Assembly: GCF_003050865.1 (NCBI RefSeq) | Contig: NZ_QAOK01000022.1 | Location: forward strand, 1 to 57,145 | Length of the DNA stretch: 57,145 nucleotides | Direction: 5' to 3' | From: Nitrosospira multiformis | GTDB taxonomy: Bacteria > Pseudomonadota > Gammaproteobacteria > Burkholderiales > Nitrosomonadaceae | Part shown: positions 1 to 57,145 of the stretch, in pieces | How the letters are laid out: each line of letters starts with the position of its first letter | Numbering within the stretch: the first letter of the stretch is position 1 | The notes under the pieces: generated by a model | Database searches by the model: none | What the model saw: the letters and a program-made list of their open reading frames with translations, nothing else | Told to the model about the DNA's origin: nothing | Translations under genes and position numbers: made by a program

Positions 1-1
1 A

Positions 2-95
2 AGCAGAAGCAAACTATTATCAGCAATTGGTCCAAAAGGCCACGGTAGAAGTTTAACTTAAACCAAAAAGCCTCCACGAAAACCGGGGCGATTCA
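2..95. repeat. Left copy of a 94-bp terminal inverted repeat
   Basis: These 94 bases are identical, in reverse complement, to the last 94 bases of the window (57052-57145). The identity stops sharply at position 95/96. Within it, positions 3-56 on the plus strand read as the last 17 codons of some protein entering from outside, ending TAA; I do not recognise it. The stop codon of the frameshifted DUF262 gene lies on its inner edge (93-95). The simplest explanation is that the contig ends at two oppositely oriented copies of a genomic repeat; a real element end is possible. Confidence 0.9.
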
Positions 96-1659
96 ATTCA
101 TGCCACTACTTAAAGGCAACAAGTTAGCTAAACGGTCTTTCAGTGTTTCATGTTCTTTCTCGGTAAAATCGGCTAGCCAAGCCGGGGTAAGCTTTTGAGG
201 AAGAACATGTTCAATAGTCTTTACTAGCATCGGACTGTCACCATTAAGGCTTCTATCATATTGATGAATCAGAAATGGAGTAATTCCAACTCCGTATAGA
301 TTCCTAGTCGTGATTTCCTCTTCAAACTCTTTATCATTCGGCCAGACAATGGTCTTATGTTTGCTAATTTCCCTCGTTACACGCTCAATCTCCTTCGCAG
401 TCTATCCACAGTCTCTTGAAAACTGCGTGCAAACCAGTAGGTTCATGCCCACAAACAGCACGTCTCACCAGAAAAGACTCCATTACCTCCAATATCGCAA
501 TCGCGCTTTCTTCAGCAAGAACATTGTTTGATGCTGCTTCCGAAAGAAGCATAAGGAAAGGAAATGTGGAACTAGGTAATTGGGTTTCATGTAGGCGTTT
601 GAACGCGGCAGCTAGTTCCTTAGGATGTCTAGAGAAATTAGAACCGCACTGAAGATCAAGGTATGCATTTTGACCCTCAGCCAGTTGCTTTATAATCTGC
701 TCAGGATCACTTATGTTGTCCCATTCTTTCCGCAATGCACTGTAAACGTCCGACTTTTTTAAGTTAGGCCATTTAGTTAAACCGTATGGAAAAAAATATC
801 CATCGAAGTAGTTACGTCGGTTTTGCTCAAATTTTTTATAAAATGGTTGCCAATATTCTGCATCCACTCTCTCAATTTTATCTGAATGCTCATCTGCAAC
901 CTTTGAAAAGACTTCATTTCTGACTAAATCGCCAATTGTCATTGGCTCATGACGCGAATTCAAGCTGTCAAATATCTTAGGTCCATTCGTTGGGTCCCAC
1001 ACATCAATTTGAACTATGCTTACCTGGTTCAGTAGCTTGCTATATATATTTCGGACTCGCTGAATTGCTCCCTGCTTAAGTTCTTCTTTGAAAAAACGTA
1101 GGGCATGGCGGTAATTATTCCGAAGCGTTCCGCTTTCATTGCCACTCTCAGGGAGAGAAATGAGCTTAAACCCGTTAAGAGCCGAAGAAAGCCCATCATC
1201 GGAGAGAAGATCTCGAAATACCCAATTTAATTGAGCGCGATCTTCTTTGCACGAATGGAGCTTGTAATTTGAAAGCGCACCAGTATGCCTGTTGATAACA
1301 AGATATTTTTGAAAGAGCGCTACAGCTTCCTCATATTGTTCAGCATTGCATAAAGTCTTCACCGCTGCACACAGGTATAAGAAGATAGTTGTTATGCGTT
1401 GCTGTCCGTCTATAACGTCGAAGATATTAGGATCTGCTGGATTTGATCGGCGTCCATGAATGATTATTGCGCCGAGGAAATGAACATCGCTGGATTCATC
1501 CACCAACTGCATAATGTCAAGACTAAGCTGCTTTATCCTCTCCGGTGTCCATTTATATGGACGCTGAAAATAGGGGATGGAGAAAATCGTATCCCCGGAT
1601 ATGAGTGAGCCAATCTCTGCCTCACTCGAATTATTTGTAAGTCTATTGCGTTGAGCCAT
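93..1659 (-). pseudogene. GmrSD-like DUF262/DUF1524 protein, broken by a frameshift
   Basis: The intact reading frame (385-1659, 424 aa) has the DUF262 (GmrS-like) signature: IPYFQRPYKW at residues 28-37 and DVIDGQQR at 81-88, the motifs linked to NTP binding and hydrolysis. It ends early at 385. A second frame continues the same protein from about 400 down to the stop at 93-95 and contains IEHVLP, the start of the DUF1524 HNH-like nuclease domain. A one-base shift near 385-405 therefore splits one gene of about 520 codons. GmrSD-type enzymes are type IV restriction nucleases that attack modified phage DNA. The frameshift may be real decay or a sequencing error. It is less GC-rich than the defence operon to its right and is a separate, unrelated-looking paralogue of the GmrSD gene at 3476-5311. 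Confidence 0.8.
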
Positions 1660-1797
1660 CTTCTACCTTTATTTCTAGTAGCCACGAGAACGGCAATTAT
1701 ATGCTTCAGCTTCAGCATTAGCTAAGTGCCACAGTATTGCAAATGATTAGCATCAAAAGACCCTGCTCATATGAGATGGTGGAATCTGATCAATAAA

Positions 1798-1867
1798 TAC
1801 TATCAATAAAGTTGCGTTTGAGTTTTGATAGTGATACTATCACTACTTCTAATACTTAATTGATAGT
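1798..1867 (+). promoter_or_regulatory. Palindromic operator / res-like region upstream of the resolvase
   Basis: The AT-rich leader of the resolvase gene has a perfect palindrome, TAGTGATA-C-TATCACTA, at 1829-1845. Further half-sites of the same core (CTATCA or TGATAG) occur at 1800-1805 and 1861-1866. Serine resolvases commonly bind paired inverted subsites next to their own gene, both as a recombination site and to repress themselves. Binding here is inferred from position and symmetry only. Confidence 0.55.
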
Positions 1868-1884
1868 TTTGAGGGAGAAAAACT

Positions 1885-2472
1885 ATGTTGATCGGATATG
1901 CCCGGACTTCCACGCGTGAACAAATTGCGGGCTTTGAAGCGCAGTTAGCTGAACTTAAAGCAGCAGGTTGCAAGAAGGTATTTCAGGAGCAAGTAAGTGC
2001 AGTTAGTGTAGGCAAGCGGGAAGAGCTTGAATCCGCGCTGGATTATGTGCGTGAAGGGGATACGTTAGTTGTAACAAAGATTGATCGTCTTGCACGCTCT
2101 TTGCCTCATCTCTTGCAGATTATCGAAAGGCTTGAAAAGAAAGGCGTGGCGCTTCGTATTCTGAGCATGCAGATTGATACAAGCACGCCAAACGGAAAGC
2201 TTATGCTATCAATCATGGGTGCAATTGCAGAGTTCGAGCGTGCGCTTATGCTTGAGCGTCAATTAGACGGAATCGCCGCCGCGAAACAAGCAGGGAAATA
2301 TAAAGGAAGGCAACCAACCGCTAAGCGAAAGGCTGATAAGGTTTTAGAGCTTGCTGCGCAAAATATGACACGTCAAGAAATCGCAGAAAAGACCGGTATT
2401 GGTATAGCTAGCGTTTACCGGATTCTCTCTGCTGCAAAACCCCAAGCAGGACAGGCAGACGTAGGATTATGA
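1885..2472 (+). CDS. Serine recombinase (resolvase/invertase family)
   Basis: A 195-aa small serine recombinase. The N-terminal catalytic domain begins MLIGYARTSTREQ, with Ser9 in the position of the nucleophile. The middle has the typical stretch KIDRLARSLPHL, followed by the long dimer helix with GAIAEFERALMLER. The C-terminal 45 residues form a Hin/resolvase-type helix-turn-helix (TRQEIAEKTGIGIASVYRIL). The length is normal and there is a good ribosome site (GAGGGAG). Such enzymes resolve transposition cointegrates or invert DNA. No transposase is nearby, so it is probably a relic of a transposon or plasmid, possibly still active on the palindromic leader at 1798-1867. Confidence 0.9.
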   Translation: MLIGYARTSTREQIAGFEAQLAELKAAGCKKVFQEQVSAVSVGKREELESALDYVREGDTLVVTKIDRLARSLPHLLQIIERLEKKGVALRILSMQIDTSTPNGKLMLSIMGAIAEFERALMLERQLDGIAAAKQAGKYKGRQPTAKRKADKVLELAAQNMTRQEIAEKTGIGIASVYRILSAAKPQAGQADVGL

Positions 2473-2521
2473 GACGTCATATTTGGATGAGCCGTAAAAC
2501 TTTTACTGTTTCGGAAATAAA

Positions 2522-2560
2522 ATGAGAGGTGGGTGAAATATAGCCTGCCTCTCATCTTTT
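2522..2560. terminator. Bidirectional terminator between convergent genes
   Basis: A 12-bp stem (2522-2533 with 2544-2555, two G-T pairs) around a 10-base loop is followed by CTTTT on the plus side and by T-rich sequence on the minus side. It lies between the convergent resolvase and recombinase-fragment genes and would stop transcription from both. Confidence 0.7.
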
Positions 2561-2572
2561 GCTCGCTAGCTT

Positions 2573-3172
2573 CTAAAGTTCAGTTACGCTTTCTAATAGA
2601 AGTTTGTCTAGTAAGGTATCGTCGTCGTTGTTCATTGCATTATAAATTGCTATCAATACGTCGCACTTGCCCCGAATAGCGTGAAATTCTGGCGCGATTT
2701 TTCGACTTTTTCTCTTATCCCATAATGCGATGCCTTTTTCCTGCTGATTTTGTAACGCAGAGGGTGGCGGTGCCCCCAAATGGTTGTTAACAGTCTTATA
2801 AGCCAACTCTTCGTTGGCCTTAATCGTTTCTGGTGTGTCATGCGGTTCACTTTGAAGTATTACGCTTTTTATCGTTCTCCGCTCTGGTGGTCCGTCGAAT
2901 TCGATTTTGGTAATAAAATCAAACTCAAAGCCTTTATCAGTCTTTTTGCTCTTACCAGACATAATGTCTTGTCGAATTCTCTCAAAAGTTTGCTTGAAGG
3001 TGCCTGCTAGCAAGTGAACTGCATGTTTAGCATCCCGCACGCTTGCAGTGCGAAGACTGCGGTATATCTCTTTAGTTTGAAAGTAGTCGCGTAGATCAGG
3101 TGGTATTGCAATTCTGAAATACAAATTTCCATTACGACTACGGCACAAATGGGAAGGAAGTTTAATTGCCAT
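2573..3172 (-). CDS. Truncated tyrosine recombinase, N-terminal DUF6538-type domain only
   Basis: This 199-aa protein starts MAIKLPSHLCRSRNGNLYFR and continues with PPDLRDYF and SLRTASVRDAKH. This is the N-terminal arm-type domain found at the start of one class of phage/island integrases. The expected core-binding and catalytic domains (R...HxxR...Y) are absent, because the frame ends about 200 residues before where they should be. I read it as an integrase remnant, though a stand-alone DNA-binding protein cannot be excluded. Its last residues directly precede a terminator, so the truncation is not at a contig end. It marks the left part of the window as mobile DNA. Confidence 0.65.
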   Translation of the reverse strand: MAIKLPSHLCRSRNGNLYFRIAIPPDLRDYFQTKEIYRSLRTASVRDAKHAVHLLAGTFKQTFERIRQDIMSGKSKKTDKGFEFDFITKIEFDGPPERRTIKSVILQSEPHDTPETIKANEELAYKTVNNHLGAPPPSALQNQQEKGIALWDKRKSRKIAPEFHAIRGKCDVLIAIYNAMNNDDDTLLDKLLLESVTEL

Positions 3173-3198
3173 TTTCGATCTGTTTTGGGGTGCTTGGT

Positions 3199-3218
3199 TG
3201 GGGTTCCAAGCCAGATCG
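3199..3218. repeat. 20-bp exact repeat shared with the SNF2 helicase gene
   Basis: TGGGGTTCCAAGCCAGATCG occurs here, just upstream of the recombinase fragment, and again at 15075-15094 inside the SNF2 helicase. On the minus strand both copies read in frame as DLAWNP: in the helicase this is part of the conserved SF2 motif, and here it continues open into the recombinase start codon. It could be an attachment-site core, a recombined helicase fragment, or chance. Confidence 0.5.
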
Positions 3219-3343
3219 AACGTCTAGAAACGATAAAGCCGCCAAGAATCAGCGGCTTAACGTATTGATGGTGGGGCGGCGACTACCAAAAAATTGTTTT
3301 AACTGTAAGAAATATAATAACAATATGTTATTTATTAATCCTT

Positions 3344-3364
3344 GTTACCCCATAAGTTACCCCT
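3344..3364. repeat. GTTACCCC / AGTTACCCCT paired repeat (left copy)
   Basis: GTTACCCC (3344-3351) is followed by AGTTACCCCT (3355-3364). The same pair in the same order and orientation lies at 29810-29817 and 29822-29831, just upstream of the complete integrase gene. Both copies sit upstream of integrase-type genes, so they may be arm-type integrase or excisionase sites. This is inference from position. Confidence 0.45.
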
Positions 3365-3475
3365 ATCTATAATCTCTGACTCCCATCATTTCCTCTGCTT
3401 TTGAATCGAGAGCATTACAGTCAGACACATCGTCGCAGGTGTCTTTGGATTCGACATCGTGAATGCGCTCCCTCG

Positions 3476-5311
3476 TCAGACCTCGATAGGTGTCGTTTTC
3501 CAAACATCCCGAGCCAACGCTATAAGCATTCCGTGCCGCTTCTCGATCGATGCGGCATCCCACGCTGGGAACGCCTCCAATTTCTCATTGATCCTGGAGA
3601 TGGATGTGTTCTGCCCGACATTCTTCAGCTCGACCAAACTGCGCGTGAGATAGTTGCTGCTGTTTCGGTACTCGGCCTGCTTCGCCGTGTAGAAGTTATT
3701 GCCGGCCACGATATTAATTGGCTTCTCCAACAGGGTCAGATTACCCAGCCGGTTCTTGTAGTCGTCATAGACGGCGGTCGGGTTTTCAGAGGCCCATTTT
3801 CCCCGCAGCTCTGCGGTTGGCGTGTCCGGCAGAATGTGCTCGATTTCCAGGCTGGTGTACGACTCCAGGCTGCCAGGTAATCTAACGCCGCTGAACGCCA
3901 TATCCACGTGCTGGGTCAGCCGTGCCAGCAGATAGCGTGTCCGGTATTGCTGCATCGTGTACAGCGAGAAGCGCTTCAGTGCATCCGACAGCTCCGGTGA
4001 TTTCGCTGCCATGTTGCTCTCAAATCGGTCCGCCACGAACGCGTTTAGCGCAGCCCGCTGCTTCAGTGGGTCCGTGATGGCTGCAATCGTCCTCAGCTCG
4101 TCGGCCCACAGCGAAAAATTCCGCTCCAGATCCTTTGTCGGCGTTTTGGTGAAGATGTAATAGAACAGGAAGCTCTCAAGCTGGGTGACGAAGTGATCGA
4201 ACAGCGGCTTCGGCAAGGCAGCAGCCGCCAGCAGCAACACGTAGTGCAAGCTGAACGCGCCACCAGCCAGCCGCTTGAGACTATCCATGGCGAGATTCGG
4301 CTTGCCATCGTTGCCGAGGCCACTCCCGAAAGCGAGGTAATGTTCGACGCTACGAATGACCTTCCGCACGAACTCAAACGGCTTGTTCGCGTAGTCGCAA
4401 AGCGGGGCATTGTCCTTATCGACAAACCAGTCGTAAATCTCGTCTTCCCGCACGACGGCGTCGCCACGGTCGTTCTTGATGACATAGTTGGCCATCAGGA
4501 AATAGCGGAGGAACCGCAGCGGCTTTTCCTTTTCCTTCTCCAGCGGCTTTGTAATCTTCTTCCACTCGTCCTTGAGCTGGGTGAACTGTGTCTGCTTAAC
4601 CTGCGTGAACAGCAGGTTCTTCAGCAAGTCCATCGGGTTGAGGCCGACGCCACGCTCGTTAATGGTCTCAAAGATCTTCAGCGCGCTGCTCACGTCCGTC
4701 GAGATCTGGATGAACACGACGTTGTTGGCCAAGTAGCCCCAATACTTCTTCAGCTTGGTCGAGTCATCGTAGTTGTCCTTCAAGTAGCGGTGAAGCGTGC
4801 CGTAAGCATTTACTAGATTTTCCAGTGATCCAAAGCTGGATATCCCTGCAGCTTGAATGCCCACACGCACGGCCAACGGATCGGTGTCCAGCTCTACCAG
4901 CTTGGCCATGACTTCGCCCGCGTTTTCGTAACGCGGCTCCAGCTTCAAACTGGCTCTCGTCTCGCCGTCGCGGTCCGTGTAGCTGGTCGAAATCAAGCCG
5001 CTTACGGTCTGCCGCTGGGGTTCACCCTGAAACACATGCTTCAGGGCGCAAAGCAGCAGGAAGAATGTGGTCAGACGCTGCTGACCATCGATCACTTCGT
5101 AGTGATTCTTCTGATCCGTCGGCGACACCAGCACGGTGCCAATAAAGTATTCCCTCGTCGAGCCTGCATCGATCTGCTCGTTGATGTCCTCCAACAGCTG
5201 TTGGACTTCTTTGTCCGTCCAGACGTACTCGCGCTGATAGTCCGGAACGATGTAGAAGCACTCCCTGAAGGCTTCCTCGATGCTATATTTGTGGTTCTCA
5301 ATACGGGCCAT
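3476..5311 (-). CDS. GmrSD-like DUF262/DUF1524 restriction protein (intact)
   Basis: This 611-aa protein has both halves of a single-chain GmrSD-type enzyme. The DUF262 half has IVPDYQREYVW at residues 21-31 and VIDGQQR at 73-79. The DUF1524 half has EIEHILP at 489-495 (His492, start of the HNH-like fold) and GNLTLL near 523. Known relatives are NTP-dependent nucleases cutting DNA with glucosylated or otherwise modified cytosine. It is the last gene of the nine-gene minus-strand operon, 33 bp after the HNH endonuclease gene. Its position suggests a backup against phages whose modified DNA escapes the methylation-based part of the system; this is inference. All signature motifs are intact, unlike the copy at 93-1659. 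Confidence 0.85.
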   Translation of the reverse strand: MARIENHKYSIEEAFRECFYIVPDYQREYVWTDKEVQQLLEDINEQIDAGSTREYFIGTVLVSPTDQKNHYEVIDGQQRLTTFFLLLCALKHVFQGEPQRQTVSGLISTSYTDRDGETRASLKLEPRYENAGEVMAKLVELDTDPLAVRVGIQAAGISSFGSLENLVNAYGTLHRYLKDNYDDSTKLKKYWGYLANNVVFIQISTDVSSALKIFETINERGVGLNPMDLLKNLLFTQVKQTQFTQLKDEWKKITKPLEKEKEKPLRFLRYFLMANYVIKNDRGDAVVREDEIYDWFVDKDNAPLCDYANKPFEFVRKVIRSVEHYLAFGSGLGNDGKPNLAMDSLKRLAGGAFSLHYVLLLAAAALPKPLFDHFVTQLESFLFYYIFTKTPTKDLERNFSLWADELRTIAAITDPLKQRAALNAFVADRFESNMAAKSPELSDALKRFSLYTMQQYRTRYLLARLTQHVDMAFSGVRLPGSLESYTSLEIEHILPDTPTAELRGKWASENPTAVYDDYKNRLGNLTLLEKPINIVAGNNFYTAKQAEYRNSSNYLTRSLVELKNVGQNTSISRINEKLEAFPAWDAASIEKRHGMLIALARDVWKTTPIEV

Positions 5312-5344
5312 GTTCTTATTCCTTCATTCTTCACATCATGGTGT

Positions 5345-6169
5345 TTAGATCAAATTGCTTGCAGCTGGCGACAATCGTTGCTGCAAGCGGGCACGGTGCA
5401 GTCCAAGGTACGGTTGGTGCAGTGCATTGACCCAACGCAGTTTCATGCCGGGCGCAATACCTAGGGGAAGCAAATTCAGTCCCACTAATGCAGGCGCAAT
5501 CACCAGCACGCCCTGTTCATCAAAGCTGATCAGAAAACGGTCAAACAATGCATCCAGATTGGCGCTAAGGAGAAAGCCGTTGAATACATCCAGCCGCTCA
5601 GCATCCGCTTCACACTCGCTCCAAGGTTTAGCGTGGCTGGCACGCAGCGCCTCGGGGATGGCAATACCGGTGACGGCGCAAGCACCACCCCAGTAATCCA
5701 GCATCGCGTCGCGGAACTTATTTTGCCCGATGCGCTGGCGCACCAGGCGCTCCACTTCGGTGCCAGCAATGCCGGCGGGCAAGGTCGACAGTTCCATCGC
5801 CACCGCCTGCTGGTAGTCGGTAGCGACCTGACTGGGCAGAGAGCGCGCGAGGCTGGCTGCACGGCGGAGCAACGCCGCCAGCGCCGCATCGCTCCGCGCT
5901 TTGAATCTGTCAGCCCCGCCGCCTGAGTGCGGAAAACTGCGTCCAAGCTCCGCACACAAGGTTGTGGAAGCCGACTGAAAATGCACATGATAAGCATCGC
6001 CTTCAACGCTCACCAAAGCGCGGGTCGAATGGCGCGCCGAAGCCAAGATGACGCCATCTGCAGCCGATGCTAGGACATATTCAAAGCCGTTATCGTTGCC
6101 GCATTTTTCAATGAGGGCGAGTTGTAGAGGGTTCTGGGCACTCATGCTGGTTTGCCAAAATCCGATCAC
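5345..6169 (-). CDS. HNH endonuclease (HNH_2-type)
   Basis: A 274-aa protein. The C-terminal half has the HNH_2 arrangement: Cys164, a SHAKPW motif with His179, Asn197 in VFNGFLL, and FDRFLISFD at about 209-217. This pattern is common in restriction-type HNH nucleases. The N-terminal 120 residues are of unknown fold and may sense or bind a partner. Translation starts at GTG (GTGA overlap with the upstream stop) or at the ATG eight codons on (6145). It lies between the PLD-like and GmrSD genes, so the operon ends with two different nucleases. Substrate unknown. Confidence 0.8.
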   Translation of the reverse strand: MIGFWQTSMSAQNPLQLALIEKCGNDNGFEYVLASAADGVILASARHSTRALVSVEGDAYHVHFQSASTTLCAELGRSFPHSGGGADRFKARSDAALAALLRRAASLARSLPSQVATDYQQAVAMELSTLPAGIAGTEVERLVRQRIGQNKFRDAMLDYWGGACAVTGIAIPEALRASHAKPWSECEADAERLDVFNGFLLSANLDALFDRFLISFDEQGVLVIAPALVGLNLLPLGIAPGMKLRWVNALHQPYLGLHRARLQQRLSPAASNLI

Positions 6170-7398
6170 GACATTACCGGCCCAGCTTTTGCTGCCACTT
6201 CTTCCTTCAACAGCGCGCCATCCATTACAGATTGCGGAATCTCCTTCATAACGCGCTCGCCAAAATCCTTGTTCTTGAGCGTTTCGTAGGTCACATCCTT
6301 GTAGAACTTGTGGATCTTCATCCCGAATACCAATTCCTCAGCCGTTGGAAACGACTTGGCAAGCTCTTCTCTGACATAAACTGCGGCTGACTCTTCGGTG
6401 GCAAGAAACAGGCCGCGAAAACGCGATGGTGGATTTGCCATAACTGCCCGCGACAAGTCGGGGATAATCGCGTCGATGACTTTGTTCAAAGCCTCCTGCA
6501 AATCCTTCTTCAGGGCTTCCTTACAGTCATCCAAATCCTTCTCGATTTTCGTCAGCTCATTCTCGAAACTCTGCCGCTTCGACTTCAGCATCACGCGGCC
6601 AGCCTGCCCCACAGGCACCAAATAAGCTTGACGCAGCTCTTCTAGCTTCTCGGTGACCTCTTGAAGCGCTTTGGGTTTTTCGACTTTATCCAACACTTTG
6701 AGTGATGCGGTCACGCGATCTTTCAGCGCTTTATCTTGAGTGGCGATCAGCGGCAGGGTTTTGGGCAACTGAATGCGGCGACTCTGGATATTGAACCCCT
6801 CGAATGTCAGCTCAACAAATTGAATGAGCGCGGCATAAACTTGCGTTTGACGCGCCAAGTCAAATTGCTGTGGGGGTGCAATTTCAAGCGCACGCTTGAC
6901 CTTGCATAAAGTGGCCTCTTCAACCGGCTCACTGCCGACCACCGGATATTCCAGTGCAGGCGAGAAATTTTCACCTTTGATCACGGGAGGAAGCTCTACA
7001 CGCAACACCATGACTTGTGCTGAAGTTAGCGTGATGGCATTAAAGGCCTCACTGTCAGCAGTGAGGTCCGCCTCCACCAGGCTTGGAGATGTGGCAAAAC
7101 TCCAGCCAGCGTCATCGCAAATCAACGCACCAATACGCAAGCCTGCATGTTGGCGCAGCATGACACCCGCCTGACTTAGCATCTCAACCGCAGCATGTTC
7201 GCCATAACCGAGGCGTGTTACCCGCGCCGATACGTCCAGCACTACCTGCACCGCGCCTTGCCCGAGCCGTTGGTGGGCATGTTGCAGCGCTTTGGCCACA
7301 GGTACGCAGATGCCGGGCGCAGCTAGGATGACGTGCTTTTTCGACGCCTCAATTTCCTGACATATTCGCTCGTTGGTTAGCGTGGCAAATAGGGGCAT
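6166..7398 (-). CDS. Defence-operon protein with degenerate PLD-like N-terminus
   Basis: A 410-aa protein I cannot assign to a named family. Residues 1-130 follow the pattern of a phospholipase-D-like nuclease half (VILAAPGICVPVAKAL, VQVVLDVSARVTRLGYG, LRIGALICDDAGWSF). The catalytic HxK is missing, so if it has this fold it is likely inactive or works as a binding module. The middle (about 220-310) is rich in K/E/L and likely helical or coiled coil. DISARM operons contain a PLD protein (DrmC), which makes a comparison tempting, but similarity is only at pattern level. It overlaps the HNH gene by 4 bp and follows the RNA ligase gene by 15 bp, so it is co-transcribed with both. Confidence 0.55.
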   Translation of the reverse strand: MPLFATLTNERICQEIEASKKHVILAAPGICVPVAKALQHAHQRLGQGAVQVVLDVSARVTRLGYGEHAAVEMLSQAGVMLRQHAGLRIGALICDDAGWSFATSPSLVEADLTADSEAFNAITLTSAQVMVLRVELPPVIKGENFSPALEYPVVGSEPVEEATLCKVKRALEIAPPQQFDLARQTQVYAALIQFVELTFEGFNIQSRRIQLPKTLPLIATQDKALKDRVTASLKVLDKVEKPKALQEVTEKLEELRQAYLVPVGQAGRVMLKSKRQSFENELTKIEKDLDDCKEALKKDLQEALNKVIDAIIPDLSRAVMANPPSRFRGLFLATEESAAVYVREELAKSFPTAEELVFGMKIHKFYKDVTYETLKNKDFGERVMKEIPQSVMDGALLKEEVAAKAGPVMS

Positions 7399-7413
7399 AG
7401 CGTGATCCTCGAA

Positions 7414-8115
7414 TTATTCATATTGAACCCTGTTCCACTCAATCGCTCGCTTACGCCAATGCGTGCCGATGGCTTGCGCGAAGTCGGGCCGGATTAGCTT
7501 GGCGCGCGTTTCGCACCAATCCGCCGATTGGCGGCGAATTACCAAGCCTTCAAGCGCACCATTGCGGTAACGGCTGTGTGTGGTGGCGATAAGCTGTTTG
7601 AGCGCGGAAACATTGGTCTTCCCATGCAGCACCTGCGGCACCGTCACCAAACCCGCTGCACTTGCCAGCACATTGCGTCTTGGCGTACTCCAGAAGCGGC
7701 GCGTTGCGCGGTCATACACATCAAACAAGAGAAACAAATCCGGCAGGGCAGCGTAGTCCAGCGAATGGCGCGCTGCACACCACTCGCCAAAGAGGATCAG
7801 GTTCGGTTTGAGCACGACACGCATTGCCTCGCTGTGTTGCGCTAACCAGGCTGGCAAGCGGGCGAATTGACCGGAGTGAGGTTCAGCCAAATATTGCCCT
7901 CGATTCTGCGCGCGCAAACTGCCATCTGGAGCGAGAGACAGGCCTAGATTTGCACCGTCCAGCTTCTCCTCCACCATCACATTGCCCGTGAGCAGTGCCG
8001 CCACCTCATTGGGTGAAAGCACCTTGTCATCGCGTGGGGCGCCTTCGCCCAGCCAAGCAATGTGCGGTGTGTGGGGGAAACGGAAGAAATCGGTCAAGCC
8101 ACGGTCCTCATTCAA
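7414..8115 (-). CDS. RNA-ligase-family nucleotidyltransferase
   Basis: A 233-aa protein with the covalent nucleotidyltransferase motifs of the RNA ligase family: motif I EEKLDGANLG with Lys51 as the predicted AMP acceptor, motif III-like LFGEW (108-112) and VYD, motif IV EGLVIR (189-194), and motif V AKLIRPDF (205-212). It is short and has no visible oligonucleotide-binding domain after motif V, so it is a minimal ligase core. Such enzymes seal nicks in RNA or repair cleaved tRNA. It is unusual in a DISARM-like operon. It overlaps the PIN nuclease gene by 4 bp, suggesting a cut-and-seal pair, or a repair function against phage-induced RNA breaks. The family call is firm; the role is inference. 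Confidence 0.85.
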   Translation of the reverse strand: MNEDRGLTDFFRFPHTPHIAWLGEGAPRDDKVLSPNEVAALLTGNVMVEEKLDGANLGLSLAPDGSLRAQNRGQYLAEPHSGQFARLPAWLAQHSEAMRVVLKPNLILFGEWCAARHSLDYAALPDLFLLFDVYDRATRRFWSTPRRNVLASAAGLVTVPQVLHGKTNVSALKQLIATTHSRYRNGALEGLVIRRQSADWCETRAKLIRPDFAQAIGTHWRKRAIEWNRVQYE

Positions 8116-8639
8116 CGAGTCTGCTTTTCGGAATGTTTTTGCCGTGACCAGTCTTCAATGATTGGCTCTAACAGCACCTGGCTCGCCAGCAGATCAGCTT
8201 CCCAATCATGCCAATCGGTGTCCCCCGCAAAGGCGATACAGCCCTCACCATGCTGCCTATGTGAATCCAGGGCTGCGGCCACCAGCTTCTTGTCCGCCTC
8301 GTCGTGGATCACTGCCAGCAATGGCGGCTGCAATACTCCGTGGCGATGCTCGTCATAGGCGACATCGACGTTATCTACGGCTCCGGTGCTCCACTTGTGT
8401 ATCACTACTTGAATGCCAAAGTCATTAAAGCCAAGCTTTTTGTAGTACTCGTCGTAAATGCCGCCGGCTAGATCCAACACTATCCGGGATGGACTGGACT
8501 GAAATGCGTCAAGCCACTGCCATACCCGCATCCGCTGTATTGGATCAGCCGGGGTTGCATCAATATCCTTCGGGTGCGTTGGGTCTGCAGCACTGGCAGC
8601 AATCAGCACATTGGTATCGACCACATAGCGATCCCTCAT
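8112..8639 (-). CDS. PIN-domain nuclease-like protein
   Basis: A 175-aa protein opening with the PIN signature YVVDTNVLIAAS (Asp8). Acidic clusters follow at HDEADKKLVAAAL and at AGDTDWHDWE, in the order expected for the PIN metal-binding carboxylates. PIN enzymes are mostly endoribonucleases, and many act as toxins. No antitoxin gene is adjacent. Instead it overlaps the AAA ATPase gene upstream and the RNA ligase gene downstream by 4 bp each, so it is probably controlled by the ATPase. The substrate cannot be told from sequence. Confidence 0.75.
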   Translation of the reverse strand: MRDRYVVDTNVLIAASAADPTHPKDIDATPADPIQRMRVWQWLDAFQSSPSRIVLDLAGGIYDEYYKKLGFNDFGIQVVIHKWSTGAVDNVDVAYDEHRHGVLQPPLLAVIHDEADKKLVAAALDSHRQHGEGCIAFAGDTDWHDWEADLLASQVLLEPIIEDWSRQKHSEKQTR

Positions 8640-9961
8640 GCCTTGTTCTCCTGCTGGCGCGTAAACACAAGACGCGCCTGTTCACGAGTCTCGCCCAGCG
8701 CATCGCCAAAGAAACCCGCTGGCCAGTTTTTCACGCGACCGAAGTCGTCCAGTTCCAACGGCCGCATGGTCGCTGTTTTCCCGTCGCGCTCGACGAAATA
8801 CATAGCGGTTTCATTGGGCTTTATGTCTTGTTTTGCGATTAGTGTTTGCATGCGCCGGAACAGGTGTTCGGAATGAGTCTCGACGATGAACTGAACTTTT
8901 CGCTCCTTGCTCACCTGCGCCAGCAACTCGGCCAACTTGCTTTGAGCCAGTGGGTGCAAATGGCTTTCTGGCTCTTCGACGATGACGATATGCCCTGGCT
9001 GGGCAAACAAGGCCGCCACGATAACGGGGATAACCTGCGAAACGCCCACACCGACATCCTTGAGGTTGCTGGCCTGGCCGTCGTTTTCAATCATCAATTC
9101 ATAGCGTGCAGAGCTGCCTAGGGCGCGGATGGAAAGCGCATCCGCCAGATTCATCGCCTTCAACCAATGAATCGTTTGCTCGAATAGTTGCGCTTCGGCA
9201 GGCAGCGCTCGTTTGCGCTTGAGGGCAGACTGCCGCGCTACACCACTGGCGATCAAGGCATCCACCGCTTTGGCACCATCGTCGCCGATGTGTGCGGGCA
9301 TGCGGCCAGACCACACATAGTCGCGTTGCGCCATGCGGCGCACGGGGCCCAGGTAAATGATGCGGCCCAGTTCATCCAGCAAGGTTGGGCCAATCGGCTT
9401 GATCAACTCCGCCTGCGCACCCAGTTTGTTAAGCGTGGCCGCCGAAAAGGCAAATGAACGCTGCGGGCGAAAATCTGCACTTTGGCCTAAAGGCTTAGCC
9501 AGCGTGGCCAAGCTCAGGCGGTAAATGCCGGCCTTGCGCCGCTGTACGGTAAAGCCCTGCCCGTCTTTCCCCAAACGTAGAAAGGCCAGTTCTGCGCTAC
9601 CGATCGGTCCTCTATTGTAGCGTGCTGAAAAAAGCGTTGAATGTTCTGCCTGGCCGTGCTCACTCCAGCGAAATTCGATACCCACCTGAGTCGCCGAGGT
9701 GCTTTCACTGGTGAGGCCATGGCGGCAGAGCAAGTCCTTGAACTGTCCCAACGTCACCGAATCATCGGTATCGGGATTACCCAGATTGAGATCCAGATTG
9801 GGGTCGTCACCTTTCACCGTTTGCCGGATCAGCAACAGACTCTGGATCAGACTGGATTTGCCGGAGGAGTTGGTGCCAAGCAGCAAGGTAATGGGCGCCA
9901 AGCAAATAGGCCCGGTGCTGCGCCAGATCTTGAAGTTCTCCAGTTTCAAGTGCGTCAGCAC
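8636..9961 (-). CDS. AAA ATPase (OLD/SMC-like, AAA_21/DUF3696 type)
   Basis: A protein of about 441 aa if translation begins at the GTG overlapping the upstream stop (TAGTG at 9961), which gives the family-typical start VLTHLKLENFK; another GTG lies 11 codons upstream at 9994. Walker A is GTNSSGKSS (about residues 29-37), Walker B is IVIVEEPESHLHP (about 325), and the H-loop-like VETHSEHL follows. This matches single-gene ABC-type ATPases common in defence islands, which bind DNA ends or activate a nuclease partner. It lacks a Toprim domain, so it is not a complete OLD nuclease. The directly following PIN gene is the likely effector. Confidence 0.85.
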   Translation of the reverse strand: MLTHLKLENFKIWRSTGPICLAPITLLLGTNSSGKSSLIQSLLLIRQTVKGDDPNLDLNLGNPDTDDSVTLGQFKDLLCRHGLTSESTSATQVGIEFRWSEHGQAEHSTLFSARYNRGPIGSAELAFLRLGKDGQGFTVQRRKAGIYRLSLATLAKPLGQSADFRPQRSFAFSAATLNKLGAQAELIKPIGPTLLDELGRIIYLGPVRRMAQRDYVWSGRMPAHIGDDGAKAVDALIASGVARQSALKRKRALPAEAQLFEQTIHWLKAMNLADALSIRALGSSARYELMIENDGQASNLKDVGVGVSQVIPVIVAALFAQPGHIVIVEEPESHLHPLAQSKLAELLAQVSKERKVQFIVETHSEHLFRRMQTLIAKQDIKPNETAMYFVERDGKTATMRPLELDDFGRVKNWPAGFFGDALGETREQARLVFTRQQENKA

Positions 9962-12900
9962 TAGCCTAACCCCCCTCGCTCCAGTTTGTCCCACGCCTCC
10001 AGCACCATTCGTTGGGTACGGTATTCGCCAAAGTCTCGTACTTCTTTGTTCTTGAGCACGCGGAAGGTCTCACTGGGGTAATCCTCACCCATTACGTCGG
10101 CGGGATCGAGGATGTAGCGCAGCTCGTCGCGTGTGATGCGGTAGAGTTTGGCGTAGTAGGCATCGAGTTCGGCGCGCAGTTGGGCACGACGATTGGGGTT
10201 GAAGGTGAAGGGTTCGCCGAAGTAGCCGAGGTCTTGTGCCCAGGGTTTGAGATCGTGGGCAGTGTAGATGAGCTCCAGTACGCGTGGGACGATGAAGACA
10301 AGGTCAGCTTCAGTGTAGCGGTTGGGGCAAAGGAAAGGTAACTGCTTTAAATAGCCGTAGGTCAGATGAATGTAGCCAATCTTTTGTCGGGCTATATAGT
10401 CGACAACAAGAGAATTGGCATTCGCTACGAGACATGCAATACGGGGTACATCGTTTAGAGCAGGGAAAATCAATGGCAATGTATGCCCGACTCCGGACAG
10501 TGGGATGATCGTGGAGATAAAAGTCCGGACAGTGATGGCGGTTGTAATGTCCTTGTAGCCCAAAAGCCATTTTCTGTGCCATCGACCTTGAAGACGCGAG
10601 ATTACCTCGTTTTCATCTACCCAATAAAAGGGCTGTACCTGGTAATTAGGATCTTGGTATTTTTCCAAGGGGGTATTAGGAAGTACGCGATTGCCACGAT
10701 CGCCATCTCGACTTTCGTAAGAGCCAACACGGTGGTTAAACTGACCAATCATCTTGGCTTCGTACAAAGGCAGCATCCCTTCATTTCCGGAGTCAATAAA
10801 TAAATGGCTGTCACCGGACATATGCATCATGGCCATGAATGAAATGTACCAAGGATTACCACTCGGCTTTCCTTCCTCGATCAACACCGGAGCGGCGCCG
10901 TAAAGTTTCTTGGTCAACGACGCATCGCGCTCGCTGCGGAACACTGGGCAGGTGAGCGTGTTGGGGTTGATGAGGCGAAATTCGGCGGGGGTGAGGGTAA
11001 AGCGGCGTCTTGGATCGGTCAGTTGGTTGACTTGCGTCGCAAAGAAGACGAACTCTGCCTGCTCTGCCTGTCCCAACGTGAGGAGGCAGAACTTATAGCT
11101 ACGATGGACGGATGGGAAAACAGCGTCACGGTTCTCGATGTCATACAGGCTGACCAATCGGCCGGTCTGGGTTTGGTGGGCAAAATAAGCCTTGGTGCTG
11201 TCATCCGTCGCTATGCCGGTCGGCACGATAAACCCGGCCCGGCCCGTTGTATGGGTGATCTGGCTGATGGTTTCGGCAAATAGTGCATACGTATTCACAT
11301 CGCCCACGCCGGTGAGTGGGTAACGCCCTCCATCGTCGCCCTTCACATGAGCAAACACACTGGCGGCTTCCGCCGTGCGGCGGGCGGTGATGAATTCGGC
11401 ATACACGCGCTGTTCCGCTTCGCGTTCGTGGGGCGAGTGTTCTAGTTGAGGAAACAAATGTTTAGCCAGCATCCCCTCAGAAAGCCACTGGATACGCTGG
11501 CTGCGTTCCGCCTTGTTCTTGGCTTGCGCCACATCGCGGTGCCGGGTGGCGAAGAATTCTTCTTCCTGCAGTTTGATGCGCTCCCAGGGTGGGTTGCCCA
11601 GCACGCAGTCAAAGCCGCCGCTGGCAAACACCTGCGGAAAGGCCAAGGGCCAGTGCAATACGCGGGCTTCAACGCAGGCCATCTGCGCGGCGGCTAATGC
11701 GCCTTGTTGCTGCGTTGGTAAAGCATCACCCAGCAAGGTGAGGTAGAGCGTATTGCTGGTAGGGATATTTGCTTCATCCCCTTCGAGTTTGGGTAGCAGA
11801 TAGGTACCCACCAGTAAATCGGCTGCATGCGCCAGTCGGCTGGTTTTGGCTTGTTGCAAGAACGCCCGGTAAGCGGCTTCCTTGGCAGCGATCTCCCGGG
11901 TGGTGTTTTCCGGTAGGGCTTCGAGCGCTTGCAATTGGCTCAGGCCACTGCCGGTGGCGCTGGCAACATCCAGTTGGCCGAAGGCGCGGGCGTTGCGTTT
12001 CTTTTCCACGTCTTTGAGGGCGGTAGCGTTGGTTTTGGTGAGCTGCTTGCACGCTTCCTTGTCGTCGCCAGAGAGCGGTTTGAATGCGTCCTTGGCAATG
12101 CCCAGTTCCAGAGCTTTCAAATCGGTCAGCCCCAGCAGCGCATCGCCCACTTGCAGGTGGTGATCGAGAAAGCCCAGCGGACGGCCTTCTTCAAAGCCTT
12201 CCAGCCACAGCGCGGTGCGAGCCAGTTTGATGGCCATGGGGTTGCGGTCCACCCCGAATATGCACTTGGCCACCACTTCACGTAGGGCGTGGCGGAAGTC
12301 TTGTTCGGTTTGTTCGCCATCGGTGGCACGCAGTTGCGCGAGCTTTTCGGCCAAGCGGCGAGCGGCCGCCAGCAGGAAGTGGCCGCTGCCGCAAGCCGGG
12401 TCGATGACACGGATGGCGAGCAGCGCTTCAATGGGAGATTCGGTCTGGGCGGCAAGGCGTTGCTCGATCACCGGGTCGAGCGCGGATTTAATGAGTTCCT
12501 GCACCAGCGAATCCGGCGTGTAGTAGCTGCCGCTGAGCTTGCGGGCATTGCCGGCGGTGCTGCCCGCGCTGGTGAGGCCGACAAAGCCGAACTGGCGTGC
12601 AGGCAGGTCGATCTCCGGCACCAACTCCAGCAGGCTTTCGTAGACGCTGCCGAGTTCTTCCGGCCCCATGTTGCGGTAGTCCACCGGGGCGAGCACGCCT
12701 CCGTTTTTACCAACAGAATGGCTGGCCCAGCGCAGGTTCAGCATGGCGGCAAGCAAGTGCGCGTTATCCAGACTGGCTGCATCCAGTGCCGGGCATTGGT
12801 TCAGGGCGAACAAGCCTCCAAGGGCGGGTAAGGCGAGTTGCGGTTCGCCTTCGCTCAAGCCCTTGAAAACGATGCACAGGGCTTGCCAGTGGTCATCAAA

Positions 12901-13941
12901 GCGGTTGCGGGCGCGGCGCTTGAGGCACAGCTCGCGCAGGCGGGCCAGGGCATAGCCCTCGACGTAGGCGCGGCGCGCTGCTTGGGCGATTTTGCTGTCG
13001 TCTTTTGGATGCAGCAGGCCGCGCTCTTCGACATTGAACAAAAATATCAGCCGGTAAATCAGGCACAGCAGTTGCTCGAAGTAGGCATTCTTGCTGAGCT
13101 CGCCGTTATGCAGGGCGTTGCGCAGGGCGTCATTGGCCGGGTGTTGGAGAAAACCCTCACCCAAGCTCAGCAGGGCATCGGTCACGCCCAAGCGCAGACC
13201 TTCGCGCACGCGGGTGCCTTCTTCCTGCCCGGCTGCACGCCAGCGCTCCCAAATGCAGCCGGCGGGTTCACCGGCCGCACGGCTGGCATGCAGCAAGCGC
13301 CAAACGTTGGCGAACTCGGCATAACGCTGGCCGCCGAGCAGGTCCGCCAGGTCGATTTCGAGATAGCTGGGGCGGGTCAGCGTGGCGGCATCGCGCAACA
13401 AGCGCAGCGTTTTCCCGTTGCAAGCAATGGCCCAGAGGTAATCGGGGCTGGCATTGAGCAGCTCTTGCGCCAGCATGAAGGCAGATTTTTTGCGGGCGCC
13501 AGAACCCGCTATCGCAAATCGTGCATGGGCTTCATGCAAAGCCAGGGTATGCGGTGCTACCACTACTGGCACACTGCCTGCCAGCAGGCTGACCGGATAA
13601 TGTCGGTCGCTTAGTGTGATGCCAGGGCAAGCTTGCAGGTGGGTGTAACCAAACACATCGCGCAGCAGCTCTTGCACGAAGGTGTGGGTAAGCGCGGCGG
13701 CATTCACATCGGCCCGTTCGAGCTGGGCGGCGAAGTGCTTCCACTGAGCACTAGCGATCTGGAAGGCGCGGCTGTACTCATCCTTGAGCTTGAGGCCCTT
13801 AGGAATGCCGTAGTCGGTTTCGGTTTGCCACTGGGCGCTGCCGAGCGCGGCTTTTTCCAATTGATCCGGCAGAAACAGCCCGCCCTCAAGGGTGAGCGTG
13901 GGCAGGTTGAGCGCGGCTTGGGTTTTTCGCAGTTTTTTCAT
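9961..13941 (-). CDS. Large Eco57I-type adenine-specific DNA methyltransferase
   Basis: A 1326-aa protein with an N6-adenine methyltransferase core in the middle: SAM motif I VIDPACGSGHFLLAAA at about 510 and catalytic motif IV GNPPWERI at about 780. A long N-terminal region (1-450) and C-terminal specificity-like region flank it. I see no clear PD-(D/E)xK nuclease motif at the N-terminus, so it is probably a modification subunit. Size and domain order resemble DrmMI of class 1 DISARM. It follows the SNF2 helicase gene by 24 bp and overlaps the ATPase start by one base. It probably marks host DNA so that the helicases can tell self from foreign. Confidence 0.88.
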   Translation of the reverse strand: MKKLRKTQAALNLPTLTLEGGLFLPDQLEKAALGSAQWQTETDYGIPKGLKLKDEYSRAFQIASAQWKHFAAQLERADVNAAALTHTFVQELLRDVFGYTHLQACPGITLSDRHYPVSLLAGSVPVVVAPHTLALHEAHARFAIAGSGARKKSAFMLAQELLNASPDYLWAIACNGKTLRLLRDAATLTRPSYLEIDLADLLGGQRYAEFANVWRLLHASRAAGEPAGCIWERWRAAGQEEGTRVREGLRLGVTDALLSLGEGFLQHPANDALRNALHNGELSKNAYFEQLLCLIYRLIFLFNVEERGLLHPKDDSKIAQAARRAYVEGYALARLRELCLKRRARNRFDDHWQALCIVFKGLSEGEPQLALPALGGLFALNQCPALDAASLDNAHLLAAMLNLRWASHSVGKNGGVLAPVDYRNMGPEELGSVYESLLELVPEIDLPARQFGFVGLTSAGSTAGNARKLSGSYYTPDSLVQELIKSALDPVIEQRLAAQTESPIEALLAIRVIDPACGSGHFLLAAARRLAEKLAQLRATDGEQTEQDFRHALREVVAKCIFGVDRNPMAIKLARTALWLEGFEEGRPLGFLDHHLQVGDALLGLTDLKALELGIAKDAFKPLSGDDKEACKQLTKTNATALKDVEKKRNARAFGQLDVASATGSGLSQLQALEALPENTTREIAAKEAAYRAFLQQAKTSRLAHAADLLVGTYLLPKLEGDEANIPTSNTLYLTLLGDALPTQQQGALAAAQMACVEARVLHWPLAFPQVFASGGFDCVLGNPPWERIKLQEEEFFATRHRDVAQAKNKAERSQRIQWLSEGMLAKHLFPQLEHSPHEREAEQRVYAEFITARRTAEAASVFAHVKGDDGGRYPLTGVGDVNTYALFAETISQITHTTGRAGFIVPTGIATDDSTKAYFAHQTQTGRLVSLYDIENRDAVFPSVHRSYKFCLLTLGQAEQAEFVFFATQVNQLTDPRRRFTLTPAEFRLINPNTLTCPVFRSERDASLTKKLYGAAPVLIEEGKPSGNPWYISFMAMMHMSGDSHLFIDSGNEGMLPLYEAKMIGQFNHRVGSYESRDGDRGNRVLPNTPLEKYQDPNYQVQPFYWVDENEVISRLQGRWHRKWLLGYKDITTAITVRTFISTIIPLSGVGHTLPLIFPALNDVPRIACLVANANSLVVDYIARQKIGYIHLTYGYLKQLPFLCPNRYTEADLVFIVPRVLELIYTAHDLKPWAQDLGYFGEPFTFNPNRRAQLRAELDAYYAKLYRITRDELRYILDPADVMGEDYPSETFRVLKNKEVRDFGEYRTQRMVLEAWDKLERGGLG

Positions 13942-13965
13942 GTTTTTATCCCTAGCCGCTGCCGA

Positions 13966-16758
13966 TTACAGTGCATCGGGCAGCAACACATACACGCCTA
14001 TCACGTCCACAGGCAGGCAGGCGGTGACACTATATTGGCCGACATCGCGCGCCGCCTCCCGCACGCGCTGGTGGTCGGCCAGCAGGGTTTGGGCACGTTG
14101 CTTAGCCAGCGTTTGCAACTGTTGGGGATGTGCGGCGATAAAGTCCAGCGCGGCGCGAATCTCGCGTTGCATAACCTCTGCGGGCAGATTGCCGGTGGGC
14201 GTGCATTCCAGCAGGCGCGCCACAGCATCGCCCTCGAACCACTGCGGATTGCTGCGACCTGCCACGGCCAGCGCCACGGTTTCTTCGGCCATCATCTGGA
14301 ATGGTTCACGACGGCGTACATAGCCCAACTGGTGGCGCAGGCGCAGCAGGTAAACGGAGGTGACCACCTCCACCGCATCCGTCAGAGTGGCGGCGCAGCG
14401 TGCAGCAATGCCTGTCTCACCGGCCAAACTGGTCTCCAGCAGGTGTTCGGCCAGCGCACTCACCAGAGGGTGGCTGCGGTGCAGTTCATTGAAGTTCAGC
14501 AGCAGGGGTTTGACGATGCCTTCATCGGCCAGGCGCATGCGCAGGGCTTCTGGCAGATGCTGTGGCAGAAAGCGAAACTGCTGTTGTTTGCGCGCTGGTT
14601 CCAGCGGCGCGTTAAGGCGGGCGCAGGCGCTGTGCACAAAGCGCTGCACATCGGCCTGGGTGCCGAGCGCTTCTTGTTGCTTTTGCCACTCCGGCAGCAC
14701 TTCATCCGGGCGGATACGGCGCTGGGCAAATACGGTGCGGTTGGCCTTGGCTTTTTCCAGCGCGTCCTGCCATTGGGCTTGGAGTGGCTGCAGTTCTACA
14801 TTGGCTGCGGCGAACATGTCTGGGGTGTAGGGCGCAGACACGTCTGATCGGCGCATCAAGGCGGCTTTGACCAAGGCCTGATTGATGCGAGCTTCGTCTT
14901 CCGGCATGGGTACCAGCACACCCAGCTCTTTCTGGATGGTTTCACCTTTGCGCAGAATCACGTTCAGCACAAAACCATCGACGGGGTTGTCCTGCCCCCA
15001 GAGCATGGTGCAGCGTACCTCTCCAGCCTGCTGGCCAAAGCGGTCGACGCGGCCTTCACGCTGCTCGTGACGGGTGGGGTTCCAAGCCAGATCGTAGTGA
15101 ACGACTGCGGTAAACAGGTGCTGCAGGTTGATGCCCTCGGAAAGGCAGTCGGTCGCCACCAGAATGCGCGGTTCGCCTTCTTCCATCGCTTCGACACGCT
15201 CGCGCCGCTCTTCCGGGGTGTATTCCCCGGTCACGGACTCGACCGTGGTCTCGGGAAAGGCGTTGCGCAGGTGTTCGGCGACGTAGTGGGCGGTGGCGAT
15301 GTAACGGCAAAACACCACGGTATGGTAGTCGTCTTTCACCAGCGCCTCGACGTGCCGGATCAGCGCGGCCAACTTCGGGTCACCCGCCTTGCCGGAGAGG
15401 CGTTTGGCTTCTTGGATTAAGCCCTGCAGTCGGCTGGCTTCTTCCAGTTGCGCGGGGGGCTCCAGGTCGCTGCTGTAGAGGTTATCGGCCTCTCCATCAT
15501 GCAGGCGTTCGTCCATCAGCAGGTCGTCTGTTTCAAGACTGCCTTCCAATCGGGTGGAAAGCGCTTTGGCAGCAGCGGCGGGTGACGAGGCGACGCAACG
15601 CAATAGTGCGAGCGTGGCATACCAGATCAGGCCGCCACGGCCTTCGCCCTGTTGCTCGATGCGTTCTTCAACATTCAAGGCCAGCTCGCGACAATAGTCC
15701 TGAACCGAATCAAAAAACGCGCCCCAATCCCCGCTAAGCTGGTAGGTGACTTCCGTTTTCATGCGACGCGGAAAGCCACGACCATCGCCGGTTTCGGCCT
15801 GCCATTCGGTAATGTCCTTGCGGCGGCGCTGAACAAAATGCCGTGCCAGTTCCTGACGCAAGGGATCGCCCGCCTTCATGCGGTTTTGCAAGGCCCTGAA
15901 GCGCGGGTTGAGCAAAGACAGCAGGTTGTAAAACGCGGTTTCATCACCGGAATGCGGCGTGGCGGTGAGCAAGATCAGGTGACGGTCTTCATCCTTGACC
16001 AGGCGTTGCAACAACTCAAAACGCAATTGCTTGCCCGTGCCACTGCTGGCGCAGGTATGTGCTTCGTCAACAATCACGCACTCCGGCGCAATCGCCAGAA
16101 AGTGTTCGCGATGGCGCTCGCTCTTGATGTAATCCAGGCTCACTACCACGACAGGATAGTGATCGAACAGACTGACGCCATGGGGAAGATCGCGTTCGAG
16201 GCGCGCAGCAGATGCCGATGTCAGCGCGACGGCTTGCAGGTTAAAGCGGGTTTCCAGCTCGCTTTGCCATTGCTCCACCAAATGCGGGGGGCAGAGTACG
16301 GCCAAGCGGATGATCTCACCACGGTCCATCAGTTCACGGGCAATCAGCCCGGCCTCAATGGTTTTGCCGATGCCGACGTCATCGGCAATCAACAGGCGCA
16401 CGGTCGTCAGGCGCAGCGCCATCAATAACGGCACCAACTGATAGCCACGTGGCTCTACCGCGATATTGCCAAACGAACGAAATGGCCCACCCCCAGCGCG
16501 CAGCTTGAGGCGCAGAGCATCGCGAAGCAGCAAGGCGGCAGCATGGTTTCCCGCATGCTTGGGTTCTGGCCATGGGAAGGTAGCAGGCGTTACCGGTTGC
16601 AGCTCGAGCTCTGGGACGAGGAAGATGGTGTCGTCATCCGCACCGCCGAGTGGGCGCAGGCGCAGCCAGTCACGGCAGGATTCACTTTGCACCACCCATT
16701 CACGCCCACGGGCACGAACGAGATTGCCTGGCATGAAGTCGTGTTCAAGTGTGGTCAT
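13966..16758 (-). CDS. SNF2-family helicase (DrmD-like)
   Basis: A 930-aa SF2 ATPase. The N-terminal lobe has ADDVGIGKT (Walker A, about 125-133), DEAH box IVDEAHT (229-235) and TATPHSGD. The second lobe has ATDCLSEGINLQ and REGRVDRFGQ (about 560-590). The pattern matches HepA/RapA-like SNF2 translocases and DrmD of class 1 DISARM. SNF2 enzymes usually translocate along duplex DNA rather than unwind it. Its ATG overlaps the stop of the DUF1998 helicase gene by 4 bp. The segment at 15075-15094, encoding DLAWNP, is the 20-bp repeat also found at 3199-3218. Confidence 0.88.
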   Translation of the reverse strand: MTTLEHDFMPGNLVRARGREWVVQSESCRDWLRLRPLGGADDDTIFLVPELELQPVTPATFPWPEPKHAGNHAAALLLRDALRLKLRAGGGPFRSFGNIAVEPRGYQLVPLLMALRLTTVRLLIADDVGIGKTIEAGLIARELMDRGEIIRLAVLCPPHLVEQWQSELETRFNLQAVALTSASAARLERDLPHGVSLFDHYPVVVVSLDYIKSERHREHFLAIAPECVIVDEAHTCASSGTGKQLRFELLQRLVKDEDRHLILLTATPHSGDETAFYNLLSLLNPRFRALQNRMKAGDPLRQELARHFVQRRRKDITEWQAETGDGRGFPRRMKTEVTYQLSGDWGAFFDSVQDYCRELALNVEERIEQQGEGRGGLIWYATLALLRCVASSPAAAAKALSTRLEGSLETDDLLMDERLHDGEADNLYSSDLEPPAQLEEASRLQGLIQEAKRLSGKAGDPKLAALIRHVEALVKDDYHTVVFCRYIATAHYVAEHLRNAFPETTVESVTGEYTPEERRERVEAMEEGEPRILVATDCLSEGINLQHLFTAVVHYDLAWNPTRHEQREGRVDRFGQQAGEVRCTMLWGQDNPVDGFVLNVILRKGETIQKELGVLVPMPEDEARINQALVKAALMRRSDVSAPYTPDMFAAANVELQPLQAQWQDALEKAKANRTVFAQRRIRPDEVLPEWQKQQEALGTQADVQRFVHSACARLNAPLEPARKQQQFRFLPQHLPEALRMRLADEGIVKPLLLNFNELHRSHPLVSALAEHLLETSLAGETGIAARCAATLTDAVEVVTSVYLLRLRHQLGYVRRREPFQMMAEETVALAVAGRSNPQWFEGDAVARLLECTPTGNLPAEVMQREIRAALDFIAAHPQQLQTLAKQRAQTLLADHQRVREAARDVGQYSVTACLPVDVIGVYVLLPDAL

Positions 16759-19700
16759 TGTGTTTCCTCGTATTTGCCGAACACATCAGAGTGAGCAGCA
16801 AACTGCCCATGCCAGAGCGATGGATCGGAGAAGTTCAGTATTTGCCAGCCTTTGTCTGTCAGCAAGGCTGCGATGTTTGTATCAATCGCTTCAAGAAACA
16901 CCAGGACGCGGGCTGCCTTGTATTGGCCTGCGGCTATCGCAGCCCCCTGGTTGACGGGCACCTGTATGGCATCTGGGCGGCGCAAGCCTGCGGCATCCAA
17001 GGCTTGCAACCACTGCTTGAGATGATCATCGGCCGGCGCGTGTGCTGGCGCAGGTGGTGGATCTCGCCGGGGTTTGACTTCGGCATTGGCCAGCGCTACC
17101 AGCACCTTGAGCGCATCGGCATTCCGGCGGTTGATATTTTCGTGATCGGGCTGGTTGAAGTAAGACAGCAGGCATTGGTAACAGCCTGCTTCACAGATGT
17201 GGTTGCCGAGCGCATTGGTTTGCTCCAGCGCAGGCAAGTCTTCAAGTTTCCACTGACCTTGCGGTGCATGGTAATGCAGCAGTTTGAGCGCGTTACTGGC
17301 GACCTGCCCAAGGCTAGCCGGGTCGCCGGCAATGCGGGTGAGTACTCCCGCGCCTCCCTCTGCAGCCTCGTAGAACATCAAGGCGAGACGCTCGTCAGCT
17401 TTGGGCAGCGGTTCGGCCACGAGTTCCGACTCTTCAATCTGGAAGGTCATCTCAATGCCGCGTTTGAGCGCTGCCTGCAAGGTTGCCATGGCCTCGGTGG
17501 ACAGGGCATGCACGGGCGCGAGAATCAGGAGGTTGCGGTGGTCCTCGACGAAGGGAACAATGCGCTGGTTGGGTACTTTGTCGAGCAGCGCTTCGTCCTT
17601 GCCGTCCTCTTCATTGTCGCCCGGTTCGTCCTGCTTGCTCCAGGTTCCGGTGATGGGGTTGATGTAAAAACCCAGCTGCTCCTTGTCCTTGCGCCTTCGC
17701 CAGCCACGGTTGAGGCGCCACAAGCGGGCCGCAGGCGCATAGGTCAGCTCGGCCAGCGTTTCTTCGTCGTGCCTAACCTCAGCTTTACGCTGCTGGATGA
17801 CACCATCCGGCCCCGGCAGGAAACGGTAGGTGGTTTGCAGCTCAAAACCCTGGCGCTGACGATCTTCATCATTGATGGAGATTCGTTCGACAGCGACGGT
17901 TTCCACCGTTTCGATCCGATACAACTCGCGCACCCAGTCGTGGTCGGTCAACAGGGCGTCGCAGTTTTCACAGCGATTGACCAAGGGTTGCGCGCCGTTG
18001 ATGTCGCCCAAATGACCGTAACCGCATTGGCTGCAAATTAGTGAGGAGATGGTGGCCAGTTGACTGTTGCCAGAGATGTGATCGGCCGAACCCACATTGA
18101 GTTTGGCACGCACCACACGGTACATGCGCCCTTGGTGATAAATCAGACTGCGCGGGCCGAACTCGGACAAGGCCAAAAAGCGCGGGCGAGTGACCATGCT
18201 GCCCTCGTCATCCTTGCCGTTTGGCGTTGTGCCTCCCCGCGCGGGAATCCAAGCCATCAGGGGCAGGCGCGGGAAGTTGTAGCCCGGCAGGAAGCCCTGA
18301 CTCGCCAGATAACGGTAGGTGTAGAAATCCGAGTTCCGGGTGTTGCCATTCTTGAGCAATACGGCGTATTGCCGGGCTGCATCGCCGTACCGGCGTTGGG
18401 CGTTCTGGCGCTCATTGTGTGACGCAGTATGGCTTTTGACGAGCTGGTCGGCCATGTTCATTTGTGTGTGGGTGGCATCGAACAAGACGCGCCAGCGCTC
18501 CAGTGCACCGGAGAATGCCTGAGGCGCACGCTCAATCACCTTTTGTACATAATCCGCTGAAAACCAGTCGCTGCCTGCGAGCTCCTGCTGCAGCTGGGCC
18601 ATGACGCGGGCAGCACTAGCCTGGGCACGCTGTGTGGCTGCCGGATCATTCAGTGCATCGTGATAGGACTTGATCAGCGGCTTGCCTGGCTGATCAAGGT
18701 CAAGCATGGGCGCTATGCTGTCATCAAGGGCAATGTGGGCGTTTGCCAGCCAGACAGCTTGCAAATGGCTTTCGACCAGATCGCGATTGGCCAGATCCAG
18801 CGTCGGCGCACGGACGACGCCATGCACCATTTCATTGGCGTGATGGAAAAACCACTGGTCATGCGGGCTCAACGAGGCGCAATAGGTAATTACCAGAGCT
18901 TGTTGACCAGATCGCCCGGCGCGACCACTGCGCTGGGCGTAATTGGCAGGTGTCGGCGGGACATTGCGGAGGTACACGGTATTCAGTGCAGAAATGTCGA
19001 CACCTAGCTCCATTGTTGGCGAGCAGAACATGACCGGCAGACGCTCCAGCGGGGCTTCGTGCGCTGGGTTGTCGGCCCAGTCCTTGCGGTCCTTGTCGGT
19101 GTAGCGGAAACGTTGTTCCAACAATTGACGGCGTCCAGCATCCACCTGGGCCGTATGTTCCTGCGCCTCAAAATCAAAAAGCGGATGGCTCTTCTGGCGC
19201 AATAAATCGGCGATGTTCAGATAGAGCGCACAGAAGAATTGATTAGCGCCCGTGTCTCCAGCCTGGAGCGACTCTTTTGGCAAACACCAATCCAGCGCGG
19301 CTGCATTCAGGCGCCAACCTATCAGCTGTTGATCAAGCGAATGCTTCTGGACATAGCCGTAGAGCGCAGCCGCTTGCAACAGGGCCCCCACCAGCTCGAC
19401 CCACTCGGGGTCTTTCCAGCTTGTGACTTGACTGGCGAAGTCAGTTTTTTTCCAGAAGGCGGCGGTTTTGATGTCGCGCAGCAGGCGCGAGCGAGGCCCA
19501 CCCGTCACCAGATCTGTTCTTGGTTTGCCCCGGTATTCCGGCCGTTTACTGAGAATCAGATATTTGGCCGTTTCCAGCAGTTCATCAGGCGCAAAGGCCC
19601 ACCGCTCGTTGAGGTAAGCGAAGGCACTGGTTCGGGCCTTGTCCTGCTCGACCGGATCGAGATAGCGTGTCTCCAGGCACAACCCGCGACGCATCGTGTT

Positions 19701-22040
19701 GAAAACAAGCCGACACAAGCTTGCTCGATGCGCTGCATTCAATTTCCTCAAGGTGCCATTTTTTCCGAAGGCGGCAGCGTCGGCACAAAACTCATGCAGA
19801 CTGCGGTAGTTGATCGCCAGCAACCCCAGTTGATCCAAGTTCGGGTTATTGAAGCGCCAGCCGCGCCGCAAATCACGTAGCAAGCGGTAGCCAATGATGT
19901 AGCGCAGCGTGCGCTGAGCTTCTTGCCGAGCCAAACCCATGAGCTTGGGTGTGCGCAGGTATTCGACCAGCGTGGCTTCGTCCAGCCGATCAAAACCGAG
20001 TGCCTTGAACACGGCATCTGCCAACTGTTCTTCAATTAGCACATCGTTGCTGCTCTGCAAAGCGCCTATAAGACCTGCGCGCAAGGTCAGCAAGAAGACG
20101 AAATCATTGAAATGGCCGGCTTGTAGCGCTGCGTCCTGACGGTTGTCGGTAAAGCCAAGCAATTTGCGCGGATCAGGCTGGCCGCTTGCCGGTTCTTTAT
20201 CGTTGAAGAGTTGGCGCAGTGCGCTAAGCGTCAGAATCGTTGTGGCCGAGGATCGCCCTTCGCCTGAAAGACTTGCAAGGCGGTTGATGTCTTTGCCATG
20301 CGCTTCATGAAGCTGTCTGCAATTCAGACAGAAACGAAACTTTCCCGGGATGTACCAGAATGACTCGCCATGCCCCTCGTTTCCTTGTACGTCAACGCTA
20401 ACGCTATATGGCACGGCCTTTTTGTAGTTTTGTTTGATCTTGGGTGGGTCGCGGCTCAAATCCAGCCAAGTCTCTGGCAGATCTTCAATATCGCCTCTGT
20501 AGGACAGATTGGAGCCCACCGGACACAGGAATCCGTAAAAAACGTCTTCGTTATCGTTTGGCGTAATGTCATCAATTTCGCGCGGAGTGTAACTCGCGGG
20601 CTCCCTCTTTGATTGCCAAACCGGAAGGTACTCTTGGCCGCAATCCCGGCAAAAGTGCACGGGATAGAGTTGGACGCCTTCGTCCTGCCGACCTGGCGCA
20701 AAACGCTGCGCATCCAGGGTAATATGACGAACACCTTGCGCTTCAAGCGTGGCAAGCACCTTGCCAGGACCGCTGATAAATTGGTGAAGCTTGAACGCAA
20801 ATGGCGGCCTGCCTTGGGGAGTTTTGACTTCATGTGCAGCCACCAGAAAACGCTGCAGACCGTTGCGCGCCACATCGATCGCACAACCCGCATCGTTCGC
20901 CAGTTTTTCACTGGCTGCCTGGATGGTCATCGGCTTTGCCCGACGCGGCGGCTCGTTGTCAGGCAGTTCAATGCCGAGATTCAATTCGACCCAGACCGAC
21001 AGGGGATCAATCCGAAACGAATCAAAGTTTGCCCAGGAAAATTCAGAGCGTGAGACCGCCGCCGCCAAATGGATTTGAATTGCTGCGACATCTTTTAGCG
21101 GGTCAGTTACGCGCTCAAGCGTTTCGCCGATGATGTCCTGCTCGTTTAACCGCGTGCCAAAAAGCTTGCTTGCAACCTCTGCAACGGTCTTGTTTCGATC
21201 CGCCAAGCACCCGGTGCTGGACATGGTGGCTGATGTGCCAATACAGACCAATTCATCCGCCAGCAGTCGCTCGCGCAAACGACGCACTAGCAAAGCGACA
21301 TCCGCACCTTGACGTCCACGATAGGTATGAAGCTCATCCAGGATCAGAAACCTCAGCCCTTGGCAGTGATCCACCACGCGTCGATCCACCTCGTCGAAGC
21401 GAGTAAGGATCAGCTCCAGCATCATGAAATTGGTCAACAGGATGTCAGGAGGGTTGTTGGCAATTGCGTAGCGTTCTACCTTTGACTCCTGTCCAGTGTA
21501 ACGGGCCACCGTAAAGGGTTGCTGCCCATCCGGATAGCCATGTAGAAATTTATCGAGCTCTTCGAGCTGACTATTCGCCAAGGCATTCATCGGATAGATG
21601 ACGATGGCCCGAGTGCGTGCTGCTTTTTCTTGATCCTTGGCTTTCAAAATCCGATCAATGACAGGGATGAAAAAAGACAGTGACTTTCCAGAGCCCGTGC
21701 CCGTGGTGACGACATAGCTCTGCTTTCCCTGCCCCTTGGCCAATGCCTGCAACTGATGAGCATAGAGTTGTAGCGGCTGAGGATGTCCCTCTGCTTTGCC
21801 GACCTGAAAGAGTTCGGCACAGGCACGATGCAGTACACCCTCTGCGGCCAGCTCTTGCACTGTACCTTTTCGCTGATAGTTCGGATTGATTTGAACGAGG
21901 GGTTCTGGCCAATAACGCCCATCGGCATACTGCCGCTCCACCTCATCCCTAATGTCTGGCGCAGCGATCCGGGAAAAGCTTCGTGAAAACGAGCTGTATT
22001 CGCTGATGAGCTGGTCGCGAAAGCCAAATACGTTATTCAT
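16755..22040 (-). CDS. Giant DUF1998 DEAD/DEAH helicase (DrmA/DrmB-like in one chain)
   Basis: About 1761 aa. From the chosen start, the first helicase lobe has TGTGSGKS (113-120), IYPMNALANSQ and LILDELHTYRG (about 232). The second lobe has FCSPTMELGVDIS and QRSGRAGRSG (about 1030). Cysteine pairs CRDCG, CLNC, CSQCG and CENC are likely zinc sites. The C-terminal DUF1998 module has CEAGCYQCLLSY at about 1618. In DISARM the helicase (DrmA) and DUF1998 protein (DrmB) are usually separate; here both are one polypeptide, also as in DruE-type helicases. The start ATG at 22040 is chosen because AAGGGAAG lies 10 bases upstream; an ATG-less extension to 22100 is open but overlaps the decayed upstream gene. 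It is the first gene of the nine-gene operon. Confidence 0.85.
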   Translation of the reverse strand: MNNVFGFRDQLISEYSSFSRSFSRIAAPDIRDEVERQYADGRYWPEPLVQINPNYQRKGTVQELAAEGVLHRACAELFQVGKAEGHPQPLQLYAHQLQALAKGQGKQSYVVTTGTGSGKSLSFFIPVIDRILKAKDQEKAARTRAIVIYPMNALANSQLEELDKFLHGYPDGQQPFTVARYTGQESKVERYAIANNPPDILLTNFMMLELILTRFDEVDRRVVDHCQGLRFLILDELHTYRGRQGADVALLVRRLRERLLADELVCIGTSATMSSTGCLADRNKTVAEVASKLFGTRLNEQDIIGETLERVTDPLKDVAAIQIHLAAAVSRSEFSWANFDSFRIDPLSVWVELNLGIELPDNEPPRRAKPMTIQAASEKLANDAGCAIDVARNGLQRFLVAAHEVKTPQGRPPFAFKLHQFISGPGKVLATLEAQGVRHITLDAQRFAPGRQDEGVQLYPVHFCRDCGQEYLPVWQSKREPASYTPREIDDITPNDNEDVFYGFLCPVGSNLSYRGDIEDLPETWLDLSRDPPKIKQNYKKAVPYSVSVDVQGNEGHGESFWYIPGKFRFCLNCRQLHEAHGKDINRLASLSGEGRSSATTILTLSALRQLFNDKEPASGQPDPRKLLGFTDNRQDAALQAGHFNDFVFLLTLRAGLIGALQSSNDVLIEEQLADAVFKALGFDRLDEATLVEYLRTPKLMGLARQEAQRTLRYIIGYRLLRDLRRGWRFNNPNLDQLGLLAINYRSLHEFCADAAAFGKNGTLRKLNAAHRASLCRLVFNTMRRGLCLETRYLDPVEQDKARTSAFAYLNERWAFAPDELLETAKYLILSKRPEYRGKPRTDLVTGGPRSRLLRDIKTAAFWKKTDFASQVTSWKDPEWVELVGALLQAAALYGYVQKHSLDQQLIGWRLNAAALDWCLPKESLQAGDTGANQFFCALYLNIADLLRQKSHPLFDFEAQEHTAQVDAGRRQLLEQRFRYTDKDRKDWADNPAHEAPLERLPVMFCSPTMELGVDISALNTVYLRNVPPTPANYAQRSGRAGRSGQQALVITYCASLSPHDQWFFHHANEMVHGVVRAPTLDLANRDLVESHLQAVWLANAHIALDDSIAPMLDLDQPGKPLIKSYHDALNDPAATQRAQASAARVMAQLQQELAGSDWFSADYVQKVIERAPQAFSGALERWRVLFDATHTQMNMADQLVKSHTASHNERQNAQRRYGDAARQYAVLLKNGNTRNSDFYTYRYLASQGFLPGYNFPRLPLMAWIPARGGTTPNGKDDEGSMVTRPRFLALSEFGPRSLIYHQGRMYRVVRAKLNVGSADHISGNSQLATISSLICSQCGYGHLGDINGAQPLVNRCENCDALLTDHDWVRELYRIETVETVAVERISINDEDRQRQGFELQTTYRFLPGPDGVIQQRKAEVRHDEETLAELTYAPAARLWRLNRGWRRRKDKEQLGFYINPITGTWSKQDEPGDNEEDGKDEALLDKVPNQRIVPFVEDHRNLLILAPVHALSTEAMATLQAALKRGIEMTFQIEESELVAEPLPKADERLALMFYEAAEGGAGVLTRIAGDPASLGQVASNALKLLHYHAPQGQWKLEDLPALEQTNALGNHICEAGCYQCLLSYFNQPDHENINRRNADALKVLVALANAEVKPRRDPPPAPAHAPADDHLKQWLQALDAAGLRRPDAIQVPVNQGAAIAAGQYKAARVLVFLEAIDTNIAALLTDKGWQILNFSDPSLWHGQFAAHSDVFGKYEETQ

Positions 22041-22056
22041 TGATTCTGTTCTTCCC

Positions 22057-22317
22057 TTAGGGAGCGTAGTCGGGTGCAAGTACGATATTCTTGACGCCAT
22101 ACAGCGCTAAGTGGTCTTTCAGCCAAAACCAATATTCATGGCCTTACAAGCTCTCATCAGGCGAAGCATCTAAACTCCAGCGCTGCAGCATATAACCAGC
22201 GACTGCAGCGCGAAAGCGCATTCATATCGAGCCATCTTGCCGTCTTGCATTCCGTAGTCCATCCGGATGATCTCCGAACGGCTCAAGCGCGGGTAGAACG
22301 GCAGGTACGCGGATTAG
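22057..22317 (-). pseudogene. Decayed gene immediately upstream of the DUF1998 helicase
   Basis: Two protein-like stretches lie in different minus-strand frames. The first (about 22317-22175) reads YLPFYPRLSRSEIIRMDYG and onward, with no start codon. The second (about 22141-22057) reads HEYWFWLKDHLALYGVKNIV and ends APDYAP-stop, 16 bases before the helicase ATG. Together they look like the N- or mid-part and C-terminus of one protein broken by deletions or frameshifts. Position suggests it was once the operon's first gene. I do not recognise the family. Confidence 0.4.
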
Positions 22318-22484
22318 TTGAAAACGTTCTCTTTAAAATAGGAATAGAACTTCGATTCCTGAAATGGTGGCTATTTTAGGTAGCTATTGCTGAGCTAGCA
22401 ATTGGACTTAGGTACACCTGTCAGTCGATGGGGACATTTCAGAACTGGAGCCGGTCTCATCTTCTGTCAAAGTCAACAGGAAAT

Positions 22485-22628
22485 CTATTTTTTGCTGGAA
22501 CCTTTTGGCATTGCCTTGTCGGGTTGGGGCTTGGCCTTCCCTAGGGACGATGGAGATTCTGGTAGCGCATCTACCAGATGGACGATCGTGCGGAGCCTAA
22601 TGGCCTTTAGGTAGAACGGGAAAGTCAT
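22485..22628 (-). CDS. Possible 47-aa remnant ORF, function unknown
   Basis: A minus-strand frame starting at the ATG at 22628 reads MTFPFYLKAIRLRTIVHLVD and ends with a lysine-rich tail (GSSKK). The frame is open for some 19 more codons upstream without a start, which suggests the end of a longer, truncated gene. There is no recognisable domain and no clear ribosome site. It is listed because it is the most protein-like frame in an otherwise empty 1-kb stretch. Confidence 0.25.
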   Translation of the reverse strand: MTFPFYLKAIRLRTIVHLVDALPESPSSLGKAKPQPDKAMPKGSSKK

Positions 22629-22739
22629 CGAAGTATTACTTGCGATGCTGCACGAGTCAAAAATGGAACCGATATGCGAAGACTAGCCTCCTTAGGCTGA
22701 GACAACATGCATAGGAGGGGTAATCGCAGAAACAGTCGT

Positions 22740-22857
22740 TTTTCGGAGAGCTTGAAATACGGGATGGGTTAGTCCAATCCTGACTGAAAACATCTAAGAA
22801 AACTATCTCCTGAAATTAACTCTCCGAAAAGCTCTACTCAAGTTGAGTTTCAGGAGA
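22740..22857. repeat. Two interleaved perfect inverted repeats in the gene-poor gap
   Basis: An 11-bp pair, TTTTCGGAGAG at 22740-22750 and CTCTCCGAAAA at 22820-22830, is interleaved with a 10-bp pair, TCTCCTGAAA at 22806-22815 and TTTCAGGAGA at 22848-22857. The related cores suggest repeated binding sites or decayed element ends. The rest of 22320-23065 shows no convincing gene. Confidence 0.5.
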
Positions 22858-23065
22858 GAAATTAATAATGAAATGATCAACTGTGGGTCATTGATTCGAC
22901 TCCAATCCGCGTATCGGAAGTGCTAGGCCTGCTGCTTTTTGTCATTTGCCAAACGGTGTGTCGAATGAAAAGATTGTTATTGCTATTTTTGCTGATTTGA
23001 CCCTGCCATGAGGATTATTGAAGCCCCGACCAGACCTACTGCAGGGCTAACAAAAGTTAAATCTA

Positions 23066-23779
23066 ATGGATAACTCTGAGCGTCTGGTTGAACAGTATCT
23101 GATAGGCTTAAATCGAGGTGCTGTCATATTTGAGCCAGATGGAAACATTCCCCCAGATTTCTCTATTGCAGGCAGCATCGGCGTCGAAGTACGACGCCTC
23201 AACCAGAACTTCGAGTACGAAGATGGGTCAGCCGAAGGTTTGGAAACTCTCGCTATTCCATTATGGCAGCGGCTCCACAGGTTCCTCCCTACAATAGGGC
23301 CATCCATCAACGGTGAGAGTTGGTTTGTTGGAACGGATTTCCGACGCCCTATTGGACGTTGGGCCCCACTTTGGACGAGAATCAGGCGAGAACTGGTTGC
23401 CTTCATGGTTGCGCCCCACCGAAAGCAATGCACCCTTTCGGTTACAGCCAACTTTCAACTGGACCTAATTCGTGCGAGTAAAGACCATGGGAGCTTCTTT
23501 CTCCTCGGAGCTAGCAGCGACGGCGACTCCGGTGGTTGGGTAATGGGTGAGGTCGGAAGGAATCTTCAGCTATGCATCGCGGAGAAGGAAAAGAAAATCG
23601 CGCCTTACCGCGCCAAGTACAGCGAATGGTGGTTAGTCCTGCCGGACCACATCGACTTTGGGGTTGATCCGGAAGATCATGAGAAATATAGGACATGGAT
23701 AGTGCCCAGTTTGAGTCATAGCTTCGCTAAGATTGTCCTCCTCGACCCTCACAACCATCATCGTCGGTTTGAGATTTGA
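23066..23779 (+). CDS. Hypothetical protein, possible PD-(D/E)xK-like start
   Basis: A 237-aa protein I do not recognise. Residues 29-46 contain PPDFSIAGSIGVEVRRLN, which has the spacing of a PD...ExK/R nuclease core (Asp30, Glu41, Arg43-44), but this motif is weak and proves nothing alone. The rest has a tryptophan-rich end and no membrane segment. It stands alone on the plus strand, between the defence operon and the satellite, in AT-richer DNA, with no strong ribosome site. The 454 bp after it (23780-24233) contains nothing I can support. Confidence 0.55.
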   Translation: MDNSERLVEQYLIGLNRGAVIFEPDGNIPPDFSIAGSIGVEVRRLNQNFEYEDGSAEGLETLAIPLWQRLHRFLPTIGPSINGESWFVGTDFRRPIGRWAPLWTRIRRELVAFMVAPHRKQCTLSVTANFQLDLIRASKDHGSFFLLGASSDGDSGGWVMGEVGRNLQLCIAEKEKKIAPYRAKYSEWWLVLPDHIDFGVDPEDHEKYRTWIVPSLSHSFAKIVLLDPHNHHRRFEI

Positions 23780-24233
23780 GCATTCGCTTCAGCAGCCACT
23801 GAATTGAGTTGATTAAAACGTTGAGTCTAGGCTGATAACTTGGGCGAGTCCATCCTCACGGCACTCATTGTGGGAAAGAAGACGCGGAGGTGTTCTCCTG
23901 GTTTTGCAAAAGATTCGATATCGATATTAATGACGCTGAACCCAAGGCTTATACAATTTCTGGGGTAGCCATAAGGAGCCTCCCCAAGGGGCTACCTTAT
24001 AGTCTGCTGCTTACCCAAATGGCTCGAAATGGCTCAGATTAAGTTTGTGTCATGTTGAACTTGACCTCGTCCTTGACAATGGCAATCATTCCGGTCAGTC
24101 TAGGGATAGTAGCGCCAGTGGGCAGGTGTGCTTCCGATCTCGGGAAATCAAGTGTTGTCGGCCCCTTTATAGACGCTGGCGTTACTATTTTAGCGCCTGC
24201 ACGTATACGATACCTGATATTCAAGGTTAAGTT

Positions 24234-24395
24234 TTATTTAACAGATGTGTTTTCCAGCGCATCTGCAAGCTCCTTATATGCTTCGGATAATCCAGGGGTC
24301 ATCCACTGCTCTGGGTTGCCATCTAATAGTTTTATCGCGATGGTTGTCACCATTTTTTCTGCCGCTAGCCTAAGTAAGTCAACTTCATTGTTCAT
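24234..24395 (-). CDS. Small 53-aa protein
   Basis: The frame encodes a 53-aa acidic helical protein beginning MNNEVDLLRLAAEKMVTTIA and containing the stretch NPEQWMTPGLSEAYKELADAL. A good ribosome site (TTAGGAGAAAG) lies before the ATG. The amphipathic pattern and codon use look real. It sits at the far end of the satellite region and is probably a phage or island accessory gene. Function unknown. Confidence 0.5.
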   Translation of the reverse strand: MNNEVDLLRLAAEKMVTTIAIKLLDGNPEQWMTPGLSEAYKELADALENTSVK

Positions 24396-24623
24396 TGCGC
24401 TTTCTCCTAATATGTGTACCTTAACTTGCCAGAAGCCTTTTACCTAGCCCCTTGACACGCCAAGCCATCTGAGGGAATCTGGCGTTACGCCAGCGTCGCT
24501 AGTAGGTGTTCGGTTTTGGGAAACCAATCGAGAGAAGCCCTAGTCACCGCTGTACTTGGCGCTGGCGTCTCCCTGCTTGGGCACGCAGATCGTGGTCCTT
24601 AGGCATAACCAATAACACGATTA

Positions 24624-25400
24624 TCACAAGTTACCTCGCATTTTTTGCTCGATCGACCGCAGGGTATTCTGGATTTCTCGCTCGCGTATTTCAGGGTCAA
24701 TATCCTGGATGTACTCTACTGCAGAGAAACCATCTCCGCGCTTTCTGTTCTGCGGTGATTCGAGGGAATCGATCAAAAGTGCTTCAAGCGTGGCGATCAT
24801 CGAGGCGAGGCTTGGTACCAGGGGGAGCTCACGCAGACTGCCCTCCGGCGTGACGTCAAGTAACCCAAACCATGAGAACTGTGGCGCGAGGTGGGGCGCC
24901 GGCTGCGGCAGATATGACGATTGAGACTCAACCAATGCATACATCGAGCTGGATTTGCGCAAGTGCGTTTGGTATGCTCCCCCAAGTGTGGAAGGCTGCG
25001 TCCGAACGTTTCGGACGTATGCGAGACGCCTTCTTTTGAAGTCGCACTTGGCGCGGGCGAGTCTTCCACACACTTAGAAGTTGTAGATCAAGTCTCCACA
25101 ATCGGTCCTTGCGGTACTTGACTAGATCGGACTCCTGGTATATTTTTTCTTTAGGGCTTCGCGCTTGCGACAGACCGGTCATGTAGAGGCCGGAACGATC
25201 GACAAGCGCGAGGCCTTTCTCTTTGTCGTAGTACCGCGGCAACCCTTCATCAATCCACCTGCTTAAAGACATCTTCCCACTGCTTTTGCTGTAAGCGTTG
25301 ACAAGCAAGGTAACACTGATTCCCGCTTCGGCTAAACCATCATCACAAGCATGCGCTTGAGCTGCTTTGGCGACAGAAATACCGGTCTCCTAGGAACCGT
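24624..25400 (-). pseudogene. Broken phage/island protein, frameshifted near 25055
   Basis: The first part (about 25400-25060) reads ...LVNAYSKSSGKMSLSRW, then DRSGLYMTGLSQA and YRKDRLWRLDLQLL. The second part, in the next frame (25075-24624), reads KRRRLAYVRNVRTQPSTLGG and continues to a helical end IREREIQNTLRSIEQKMRGNL. The join falls in the GC-run at 25050-25061, so one base gained or lost there separates two halves of one protein of at least 240 aa. There is no ATG in the upstream extension, which opens after a stop near 25390. The family occurs in proteobacterial prophages as far as I recall; I cannot name a function. Confidence 0.5.
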
Positions 25401-25500
25401 GTCCTAGTCGAAAATCAGTGAACCAAGCGCCCCCCGCGGCGGCGAAATACTCTACTCTGCCTCAGTAACTTGCTCGTAACACTCGGTTATCTCACCGTTA

Positions 25501-26088
25501 TCAAAAACGTTCAGGGTCTCCGGCTTTTCCTCGATTAGAGAATGGGACAACCTCACCATCCGGCGAGACAAAGACCACCTTCATCTTGCGGGGTGATTTT
25601 TGAGGCGCATGTTCTTTACGAAACAACCCCATGTGCCTGAACAGCCGCTCATGGGCACTGTTCTTGTCCCAGAACCTTATCCTGCACGTCCTCGCTGTCA
25701 CCTTGCCGTCAGTAATGGTCTGGCCGACTTCGATTGATGAGATAGCGGAGGCCGTTGCATCATCAATTTCATGAATGGCTTTCGGTGATCCATCACTGTT
25801 GAAGAGCTTCCGAATGTCCGAGAACGCAACTGCTGCGGTCTCCCGAACGATATTCTCGGCGGTTACTTCGCAACGCTTTGCCACTTCTTTTTGCTTCAGC
25901 TCGATGGCTTCCTGAACCTTAGCATTTCTTAGCAATCGGCAAGCAGACACTTCAGCTGAATTGCCTCGTGAACGATAGCCAGCACGTGCGTAGGCAGCCG
26001 TAGCATTCAGGTCCACGCAGTATTCCACCGCGAATCGTTGCTGCTTGGGCGTAAGTTCAGATCCTCGTGGCTTTTTCATCACGTTCAT
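25501..26088 (-). CDS. terS: Phage terminase small subunit
   Basis: The protein (195 aa from the ATG at 26088; TTG possible at 26097) has the Terminase_2 pattern: LTPKQQRFAVEYCVDLNATA, AYARAGY, then CRLLRNAKVQEAIE, followed by a helical region and a basic tail. Small terminases recognise pac or cos DNA and pair with a large subunit for packaging. No large subunit, portal or capsid gene is in the window. In satellite elements, a resident TerS redirects a helper phage's packaging machinery to the satellite genome, which fits the integrase-AlpA-replication genes upstream on the same strand. Confidence 0.85.
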   Translation of the reverse strand: MNVMKKPRGSELTPKQQRFAVEYCVDLNATAAYARAGYRSRGNSAEVSACRLLRNAKVQEAIELKQKEVAKRCEVTAENIVRETAAVAFSDIRKLFNSDGSPKAIHEIDDATASAISSIEVGQTITDGKVTARTCRIRFWDKNSAHERLFRHMGLFRKEHAPQKSPRKMKVVFVSPDGEVVPFSNRGKAGDPERF

Positions 26089-26237
26089 CCTGGGCAAGTG
26101 TTACATACACCTCCTTCATCGCTTTCACCCCTTCGTTGCGCTCGTATGATACCCCTCCAGGAGCGTTCAACTTTGCTACACTCGCTTGCCCCAGAGTTGA
26201 TAGATACCAGTAGGTAGATGGTAATTCTAGAAAGGTG

Positions 26238-26370
26238 TACGCCCGGCGGGTCAATTGATTTTCCAAAAGTGCCTTGACTGGTACGCTCGGCGGGTCAATT
26301 CCCGCAAAGCTAAAAATAATTGATACGCCAAGCGGGTCAATCATCGCGTAATTGACACGTCCTGCGTACC
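26238..26370. repeat. Iteron-like array of 19-bp repeats
   Basis: Three direct copies of TACGCYCGGCGGGTCAATT occur at 26238-26256, 26282-26300 and 26324-26342 (the last with AAG for CGG in the middle and C at the end), spaced 44 and 42 bp, i.e. about four helical turns. A diverged copy in the opposite orientation lies at 26352-26370. The array sits between the replication-type gene and terS. It may be a replication origin, an operator for terS, or a packaging site. Confidence 0.7.
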
Positions 26371-26859
26371 ATCACTTATGGCGTTTGCATTCGTTATACG
26401 AAAAGCTGAGCCGTTACCCAAAAGACGGGGCACCGCTTTTAATTTTGGCAAGGGTGGCAATGGCTCGCTTTTCCTCCATGTGCTCCTTGGCCTTTCAGTG
26501 GATCGAACGTCCAATTTTCCCTTGCAGTCGTCTATATTGTAGAACGTCACTCCGTAGAGCGTTGCTTTGTTCCGTCCACCCTGACGTGTCACTTCCAACC
26601 AGTCGCCGTCCCTCAGCTCTTTCAGGGCCTTGTTGAGCGTGTCCTTTGACTTCCACCCTCTATCCCGCATTATTGTCCATGATGCGCACAAATCGCCGTT
26701 GTTGTCTCCCTTGTATTGACCGAGCAGGTCAATTAACAACTTGACCGCATGAGCTGAAAGCTGGGCAAAGCTTTGACTTCTTATTACCACGAAAGGCAAA
26801 GGCACGTAGCCCCCGCCTTCCCGTTTGGCTTGAGCATTCTTGAATCGGTTTTTTCCCAT
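26341..26859 (-). CDS. Winged-helix protein, likely satellite replication or regulatory protein
   Basis: A 172-aa protein. Residues 15-110 look like a winged helix: PLPFVVIRSQSFAQLSAHAV, then LLIDLLGQYKGDNNGDLCAS, then TIMRDRGWKSKDTLNKALKELRDGDWLEVTRQGG. This arrangement is frequent in phage replication initiators and plasmid Rep N-terminal domains. The C-terminal third is proline/basic-rich and likely disordered. No helicase or primase domain is fused to it. Its end abuts the iteron-like repeats, which are candidate binding sites. Regulatory rather than replicative action is possible. Confidence 0.6.
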   Translation of the reverse strand: MGKNRFKNAQAKREGGGYVPLPFVVIRSQSFAQLSAHAVKLLIDLLGQYKGDNNGDLCASWTIMRDRGWKSKDTLNKALKELRDGDWLEVTRQGGRNKATLYGVTFYNIDDCKGKLDVRSTERPRSTWRKSEPLPPLPKLKAVPRLLGNGSAFRITNANAISDGTQDVSITR

Positions 26860-26862
26860 TAG

Positions 26863-27006
26863 CTAATCTTCCGCCAAGCGAGAAAGGAAGCGATACAAGC
26901 CCCATAGCTCGATTAAAGACATGGCAGCCAGATCAACTTCTATGCCAAGATGTGAAAAACGCACCGAGAGCGCTTGCAAACGTTCGAGCCAGTGTTCATC
27001 ATTCAT
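26863..27006 (-). CDS. Small 47-aa satellite protein
   Basis: A short helical protein that begins MNDEHWLERLQALSVRFSHL and ends FLSRLAED. Its ATG overlaps the stop of the upstream 103-aa gene (ATGA) and its stop lies 3 bp before the winged-helix gene. Translational coupling on both sides makes it likely to be real. Function unknown. Confidence 0.6.
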   Translation of the reverse strand: MNDEHWLERLQALSVRFSHLGIEVDLAAMSLIELWGLYRFLSRLAED

Positions 27007-27314
27007 GTTTCACCTCCCGCGCATTTATTAACCCGTCTAGCCATACGCGAGTCTGTCTGCTGCGCCCTTTCCAAGGCTCTTTTGATACGCGAGTGCCGCC
27101 TTGCAATGGCAGGAGTTACCCGACTTATGATCTTGTAAAGCCCCTCCAGCCCCGCCCCCTGAAACAAAGCATGAGAGCCATGCTTTACGCTTTCACAAAG
27201 ATAAAAACAGGTGGAATCTTCTTTGCGGTTCAAACGCCGCACCCAAGCAGGATCAACGGGACATACTGGCGCATTGCAAGACTGGAACTTAGGGCAATCC
27301 GGTATGGAAGGCAT
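27003..27314 (-). CDS. Cysteine-rich small phage-type protein
   Basis: 103 aa. The N-terminal half has CPKFQSCNAPVCP and, 20 residues on, TCFYLCESVK, giving five to six cysteines that could hold one zinc. The C-terminal half is basic (RRHSRIKRALERAQQ). Similar small proteins occur in proteobacterial prophages and satellites, from memory. Its stop is coupled to the next gene and its start is coupled to alpA (1-bp overlap), so it belongs to the alpA operon. It may bind nucleic acid; not shown. Confidence 0.6.
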   Translation of the reverse strand: MPSIPDCPKFQSCNAPVCPVDPAWVRRLNRKEDSTCFYLCESVKHGSHALFQGAGLEGLYKIISRVTPAIARRHSRIKRALERAQQTDSRMARRVNKCAGGET

Positions 27315-27547
27315 CAGGCTACCTCCCGACTCTCACGCAGCTTTTCAATTAGGGCGCGAATCTCCCCTACGCACCAGGCAGACGTACGGGGGCCTAATTT
27401 TACTGGTTTGGGGAAGCGGCCACATTTAACTCCGGCCCACCAGGTTGATCTACTTACAGGGATTACAGGAGGGATTGGGGGTACTGCGTTGGGATTGCCC
27501 AGAATTTGCGATTCACGGACAAAGCCATCTTCAGGTAATTGATACAT
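27314..27547 (-). CDS. alpA: AlpA-family excisionase/transcriptional regulator
   Basis: 77 aa with the AlpA core: VSRSTWWAGVKCGRFPKPVKLGPRTSAWCVGEIRALIEKL (shown in parts: SRSTWW, GRFPKPVKLGPRTSAW, IRALIEKL), a MerR-like winged helix. AlpA proteins act as excisionases and activators in P4-like prophages and Gram-negative PICIs. GGGAG lies 9 bases before the ATG. An imperfect inverted repeat in its leader (TCCCGTC at 27557-27563, GACGGGA at 27585-27591) could be its own operator. It heads the gene group running down to terS. Confidence 0.85.
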   Translation of the reverse strand: MYQLPEDGFVRESQILGNPNAVPPIPPVIPVSRSTWWAGVKCGRFPKPVKLGPRTSAWCVGEIRALIEKLRESREVA

Positions 27548-27556
27548 TTAGAATAC

Positions 27557-27591
27557 TCCCGTCTAAATAAGACCAATACTGGCCGACGGGA
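27557..27591. promoter_or_regulatory. Candidate operator upstream of alpA
   Basis: Inverted TCCCGTC / GACGGGA arms with 21 bases between them lie 10 bp before the alpA start, where an autoregulator would bind. This is inferred from symmetry and position only. Confidence 0.35.
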
Positions 27592-27651
27592 ATATCGTTG
27601 CTCAATTACATGACTCAATCTATGCCGTTAAGGGGCCACGCGTGGCAGTCC

Positions 27652-27679
27652 AGCCGCTAGACGGATCTGTCTAGCGGCT
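27652..27679 (-). terminator. Strong hairpin at the end of the 274-aa gene
   Basis: A perfect 11-bp stem (AGCCGCTAGAC with GTCTAGCGGCT) and a 6-base loop overlap the stop codon at 27678. No T-run follows, so it may be attenuating, RNA-stabilising or a protein site rather than an intrinsic terminator. A 12-bp palindrome, GCCACGCGTGGC, lies next to it at 27635-27646. Confidence 0.5.
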
Positions 27680-28502
27680 AAACGGATTTTCGTATCCAGG
27701 CAGCAATAGTTCGCTGCGCGTTTTCCTCGCTCAAATGGGCGCCAATGGCTTTACCATACTCAATCGTAATATCTTTGAGTGCATGCGCTGCTCGGTTTGC
27801 AGACGGCCATTTACCCTCTTGGTAGCGTTGGAGAGTCCACTCTTTAAGGCTCTGCATAGCGGCATGGCGCTTATCCGCTCCAGATTTACCGAGCTCTGAG
27901 AGTTTAAGGCGTAAGGCTGTTTTAACTTCTTCTTCGCTAAGCCCAGCACCTAGCTTCATCCTGAGTGAATATGAAAGCGCCTCATAAGCTAGAAGCAGGC
28001 ACTCGACTTGGTGCTGTTGTGCGAGCGCGCGGAACCATTTATCTCGGGTTATCCTTTTAACCGGAGTCTGCGGGGGAGCTTCAAATGCTGCATTTATCAA
28101 CCAACGTCCGTACGCCGCCAGTTGCTCTGGCCCAGAATAGGTTCGTTCAACGGCTGGAGGCACCTCTTTTCCCGAATCGTCATAATAATGATCGTCTTCG
28201 CTCAGCCATTCAGGCCGGACAAGCATTTGATCCTTGGAAGTGGATATCATTAAAAACATTTTGTAAACCGGATAAAAATCAAAAAAACCTGCCCCTTCCT
28301 CCACTGACCAATCGTCAACCCAATCGTGCATCCTTCTGCCGAGAGTCAGCCAAACATAAGACACGAACGAACCCCTCGGCATAAGCCTCTCCAGCTCGTC
28401 TAATAAAACCAACTTGTAGTAATCCGCGTGAAACTCCATCCACTCATGGTCCTTTAAATTTGTGCTGCACAGTCGCACGGGCTTTCTGACATTCAACCTC
28501 AA
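27678..28502 (-). CDS. Satellite-associated hypothetical protein
   Basis: Up to 274 aa. The upstream frame begins with TTG at 28502; an ATG 21 codons on (28439), with AAGGA upstream, is an alternative. There is no recognisable catalytic motif. It is rich in aromatic and charged residues, with YVWLTLGRRMHDW near the N-terminus and a helical C-terminus, KWPSANRAAHALKDITIEYG, that looks like a DNA-binding or dimerisation segment. It lies 11 bp after the integrase gene and is probably co-transcribed with it, a position often taken by island maintenance or immunity genes. No function can be given. Confidence 0.6.
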   Translation of the reverse strand: MRLNVRKPVRLCSTNLKDHEWMEFHADYYKLVLLDELERLMPRGSFVSYVWLTLGRRMHDWVDDWSVEEGAGFFDFYPVYKMFLMISTSKDQMLVRPEWLSEDDHYYDDSGKEVPPAVERTYSGPEQLAAYGRWLINAAFEAPPQTPVKRITRDKWFRALAQQHQVECLLLAYEALSYSLRMKLGAGLSEEEVKTALRLKLSELGKSGADKRHAAMQSLKEWTLQRYQEGKWPSANRAAHALKDITIEYGKAIGAHLSEENAQRTIAAWIRKSV

Positions 28503-28513
28503 GGGTTGATTAG

Positions 28514-29782
28514 CTAGAGGTACGCTACGTTTCCTTTGAGTCCAATTACTTCCGCTCCGGCTTTCAATTTATCCAGATAATCCGCCCATTGCTGCATCAT
28601 CTTTCGGCGCTCAGGAAGGTGAGCTGTTCGGTTATAAGCACGGCCGTTCGGGTCTCTCACGGCATGGGCTAGCTGGTGTTCGATCAGGTCGGGCCTCACC
28701 CCTAGCACTTCATCAAGGATTGTCCTAGCCATCGCACGGAAGCCGTGGCCGCTCATTTCATCCTTGGGTATACCCATACGCCGCAGTGCCGCTAGGATAG
28801 CGTTATCGCTCATTGGCCGGATGGTGCTGCGTGCGCCTGGAAAGACAAAGCGGCCGGTACCTGTCAGGGCGTGAAGCTCCCGCAGGATCGACACCGCTTG
28901 TGTTGATAGGGGAACGATATGGGGCGTGCCTGTTTTCGTCACGGTGTAGCGCCATTCGCCCGCATCAAGATTAATATCCTTCCATTCGGCCTTGCGAAGT
29001 TCGCCGGGGCGCACGAATACCAGAGGTGCAAGACGCAGTGCGCAGGCAACTACGAAGGTACCTTCGTAGCCATCCAGTGTTCTCAGCAATTGCCCTACCT
29101 GCTTGGGCTCTGTTACAGCAGCGAAGTGTTCGCCTTTTACTGGCGGGAGCGCACCACGCAAATCGCCAGATGGGTCACGCTCCGCTCGTCCTGTTGCCAC
29201 TGCATATCGGAATACTTGTCCGCAATTTGCAAGTGCCCGATGGGCGGTTTCAAGCGCACCCCGGCTCTCAACTCTCCTCACAACGGACAGCAATTCAGAT
29301 GGAGCGATATCGGCAATCGGACGTCCACCGATCCAGGGAAAAACATCGCGCTCAAACCTGCGAATAATGCGTTCCCCATGAGCTTCGGACCAGGAGGAGG
29401 CATATTTGGAATACCATTCTCGCGCCACTACCTCGAAGCTGCTTGCTGCTCTATTCTGCTTGGTGGCCTTTTGCGCTTTGCGGTTCTCGCCCGGGTCTAT
29501 ACCTTGAGCCAGTAGCTCGCGTGCTTCATCCCGAAGCTCACGAGCACCTTTAATCTTTCGGGTCTTGCCTGTTTCTTCATCTTTTATGACACGACTTGCC
29601 AGGGGTACGTCAGGATAGACCCCTAGGGATAACAGCTTTTCCTTGCCATCGAATTTATAGCGGAAGCGCCACCACTTCCCCCCGGAAGGGGTAACAATCA
29701 GGAACAGGCCGCGCTCATCAAACAGCTTGACAGGCTTAGCGCCGGGCTTTGCATTGCGTATTGCAGTATCAGTTAGGGGCAT
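28514..29782 (-). CDS. int: P4-type tyrosine integrase
   Basis: 422 aa, full family length. The N-terminal DUF4102 arm-binding domain starts MPLTDTAIRNAKPG and has GLFLIVTPSGGKWWRFRY. The catalytic set is complete: Arg258 (VRPGEL), His346 and Arg349 (HGFR), His373 (LAHAV) and Tyr383 (RAYNRT). P4-type integrases insert islands into tRNA or tmRNA 3' ends; the ssrA 3' end is 164 bp from this start codon, so ssrA is the likely attachment gene. Candidate arm sites (AGGGGTAACT, GGGGTTACCCC, AGTTACCCCT) lie at 29783-29831. I could not find the second att copy to the left. Confidence 0.93.
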   Translation of the reverse strand: MPLTDTAIRNAKPGAKPVKLFDERGLFLIVTPSGGKWWRFRYKFDGKEKLLSLGVYPDVPLASRVIKDEETGKTRKIKGARELRDEARELLAQGIDPGENRKAQKATKQNRAASSFEVVAREWYSKYASSWSEAHGERIIRRFERDVFPWIGGRPIADIAPSELLSVVRRVESRGALETAHRALANCGQVFRYAVATGRAERDPSGDLRGALPPVKGEHFAAVTEPKQVGQLLRTLDGYEGTFVVACALRLAPLVFVRPGELRKAEWKDINLDAGEWRYTVTKTGTPHIVPLSTQAVSILRELHALTGTGRFVFPGARSTIRPMSDNAILAALRRMGIPKDEMSGHGFRAMARTILDEVLGVRPDLIEHQLAHAVRDPNGRAYNRTAHLPERRKMMQQWADYLDKLKAGAEVIGLKGNVAYL

Positions 29783-29831
29783 AGGGGTAACTCAATTTCA
29801 GAAATTGGGGTTACCCCGAAGAGTTACCCCT
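29783..29831. repeat. Integrase-proximal AGTTACCCCT repeat cluster
   Basis: Three related sites in 49 bp: AGGGGTAACT (29783-29792, inverted), GGGGTTACCCC (29807-29817, palindromic) and AGTTACCCCT (29822-29831). They precede the integrase start codon and match the pair at 3344-3364. They are candidate integrase arm or excisionase/operator sites. Confidence 0.5.
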
Positions 29832-29888
29832 CTTTAAAGCTGGATGTTGTTGGACAATCTTACCCCTTGCTGGACAAAGAATGCAATA

Positions 29889-29914
29889 AAAAACCCGCAC
29901 TTAGGCGGGTTTTT
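29889..29914 (-). terminator. Intrinsic terminator downstream of ssrA
   Basis: AAAACCCGC...GCGGGTTTT stem around a 6-base loop, with T-runs in both directions, 30 bp beyond the tmRNA 3' end. It should end ssrA transcription before the integrase promoter region. If the satellite is inserted at ssrA, this terminator lies on the satellite side of the junction. Confidence 0.8.
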
Positions 29915-29945
29915 GGACGATATCAGATTTCTTTGGATGGTTTAA

Positions 29946-30307
29946 TGGTGGAGGCGGCGGGAATTGAACCCGCGTCCGCAAGTCCTCTACAGGCAGTTCT
30001 ACATACTTAGCCATGTTTTTTAATTTAACCTGACATCCGTCAACCGGCGAACTGATGGCAGGCGAGTTACCTATTGTTTAGCGCTCTATAAAGTAACCCT
30101 ACAAAGCGCGATCCTCGTTAATGGCTCCGCTGCCTGTTGCCAGGCCCGGCGTTGAGGCCCACCGGTGCGGAGTCTAGCCGGATTTAAGCGGCTAAAGCGT
30201 AGTTTTCGTCGTTTGCGACTATTGGTTTCCAGATGTATTTACGAGGTAACTGGTCCTCGGTATGCCCTGCTCTGCTTTGCAACCCACGTCGAAGCCAGGT
30301 CGCCCCC
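29946..30307 (-). ncRNA. ssrA: Transfer-messenger RNA (tmRNA)
   Basis: The 5' end GGGGGCGACCTGGCTTCGAC and the 3' end GGTTCAATTCCCGCC...CCACCA form the tRNA-like half: acceptor GGGGGCG pairs with CGCCUCC (one G-U) and the T arm is GCGGG-TTCAATT-CCCGC. The encoded tag at 30184-30216 reads ANDENYALAA then TAA, a form seen in betaproteobacteria. tmRNA with SmpB frees stalled ribosomes and marks the peptide for proteolysis. Length is 362 nt with the encoded CCA. It is a classic integration site for islands, and the integrase gene follows its 3' end. Confidence 0.97.
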
Positions 30308-30430
30308 GGCATTCTTTATTACTGCTAGTTAGATGACTGCGAACCGGAAGAGTTCAATGGAGAGCGCTACGTATTAATCCCCCGGCACTCCTCAAAGATT
30401 CTCTTGATTCGCAACAACACTATGGTCGGG

Positions 30431-30436
30431 ATTATA
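30431..30436 (-). promoter_or_regulatory. Candidate -10 box upstream of ssrA
   Basis: TATAAT within GGGTATAATCCC lies about 120 bp before the mature tmRNA 5' end. It could give a precursor processed by RNase P. No clear -35 box is seen. The rest of 30308-30681 has only a GC-rich stretch with repeated CCTCTCC (about 30600-30640) and no gene I can support. Confidence 0.4.
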
Positions 30437-30681
30437 CCCGATATTTTTTTAACTGCAGGGTAGACCCCGTCATATCCTGAATTTTGTCTTTACCGGAGTT
30501 GTGCCAATAGTAAGTCCTCTATTAGCGTCTTCTTCATCGTTGATCCTTCGATCCTTTGGCAAGCTCGGATGAGGGGGAACGGGGAGTCGAGAGATTGAAG
30601 CCACCCTCTCCCCGTTCCTCTCCCTTTCAGAGAGGGGGCTTTTCCAGACGAACAAGTACGAAAGGATCGGGCGAACGGTTT

Positions 30682-31329
30682 TTACAAATACCCGAGCAGT
30701 TCTTCGGGTCGGTCTATGAGGTATCTTGCGCCCCAGGTTTCGGGGGCGCCTACATTGCCAAGATAGCCGTATCTGGCAATGATGGGTTCCATGCCGGCAG
30801 CGAGGCTGGCCTGGACGTCGCGCAGGTCGTCGCCCAGGTAGATGCATTCTTCCGGCGGAACGGCTATTGCTCCGCTTGCAGTCAGCAGGGGCTCGGGATG
30901 GGGCTTGGAGTGCGTGGTATCGCCCCCACTGATGATGCAGGCGGCACGGTTGCCCAAACTCAGCGCCTGCATGAGCGGCACGGAAAAGCGGGCAGGTTTG
31001 TTGGTGACGATGCCCCAGATCATGCCTCGGTCATCGAGTTGGTCGAGGAGATCTGCGATACCTGCGAATAAAGAGGTTTCGCGGCAGAGATGTTCCGCGT
31101 AGAAGTCGAGGAATTCGGCGCGCATGGCGTCATATCCGGCGTCCCCCGGCTTGATGTTGAATCCAAGGCCCAACAGGCCGCGCGCGCCCGCTGAAGCTTC
31201 GGTGCGGATGAGCTCCAATGGCAGGGGTGGCAGCCCGCGGGCAATGCGCTGCCGATTCAGGGCATACCCGAGATCGGGTGCGGTATCGGCAAGCGTTCCG
31301 TCGAGATCGAAGAGGATGGCGTTAATCAT
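30682..31329 (-). CDS. gph: Phosphoglycolate phosphatase (HAD family)
   Basis: The HAD hydrolase begins MINAILFDLDGTLADT (nucleophile Asp8, acid/base Asp10), a start preferred over one 15 codons upstream because the family starts just before this motif. Later motifs are VTNKPARF (motif II-III region) and IYLGDDLRDVQAS (motif IV). It has about 215 aa, normal for Gph. It removes phosphate from 2-phosphoglycolate made by DNA repair and by Rubisco oxygenation, the latter relevant in an autotroph. It follows ubiG by 118 bp on the same strand, a common order in betaproteobacteria. A close HAD phosphatase with another substrate is possible. Confidence 0.85.
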   Translation of the reverse strand: MINAILFDLDGTLADTAPDLGYALNRQRIARGLPPLPLELIRTEASAGARGLLGLGFNIKPGDAGYDAMRAEFLDFYAEHLCRETSLFAGIADLLDQLDDRGMIWGIVTNKPARFSVPLMQALSLGNRAACIISGGDTTHSKPHPEPLLTASGAIAVPPEECIYLGDDLRDVQASLAAGMEPIIARYGYLGNVGAPETWGARYLIDRPEELLGYL

Positions 31330-31447
31330 GAAAGAGGCATGGACATAAACCGGGGAATAAAGAGGAGATGCCAATCCAGATAAGATGTAACCGATGATCG
31401 GACAGGCAGAAAATGATCGCTTGAATCTGGCCCTGGAGCGTGAGATT

Positions 31448-32167
31448 TCAGGCGCGCAATGCCATGATGTAGTTGACGTCGGTATCCTGTCCCAGGGAGT
31501 ACACTTTGGTGATGGGATTGTAGCTCATGCCGATTACTTCCTGCACATCCAGCCCTGCTTCGCGGGCCATGCGCCCAAGTTCAGACGGCTTGATGAATTT
31601 GGCATAGTCGTGCGTCCCGCGCGGCAGCAGATTCAACACGTATTCCGCGCCGATCACAGCAAACAGGTACGATTTTGGGTTGCGATTGATGGTCGAGAAG
31701 AACACCCAGCCACCGGGCCTGGTGAGTTCCGCGCAGGCTCTTACCGTGCTGACCGGATCCGGCACATGCTCCAGCATTTCCATGCAGGTGACCACATCAT
31801 AATGATGCGGCTGCTCCGCGGCGAGCGCTTCCACTGCGATTTTACGGTAATTGACTTTATTCCCGCTTTCCAGCAGGTGCAGCTTTGCCACCTTCAGCGC
31901 CTTGTCACCCAGATCGATGCCGGTTACCTGCGCTCCACTCTCCGCCATGCTTTCAGACAGGATACCCCCGCCACAGCCGACATCCAGGACAGCTTTACCC
32001 GCCAGGCGGGCATAGCGGTCTATGTAACCCAGCCGCAGCGGGTTGATCTCATGCAGCGGCTTGAACTCGCTGTTGGGGTCCCACCAGCGATGCGCGAGCT
32101 GGTTGAATTTTTCCAGTTCCAGCAGATCAACGTTGACGCTGCTATTTTCGATTTCTTTATCCATCAT
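31448..32167 (-). CDS. ubiG: Ubiquinone biosynthesis O-methyltransferase UbiG
   Basis: 239 aa. The N-terminal [22 protein letters not shown] and SAM motif [17 protein letters not shown] are diagnostic of UbiG, as is EMLEHVPDP after the core. It carries out both O-methylations in ubiquinone synthesis (polyprenyl-dihydroxybenzoate and demethylubiquinol). Its ATG overlaps the stop of the upstream deaminase gene by 4 bp and gph follows, so the three form an operon. Confidence 0.95.
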
Positions 32168-33513
32168 TTTTCGTGAACTGCTATCACGCCCGTTGTCATT
32201 TGTTCCCGCCAGAATTCAGCCCTGTGCACCAATTCTTCCCGGTCCAGCGTAGTCAATTCCCCGTCACGCAGCAGCATTTTACCATTTACCCACACATGAC
32301 TCACGTGTTCACGTCCGGCAGCATAGACAAGATGGGAAACAGGATCATAGCAGGGCGCCATATCAAGACTGGAGAAATCCACTGCAGCAATATCCGCAGC
32401 TTTGCCTGGAACAAGGGAACCGATACGGTCTCCCAATCCTAAAGCCCTGGCCCCGTTGAGCGTGGCCATTTGCAGCACCTGCCACGCAGGCATCACTTCT
32501 GCCCTGCCGCTTTGTCCTTTTGCCAGCAGTGCCGCAAGCCGCATTTCTTCGAACATCTTGAGGCGGCTGTTACTTGCGGCGCTATCCGTTCCTAATCCCA
32601 CGTTGACTCCTGCTTCGGTAAGAGCGGCAACGGGCGCAAGTCCGCTGGCATGTTTCAGGTTGGAAGAAGGGCAATGGGCTACGGAACAGCCTTGCTGCGC
32701 CAGCAGTTCGATTTCCCCCTCGGTAAGATGCACCATGTGCACCGCAATCAGATTGGGACCGAGCAGTCCGAGCTTGTGCATGCGCTCAAGCGGGCGCATT
32801 CCGTAGCTTTTCAGGCTGTTGCTGATTTCATCCCCGGTTTCGTGCAGATGAATGTGAATGGGCACATCCAGTTGCTCTGCATAGGTGAGAACCCGGGACA
32901 AATTTTTGTCACTTACCGTGTAAGGCGCATGCGGGGCAAAACAGAATGACAGGAGGGGGCGCGAGTTATAATCGTCGCGCAGCGCCAGGCCCTTGGTCAG
33001 ATAGTCGTCAGGATCGCTTGCGTAGGCGGTGGGAAAGTCGATTGCAATCATGCCGATGCTGGCGCGCATGCCCGAGGCCAGAGCGGCGCGAGCCGTTGCT
33101 TCCGGAAACAGGTACATGTCATTGAAACAGGTGACTCCGCCCTGCAACATCTCGGCGCATGCCAGCCGGGTACCATCGAAGACAAAACCTGCGGTCACGT
33201 GCTTCGCTTCCGCCGGCCAGATATGGTTGGTTAGCCACTCCATCAAAGGCAGGCCATCTGCCATCCCTCGCATCAGCGACATGGCCGCGTGCGTATGGAG
33301 ATTTATCAGGCCGGGAATGAGCGCATGCCTGTTCAGCACGACACGTTCGCGCGGCTCGAATTGTACGTGTACCTCATCGCGGGGCAGGATTGCGCGAATC
33401 ATGCCCTGGTCAATTGCAATGGCATGATCATGAAACACTGCACCTGCGGGCTCAACCGGGATTACCCAGCGCGCCTCCAGCAAGGTATCAATTTTTACCG
33501 GATCCACCATCAT
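32164..33513 (-). CDS. mtaD: TRZ/ATZ-family amidohydrolase (MtaD-type deaminase)
   Basis: 449 aa metal-dependent amidohydrolase. [22 protein letters not shown] has the first metal ligands (His73, His75). Later come [17 protein letters not shown], and LGTDSAASN for the last Asp ligand. This pattern matches 5'-methylthioadenosine / S-adenosylhomocysteine deaminases (MtaD). Co-transcription with ubiG, a SAM-dependent methyltransferase that makes S-adenosylhomocysteine, supports that substrate. Other purine or triazine deaminases share the fold, so the symbol is moderate. It starts ATGATG, and a terminator for the ompA gene lies directly upstream. Confidence 0.75.
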
Positions 33514-33526
33514 CGCCGAAGCTTAG

Positions 33527-33556
33527 CAAAAAAAAACCCTGCCGCGACGGCAGGGT
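33527..33556 (-). terminator. Intrinsic terminator of the OmpA-family gene
   Basis: Stem ACCCTGCCG / CGGCAGGGT with a 3-base loop (33536-33556), followed on the minus strand by nine T residues (33527-33535). It lies between the ompA-type gene and the deaminase gene. Confidence 0.9.
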
Positions 33557-33590
33557 CTGATTTTTTTGTGTTTTTTGTATGTGAATCGAA

Positions 33591-34280
33591 TTATTGTATC
33601 GTTTCCTTCATCGTTTCCTTGGTTCCGGCGACTTCAACTTCGACGCGGCGGTCCGGTTGCAGGCATGCAATCAGGGCCTTGGTCCTCTTGTTACCCTTGC
33701 AGGTATCGCCTGTTACAGGATCCGCTTCGCCCTTGCCGTCGATGAAAATGCGATCAGCCGGGATGCCTTTTTCGTTGACCAGGTAAGCCTTGACGGATTC
33801 AGCGCGGCGCATGGAAAGTTTCTTGTTATACGCGTCGCTGCCGAGGCGGTCGGCATATCCGATGGCAACGATGGTGTCGTATTGGACGCCGCCGAGCTTG
33901 GTCGCGAGATCATCCAGGGTCTGTTTGCCTTCGGGCCTCAGGTTGGCCTTGTCGAAATCGAACAGTTGATCGGCGGAAAGCGAGATTTTTTCAGGTTCAG
34001 TGTAAACAGGAGCAGGAGCAGGGGCAGGAGCGGGTTCTGGAGCAGGGGCTTCGACTTTTTTCTCGGGTTTTGGCAGCAGGTCAGGATCGCACTCATAGAT
34101 CGCCATTGCAGGTGTCCAATAACCGGTGCGCCAACAGTCTCCGGAAGAATCTCTGACTACCTCGCCAACGCTATCGACCGCGTAGGCCTCAGGTATCTCC
34201 TGAGCCATAGCGACGCCTGAAAACAGCATTGGCAAAACAGCCGCTCCAAGCAAGAATTTTTTCGTTACTGTATTTTTCAT
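33591..34280 (-). CDS. OmpA-family outer-membrane protein
   Basis: 229 aa from the ATG at 34280 (AAAAGGGG ribosome site), chosen because it starts a signal peptide MKNTVTKKFLLGAAVLPMLF with predicted cleavage after AMA (residue 26). A Pro/Ala linker (EPAPAPAPAP) leads into a C-terminal OmpA peptidoglycan-binding domain: FDKANLRPEGKQTLDDLA and YADRLGSDAYNKKLSMRRAE. The N-terminal part is too short for an eight-stranded barrel, so it is better seen as a periplasmic anchor tethering the outer membrane to the wall. Two cysteines in the C-terminal domain (CKGNKR..., ALIACLQ) may form a disulfide. It is followed by its own terminator. Confidence 0.88.
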   Translation of the reverse strand: MKNTVTKKFLLGAAVLPMLFSGVAMAQEIPEAYAVDSVGEVVRDSSGDCWRTGYWTPAMAIYECDPDLLPKPEKKVEAPAPEPAPAPAPAPVYTEPEKISLSADQLFDFDKANLRPEGKQTLDDLATKLGGVQYDTIVAIGYADRLGSDAYNKKLSMRRAESVKAYLVNEKGIPADRIFIDGKGEADPVTGDTCKGNKRTKALIACLQPDRRVEVEVAGTKETMKETIQ

Positions 34281-34361
34281 GCTATGCCCCTTTTTAGAAA
34301 AACTAAGATTCAAGATCAGATCATCCCTGTAAGTCATGCAAATGAAAGACTAAGCCATCTT

Positions 34362-34370
34362 ATTATAGCA
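34362..34370 (-). promoter_or_regulatory. Extended -10 promoter of the OmpA-family gene
   Basis: TGCTATAAT on the minus strand is a perfect extended -10 box, about 82 bp before the start codon. No good -35 box is visible, as is usual for extended -10 promoters. Confidence 0.6.
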
Positions 34371-34488
34371 GGCCCATCATCGCATAATCGCGCTTCGATT
34401 ATGTATTCATATATTTGTCCTTGTCAAATGGGGGTGTTGCAATCGGCATGAAAACTGGCCTTTCGGGGTGACTCCCATACAGGTGGCA

Positions 34489-34497
34489 TGCTAAAAT
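34489..34497 (+). promoter_or_regulatory. Candidate extended -10 promoter of gyrA
   Basis: TGCTAAAAT matches an extended -10 box in five of six hexamer positions, 81 bp upstream of the gyrA ATG. The divergent ompA promoter is about 120 bp away. The rest of this spacer shows nothing else. Confidence 0.35.
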
Positions 34498-34577
34498 GGG
34501 GGGCTTTATGTGCCGATATCAGGAAAGAAATATATCCTCGATATGTTCCCGCAAGTTCCTGCCTCCCTTCAAAAGTA

Positions 34578-37163
34578 ATGGATCAATTCGCGAAAGAAAC
34601 CCTGCCGATCAGCCTCGAAGAGGAGATGCGCCGCTCCTATCTCGACTACGCCATGAGCGTCATCGTGGGACGCGCATTACCCGATGTGCGCGACGGCCTG
34701 AAACCGGTGCACCGCCGGGCGCTATTCGCTATGCATGAACTCTCCAATGACTGGAACCGCCCCTACAAAAAATCGGCGCGCATTGTCGGTGATGTCATCG
34801 GTAAATACCACCCCCACGGTGATACCGCCGTATATGACACTATAGTAAGGATGGCGCAGAATTTCTCGCTGCGCTACATGCTCGTGGATGGACAGGGTAA
34901 CTTCGGCTCCGTGGATGGCGACAACCCGGCGGCAATGCGTTATACCGAAATCCGCATGTCGCGCATCGCGCATGAGATGTTGGCCGATCTGGATAAGGAA
35001 ACGGTTGACTTCGGCCCTAACTACGACGGGACCGAGAAAGAGCCGCTGATCCTGCCGACCAAAATCCCGAACCTGCTTATCAATGGTTCGTCCGGCATTG
35101 CGGTGGGCATGGCAACCAATATTCCACCGCATAACCTGAATGAAGTGACGGATGCCTGCCTCGCCCTGCTGAAGGACCCTGAAATCGCTATTGACGATCT
35201 GATCGACCTGATACCGGGCCCGGACTTTCCCACCGCCGCCCTGATCTACGGCGTGACTGGCGTAAGGGAAGGCTATCGCACGGGCCGTGGGCGCGTGGTC
35301 ATGCGCGCGCGCACTCACTTCGAGGATATGGAAAAAGGGGGCGGACGCCAGAGCATCATTATCGATGAGCTGCCCTACCAGGTAAACAAGGCCAATCTGC
35401 TTGTCCGTATCGGAGAATTGGTGCGGGAGAAGAAAATCGAAGGCATTTCCGATTTGCGCGACGAATCGGATAAATCGGGAATGCGTGTGGTTATCGAACT
35501 GCGCCGCGGCGAAGTACCCGAGGTGGTGCTGAACAATCTCTATAAAGAAACGCAAATGCAGGACACCTTCGGCATGAACATGGTGGCCCTGCTTGACGGG
35601 CAGCCGCGCCTGCTGAATTTGAAGCAGATGCTGGAGGCATTCTTGCGCCACCGGCGCGAGGTTGTTACGCGGCGCAGCGTGTTCGAGTTGAAAAAGGCGC
35701 GTGAACGCGGCCACCTGCTGGAGGGACTCGCCGTCGCATTATCCAATGTGGATGAAGTGATTGCCCTGATCAAGGCGGCGCAGACGCCTGCAGCAGCCAA
35801 GGAAGCATTGATGTCGCGAGTGTGGCGCTCGCAACTGGTGGAGCAAATGCTGGCGCGCGCTGCAGTGGATGCAAAACAATTCCGTCCCGAGGGTCTGGCG
35901 CCCGAATACGGGTTATTCGATGACGATTATCACCTTTCCGATGCGCAGGCGCAGGCTATACTGGAATTGCGCCTGCAACGCCTGACAGGGCTCGAGCAGG
36001 ACAAGATTGTCAGCGAATATAAGGATGTAATGGAAAGAATAGCCGACCTTCTCGACATTCTTGCCCGGCCGAAGCGCATCACGGCCATTATCACCCAGGA
36101 ACTTGTTGCCATGAAGCAACAGTTTGGTGATAAACGCCGCAGCGAGATCGTCATCAATACCCAGGATCTGAGCATGGAGGACCTGATCGCCTCCGAGGAT
36201 GTGGTCGTGACCCTGTCGCACAATGGGTACATCAAGTCCCAGCCGCTCGATGACTACCGGGCGCAGAAACGGGGCGGCCGCGGGAAGCAGGCCACGGGCA
36301 CCAAAGATGATGATTTCATCGACAACCTGTTTATCGCCAATACGCACGACTACATCCTTTGTTTTTCCAGCCGGGGGAGGGTCTACTGGATCAAGGTGTA
36401 CTCCGTGCCGCAGGGAGGGCGCGCTTCCCGCGGCAAGCCTATCGTCAACCTGGTGCAACTCGAACGCGGCGAGAAGATCAATGCCATTCTTCCGGTAAAG
36501 ACATTCGATGACAACCGTTATGTATTTATGGCAACTTCCTTCGGCACAGTGAAAAAAACACCCCTGTCGGAGTTTTCGCGACCGCGCGCGAGTGGCATCA
36601 TAGCGGTAGGTCTCGACGAGGATGATTTTCTGATCGGCGTGGCGCTGACCGAGGGCAAGCATGATGTGATGCTCTTCTCCGATGGCGGAAAAGCCGTGCG
36701 TTTCGACGAGAATGACGTACGCCCGATGGGACGGGGCGCCCGGGGCGTGCGCGGGATGACGCTGGGCAAGGGGCAAAAGGTGATCTCGCTGGTGGTAGCC
36801 GAGAGCGAGGAGCAGGCAGTGCTGACCGCAACCGAGAATGGCTATGGCAAGCGTACTCCCATCAGCGAATACACTCGTCACGGGCGTGGTTCGCAGGGCA
36901 TGATCGCGATCAAGACGACCGAGCGAAACGGCAAGGTCGTGGCGGCACGGCTCGTGCGCGAGGATGACGAAATCATGCTCATCACGACCGGGGGCGTGCT
37001 GATCCGCACACGGGTGAAAGAGGTTCGCGAGATGAGCCGGGCAACGCAGGGCGTGATACTGATCAACCCGGATGAGGGTGAGAAACTTGCCGGGCTGGAA
37101 AGGGTCGTGGAAACTGACGAAGCGCCAGGATTAGGGGAAGGCTTAGCCACGGATCAGCCGTGA
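34578..37163 (+). CDS. gyrA: DNA gyrase subunit A
   Basis: 861 aa from the ATG at 34578, where the conserved start ([20 protein letters not shown]) begins; the frame is open 30 codons upstream without homology. Catalytic Tyr122 is in [10 protein letters not shown]. The GyrA-box QKRGGRGK and the beta-propeller CTD distinguish it from ParC. The quinolone-resistance region reads [11 protein letters not shown]: Thr83 in place of the E. coli Ser, Asp87 kept; Thr here is common in betaproteobacteria, as I recall. With GyrB it introduces negative supercoils. The ribosome site is weak. It heads the gyrA-serC-serA-pheA block, 45 bp before serC. Confidence 0.97.
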
Positions 37164-37208
37164 AACAGCCAGGGTAAGGAACGCATAAGGAATTCATAAG
37201 GAACTCCG

Positions 37209-38297
37209 ATGGAACCCATCTATAACTTCAGTGCAGGTCCAGCAGTATTACCGAAGGAAGTTTTGCAGCAGGCGCGCGACGAAATGCTCGACTGGCACGG
37301 CAGCGGCATGTCGGTGATGGAGATGAGCCATCGCGGCAAGGAATTCATGTCGATCGCAGCGAGGCTGGAGGCGGATTTGCGGGAATTGGCCGGTATCCCT
37401 GCCAATTACAAGGTGCTCTTTTTGTCCGGCGGCGCTTCCAGCCAGTTCGCGATGGTGCCAATGAACCTGTTGCGCGGCAAAAAAAATGCCAACTATATCA
37501 ATACAGGCCAGTGGTCCACGAAAGCGATCAAGGAAGCGAAAAAATATTGTGCCGTTCACGTTGCAGCTTCCTCGGAAGATGCAAATTTTACGTATGCGCC
37601 CACGCAGGATAAATGGAACATCGATCCGGATGGGGCCTATCTGCATTACACGCCCAATGAGACGATTGGCGGAGTGGAGTTCAACTGGATTCCGGACTTG
37701 CCGGGTACCGATATGCCCCTGGTGGCGGACATTTCTTCCGCCTTTATGTCACGCCCCCTGGATGTAAGCAGGTTTGGGCTGATTTATGCCGGCACGCAGA
37801 AAAACGTAGGTCCTGCAGGTCTGTGTATTGTCATCGTGCGCGAGGATCTGATAGGAACAACCGTGCCGGGCACACCGACCATGTTCGATTACAGGATTCA
37901 CGCCGATAACGATTCCATGTACAACACGCCGCCGACTTATGCCATGTATATTACGGGGCTGGTGGTGGAGTGGCTGAAACAGAAGGGCGGGCTTCAGGCA
38001 ATGGAGAAAATCAACATTGCCAAGGCGCGCCTGCTGTATGACTTTCTGGACACTACTGATTTTTATCATTGCCCCGTGGCAAAACCCGACCGGTCGCGCA
38101 TGAATGTGCCGTTCACTTTAAAAGATCCGGCGCTCGATGAAGAGTTTCTGAAACAGGCGCGAACCCGCGGCCTCATCCAGTTGAAAGGCCATCGTTCTGT
38201 CGGCGGAATGCGCGCTTCGATATACAACGCAATGCCGCTTGAAGGCGTAAAGGTTCTGGTGGAATTCATGAAAGAATTTGCGAGCAATCATGCCTGA
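37209..38297 (+). CDS. serC: Phosphoserine aminotransferase
   Basis: 362 aa. It starts EPIYNFSAGPAVLP, has GGASSQFAMVPMNLL for PLP-phosphate binding, and Lys198 in YAGTQKNVGPAG forms the Schiff base. It converts 3-phosphohydroxypyruvate to phosphoserine, and can also act in pyridoxine synthesis. Its last 8 bases overlap the start of serA, the enzyme before it in serine synthesis, so the two are translationally coupled. Confidence 0.97.
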   Translation: MEPIYNFSAGPAVLPKEVLQQARDEMLDWHGSGMSVMEMSHRGKEFMSIAARLEADLRELAGIPANYKVLFLSGGASSQFAMVPMNLLRGKKNANYINTGQWSTKAIKEAKKYCAVHVAASSEDANFTYAPTQDKWNIDPDGAYLHYTPNETIGGVEFNWIPDLPGTDMPLVADISSAFMSRPLDVSRFGLIYAGTQKNVGPAGLCIVIVREDLIGTTVPGTPTMFDYRIHADNDSMYNTPPTYAMYITGLVVEWLKQKGGLQAMEKINIAKARLLYDFLDTTDFYHCPVAKPDRSRMNVPFTLKDPALDEEFLKQARTRGLIQLKGHRSVGGMRASIYNAMPLEGVKVLVEFMKEFASNHA

Positions 38298-39489
38298 ACG
38301 TGCACATAAAATTTTCCGGATACTGACGCTCAACCAGATTTCGCCGCTGGGCCTCAAGCTTTTTGATTCCGGCCATTATAAGGTGGGCAGCGATACAGCC
38401 GAGCCCGATGCGATTCTGGTGCGCTCCCATAACATGCTGGACATGGATATTCCTTCCAGTGTGAAAGCAATAGGCCGGGCTGGGGCAGGCACGAACAACG
38501 TACCGGTCAACGCCATGAATCTGCGCGGCGTGCCTGTTTTCAACGCCCCGGGGGCGAATGCCAACGCGGTCAAGGAACTGGTGCTGGCGGGCCTGCTGAT
38601 CGCCTCCCGCAATCTGATTCCGGCGATTCATTTCACCGAGAAACTGGAAGGCGATAACGAGACCCTGAACAAGCTGGCCGAAAACGGCAAGAAACAGTTC
38701 GCGGGGACCGAATTGCCGGGGCGCACTCTGGGCATTGTCGGTTTGGGCGCTATAGGACGCCTGGTGGCTGATGCAGCGCTTCGGCTTGGCATGAAGGTGA
38801 TGGGATACGACCCCAATATCACTGTGGACGCAGCCTGGAACCTGTCTTCAGAAGTCAAGCGAGCGGAAAGCATTGAAGCTCTGCTGCGCAACAGCGAGTT
38901 TGTAACACTGCACGTACCCCTAGTGGACTCGACCCGGCACCTCGTCAACCGGCAGGTTGTGCAAAGCATGAGAAACAGTACAATTCTGCTCAACTTTTCG
39001 CGTGACGGCATCGTGGATGAAAATGCCGTACTCGAAGGAATCGAGATGGGGAAGATAAAATATTACGTAAGCGATTTCCCCAGCGAAAAACTTCAACATC
39101 ATGCAAGGGTGATCACCTTGCCGCACTTGGGCGCATCCACACAGGAAGCGGAAGAGAATTGCGCGGTGATGGTGACGAGGCAGGTAATCGATTATCTGGA
39201 GAACGGCGGTATTACCAATGCAGTCAACTTCCCCAATATAGCAATGGAGCGGGAATCCCCTTATCGACTGGCCGTTGCGAATGCCAACGTACCGAACATG
39301 GTGGGCCAAATTTCAACCGCCATGGCGAAAGCCGGTCTCAATATCCACACCATGGGCAACAAGTCCCGCGGCGAAATGGCCTATACCCTGGTGGATGTCG
39401 ATAGTCCGGTACCACAAGAAACGATCGACGAGATTGCGGCGATAAAGGGTGTGCTGAATGTGCGCTACCTGCCCATACCGGCCAAATAG
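38290..39489 (+). CDS. serA: D-3-phosphoglycerate dehydrogenase
   Basis: About 399 aa from the ATG at 38290 (a TTG at 38278 is less likely). NAD site: LGIVGLGAIGRLVAD. Catalytic Arg/Glu/His region: FSRDGIVDENA and LPHLGASTQEAEEN. A C-terminal ACT domain (GEMAYTLVDVDSPV, then GVLNVRYLPI) suggests serine feedback control, as in E. coli SerA-type enzymes of about 410 aa. It oxidises 3-phosphoglycerate, the first step of serine synthesis. serA between serC and pheA supplies the missing serine enzyme to this otherwise aromatic-acid block. Confidence 0.95.
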   Translation: MPERAHKIFRILTLNQISPLGLKLFDSGHYKVGSDTAEPDAILVRSHNMLDMDIPSSVKAIGRAGAGTNNVPVNAMNLRGVPVFNAPGANANAVKELVLAGLLIASRNLIPAIHFTEKLEGDNETLNKLAENGKKQFAGTELPGRTLGIVGLGAIGRLVADAALRLGMKVMGYDPNITVDAAWNLSSEVKRAESIEALLRNSEFVTLHVPLVDSTRHLVNRQVVQSMRNSTILLNFSRDGIVDENAVLEGIEMGKIKYYVSDFPSEKLQHHARVITLPHLGASTQEAEENCAVMVTRQVIDYLENGGITNAVNFPNIAMERESPYRLAVANANVPNMVGQISTAMAKAGLNIHTMGNKSRGEMAYTLVDVDSPVPQETIDEIAAIKGVLNVRYLPIPAK

Positions 39490-39546
39490 CTGCCATCTCA
39501 GTCTATGGCTTTGGCAGGCACGGTTCAAGACAAAAATTATCCCCCG

Positions 39547-40614
39547 ATGACCGCTCAACTCAAACAGCTCCGCGACAAGATAGATGCAATCGACAGCGAG
39601 CTCCTGAAACTGGTGAGCGCGCGGGCAGATATCGCACGCGAAATCGGAGAAATCAAGAATGGCACTGCGTATCGGCCCGAACGTGAAGCTCAGGTGCTGG
39701 CGCGGATGCGCGAACTGAACCCGGGACCCCTGGAGAATGAACAGGTTGGGCGGTTATTTACGGAGATCATGTCTCTCTGTCGATCCATGGAAGAACCTCT
39801 GACGATCGCATATCTGGGGCCGAGAGGCACGTTTTCCGAAGAGGCGGCACTCAAGCGCTTCGGTAGCGTTGTGACTTCCCTGCCGTGCAATTCGATAGAT
39901 GACGTATTTCGCAAGGTGGAGGCCGGCAAGGCGGATTATGGTGTTGTGCCGGTAGAGAACTCGACCGAAGGCGCAGTGGGCCGATCGCTCGATCTGTTGC
40001 TGCAAACGCGGTTGAAGGTGTGCGGTGAAGTGGCGCTGGCCATACATCAGCTTCTGCTGGCACATCATGCCGACCTTGCACGCATTCGCAGGATTTACTC
40101 TCATCCTCAATCGTTTTCCCAGTGTCACGAGTGGCTCAATGCCAATCTGCCCCATTTACCCGCATCGGCAAGGATCAACGCCGCAAGCAATGCGGATGCC
40201 GCGAGACTGGCGGCGGAAGATGAAAGCGCTGCGGCAGTGGCAGGAAAAAAGGCAGGAGAAGTATATGGCCTCACTGTCTGTGCCGAGAACATCGAGGATG
40301 ATCCCAATAATACGACGCGCTTCCTGATAATAGGCGAGCAGGAAGTTGCACCTTCCGGCAGGGATAAGACATCGCTGGTAACGTCGGTCAGGAATCGGCC
40401 GGGCGCCATACATGAGCTACTGGCCCCGTTCGCCCATCATGGAGTCAGCATGACCCGGCTTGAATCGCGTCCGTCCCGTGCGGGTTTATGGGAATACGTG
40501 TTTTTCGTGGATGTCGAAGGCCACCAGCAGGAGCCGAAAGTCTCTCAGGCGCTGCACGAACTGGTGGGAAAAGCAGCGTTTCTCAAAGTGCTCGGTTCAT
40601 ATCCCGCAGCCTGA
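39547..40614 (+). CDS. pheA: Chorismate mutase / prephenate dehydratase (P-protein)
   Basis: 355 aa from the ATG at 39547 (ORF opens at 39505). Residues 1-90 are an AroQ-type chorismate mutase (LKQLRDKIDAIDSELLKLVS). The middle is prephenate dehydratase (IAYLGPRGTFSEEAALKRFG, VPVENSTEGAVG). The C-terminal ACT domain has the ESRP motif that binds phenylalanine (LESRPSRAGLWEYVFF). It makes phenylpyruvate and is probably inhibited by phenylalanine. A terminator follows at 40816. Confidence 0.96.
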   Translation: MTAQLKQLRDKIDAIDSELLKLVSARADIAREIGEIKNGTAYRPEREAQVLARMRELNPGPLENEQVGRLFTEIMSLCRSMEEPLTIAYLGPRGTFSEEAALKRFGSVVTSLPCNSIDDVFRKVEAGKADYGVVPVENSTEGAVGRSLDLLLQTRLKVCGEVALAIHQLLLAHHADLARIRRIYSHPQSFSQCHEWLNANLPHLPASARINAASNADAARLAAEDESAAAVAGKKAGEVYGLTVCAENIEDDPNNTTRFLIIGEQEVAPSGRDKTSLVTSVRNRPGAIHELLAPFAHHGVSMTRLESRPSRAGLWEYVFFVDVEGHQQEPKVSQALHELVGKAAFLKVLGSYPAA

Positions 40615-40815
40615 CCCTGCTCTTCTGTTTTCCCACAAACCTCCATGCGCTACCCCGAAATCCCATGCCCGTAAAGTGAGCCCGTGCGATGATCCTGTTA
40701 CCCTGCGAAAAATTCAACGTCATATCATTGCAGCTCCGAATCCCGAAATCCCCGGTATTTCTGGTGCCGCGGGCCATGACGAAGATTTGCCTATGGCCAA
40801 GAAACGGGTTATTGC

Positions 40816-40836
40816 AAGCATGAATCCATGCTTTTT
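40816..40836 (+). terminator. Intrinsic terminator after pheA
   Basis: AAGCATG-AATC-CATGCTT stem followed by T residues, 200 bp beyond pheA. It separates the gyrA-to-pheA group from hisC, so hisC likely has its own promoter; none is obvious in 40837-40909. The rest of the 295-bp gap shows no gene. Confidence 0.7.
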
Positions 40837-40909
40837 ATGCGATTGCCTGTCTCGTTGACGGTTATTATTTTCTGCTTTTTCTTCCCTCTGCAATTCACGG
40901 TACCATCTT

Positions 40910-42088
40910 ATGAATATTTGCGATCTCGCTCCTGCGTATATCCGTGCCATCAGTCCCTATCAACCCGGCAAGCCTATTTCTGAACTGGCGCGGGAGATGG
41001 GGATGGATGAACAGTCCATCATCAAGCTTGCGTCCAATGAAAACCCCCTGGGAACCAGTCCAATGGCTCTGAACGCAATGAGCAAGGCGCTCGGCGAGGT
41101 TTCGTTGTATCCGGACGGAAGTGGTTTTGAACTGAAAACAGCTTTATCTGAGCGCTACGGCGTGACCAGCGATCAGATCGTGCTGGGCAACGGTTCCAAC
41201 GACGTTCTGGAGTTGGCCGCCCGCGTATTCCTGAAGCCGGGAGCTTCGACCGTTTATTCGCAGCATGCCTTTGCGGTTTATCCACTGGTAACGAAAGCAG
41301 TGGGTGGAATCGGCATTTCCGTTCCCGCCAGGAACTATGGACATGATCTTGACGGCATGCTGGATGCCGTGGCGCCTGAAACACGGGTTGTATTTATTGC
41401 CAATCCCAACAATCCCACCGGCACTCTGCTGCCTGCCGATGATGTACTGCGCTTTCTCGAGCGTGTGTCCCCGGATGTGCTGGTCGTACTCGATGAAGCA
41501 TACAACGAGTACCTGCCACCCGCCCTCAAGGGAGATAGCATTGCCTGGCTGAAGCAGTTTCCCAATCTCCTCATTACCCGCACCTTCTCCAAAGCTTACG
41601 GCATGGCAGGCGTGCGCGTCGGTTTCGGCCTTGCGCATCCTCAAGTTGCCGGTCTGATGAACCGCGTGCGCCAGCCATTCAACGTCAACAATATCGGTCT
41701 CGCCGGCGCGGTGGCTGCGCTGCAGGATGAGGAATTTGTAAAGCGTTCTTATGCGCTCAATCAGGCGGGCATGCTGCAGATTGTCACCGGACTGCGCCAG
41801 ATGGGAATCGAGTACATTCCATCCTACGGAAATTTCCTGAGCTTTCGGGTGCCGGGCGATGTGAAGGCAGTAAATGAGAGCCTATTGAGGCAGGGCGTGA
41901 TTGTCCGCCCCATCAGCATCTATGAAATGCCGGAACATCTCCGGGTAACTGTCGGGCTGGAACCTGAAAATGAGAAATTCCTGAAATCGCTGGCAATAGC
42001 GTTGGAGACGGCGGGAGGGGCAGCAGCAGACACAATACCGGAGATGACGGCGAGAGTCTCCCAGGTTGCAGCGGGGGGATCAGCGTGA
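40910..42088 (+). CDS. hisC: Histidinol-phosphate aminotransferase
   Basis: 392 aa class I/II PLP aminotransferase of the HisC type: [13 protein letters not shown] near the start, [11 protein letters not shown], and Lys228 in [16 protein letters not shown]. In gyrA-serC-pheA-hisC-tyrA blocks, this paralogue often works on aromatic substrates (imidazole-acetol phosphate or phenylpyruvate/prephenate), so it may serve both histidine and Phe/Tyr synthesis. Its last bases overlap the DAHP synthase start (GTGA). Confidence 0.92.
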
Positions 42089-43101
42089 TTATTGTCATGA
42101 ATAACGGCGCCACCGAAGAGCAGATCGACACGGTGGTTGCAAAAATTCGAAGCTTCGATCTCGACGCGAACGTTTCGCGCGGCACCGAACGCACCGTAAT
42201 TGGTGCAATTGGCGATGAGCGCAAGCTCAGCCCTGAAATATTCGATACGCTGAGCGGTGTCGAATATTCGATGCATATCGTCAAGCAGTACAAGATCGTG
42301 TCGCGCGAATGGCACAAGGATAATTCGATAATCAATGTGGGGGGCGTGCCGATTGGCGGCGACCAGGTGCAGGTGATTGGAGGCCCCTGTTCGGTGGAAA
42401 CGCAGGAGCAGATGGATTCGGCGGCGCAACATGTCGCGGATGCGGGCTGCCAGCTGATGCGTGGGGGCGCCTTCAAGCCCCGCACCAGTCCCTATACCTT
42501 CCAGGGCAATGGCGAAGAAGGATTGAAAATGTTCCGCAGGGCTGCGGACAAGCACAACCTCCGAATCGTCACGGAATTGATGGATGCGCGCATGCTGGAC
42601 ACTTTCCTTGAGTATGATGTGGATGTGATCCAGATCGGTACACGCAGCATGCAGAACTTCGAACTTTTGAAAGAAGTGGGGCGCATCAACAAGCCCGTGA
42701 TACTGAAGCGCGGCATGTCCGCAACCGTTTCCGAATGGCTCATGGCGGCAGAATACATCGCCGCAGGAGGGAACCATAACATCATTTTCTGCGAACGCGG
42801 CATACGCACCTTTGAAACTGCTTATCGCAACGTAATGGATGTAACGTGCATCCCCGTGCTGAAAAAAGAAACGCACTTGCCGGTAATCGTCGATCCCTCC
42901 CATGCGGGGGGGAAGGCATGGATGGTGTCCGCCCTGGCGCGCGCGGCAGTCGCAGCGGGGGCGGATGGCCTGCTGGTGGAGATGCATCCTAACCCATGCG
43001 AAGCCTGGTGCGACGCAGATCAGGCATTGAATCCCGAGGAATTTCGTGATCTGATGGGATCGCTGAAAGGAATAGCGGCAGTAATCGGACGAAGTCTTTG
43101 A
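42085..43101 (+). CDS. aroF: DAHP synthase (type I beta, with N-terminal ferredoxin-like domain)
   Basis: 338 aa, GTG start coupled to hisC. Residues 1-70 form the ferredoxin-like regulatory domain typical of the beta family ([20 protein letters not shown]). The barrel has [36 protein letters not shown], and DPSHAGGK. It joins PEP and erythrose 4-phosphate, the first shikimate step. The N-terminal domain mediates feedback control in relatives such as the Thermotoga enzyme. The symbol follows common annotation (aroF/aroG used interchangeably). Confidence 0.93.
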
Positions 43102-43176
43102 TGAATAGCTGGATACAGGTAGCAGCCATGCAAGGCTCTCCGTGACATCAACCGCTCACACAAACCGATTCCGACG

Positions 43177-44079
43177 ATGACCACTACCGTGATCCACAAA
43201 CTGGTGGTTATCGGCGTGGGCCTGATCGGTGGCTCATTCGCGCTCGCATTGCGCAAGGCAGGTGTGGTCAGGCATATCACCGGCGTTGGCCGCAGCAGGG
43301 AAAACATGCGACGGGCCTTCACGCTGGGCGAGATAGACGAGATTGCCAGCGACATTGAATCAGCCTTGAAGGATGCGGATCTGGTGTTCCTCGCTGTGCC
43401 GGTCGGACAAACCGGTGAAATCATGGCGCAGATATCCCCATATCTGGCGTCCTCCACCATCGTGACAGATGCGGGCAGCACCAAGCAGGATGTGGTAGCG
43501 GCAGCACATTCCCATCTCGCCCCTCATCTGAAAAATTTTGTTCCCGGACATCCCGTTGCCGGTGCTGAAAAGAGCGGAGCAGGCGCAGCCAATGCAGATC
43601 TGTTTCGCGGCAAAAATGTTGTACTGACGCCCCTCAAGGAAACCAGCCGGGAGGCAACGCAAAAGGTAACGGAATTATGGGAGGCTTGCGGAGCGCGGGT
43701 TTCCCGGATGAGTGCGACCCGGCACGACGAGATATTGGCTGCTGTCAGCCATCTCCCCCATGTTCTTGCCTTTGTGCTGATGAATCATGTCGTCTCTGCC
43801 GGAGCCGATGGAAGCAATGACGCGCATGACAACGAGCTGCTGCGTTTTGCCGGCAGCGGCTTCCGCGATTCGACGCGTATCGCTGGCAGCTCTCCCGAGA
43901 TGTGGCGGGACATATGTCTTGGCAACCGGGAGGCGCTGCTCAACCAGATCGATGCGTACCAGAAGGAATTGACAGCCGTGCGTGGAATGCTGGCGCATGG
44001 CGATGGTGATGCGCTCGAAAGATTTTTCGCGAATGCACGCAGCGCAAGGGAACGCTGGCTGAAAAGCTTGCCCAGATAA
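43177..44079 (+). CDS. tyrA: Prephenate/arogenate dehydrogenase
   Basis: 300 aa. Rossmann motif VIGVGLIGGSFALALRKAG at residues 10-28. HPVAGAEKSGAGAANADLF and HDEILAAVSHLPH hold substrate and catalytic residues. No chorismate mutase or ACT domain is fused, so it is a stand-alone TyrA. It makes hydroxyphenylpyruvate or tyrosine. In many betaproteobacteria aroA (fused or adjacent), cmk and rpsA follow; here the next gene is on the other strand, so this block ends early. Confidence 0.93.
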   Translation: MTTTVIHKLVVIGVGLIGGSFALALRKAGVVRHITGVGRSRENMRRAFTLGEIDEIASDIESALKDADLVFLAVPVGQTGEIMAQISPYLASSTIVTDAGSTKQDVVAAAHSHLAPHLKNFVPGHPVAGAEKSGAGAANADLFRGKNVVLTPLKETSREATQKVTELWEACGARVSRMSATRHDEILAAVSHLPHVLAFVLMNHVVSAGADGSNDAHDNELLRFAGSGFRDSTRIAGSSPEMWRDICLGNREALLNQIDAYQKELTAVRGMLAHGDGDALERFFANARSARERWLKSLPR

Positions 44080-44098
44080 ATCGATGGGTCATCATTGA

Positions 44099-44389
44099 TT
44101 ATGATTTGTGGGCGATGGGCTTGTCAGTGAACAGATAGTCTCTCATTTCCATCGAAAAGACCGGATCCTTACGGCGAATCCATTCGAGCACCATCGCCGC
44201 GTGCTCCTTTTCCTCATCACGGTTATGCGCAAGAATTGCCTTGAGCTCCTCGTCCTTGCAGGAATCCACGCGCTGGTTATACCAGTCTATCGCTTCCAGT
44301 TCTTCCATCAGCGAAACGATCGCCTTGTGCATGTCCCGTGTTTCGTCGGAGAGCTCCTCAATGGGTTCGTGGTAACCCTCATTTGCCAT
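44099..44389 (-). CDS. EncFtn-type ferritin-like protein lacking the encapsulin-targeting tail
   Basis: 96 aa, two helices, beginning MANEGYHEPIEELS. The encapsulated-ferritin core is intact: MEELEAIDWYNQR and HNRDEEKEHAAMVLEW, with Glu30, Trp36, Tyr37, Glu60 and His63 in the positions of the Rhodospirillum rubrum ferroxidase and pore residues. EncFtn normally ends with an encapsulin-docking peptide of the SLGIGSLR type. This one stops right after the core (DKPIAHKS), and no encapsulin gene is in the window. It should still form the annular decamer and oxidise Fe(II), but outside a nanocompartment or with another partner. A strong ribosome site (GAGGAGGT) precedes it. It is convergent with tyrA. 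Confidence 0.85.
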   Translation of the reverse strand: MANEGYHEPIEELSDETRDMHKAIVSLMEELEAIDWYNQRVDSCKDEELKAILAHNRDEEKEHAAMVLEWIRRKDPVFSMEMRDYLFTDKPIAHKS

Positions 44390-44478
44390 GCTACCTCCTC
44401 GACTCGATCAGTAAAATTCTACCGGGACTTGATTGCTGGAGCCAAGGCCGCCAGCGCTGCAATTCCGCGAGTTATATA

Positions 44479-45603
44479 CTACCCGTAAAAATCTTCCTTG
44501 AATTGATTTCTGATCTGTTCCAGTTGCGCCCGGTTCCCGATGAGCGCCTCAACACAATCCGGATCCAGTTTGTTCCCTGCCAACTTCCGCAATTCTCCAA
44601 TAGCATCGTCAATGCTCCATGCTTCTTTATAAGGACGGCGGCTGGTGAGTGCGTCGAATACATCCGCTACCGCGACGATACGTGATTCCATGGGAATCCG
44701 ATCACCGCTCAACCCCTGGGGGTAGCCTTTACCATCCAGCGTTTCATGATGATGTTCGGCAATGTTGCGCAGGATGGAAACGTATTCGGATTCGATCCCG
44801 AAGTCGACCAGCATCCGGTCAATGACCTGCCGACCTTTGCCGGTATGCGTTTTCATGATCTCCCGCTCATTCATGTCAAGAAGCCCGGGTTTGAGCAGGA
44901 TACTGTCGGGAATTCCGATCTTGCCAATATCATGCAATGGCGAAAACAGAAACACATATTCGACATATTCGTCGTTGAAGGCGTACTTCGGAGCGAGTTC
45001 GCGGGCAACTATCCTGGCATAGCGCGACATGCGATCGAGGTGCGCGCCTGTTTCAGTATCGCGCAGGTTCGCGATCTCGCGGGCAGCCTGGACAGTGGCA
45101 ATCATGGTGCGAACAACCGAGAATTCATTGATTACGACCAGTGAGACCAGATGAGCGAATACATGCAGGAAATGCAGCGTCTCCGCATTAAATACATTTT
45201 TCCGGTAGGAGTTGAAGAATACGAACCCGAAAAACTCCCCCTTCAGATACATCGGCAGGGTATAGCTCGCCCCATACCCCTGCGCGACGATCCGTTTGGT
45301 ATGTTCTTGTTTACTATTCGTGAAAATCGACAGGTCATTGACGACCCGGGGCGTACCGGTCTTCAGGATTTGGCGTAAAGATTTAGTATCGCTTAACTTG
45401 GTCTGATACAACGTGAGTGGAGACGATCCGCCACTGCTATGAATGAATGTCTTCAAGTCGTCCGTTTTGGGGTCGTAGAGTACCACCGAGATGCGATCTA
45501 TGAATGGAAACCGACTGTGAAGAGTTTCATGCAGACTCTTCAGTTTATCCGAAAGTGGCGCGGAGCGATTGAGCGCGCCGAGTGTATCGGGATATTGTGG
45601 CAT
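44479..45603 (-). CDS. GAF-like / HD-GYP cyclic-di-GMP phosphodiesterase
   Basis: 374 aa. The N-terminal 170 residues look like a GAF sensor domain (PFIDRISVVLYDP, GEFFGFVFFNSY). The C-terminal HD-GYP domain is complete: ETGAHLDRMSRYA, HDIGKIG (224-230), THTGKGRQVID, HHHETLDGKGYPQGL with GYP at 293-295, and VADVFDALTSRRPYKE. HD-GYP enzymes hydrolyse c-di-GMP to GMP. No membrane segment, so it is cytosolic. It is probably transcribed alone. The GAF ligand is unknown. Confidence 0.88.
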   Translation of the reverse strand: MPQYPDTLGALNRSAPLSDKLKSLHETLHSRFPFIDRISVVLYDPKTDDLKTFIHSSGGSSPLTLYQTKLSDTKSLRQILKTGTPRVVNDLSIFTNSKQEHTKRIVAQGYGASYTLPMYLKGEFFGFVFFNSYRKNVFNAETLHFLHVFAHLVSLVVINEFSVVRTMIATVQAAREIANLRDTETGAHLDRMSRYARIVARELAPKYAFNDEYVEYVFLFSPLHDIGKIGIPDSILLKPGLLDMNEREIMKTHTGKGRQVIDRMLVDFGIESEYVSILRNIAEHHHETLDGKGYPQGLSGDRIPMESRIVAVADVFDALTSRRPYKEAWSIDDAIGELRKLAGNKLDPDCVEALIGNRAQLEQIRNQFKEDFYG

Positions 45604-45748
45604 GAAGATTTCCGGGTTCCGGGAAAGACAATGCTTGTATTTATCGTAGCATAATCCGCCCGCACAGAATTTTCAGGATTCGTTTTCGAAAACAGTTTAT
45701 GCTGGGGTGCAGTTCTCCTACTTCCTATTTCTCCGTTTCTCTGCTTCT

Positions 45749-46366
45749 CTATTTCCCGACCGCGCGCTTCTCCAGATCGTCAAAAACGCCGTTGACAATA
45801 TTTTCCAGGTCATACGGACCATCACGTCCATAGGTAACACATTTTTCATAGCCGGTCACCGCAAAGCAGATGCGTGTGCTCCCTGCATCCATCATGCGCA
45901 ATGCAGAAGTCGCAATCATTCCATCGTCCTTGAGAAAGACAGAATAGCGCGCGGTATATTGCGAAGGAAGTTCAAAGAAACGAATCCTGTAAAGCTCGTT
46001 CAGGAGGGCAACCAGTGCGCTGGTAGAGTAGGAAACTTGCAGAAATTCTTCCCCTTGTTCGAATGCAGCCGTTCCCTTGCCCGACAGGCTGAGCCGCCGA
46101 ACTGGAAAGGCCGCCTTGCCAGGCTGGCGGGTCAGATGGAGATTGACCTCCTGGATAGGGTAAGCGAGTGGAGGACCATCAGGTCCCAAGGTGCGTTCGC
46201 CTGCCATGGACGCTGACCCGGCAAAAAACAATATGAAAACAGGGAGCAGCCTGACGGGGAAAATCCAGTGCGGTAATGACCGTACTCGATAAGCCAGGAA
46301 AACCAGGCTGCGGAATCGCCGCAGGGCAGCGGCACGAAAAATTATTCCGGCAGAATCACTGGTCAT
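45749..46366 (-). CDS. Exported hypothetical protein
   Basis: 205 aa. A long basic N-terminus with arginines leads into a hydrophobic stretch, FPVRLLPVFILFFAGSASMA, with cleavage likely after SMA; a shorter start further in is possible. The mature part (about 150 aa) has LSLSGKGTAAFEQG and LVALLNELYRIRFFELP, then a segment with two cysteines (RICFAVTGYEKCVTYG). This layout recalls DUF6438-type periplasmic proteins, but I am not sure. Its start overlaps the end of the PEP-CTERM protease gene by 11 bp, so the two are co-transcribed. Confidence 0.6.
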   Translation of the reverse strand: MTSDSAGIIFRAAALRRFRSLVFLAYRVRSLPHWIFPVRLLPVFILFFAGSASMAGERTLGPDGPPLAYPIQEVNLHLTRQPGKAAFPVRRLSLSGKGTAAFEQGEEFLQVSYSTSALVALLNELYRIRFFELPSQYTARYSVFLKDDGMIATSALRMMDAGSTRICFAVTGYEKCVTYGRDGPYDLENIVNGVFDDLEKRAVGK

Positions 46367-47384
46367 GGCGCTTTTTGCGCCGTGTTACCCAGCCCAGGAA
46401 TCCCAACCCGGCCAGCATCATCGCGTAGGTCTCCGGTTCGGGCACAGCCGTTACTGTATATCCAATATCATGGAGAATGCCGATTTCGAGCGCGCTGTAG
46501 TCGCGGGCATAAGGTCCCGTATCAGAGGCGGCCAGCATCATCATTCCCGCATAAGCGCTATTATTATCATCCAGATGAGAAACGCTGCTCCCCTCCTCCC
46601 ACGGGGATGGGGTATATAGGCCTACTGGATTACCCCCGTTTGCCGCTACGGCGTTGGTTCCATCGAAGAACAGACCTCCTGCGGGACTTCCATCCCCCAC
46701 GCTGCCCGCGTCCCAGACCGTCTCGTTGATCGCGAAAGTTGTGGGATCAATGACCGGGGTGCCGTTCTTGTCCACTATGTGGCTATCGAAGGTGTTCCAG
46801 CTTCCAGCGTGCCGTGTACCGAGAAGTGGATCGCCGAATTGCCCTATGGACGAAGAGAAACCAAGCGTATGCGTAAATTCGTGGAACATCGTGGAGTAGA
46901 AGTCATATCGCTCACTCGAAACCGGCGCGTTGAAGCCAAGCTCCCAATTGTTCCCAAAGTTGATGTCCAGAGAGCCATCGGGTTTGCTTCCGTTGGGATC
47001 AATGCCTGTCTGGAGTTTCTCACGCACGACTTCGTCAAGATTGAAGCCTGCTACTCCACGATCGACATATTCACTTCCGGCCGATGCCAGGGTATCACCC
47101 TGAGGACTATTAGTCGCCGTCGCTTCCAACATGATAGTGCCTGAGTTGGTGAAGTGGCTGCCAAACATTCTGGAGAATTCGGTGGCAGCGGTGTTAAGCG
47201 CAGCTTGTCGACCGGAACCATTTACGGGATCAAGAAACCCCGTACCCGGCGCATCCTTGTATACAAACTGAAAGTTGATGTCCGCATACGCAACGAAACT
47301 GAACGACAGGCAGCCAGCAAACAATCCTCCGTTAACCACCGCCCGCGTTACCTGTGCAATCGCTTTCTGTTTTTGATTCTTCAT
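46356..47384 (-). CDS. PEP-CTERM-sorted zinc metalloprotease
   Basis: 342 aa. A signal peptide ends near AYA (residue 34). The zinc motif HEFTHTLGFS (His168-Glu169-His172, with Gly175) marks a zincin. The C-terminus has the PEP-CTERM sorting signal: VPEPETYAMM at 314-323, a hydrophobic helix, then RRKKR. Such proteins are processed by exosortase in Gram-negatives that make exopolysaccharide. It is likely a surface or matrix protease; substrate unknown. GGGAG precedes the ATG. Confidence 0.9.
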   Translation of the reverse strand: MKNQKQKAIAQVTRAVVNGGLFAGCLSFSFVAYADINFQFVYKDAPGTGFLDPVNGSGRQAALNTAATEFSRMFGSHFTNSGTIMLEATATNSPQGDTLASAGSEYVDRGVAGFNLDEVVREKLQTGIDPNGSKPDGSLDINFGNNWELGFNAPVSSERYDFYSTMFHEFTHTLGFSSSIGQFGDPLLGTRHAGSWNTFDSHIVDKNGTPVIDPTTFAINETVWDAGSVGDGSPAGGLFFDGTNAVAANGGNPVGLYTPSPWEEGSSVSHLDDNNSAYAGMMMLAASDTGPYARDYSALEIGILHDIGYTVTAVPEPETYAMMLAGLGFLGWVTRRKKRHDQ

Positions 47385-47521
47385 ATGACGATTCTCCCGC
47401 TCAGATTGTGATTCAGTAAATCGCGTTTCACCTCGGCAATAAAGACGAATAATACTGCTGTTCTACCAATTTTCAAAAAAAACTGCAAAATCGAGGCGGA
47501 TTTGATCAGATACTATTAAGT

Positions 47522-48304
47522 TTACCGGATAATTCCACGTCCGCGCACGGAAATGAAATCAAGAAAACGCTGGACAGACGGTGTACCGCTAGCAAGCTGC
47601 ATGAGTTGCACTTCCGCTTCTTTCAAAGGGAGGCCGGATCGGTATATCAGCTTGTAAGCATTTTTCAGTGCGCGAATGGTGGATTCGGAAAATCCCCGGC
47701 GCTTGAGCTCCCTCCAGTTGAGGCCGTAAGGCACGGCTGGATTCCCTGCCGCCAGGATATAAGGCGGCAAATCCTGAGTCAACACGGTGCCTAAACCGGT
47801 AAAGCTGTAGGCGCCGACGCGAACGAACTGATGAACCGAGGTGAATCCGCCCAGTCCCGCGTAATCGCCCACCTGGACGTGGCCGGCCAGGGAAGCATTG
47901 TTGGTAAAGGTCGTGAAGTTACCCACCTGGCAATCATGCGCCAGATGGACGTAAGCCATCATGAAATTGTCATTCTTGAGGCGGGTAACACCTGCGCCTT
48001 GGGCGGTGCCCCGGTTGAAAGTGCAAAACTCCCGAATCGTGTTTCGATCGCCTATTTCCAGCCGGGTAGGTTCGCCCTTATATTTCTTGTCCTGCGGCTC
48101 ATCTCCCAGCGAGCAGAACTGGAAAATCCGGTTATTGCAACCGATACGCGTATGCCCCTTTATGACGACATGCGACCCGATCCAGGTATTGTCGCCAACC
48201 GTGACATGCCCTTCCACAATGGAATAAGCCCCGACAGTTACGCCCGAGCCGAGTTGTGCTGCGGGATGGACAAAGGCTGTCGGGTGGATACTGGTTTCCC
48301 TCAT
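47522..48304 (-). CDS. lpxA: UDP-N-acetylglucosamine acyltransferase LpxA
   Basis: 260 aa, normal length. Left-handed beta-helix hexapeptides run from HPTAFVHP to about residue 190. The LpxA-specific block AHDCQVGN carries the catalytic His (His123, E. coli His125), and GNPAVPYGLNWRELKRRGFS and NAYKLIYRSG form the helical C-terminus. It makes the first step of lipid A, adding a hydroxyacyl chain to UDP-GlcNAc or its 3-amino analogue. It is not in the usual lpxD-fabZ-lpxA-lpxB order and could be a second copy. A Gfo/Idh + DegT pair (GnnA/GnnB candidates) lies 4.5 kb away in the divergent operon. Confidence 0.93.
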   Translation of the reverse strand: MRETSIHPTAFVHPAAQLGSGVTVGAYSIVEGHVTVGDNTWIGSHVVIKGHTRIGCNNRIFQFCSLGDEPQDKKYKGEPTRLEIGDRNTIREFCTFNRGTAQGAGVTRLKNDNFMMAYVHLAHDCQVGNFTTFTNNASLAGHVQVGDYAGLGGFTSVHQFVRVGAYSFTGLGTVLTQDLPPYILAAGNPAVPYGLNWRELKRRGFSESTIRALKNAYKLIYRSGLPLKEAEVQLMQLASGTPSVQRFLDFISVRGRGIIR

Positions 48305-48433
48305 GAATCAGTCCTGCTTAAAAAACTTGAACCCATACGATCGCTGATACTTCGTATACTTTAGACATCTCAAACCCTCAGTAGCAGAAACCCCGGTTCT
48401 CGACTAAGATAATTCTCGGCATACATTACGTAC

Positions 48434-50014
48434 ATGCCATACTTCCCAATTCCATCCGAAGCGTTTGATCGTGCCAGAACGGAACCTCGACGGGACTTTG
48501 TAATGACAGTCCCGAGAGAACTCACAGCAGAAACAAGATCCGATTCCTCCATGGCCTCCTCTCCACCAACGGCAACTGATGATATCAATAGCGCAGATAT
48601 TGCGCTTCGCATATCGGGCCTGTCAAAGACCTATCGCATTTATGGCCGTTCGCAGGACCGCCTGCTGCAAGGCTTTTGGGGTAACCGGAAGCAACTGTAT
48701 CGGGAATTCCGGGCGCTGGACAGCATTTCCTTTGAGATCCGTCGTGGAGAAACCTTCGGGATCATCGGTCCGAACGGATCCGGGAAAAGCACACTGCTGC
48801 AACTGATCGCAGGAACACTGACGCCCACCCAGGGCGAAATATATATCAAAGGCAAGATGTCAGCTTTGCTTGAGCTGGGAGCCGGCTTCAACGGGGAATT
48901 TACCGGCCTCGAAAATATCCATATGGCGGCATCGATTGCGGGATTGAATCCTGGCGAGATCAGACAGCGCTACGAGCGCATCACCGCTTATGCCGACATT
49001 GGCGATTTCCTCGATCAACCGGTAAAGACATACTCAAGCGGGATGTATGTACGCCTTGCATTCGCCGTCGCCATCTCGATTGAGCCGGAGGTACTGATCA
49101 TAGATGAAGCACTGGCAGTAGGAGACATGGAGTTCCAGGCAAAGTGCATGGTGACATTGAAGCAGATACAGGAACGGGGTACCACCATCCTCTTTGTCAG
49201 TCATGATGTGGGAGCGGTGAGCGCGTTATGTGAGCGCACTCTTTATCTCAAGCATGGCCGTGCACTGGAAATTGGTCCCACTGCAGACGTCGTTGCACGC
49301 TATATTCGTGAAGTACAGGAAGCAAACAACCGAAAAATAAGCGTAACCGTTTCTGAAAACAGCGATTCGAGAACTGGCAGCACACGCAATGCTTCTGAAA
49401 CCGGGGTCACTCCACCTCACCCTATTGCTCCCTCCACCGGCCCGGAGGCGGTGTCTGGAGCCGCGTCTGGATCCTCCGCGTCTGGATCCTTGATGGCAGC
49501 AAGCCCGTTCCAGAGCGTGGAGAAGGAGCATCTTGCACGCTTTGCTGAAAATGCAAATCACTGCCGTTCCGGAACCGGTGATGTGCGTGTAATTTACGCG
49601 GAGATGACAGATGATAACGGACTACCGGTACGTTCGGCAGAATTCGGACAATCAGTCCTCATACGCATCATCGTTGAAGCCGCCCGCACCTGTACTTTTT
49701 CCGCCAACTACAAAATTTGCGATAAGAATCGCACGCCAGTGATAGGAGCAGACTTCCTCATGCAAAGTCAGACGCTGCTGACGCTGGAGCCGTCGCAGCA
49801 GGCCGAAGTGCTTTACCGGACATCGCTCCCGCTGACCGACGGCAGATACAGCTTGAGAATTTCGCTCACACACCCCGTCAACGCACATCAACAGGCGCTG
49901 TTCTTCGATATCGTGGAGATCGCCCACGTATTCGAAGTGCTGCCCAATCCGACTGCAAAGTTCTGGACACAGGTTTATCTGCCGAATACGCTCGATGTAA
50001 GGGTTCTGGAATGA
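48434..50014 (+). CDS. wzt: Polysaccharide ABC exporter ATPase, Wzt type
   Basis: Up to 526 aa. The true start may be the ATG at 48503 (GGGA upstream) or 48551, as the first 40 residues look disordered. The ATPase half has GIIGPNGSGKSTLLQLIAG, signature TYSSGMYVRLAF, and Walker B VLIIDEALAVGD. The C-terminal half (about 390-526) is a beta-sandwich Wzt carbohydrate-binding domain, joined by a Ser/Gly-rich linker with repeated SGSS-like units. It would power export of an O-antigen-like glycan with its permease Wzm; no wzm gene is in the window. Its stop overlaps the next gene. Confidence 0.85.
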   Translation: MPYFPIPSEAFDRARTEPRRDFVMTVPRELTAETRSDSSMASSPPTATDDINSADIALRISGLSKTYRIYGRSQDRLLQGFWGNRKQLYREFRALDSISFEIRRGETFGIIGPNGSGKSTLLQLIAGTLTPTQGEIYIKGKMSALLELGAGFNGEFTGLENIHMAASIAGLNPGEIRQRYERITAYADIGDFLDQPVKTYSSGMYVRLAFAVAISIEPEVLIIDEALAVGDMEFQAKCMVTLKQIQERGTTILFVSHDVGAVSALCERTLYLKHGRALEIGPTADVVARYIREVQEANNRKISVTVSENSDSRTGSTRNASETGVTPPHPIAPSTGPEAVSGAASGSSASGSLMAASPFQSVEKEHLARFAENANHCRSGTGDVRVIYAEMTDDNGLPVRSAEFGQSVLIRIIVEAARTCTFSANYKICDKNRTPVIGADFLMQSQTLLTLEPSQQAEVLYRTSLPLTDGRYSLRISLTHPVNAHQQALFFDIVEIAHVFEVLPNPTAKFWTQVYLPNTLDVRVLE

Positions 50015-50916
50015 GCGACGCCCGGCGGAACAACCTTTCTGACAACCTTTCCGAAACGCGCAGTTTGCTGGTAATCGCCCATCCGGGACATGAACTGCGC
50101 CTCTACGGCTGGATCGGACAGGCGAAACCGCTGGTTTGCATTCTTACCGACGGTTCAGGAAGCGATGATAAGCCCCGGCTGGCGTCCACCTTGAATATCC
50201 TGCAGGGACTGGGGGCTGAAATCGGCTCGGTATGTGGTGAATTCACCGACCGGCAAATCTACCAGAAGATGCTGCAAGGCGAATACGACATGTTCGATGC
50301 CCTCTGCGAGCGGTTGGCTGCGCTCATCGCTGCGCGAGACATTCGCACGGTAGTCAGCGACGCCATCGAGGGTTACAACCCGACGCACGATTTATGCGAG
50401 GTACTTGTCCGAACTGCGGTGGCTATTACCAACGACGTCGCCAACATCGTCAGGGCTGCGGATGGAAAAGAATCCCTTGTCCGGCATTACACTATCCCCC
50501 TCATGGGTGATCCGCGACCCACTGCGCCGCCAACTGTATGTCGCGCAGAAACCAAGAATCCTGTAAGCCAGCAGGGGTGCGAACAGCACGTTATCGAATT
50601 GAACGAGCGTGAACTGGCGCACAAGCTGGAAACCATGCGCGAGTATGCCAGTCGAGCGGGTGGAATTCTTCAGCAGGAGGTGGAGGATGCGTTCCGCTCG
50701 TATGGCGAAGACGCTTTTGCCCGTGAATACCTGTTTTCGTCCGCCTCACCCGGGAAAGAGCCGGAACGAAATTTCCTGCAACAGAAACCTTTTTATGAAA
50801 GCCGCGGGGAACAGCGCGTGGCGGATGGACGTTACCGGGACGTCATCCGGTTTCATGAGCATGTTCTGCCAATCATGAATCGGCTGAGTACAAAGATATC
50901 GGCTGTGCGGATATAG
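50011..50916 (+). CDS. PIG-L-like deacetylase
   Basis: 301 aa. VIAHPGHELRLYGW is a variant of the PIG-L/LmbE zinc motif AHPDDE, with Gly-His in place of Asp-Asp. YNPTHDLCEV supplies the later His ligand. Members remove acetyl groups from N-acetyl sugars. The altered motif means reduced certainty about catalysis. It overlaps the wzt stop (ATGA) and precedes a glycosyltransferase by 22 bp, so its substrate is probably the glycan made by this operon. Confidence 0.65.
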   Translation: MSDARRNNLSDNLSETRSLLVIAHPGHELRLYGWIGQAKPLVCILTDGSGSDDKPRLASTLNILQGLGAEIGSVCGEFTDRQIYQKMLQGEYDMFDALCERLAALIAARDIRTVVSDAIEGYNPTHDLCEVLVRTAVAITNDVANIVRAADGKESLVRHYTIPLMGDPRPTAPPTVCRAETKNPVSQQGCEQHVIELNERELAHKLETMREYASRAGGILQQEVEDAFRSYGEDAFAREYLFSSASPGKEPERNFLQQKPFYESRGEQRVADGRYRDVIRFHEHVLPIMNRLSTKISAVRI

Positions 50917-50938
50917 CAGGGAAAGACGGAAAAGCGCC

Positions 50939-52828
50939 ATGAGGATACTCATAACCAATAACACGCTCGATACCCGCGCCGGCTCCGAACTGTACGTCCG
51001 CGATCTGGCCTTGGCGCTGCTGCGCCGCGGCCATAACCCTGTGGCCTATAGCACCCGTCTTGGAGCGGTTGCCGAGGAGTTGCGTTCGGCGACCGTTCCC
51101 GTCATCGACGATCTCAATCTGCTGACGGTCACGCCCGACATTATTCATGGCCAGCATCATCTCGACGCGATGACGGCCATGCTGCATTTTCCCGATACGC
51201 CCGCGGTCTACTTCTGCCATGGCTGGCTGCCGTGGGAAGAAATGGCGCCGCGCTTTCCTACGATCCAGCGCTATGTTGCCGTGGACGATCTCTGCCGGGA
51301 ACGCCTGCAATGCCTCCATGGCATCCCCCCCGAGCGTATTTCTGTAATACGCAATTTTGTCGATCTGCAGCGATTCGGCCTGCGCACCGATTTACCTGCC
51401 ATACCGCGCAAAGCCCTGGCTTTCAGCAATTACATCGGTGAGGACGGTTGCCTGGGAATCCTGCGCGAAGCCTGTGCCGCCCGCGGCATCGCGCTCGACG
51501 CGATTGGCCTTTCTGTCGGACACAGCGAAGCCCGCCCTGAACAGATTCTTGGCAGCTATGATATTGTCTTTGCAAAGGCGCGTTGCGCCCTTGAAGCCCT
51601 TGCCAGCGGAACAGCTGTAATAGCCTGTGATGCAGCCGGCCTCGGGGGCATGGTCATGCCGGACAATTATGAAACCTTTCGCGCGCTCAACTTCGGTATA
51701 CGGAGTTTGCGTAATCCCATTACTCTGGATACTATCACGCGGGAACTCGACCAGTACGAGGCGGCCGGAGCGCGTGCGGTTACCCGGCGTGTGCGATCGG
51801 AAGCCGGTATCGATCCGGCGATCGAGCAGATTCTCCATGTTTACCAGGAGGCAATCGAAGCGCACAGCCGCGAGTCCAGGGAGTGGAAACCAAGACCGGA
51901 AGGCTTCTCCCATTCTCGCCTTCAGTCGGCGAGCAGATATCTCCGCGAGATCGCCGATTTCACCAAAAGGCGCTATCAGGTGGAGCAGGAGAAACATCTC
52001 GCTTTGGCTGAAGCCGCAGCGGAGCGAACACGCGCTGAGCAAGCCGAGTTAGAACTGGTGAAAATCCACAACTCGCGTCTCTGGCCACTTGTCATGTCGC
52101 TCTACCGGCTCAAGTATAGGTTATGGAACCGTCCCATTGCCACCCTGCGAACACGTCGAGAGAATCGACACCGAGAGAATCGAAATGACCAGAACGAGAG
52201 CAAGGCTGGGGAAAACAGCCATCCGGACGATCGTGTCAGCGTATTCGAGCAAATCTATACCCGCAACGCCTGGCAGAGTTCTGAATCCCGTTCGGGGCCG
52301 GGGTCCACGCTGGAGCGAACCGAGATACTGCGGCGCGAACTTCCCCCCATGCTGGCCCGCCTCGGCGTTCGCACACTGGTGGATGCACCCTGCGGGGATT
52401 GCAACTGGCGGCAGCATACTGCAATCGATCTCGATGCATACATCGGAGTCGATATCGTTCCCACGCTGATAGAGGAAAACCGGCGGCGCTTTCCCCATCC
52501 CAACTGGAGATTCGAACTTGCCGACCTGGTAGAGGATGACCTGCCGCGCGGTGATGCAGTGCTCTGCCGCGATGCCCTGATCCACCTGTCGCTTGCGGAT
52601 ATTCTGCGAGCGCTTTCCAATATTCGCCGCTCCGGGGCAAAGTACCTGCTGGCAACCAGTCATGAAACGATCAGCGCCAACACAGACGTTACCACGGGCG
52701 GATGGCGTTCTGTGAACCTGATGCTGGCGCCTTTCAACCTTCCTCCTCCGCTGGAGCGCATCATCGAAAATCCGCAAACGGGAAAGATACTGGGCATATG
52801 GATGCTGGCAGAGATGCCGCTCTCCTGA
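50939..52828 (+). CDS. Glycosyltransferase fused to a SAM methyltransferase
   Basis: 629 aa. Residues 1-310 look like a GT-B (GT4-type) glycosyltransferase, beginning MRILITNNTLDTRAGSELYV, with the donor-site EALASGTAVIACDAAGLGG. A helical, charged linker follows (about 330-420). The C-terminus (about 440-629) is a methyltransferase: LVDAPCGDCNWRQ (SAM motif, about 480-492), YIGVDIVPTLIEENRR and LCRDALIHLS. The fusion suggests sugar transfer and O-methylation of the same glycan, perhaps end-capping that stops chain growth; this is inference. Its stop overlaps the next start. Confidence 0.8.
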   Translation: MRILITNNTLDTRAGSELYVRDLALALLRRGHNPVAYSTRLGAVAEELRSATVPVIDDLNLLTVTPDIIHGQHHLDAMTAMLHFPDTPAVYFCHGWLPWEEMAPRFPTIQRYVAVDDLCRERLQCLHGIPPERISVIRNFVDLQRFGLRTDLPAIPRKALAFSNYIGEDGCLGILREACAARGIALDAIGLSVGHSEARPEQILGSYDIVFAKARCALEALASGTAVIACDAAGLGGMVMPDNYETFRALNFGIRSLRNPITLDTITRELDQYEAAGARAVTRRVRSEAGIDPAIEQILHVYQEAIEAHSRESREWKPRPEGFSHSRLQSASRYLREIADFTKRRYQVEQEKHLALAEAAAERTRAEQAELELVKIHNSRLWPLVMSLYRLKYRLWNRPIATLRTRRENRHRENRNDQNESKAGENSHPDDRVSVFEQIYTRNAWQSSESRSGPGSTLERTEILRRELPPMLARLGVRTLVDAPCGDCNWRQHTAIDLDAYIGVDIVPTLIEENRRRFPHPNWRFELADLVEDDLPRGDAVLCRDALIHLSLADILRALSNIRRSGAKYLLATSHETISANTDVTTGGWRSVNLMLAPFNLPPPLERIIENPQTGKILGIWMLAEMPLS

Positions 52829-53829
52829 TGAATCCGATGAATGCACCCGTGCTGTTATCACCTGGCCCCGAACCGGCATTGCCTCTTGATACCGCTGTCG
52901 TCGGTGTCGGATATTTCGGCAGTTTGCATGCATTGTGCTACTCCCGCCTGCCGGGGAGCCGCCTTCAGGCATTGGTCGACCCCGATCCGATTACGCAATC
53001 CCTGGCTGAGCATCTGGGCGTTCCCTGGTTTACATGTGCCGCAGAACTCCCGCCCACAATCCGCACGGCATCGGTGGCCACACCGGTTGCTACGCATTTC
53101 GAGCTGACCAGCTTCCTGCTCCAGCAAGGGCTGGACGTGCTGCTGGAAAAGCCGATTGCGGAAACCACGGCCCAGGCGACGGAACTGCGAATGGTAGCGG
53201 AGGCAAATCAATGTATCCTGCAAATCGGACATATTGAACGCTTCAATCCGGCTTTTGCCTCTGGCAGGGCACTACTCCCGCTCGCCCGTACCATCCGATC
53301 GGTACGCGCCACACGACATCCCCCGCGACCAAGCGCGCTGGATGTGGTCATCGACCTGATGATCCATGATCTTGACCTGATTCTGCATAGCCTGGATTCC
53401 TCCGTGGTGGAACTGCGTGCCTCCGGTAGAAGTTCAGGTTTAACAGCCATAGATGAAGCAGAAGTTGAACTGACTTTCTCCAACGGATGCCGGACATACC
53501 TGGACGTACATTGGGGGCGGGATACGGAGCAGGAAGAACGTCGCATGGTTGCGGAACTGGAAAATGATGAAACCTGGGTCATCGATTTCAGGCGCCGGAT
53601 AACCTACCGCAAGGCATCCAGCAGATCACCGGGTCCTTTGGCTGCGAACGGCCACACGCTTCCGTTTCCCACGCAACGGATACAGGAAGATACATTGAGC
53701 CTGCAACTCGCAGCCTTCCTCGATGCCTGCCGCAACCGTTCATTACCCCAGGTTACGCCGACGGAAGGCAATGCTGCCCTGGAGCTGGCGCATCATATCC
53801 GGCAGCAGATACTCAGGCCCTGTCCGTGA
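52828..53829 (+). CDS. Gfo/Idh/MocA oxidoreductase, GnnA candidate
   Basis: 333 aa, starting at the ATG that overlaps the previous stop. NAD motif TAVVGVGYFGSLHA, ligand EKPIAETTAQ, then GHIERFNPAF and IDLMIHDLDLIL, which recall UDP-GlcNAc 3-dehydrogenases (GnnA). Together with the DegT gene it overlaps, it could convert UDP-GlcNAc to UDP-GlcNAc3N, the precursor of 2,3-diamino lipid A. Other uses, such as a WbpB-like step in O-antigen sugar synthesis, are possible, and the cluster's glycan genes make them reasonable. Confidence 0.75.
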   Translation: MNPMNAPVLLSPGPEPALPLDTAVVGVGYFGSLHALCYSRLPGSRLQALVDPDPITQSLAEHLGVPWFTCAAELPPTIRTASVATPVATHFELTSFLLQQGLDVLLEKPIAETTAQATELRMVAEANQCILQIGHIERFNPAFASGRALLPLARTIRSVRATRHPPRPSALDVVIDLMIHDLDLILHSLDSSVVELRASGRSSGLTAIDEAEVELTFSNGCRTYLDVHWGRDTEQEERRMVAELENDETWVIDFRRRITYRKASSRSPGPLAANGHTLPFPTQRIQEDTLSLQLAAFLDACRNRSLPQVTPTEGNAALELAHHIRQQILRPCP

Positions 53830-54962
53830 CCATTCCGCAACTCGACCTTGCTGGAGAGTATCAGCAACTGCGTACAGAAATCGACGCTGCTGTGCAGCAG
53901 GTATTTTTGAAAGGCGCATTTATCGACGGCGCAGAAAACGCGGCGCTGGAGCACGAGCTTGCGGAATACATCGGCGCTGCTGAAGTCATCTGTGTCAATT
54001 CCGGTACCGATGCACTGTTGCTCTCCCTCAAGGCATTGGGAATAGGTGCGGGAGATGACGTAATCGTGCCCGCCTTCACTTTTTTCGCAACGGCAGAGGT
54101 GGTAAGCCTCGCGAGAGCGCGTCCCTGTTTTGCCGACTGCGCACCCGGTCAATACAACATTGATGTGGACGGCATAAGGGAGGCACTGACGCCGCGGACA
54201 AAGGCCGTCATCGCTGTCCATCTTTTCGGGCAACCGGTCGATCTAAAGCCGTTACAGGAATTCTGCGTGAACCACGACCTGTGGCTGATCGAAGATGCAG
54301 CACAAGCAATCGGCGCCCGCTATCACGATCGTGGTATTGGATCCTTCGGTGTCACCGGCGCCTTCAGTTTTTACCCCACGAAAAACCTGGGTGCTTATGG
54401 CGACGGTGGAGCGATTGCCTGTAGCGATCCCGATCTCGCCTCGCGATTGCGATGCCTTCGAAATCACGGACGGCAGGATCGCTACCAGCATTCTGAAATC
54501 GGCTTCAACAGCCGTCTCGACGAACTCCAGGCGGCAATATTAAGAGTCAAGCTTCCCTATCTGGATGACTGGAACGCGCGACGCCGCCAACTCGCCGCGC
54601 TCTACCAGCAAGCACTACAAAATACGGAATGCAACTGGCCGGCAGTCCTTGAAGGCACTGTTCCCGTCCACCATCAATTCGTAGTTACCCATCCGCACCG
54701 CGATGCCCTGCAACTGTTTCTGGCAGGGCATAATATTTCAACTGCGGTTTTCTATCCTATTCCCTGCCATCGGCAGCCAGCTTTCTCGGAATCGCACGCC
54801 GGTGTCTCGCTGCCGCTGGCGGAACGTCTTGCCGATCAGGTGCTGGCCCTCCCTATCTACCCCGCTCTGCCTCCCGAAGCGGTATGGCATATCGGGGAAC
54901 TGATACAGGATTTCGAACACGTCGACACGGGAAGGGGAAATCACCCTAACCCCCATTATTGA
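53826..54962 (+). CDS. DegT/DnrJ/EryC1 sugar aminotransferase, GnnB candidate
   Basis: 378 aa, GTG start overlapping the previous stop (GTGA). PLP motif VNSGTDALLLSLKALGIG, IEDAAQAIGARY, and Lys186 in FYPTKNLGAYGDGGAI as the Schiff-base residue. It would add an amino group to a 3-keto or 4-keto sugar nucleotide. The tight coupling to the Gfo/Idh gene points to a 3-keto substrate (GnnB or WbpE-like). Confidence 0.85.
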   Translation: MTIPQLDLAGEYQQLRTEIDAAVQQVFLKGAFIDGAENAALEHELAEYIGAAEVICVNSGTDALLLSLKALGIGAGDDVIVPAFTFFATAEVVSLARARPCFADCAPGQYNIDVDGIREALTPRTKAVIAVHLFGQPVDLKPLQEFCVNHDLWLIEDAAQAIGARYHDRGIGSFGVTGAFSFYPTKNLGAYGDGGAIACSDPDLASRLRCLRNHGRQDRYQHSEIGFNSRLDELQAAILRVKLPYLDDWNARRRQLAALYQQALQNTECNWPAVLEGTVPVHHQFVVTHPHRDALQLFLAGHNISTAVFYPIPCHRQPAFSESHAGVSLPLAERLADQVLALPIYPALPPEAVWHIGELIQDFEHVDTGRGNHPNPHY

Positions 54963-54977
54963 AAGGCAACAAACCTT

Positions 54978-56129
54978 ATGGCCACACTTCAGGAAAATGT
55001 CAGCATGGCGGTATTTTGTGACTTTGAAAATGTCGCTCTTGGCGTGCGTGATGCGAAATACGAGAAGTTTGACATCAAGCCGGTGCTGGAGCGATTGTTG
55101 CTGAAGGGCAGCATTGTCATAAAAAAGGCTTATTGCGACTGGGATCGTTATAAGACCTTTAAAGCTGCGCTGCACGAAGCAAATTTCGAATTGATCGAGA
55201 TCCCCCATATTCGTCAGTCCGGTAAAAACTCAGCCGACATTCGCCTGGTCGTTGATGCGCTCGATCTTTGTTATACGAAATCCCATGTGAACACGTTCGT
55301 CATTATCAGTGGCGATTCCGATTTCTCGCCGCTCGTCTCCAAGTTGCGCGAGAACGCGAAGCAAGTAATCGGTGTTGGAGTCAAGAAGTCAACTTCAGAC
55401 CTGCTGATAGCCAACTGCGACGAATTCATTTTTTATGACGATCTGGTACGCGAGATCGAGTGCGCTGCGGCGAAACGCGATACAACAGAAGCACCGCCTG
55501 TGGTGAAGCGTGCGCCTGCGGAGGAAAAACGCCCAGGAGAGGAGCTCGAAGCACGCAAGAGCCAGGCAATCAACATGGCGGTAGAAACTTTCGACGCCCT
55601 GGTATCCGAGCGCGGCGACAGCGGAAAAATCTGGGCTTCGACGCTCAAACAAGCGATCAAGCGCCGTAAACCTGGCTTTAACGAATCTTATTATGGCTTT
55701 CGTGCTTTCGGTAACTTGCTTGAAGAGGCGCAAGCCCGGGGCCTGCTTGAATTGGGCCGTGACGAGAAATCGGGCACGTACGTTTATCGCAGCAGCAGTG
55801 CGGTGGCCGATAATGGCACAGCAATGGAAGCATCGCCGCCTGTTCCTGCTTCACTTGAGATTGTGGCACCCTCAGTGCCGCTCGACGGCGTCAACTCCCC
55901 GGATGAAACGCATCAGCGAAGAAAAAGCCGTCGAAAGGCTGTGGAAAAGAAAGCGGATTTGCTGCCAGCACCTCCTGCGCCCGGGACAGAAACCGCACAG
56001 GCTGCCGGCAATCCGTCAGATCAAACAGTGTCAGAAAAACCAGGAACCAAGGGAAGGAAAAAGCCAGCCCCACGCCAGCCACGCAAACCGGAAGCCGGGA
56101 CAGACAAGATCGACAAGAAACCTGGTTAG
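54978..56129 (+). CDS. NYN nuclease-like / LOTUS (OST-HTH) protein, LabA-like
   Basis: 383 aa. The NYN (PIN-like) domain has MAVFCDFENVALG (Asp15, Glu17, Asn18), GKNSADIRL (Asp87) and IISGDSDFSPLV (Asp113, Asp115), all four acidic sites present. A LOTUS/OST-HTH domain follows at about 200-275 (GKIWASTLKQAIKRRKPGFN, GFRAFGNLLEEAQARGLLEL). The C-terminal 110 residues are Lys/Pro-rich and probably disordered. The combination suggests an RNA-binding ribonuclease that acts on RNA. It follows DegT by 15 bp, so it may be co-transcribed, though a metabolic link is not obvious. Confidence 0.85.
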   Translation: MATLQENVSMAVFCDFENVALGVRDAKYEKFDIKPVLERLLLKGSIVIKKAYCDWDRYKTFKAALHEANFELIEIPHIRQSGKNSADIRLVVDALDLCYTKSHVNTFVIISGDSDFSPLVSKLRENAKQVIGVGVKKSTSDLLIANCDEFIFYDDLVREIECAAAKRDTTEAPPVVKRAPAEEKRPGEELEARKSQAINMAVETFDALVSERGDSGKIWASTLKQAIKRRKPGFNESYYGFRAFGNLLEEAQARGLLELGRDEKSGTYVYRSSSAVADNGTAMEASPPVPASLEIVAPSVPLDGVNSPDETHQRRKSRRKAVEKKADLLPAPPAPGTETAQAAGNPSDQTVSEKPGTKGRKKPAPRQPRKPEAGTDKIDKKPG

Positions 56130-56239
56130 CCTTTTCGCCTTCCCGGTACGGAAACTGTGAAGCTATCACTTTGATCCTTTGAGCGCCCGCTCAAAGGACC
56201 GGGCCGAACAGTATTCCAGGCAGATTAAAAAATTCAATG

Positions 56240-56827
56240 TCAATCCAGATACTCGAACACTTCGACAACCTTGCGGACACCATCCGTGGATCTCGCAATC
56301 TTCACCGCGCTTTGCGCCTCCTCCCGGTCCACCAGCCCCATCAGGTAGACCACCCCATCCTCGGTCACGACTTTGACGTGGTTGGCCTGGAATAATCCCT
56401 CATTCACGAACTTCGCCTTGACCTTGGATGTAATCCAGCCGTCATAACTGCGCGCGGTAAGCGGCTTGATCTCACCCACCGCAATTTCATTAGTGACATC
56501 CCTCACGCCTTCCACGGCCTTCACGATGTCTCCAACCTCATTTTTAACCTTCGTAGATGCCACCTGGCCAGTCAGCAGTACTTTATCATTGAAGCTCGTG
56601 ACCTCCACATGAACCTTGCGGCCAAATTTGTCCTTGATTCTCCCGTTGCTCTTGAACTCGATGCTCTCATCCTGGACCATGGTGCCGCTTGTACGCCTGT
56701 CCTCAGCTACCGCATATCCACTGCCCGCAGCCGCCCCCGTTACCGCCACCGCCGCACAACCGGAGAGAAATGAAAGCGGAAGCAGGAAAAAAACAACCCC
56801 CAATAACTTCAAATTCAGGTTCTGCAT
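56240..56827 (-). CDS. BON-domain outer-membrane lipoprotein (DolP/OsmY-like)
   Basis: 195 aa. The signal peptide ends in lipobox FLSGC (Cys24). Two BON domains follow: about 60-120 (GRKVHVEVTSFNDKVLLTGQ) and about 130-195 (VKVVTEDGVVYLMGLVDREE). The layout, lipid anchor plus two BON domains and a length near 190, matches DolP (YraP). DolP sits at the outer membrane and helps envelope integrity. Position 2 after Cys is Ala, consistent with outer-membrane sorting. Confidence 0.85.
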   Translation of the reverse strand: MQNLNLKLLGVVFFLLPLSFLSGCAAVAVTGAAAGSGYAVAEDRRTSGTMVQDESIEFKSNGRIKDKFGRKVHVEVTSFNDKVLLTGQVASTKVKNEVGDIVKAVEGVRDVTNEIAVGEIKPLTARSYDGWITSKVKAKFVNEGLFQANHVKVVTEDGVVYLMGLVDREEAQSAVKIARSTDGVRKVVEVFEYLD

Positions 56828-56861
56828 ATATTCCCTCGGAAAAAATATCGCAACCTCTACT

Positions 56862-57098
56862 TTATCTCCTTTTATCCCCTGCTGGGGTGCATCCTTCCAC
56901 CCTTTTCTGCATCAAAAGCGATCGGAGAGTGTCGAGTAAGTCATGACCTTGCCAAGTCAGCTCGGGCGTGAGGATTGGGAGCCCAGCCATTGGGCCTGGG
57001 TCAATGGCCTCGATGAAACCCGCCTTCCACAAAAGCAACGCCTGCTCGCTCTGAATCGCCCCGGTTTTCGTGGAGGCTTTTTGGTTTAAGTTAAACTT
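56862..57098 (-). pseudogene. DUF2513-type remnant at the right end
   Basis: The open frame (79 codons) has no start codon and contains EQALLLWKAGFIEAI and LTPELTWQGHDLLDTLRS, the C-terminal hallmarks of DUF2513, a small phage-type family. The frame then runs off into an unrelated tail with a stop. The N-terminal half is missing and the upstream part lies within the 94-bp repeat. So it is a decayed or truncated copy. Confidence 0.6.
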
Positions 57099-57145
57099 CT
57101 ACCGTGGCCTTTTGGACCAATTGCTGATAATAGTTTGCTTCTGCT
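57052..57145. repeat. Right copy of the 94-bp terminal inverted repeat
   Basis: Exact reverse complement of positions 2-95. On the minus strand it holds the last 17 codons of an unrecognised protein and the first part of the DUF2513 remnant. Both window ends therefore run into the same outside sequence. Confidence 0.9.

Follow-up and report, generated by a model that had tools for sequence, protein, structure and literature searches.

The window, a stretch of 57,145 nucleotides from Nitrosospira multiformis, lies on contig C22 (NZ_QAOK01000022.1, positions 1-57,145) of a 3.29 Mb genome. Between positions 3476 and 22100 it carries nine minus-strand open reading frames in one array (ORF list), which from the first gene (g1) to the ninth (g9) are spaced by -4, 24, -34, -4, -4, 15, -4 and 33 bp. 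The one-strand operon reported in the initial annotation is thus confirmed, with spacings from -34 to 33 bp. Gene g1 (16755-22100, minus strand, 1781 amino acids) encodes a YprA-family DEAD helicase fused to MZB/DUF1998, with a C-terminal Vsr-like stretch from which the catalytic pattern is missing; that the helicase and DUF1998 parts sit in a single chain had been noticed before and was borne out. It is followed on the same strand by g2 (13966-16758, 930 amino acids), a BrxHII/DrmD/DpdE-like SNF2 helicase, and g3 (9961-13941, 1326 amino acids), a PglX/DrmMI-like N6-adenine methylase of the Eco57I/PglX type. The first gene of what is below called the slot cassette is g4 (8636-9994, minus strand, 452 amino acids), an ABC-type AAA ATPase with DUF3696; then come g5 (8112-8639, minus strand, 175 amino acids), a PIN nuclease, and g6 (7414-8115, minus strand, 233 amino acids), an ATP-dependent RNA ligase. 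To g7 (6166-7398, minus strand, 410 amino acids), which is optional, no family was assigned; it perhaps has a degenerate PLD-like N-terminus followed by long helices, a weak likeness. The array ends with g8 (5345-6169, minus strand, 274 amino acids), an HNH_2 endonuclease and the recurrent last gene of its ARMADA clade, and g9 (3476-5311, minus strand, 611 amino acids), a GmrSD-type protein with DUF262 and a DUF1524-like C-terminus that is a recurrent but optional neighbour of the HNH gene. The unusual tail of RNA ligase, PIN protein, ATPase and HNH (and GmrSD) described earlier is therefore indeed present beside a DISARM-related core.

Next to the operon (positions 385-3172) lie a second GmrSD_N (DUF262) gene of 424 amino acids, a serine recombinase gene (1885-2472) and a short ORF of 199 amino acids. 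The G+C content is 0.424 at positions 1-3400 as compared to 0.572 in the operon. At 28514-30307 a tyrosine-integrase-like ORF (28514-29782) adjoins the tmRNA gene (29946-30307), so that the defence region may be a genomic island at ssrA; the opposite boundary was not located, and the terminal 22 bases of the tmRNA gene have no other exact copy in the genome.

Profile matches identified DEAD helicase and MZB/DUF1998 in the one chain of g1, g2 as SNF2-type and g3 as Eco57I/PglX-type. According to the accessible text of the preprint of Bell et al. (2025; PMC12458937), ARMADA type I consists of a YprA-like helicase/DUF1998 chain, a BrxHII-like helicase and a PglX-like methylase, in that order, protection was found for an ARMADA type II cluster, DISARM is a branch that consistently splits helicase and DUF1998, and the ARMADA helicases resemble those of Druantia most; their C-terminal Vsr nuclease, given as typical, is predicted there to be active. 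Since the trio in the window matches ARMADA type I in kinds and order, the DISARM label falls. The core taken in the initial annotation to be DISARM-like is DISARM-related, but its helicase-helicase-methylase arrangement is that of ARMADA type I and had already been described (PMC12458937). We assign it, as judged by gene kinds and order, to an HNH-bearing clade of ARMADA type I-like cores, "like" because without the Vsr catalytic pattern g1 does not make it a standard member.

With PADLOC the best match of g1 was DruE (302 bits; DrmA 53 bits), which agrees with the remark on Druantia in the preprint (PMC12458937), and g2 reached 690 bits with one DpdE model and 282 bits with DrmD. The NCBIfam models scored below their curated cut-offs: DrmD with g2 at 322 bits (cut-off 610), DpdE at 207 (500) and DpdJ at 92 (800). 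Class 1 DISARM was ruled out because the counterparts of DrmA (helicase) and DrmB (DUF1998) are fused in one chain and DrmD is under its cut-off, and Dpd because DpdE and DpdJ are under theirs, the 690 bits of the PADLOC DpdE model notwithstanding. Several ARMADA methylases (L003, L005-L008) have longer open frames of up to 1709 amino acids; in L005-L007 the match breaks near residue 1117, which suggests an inserted stretch.

The loss of the Vsr pattern from the C-terminal stretch of g1 is shared by a clade of relatives; the pattern is kept in L031, L045, L050, L051, L208, L210, L211, L212, L214-L217, L219 and L221. Both groups were delimited partly by eye, the regular expression having missed patterns with Y before IDG and the tail of L210, which were set by eye. 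In the BrxHII tree 32 rows carry labels for both features; among these the HNH gene was present in 24 of the 25 without the Vsr pattern as against one of the 7 with it (G175). The row with neither is L030, in which the methylase is followed by IS21 genes. No HNH label was given to G223 (which retains Vsr and has an HNH match several genes off), L122 (where the locus ends), L208, L217, L221 and G286 (less than 4 kb of downstream DNA) and, by oversight, L216 (8.6 kb downstream and no HNH match); L210 went without a Vsr label, though it keeps the pattern and has no HNH match. On the whole tree of 47 rows Vsr changes once and HNH three times, which makes this a clade-level pattern, essentially one event, and not an independent test; as independent proof of a link between Vsr loss and HNH it was rejected, since a paired test comes down to one pair. 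In this clade the HNH enzyme has probably replaced Vsr as the DNA cutter.

The interval between methylase and HNH gene is a slot for exchangeable defence cassettes. It is empty in L032, L038, L041, L046, L048, L222 and L227, holds the AAA-PIN-ligase module in the window and in L033, L052, L067, L085, L091, L097 and L114, and in L035, L037, L043, L225 and L228 is occupied by proteins of about 650 amino acids from a family with weak similarity to LmuB/DUF2326 (annotated as SMC on one plasmid), which shares the slot with the module in L065 and L078. The slot of L057 contains a SMEK-type protein, a short prokaryotic Argonaute (pAgo) and the module, with close homologues in L062; that of L088 the module followed by AbiU/AIPR; that of L224 a dGTPase and GmrSD_N; and that of L226 a UvrD-like helicase. 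In L110 (1453-7444) an AAA_13 protein (PDC-S46) precedes a ligase that is in place without a PIN protein, and two more genes follow before the HNH gene; the ligase may pair with other RNA cutters. Acinetobacter soli has ATPase, PIN and HNH without ligase. The core tree, whose sample is enriched for ligase loci, shows at least six changes in the presence of the cassette. Because the ARMADA loci were gathered through a plasmid search, in genome samples and by way of the ligase scan, the slot counts do not give frequencies in populations. Profiles were run on ten of the slot proteins, and the rest were assigned by similarity to these ten or left without assignment.

Proteins of the LmuB-like family, divergent and about 490-664 amino acids long, are encoded directly after the methylase in L035, L037, L043, L044, L051, L065, L078, L210, L223, L225 and L228; the family may be a standard partner of ARMADA I. 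The SMEK-type protein and the short pAgo lie between methylase and module at 5214-8113 in L057 and at 4991-8139 in L062. On an Acidithiobacillus caldus plasmid (L022, 13337-13971) an annotated Phd/VapC toxin-antitoxin pair, with another PIN protein, is found between BrxHII helicase and methylase.

Two A. caldus plasmids, one of them L022, carry between methylase and HNH gene a stretch matching the last 40 residues of the ligase. Relics of the methylase C-terminus directly precede the module in L021/L029, L064, L084 and L094, in G100 the methylase is left only as pieces, and short methylase tails near contig or locus ends in L053, L073 and G200 are less sure; L023 has a YprA-like fragment before the ATPase, and several loci near core or module are broken. 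In the relic search, "HNH" rows overlapping the ligase were ignored, as they stem from over-long HNH ORFs. Such remnants indicate that loss of the cassette and loss of the core both occur and that the module can outlive the core. Relatives of g7 were found in two other loci of the set (L058 and L122), and its structure model (pLDDT 61.8) gave no structural match at E <0.001, apart from the weak PLD-like hint. In phmmer searches a GmrSD-like gene directly followed the HNH gene in six other ARMADA loci (L033, L037, L043, L062, L068 as a fragment, and L072).

The initial annotation had proposed that the operon with its tail is one supersystem, an idea that was to fall if the genes occurred together only here or if the tail genes were scattered in relatives. 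G228 (L033 with L231) has eight of the nine kinds in the same order, g7 being absent, and seven kinds are seen in L058, a locus that starts inside g2, has g7 in two pieces and shows no GmrSD gene. The kinds therefore do recur together and in order, yet parts of the tail are also scattered and exchangeable. As a single obligate supersystem the tail did not survive: the HNH gene tracks one clade of ARMADA I, and AAA-PIN-ligase is a separate module, found also by itself or in the vicinity of other restriction systems. Nine genes forming one obligate system were likewise rejected, because g7 and GmrSD are mostly absent and the module is separable.

The distribution of the module was followed from both ends. 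Genome contigs were scanned with five ligases, and the set taken, the best 80 of at least 550 relatives, leans to close relatives. Within these best 80 of at least 550, a PIN gene lies directly upstream of the ligase in 71 of the 75 loci with at least 500 bp upstream (the others are L063, L087, L110 and L119, the last with a 39-residue PIN relic), and ATPase and PIN are both present in 62 of the 72 with at least 2 kb; PIN without ATPase was seen in six (L099, L100, L118, L128, L129 and L132). Core-type genes are in reach in 17 of the 59 loci with at least 4 kb upstream, and an HNH gene follows in 17 of 19 ligase loci with core-type genes as compared to 2 of 38 without, again among the best 80 of at least 550; the two core-type loci lacking it are L066, whose "core" is a different YprA, and L122, whose core lies downstream of the ligase. 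The search from the PIN side matched 13 of 399 genomes of the order in 14 places, window included; the ATPase adjoins in each of the 13 places that could be tested, the ligase in 11 of them, L233 and L241 lacking it. The PIN genes of L033 and L052 were seen in this search. Away from a complete ARMADA core the module occurs on plasmids of Aeromonas, Azotobacter, Tistrella and Rhodococcus. Six neighbourhoods of modules outside ARMADA I, examined by PADLOC, contained class 1 DISARM proteins (L069), a type I methylase (L075), a weak type III restriction match (L123), a Mokosh-like helicase (L103), a DruE-like YprA with a methylase (L066) and a DrmD/BrxHII-like helicase (L109).

The PIN protein g5 has a VapC-like fold with conserved acidic catalytic residues; a PDB sequence search with the PIN profile returned just five chance-level matches, and Foldseek alone nothing at E <0.001. 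By E-value, apart from PADLOC's own thresholds and system rule, g4 matches HEC-03B (3.4e-82) and its neighbour g5, weakly, HEC-03A (5.7e-7). The ligase g6, of which the host genome has a single copy, matches PF09414 (2.4e-30) with its nucleotidyltransferase motifs intact; in the set drawn from the best 80 of at least 550 relatives motif I is present in 80 of 81 loci and FGEW in 81 of 81. The match to PF09414 stops at residue 207, and the longer RNA ligases matched in the PDB are covered in their nucleotidyltransferase part only. Being short, g6 may need a partner protein for sealing.

Observed here are the kinds of gene present, their catalytic motifs, the PIN fold, the conserved neighbourhood, the exchange of modules and the loss of the Vsr motif; that the operon acts in defence, which RNA is cut, what triggers the cutting and in which direction the ligase works are inferred. 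We see about an even chance that this is an ARMADA type I-like anti-phage operon whose slot cassette is an RNA-cutting PIN nuclease gated by the ATPase, the cuts being resealed by the partner ligase. The methylase g3 would mark self DNA, the two helicases would engage unmarked invading DNA, and the likely DNA cutter would be the HNH enzyme rather than the degenerate Vsr tail of the YprA helicase. The ATPase g4 would sense infection or a blocked restriction complex and unleash the PIN nuclease, which would cut RNA, most likely tRNA; the ligase would reseal the cuts, suppress leaky toxicity and let the cell recover. RNA cutting would thus form a second layer, the damage of which the ligase limits or reverses. 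PIN enzymes of the VapC type leave 3'-OH and 5'-phosphate ends, and ATP-dependent RNA ligases (Rnl2-like) join just such ends with ATP and without further processing; end-healing enzymes would therefore not be required for the pair to cut and reseal.

It is possible, at a probability that we put well below one half, that the slot is a mere landing place or defence hotspot and that the module, although co-transcribed with ARMADA, is independent of it and functionally uncoupled. For most copies of the module no ARMADA genes lie within reach (core-type genes were seen in those 17 of the 59 loci that have 4 kb or more upstream, from the best 80 of at least 550), the module persists after core loss, and the slot also houses complete unrelated systems, e.g., short pAgo or dGTPase with GmrSD. 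On the other side, the recurrence of the module near several restriction-type systems and at the same position of the ARMADA operon, with overlapping reading frames in the window, hints at joint use without proving it. We think it unlikely that the "ligase" is a nucleotidyltransferase which caps or adenylylates RNA or protein, as toxin or antitoxin, and seals no breaks. Its 233 amino acids, with no C-terminal domain seen in the PF09414 and PDB matches, would suit such an enzyme, but the ligase-type motifs are invariant or nearly so, and among the relatives in viral contigs, where RNA repair is the usual role of such ligases, no PIN gene was nearby in 45 of 48 loci.

Just as improbable, in our estimate, is a PIN-ligase pair that serves host RNA maturation or stress repair, is not immune in purpose and came to defence loci secondarily. 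The six pairs without ATPase lie beside ordinary chromosomal genes, which a role in stress or RNA maintenance fits too, and the gene after the ligase in L101 reads, by eye, like an ATP synthase subunit; the patchy distribution (13 of 399 genomes of the order), carriage on plasmids and repeated placement near restriction-type genes argue against it. Ligases without PIN (L063 and L087), PIN without ligase (2 of 13 testable places, and Acinetobacter soli), the small size of the ligase and the broken state of several loci also count against the ATPase-gated cut-and-reseal cassette that we propose. A wider form of this proposal is offered tentatively, and we would not expect it to hold in full: the ABC-gated PIN nuclease and its own ATP-dependent RNA ligase would be a self-contained reversible module, in which resealing wins in healthy cells and cutting wins in cells that are infected, energy-poor or restriction-blocked, and which would move among ARMADA, DISARM and classical restriction-modification loci, backing up DNA restriction there as a second line.

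Should the ligase undo the damage done by the nuclease of its own operon, this would be immunity with a built-in, chemically matched antidote, which repairs the target instead of binding the toxin, and in an ARMADA operon the cassette would provide an unusual two-layer immunity. The slot naturally frames defence cassettes (short pAgo, AbiU-like, SMC/LmuB-like, GmrSD and PIN-ligase); reading it across ARMADA I loci offers a directed route to new systems and to which of them cooperate.

Among known systems, PrrC/EcoprrI combines an RNA-cutting anticodon nuclease and an ABC ATPase with a restriction system; the repair ligase is that of phage T4, and the ends need healing first. The cassette likewise ties an RNA cutter and an ABC ATPase to a restriction system, but its nuclease is a PIN protein and its ligase is encoded in the host operon. 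An ABC ATPase adjoining a PIN nuclease is also common to the PADLOC candidate HEC-03, named in the accessible text of PMC13356809, and to the OLD-ABC + PIN pairs described as backup effectors in BREX loci (PMC12839542); the module adds an RNA ligase, a word that occurs 0 times in the accessible text of PMC12839542. A literature search for DUF3696 together with "RNA ligase" returned nothing, and reviews of RNA repair and of ABC ATPases in conflict may mention PIN-ligase pairs. Class 1 DISARM has related kinds of helicase and methylase, but separate genes for helicase and DUF1998 (PMC12458937), which are fused here, and g2 is under the NCBIfam cut-off for DrmD. The main text of the ARMADA preprint, as accessible, never uses the terms "ligase", "GmrSD" or "DUF3696"; "HNH" appears a single time, within the title of a reference, and "PIN" likewise a single time, at the start of a word (PMC12458937). 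With ARMADA type I the operon shares the YprA-like helicase-DUF1998 chain, then the BrxHII-like helicase and then the PglX-like methylase; it differs in lacking the Vsr pattern, in having an HNH gene at the end and in carrying a cassette before it.
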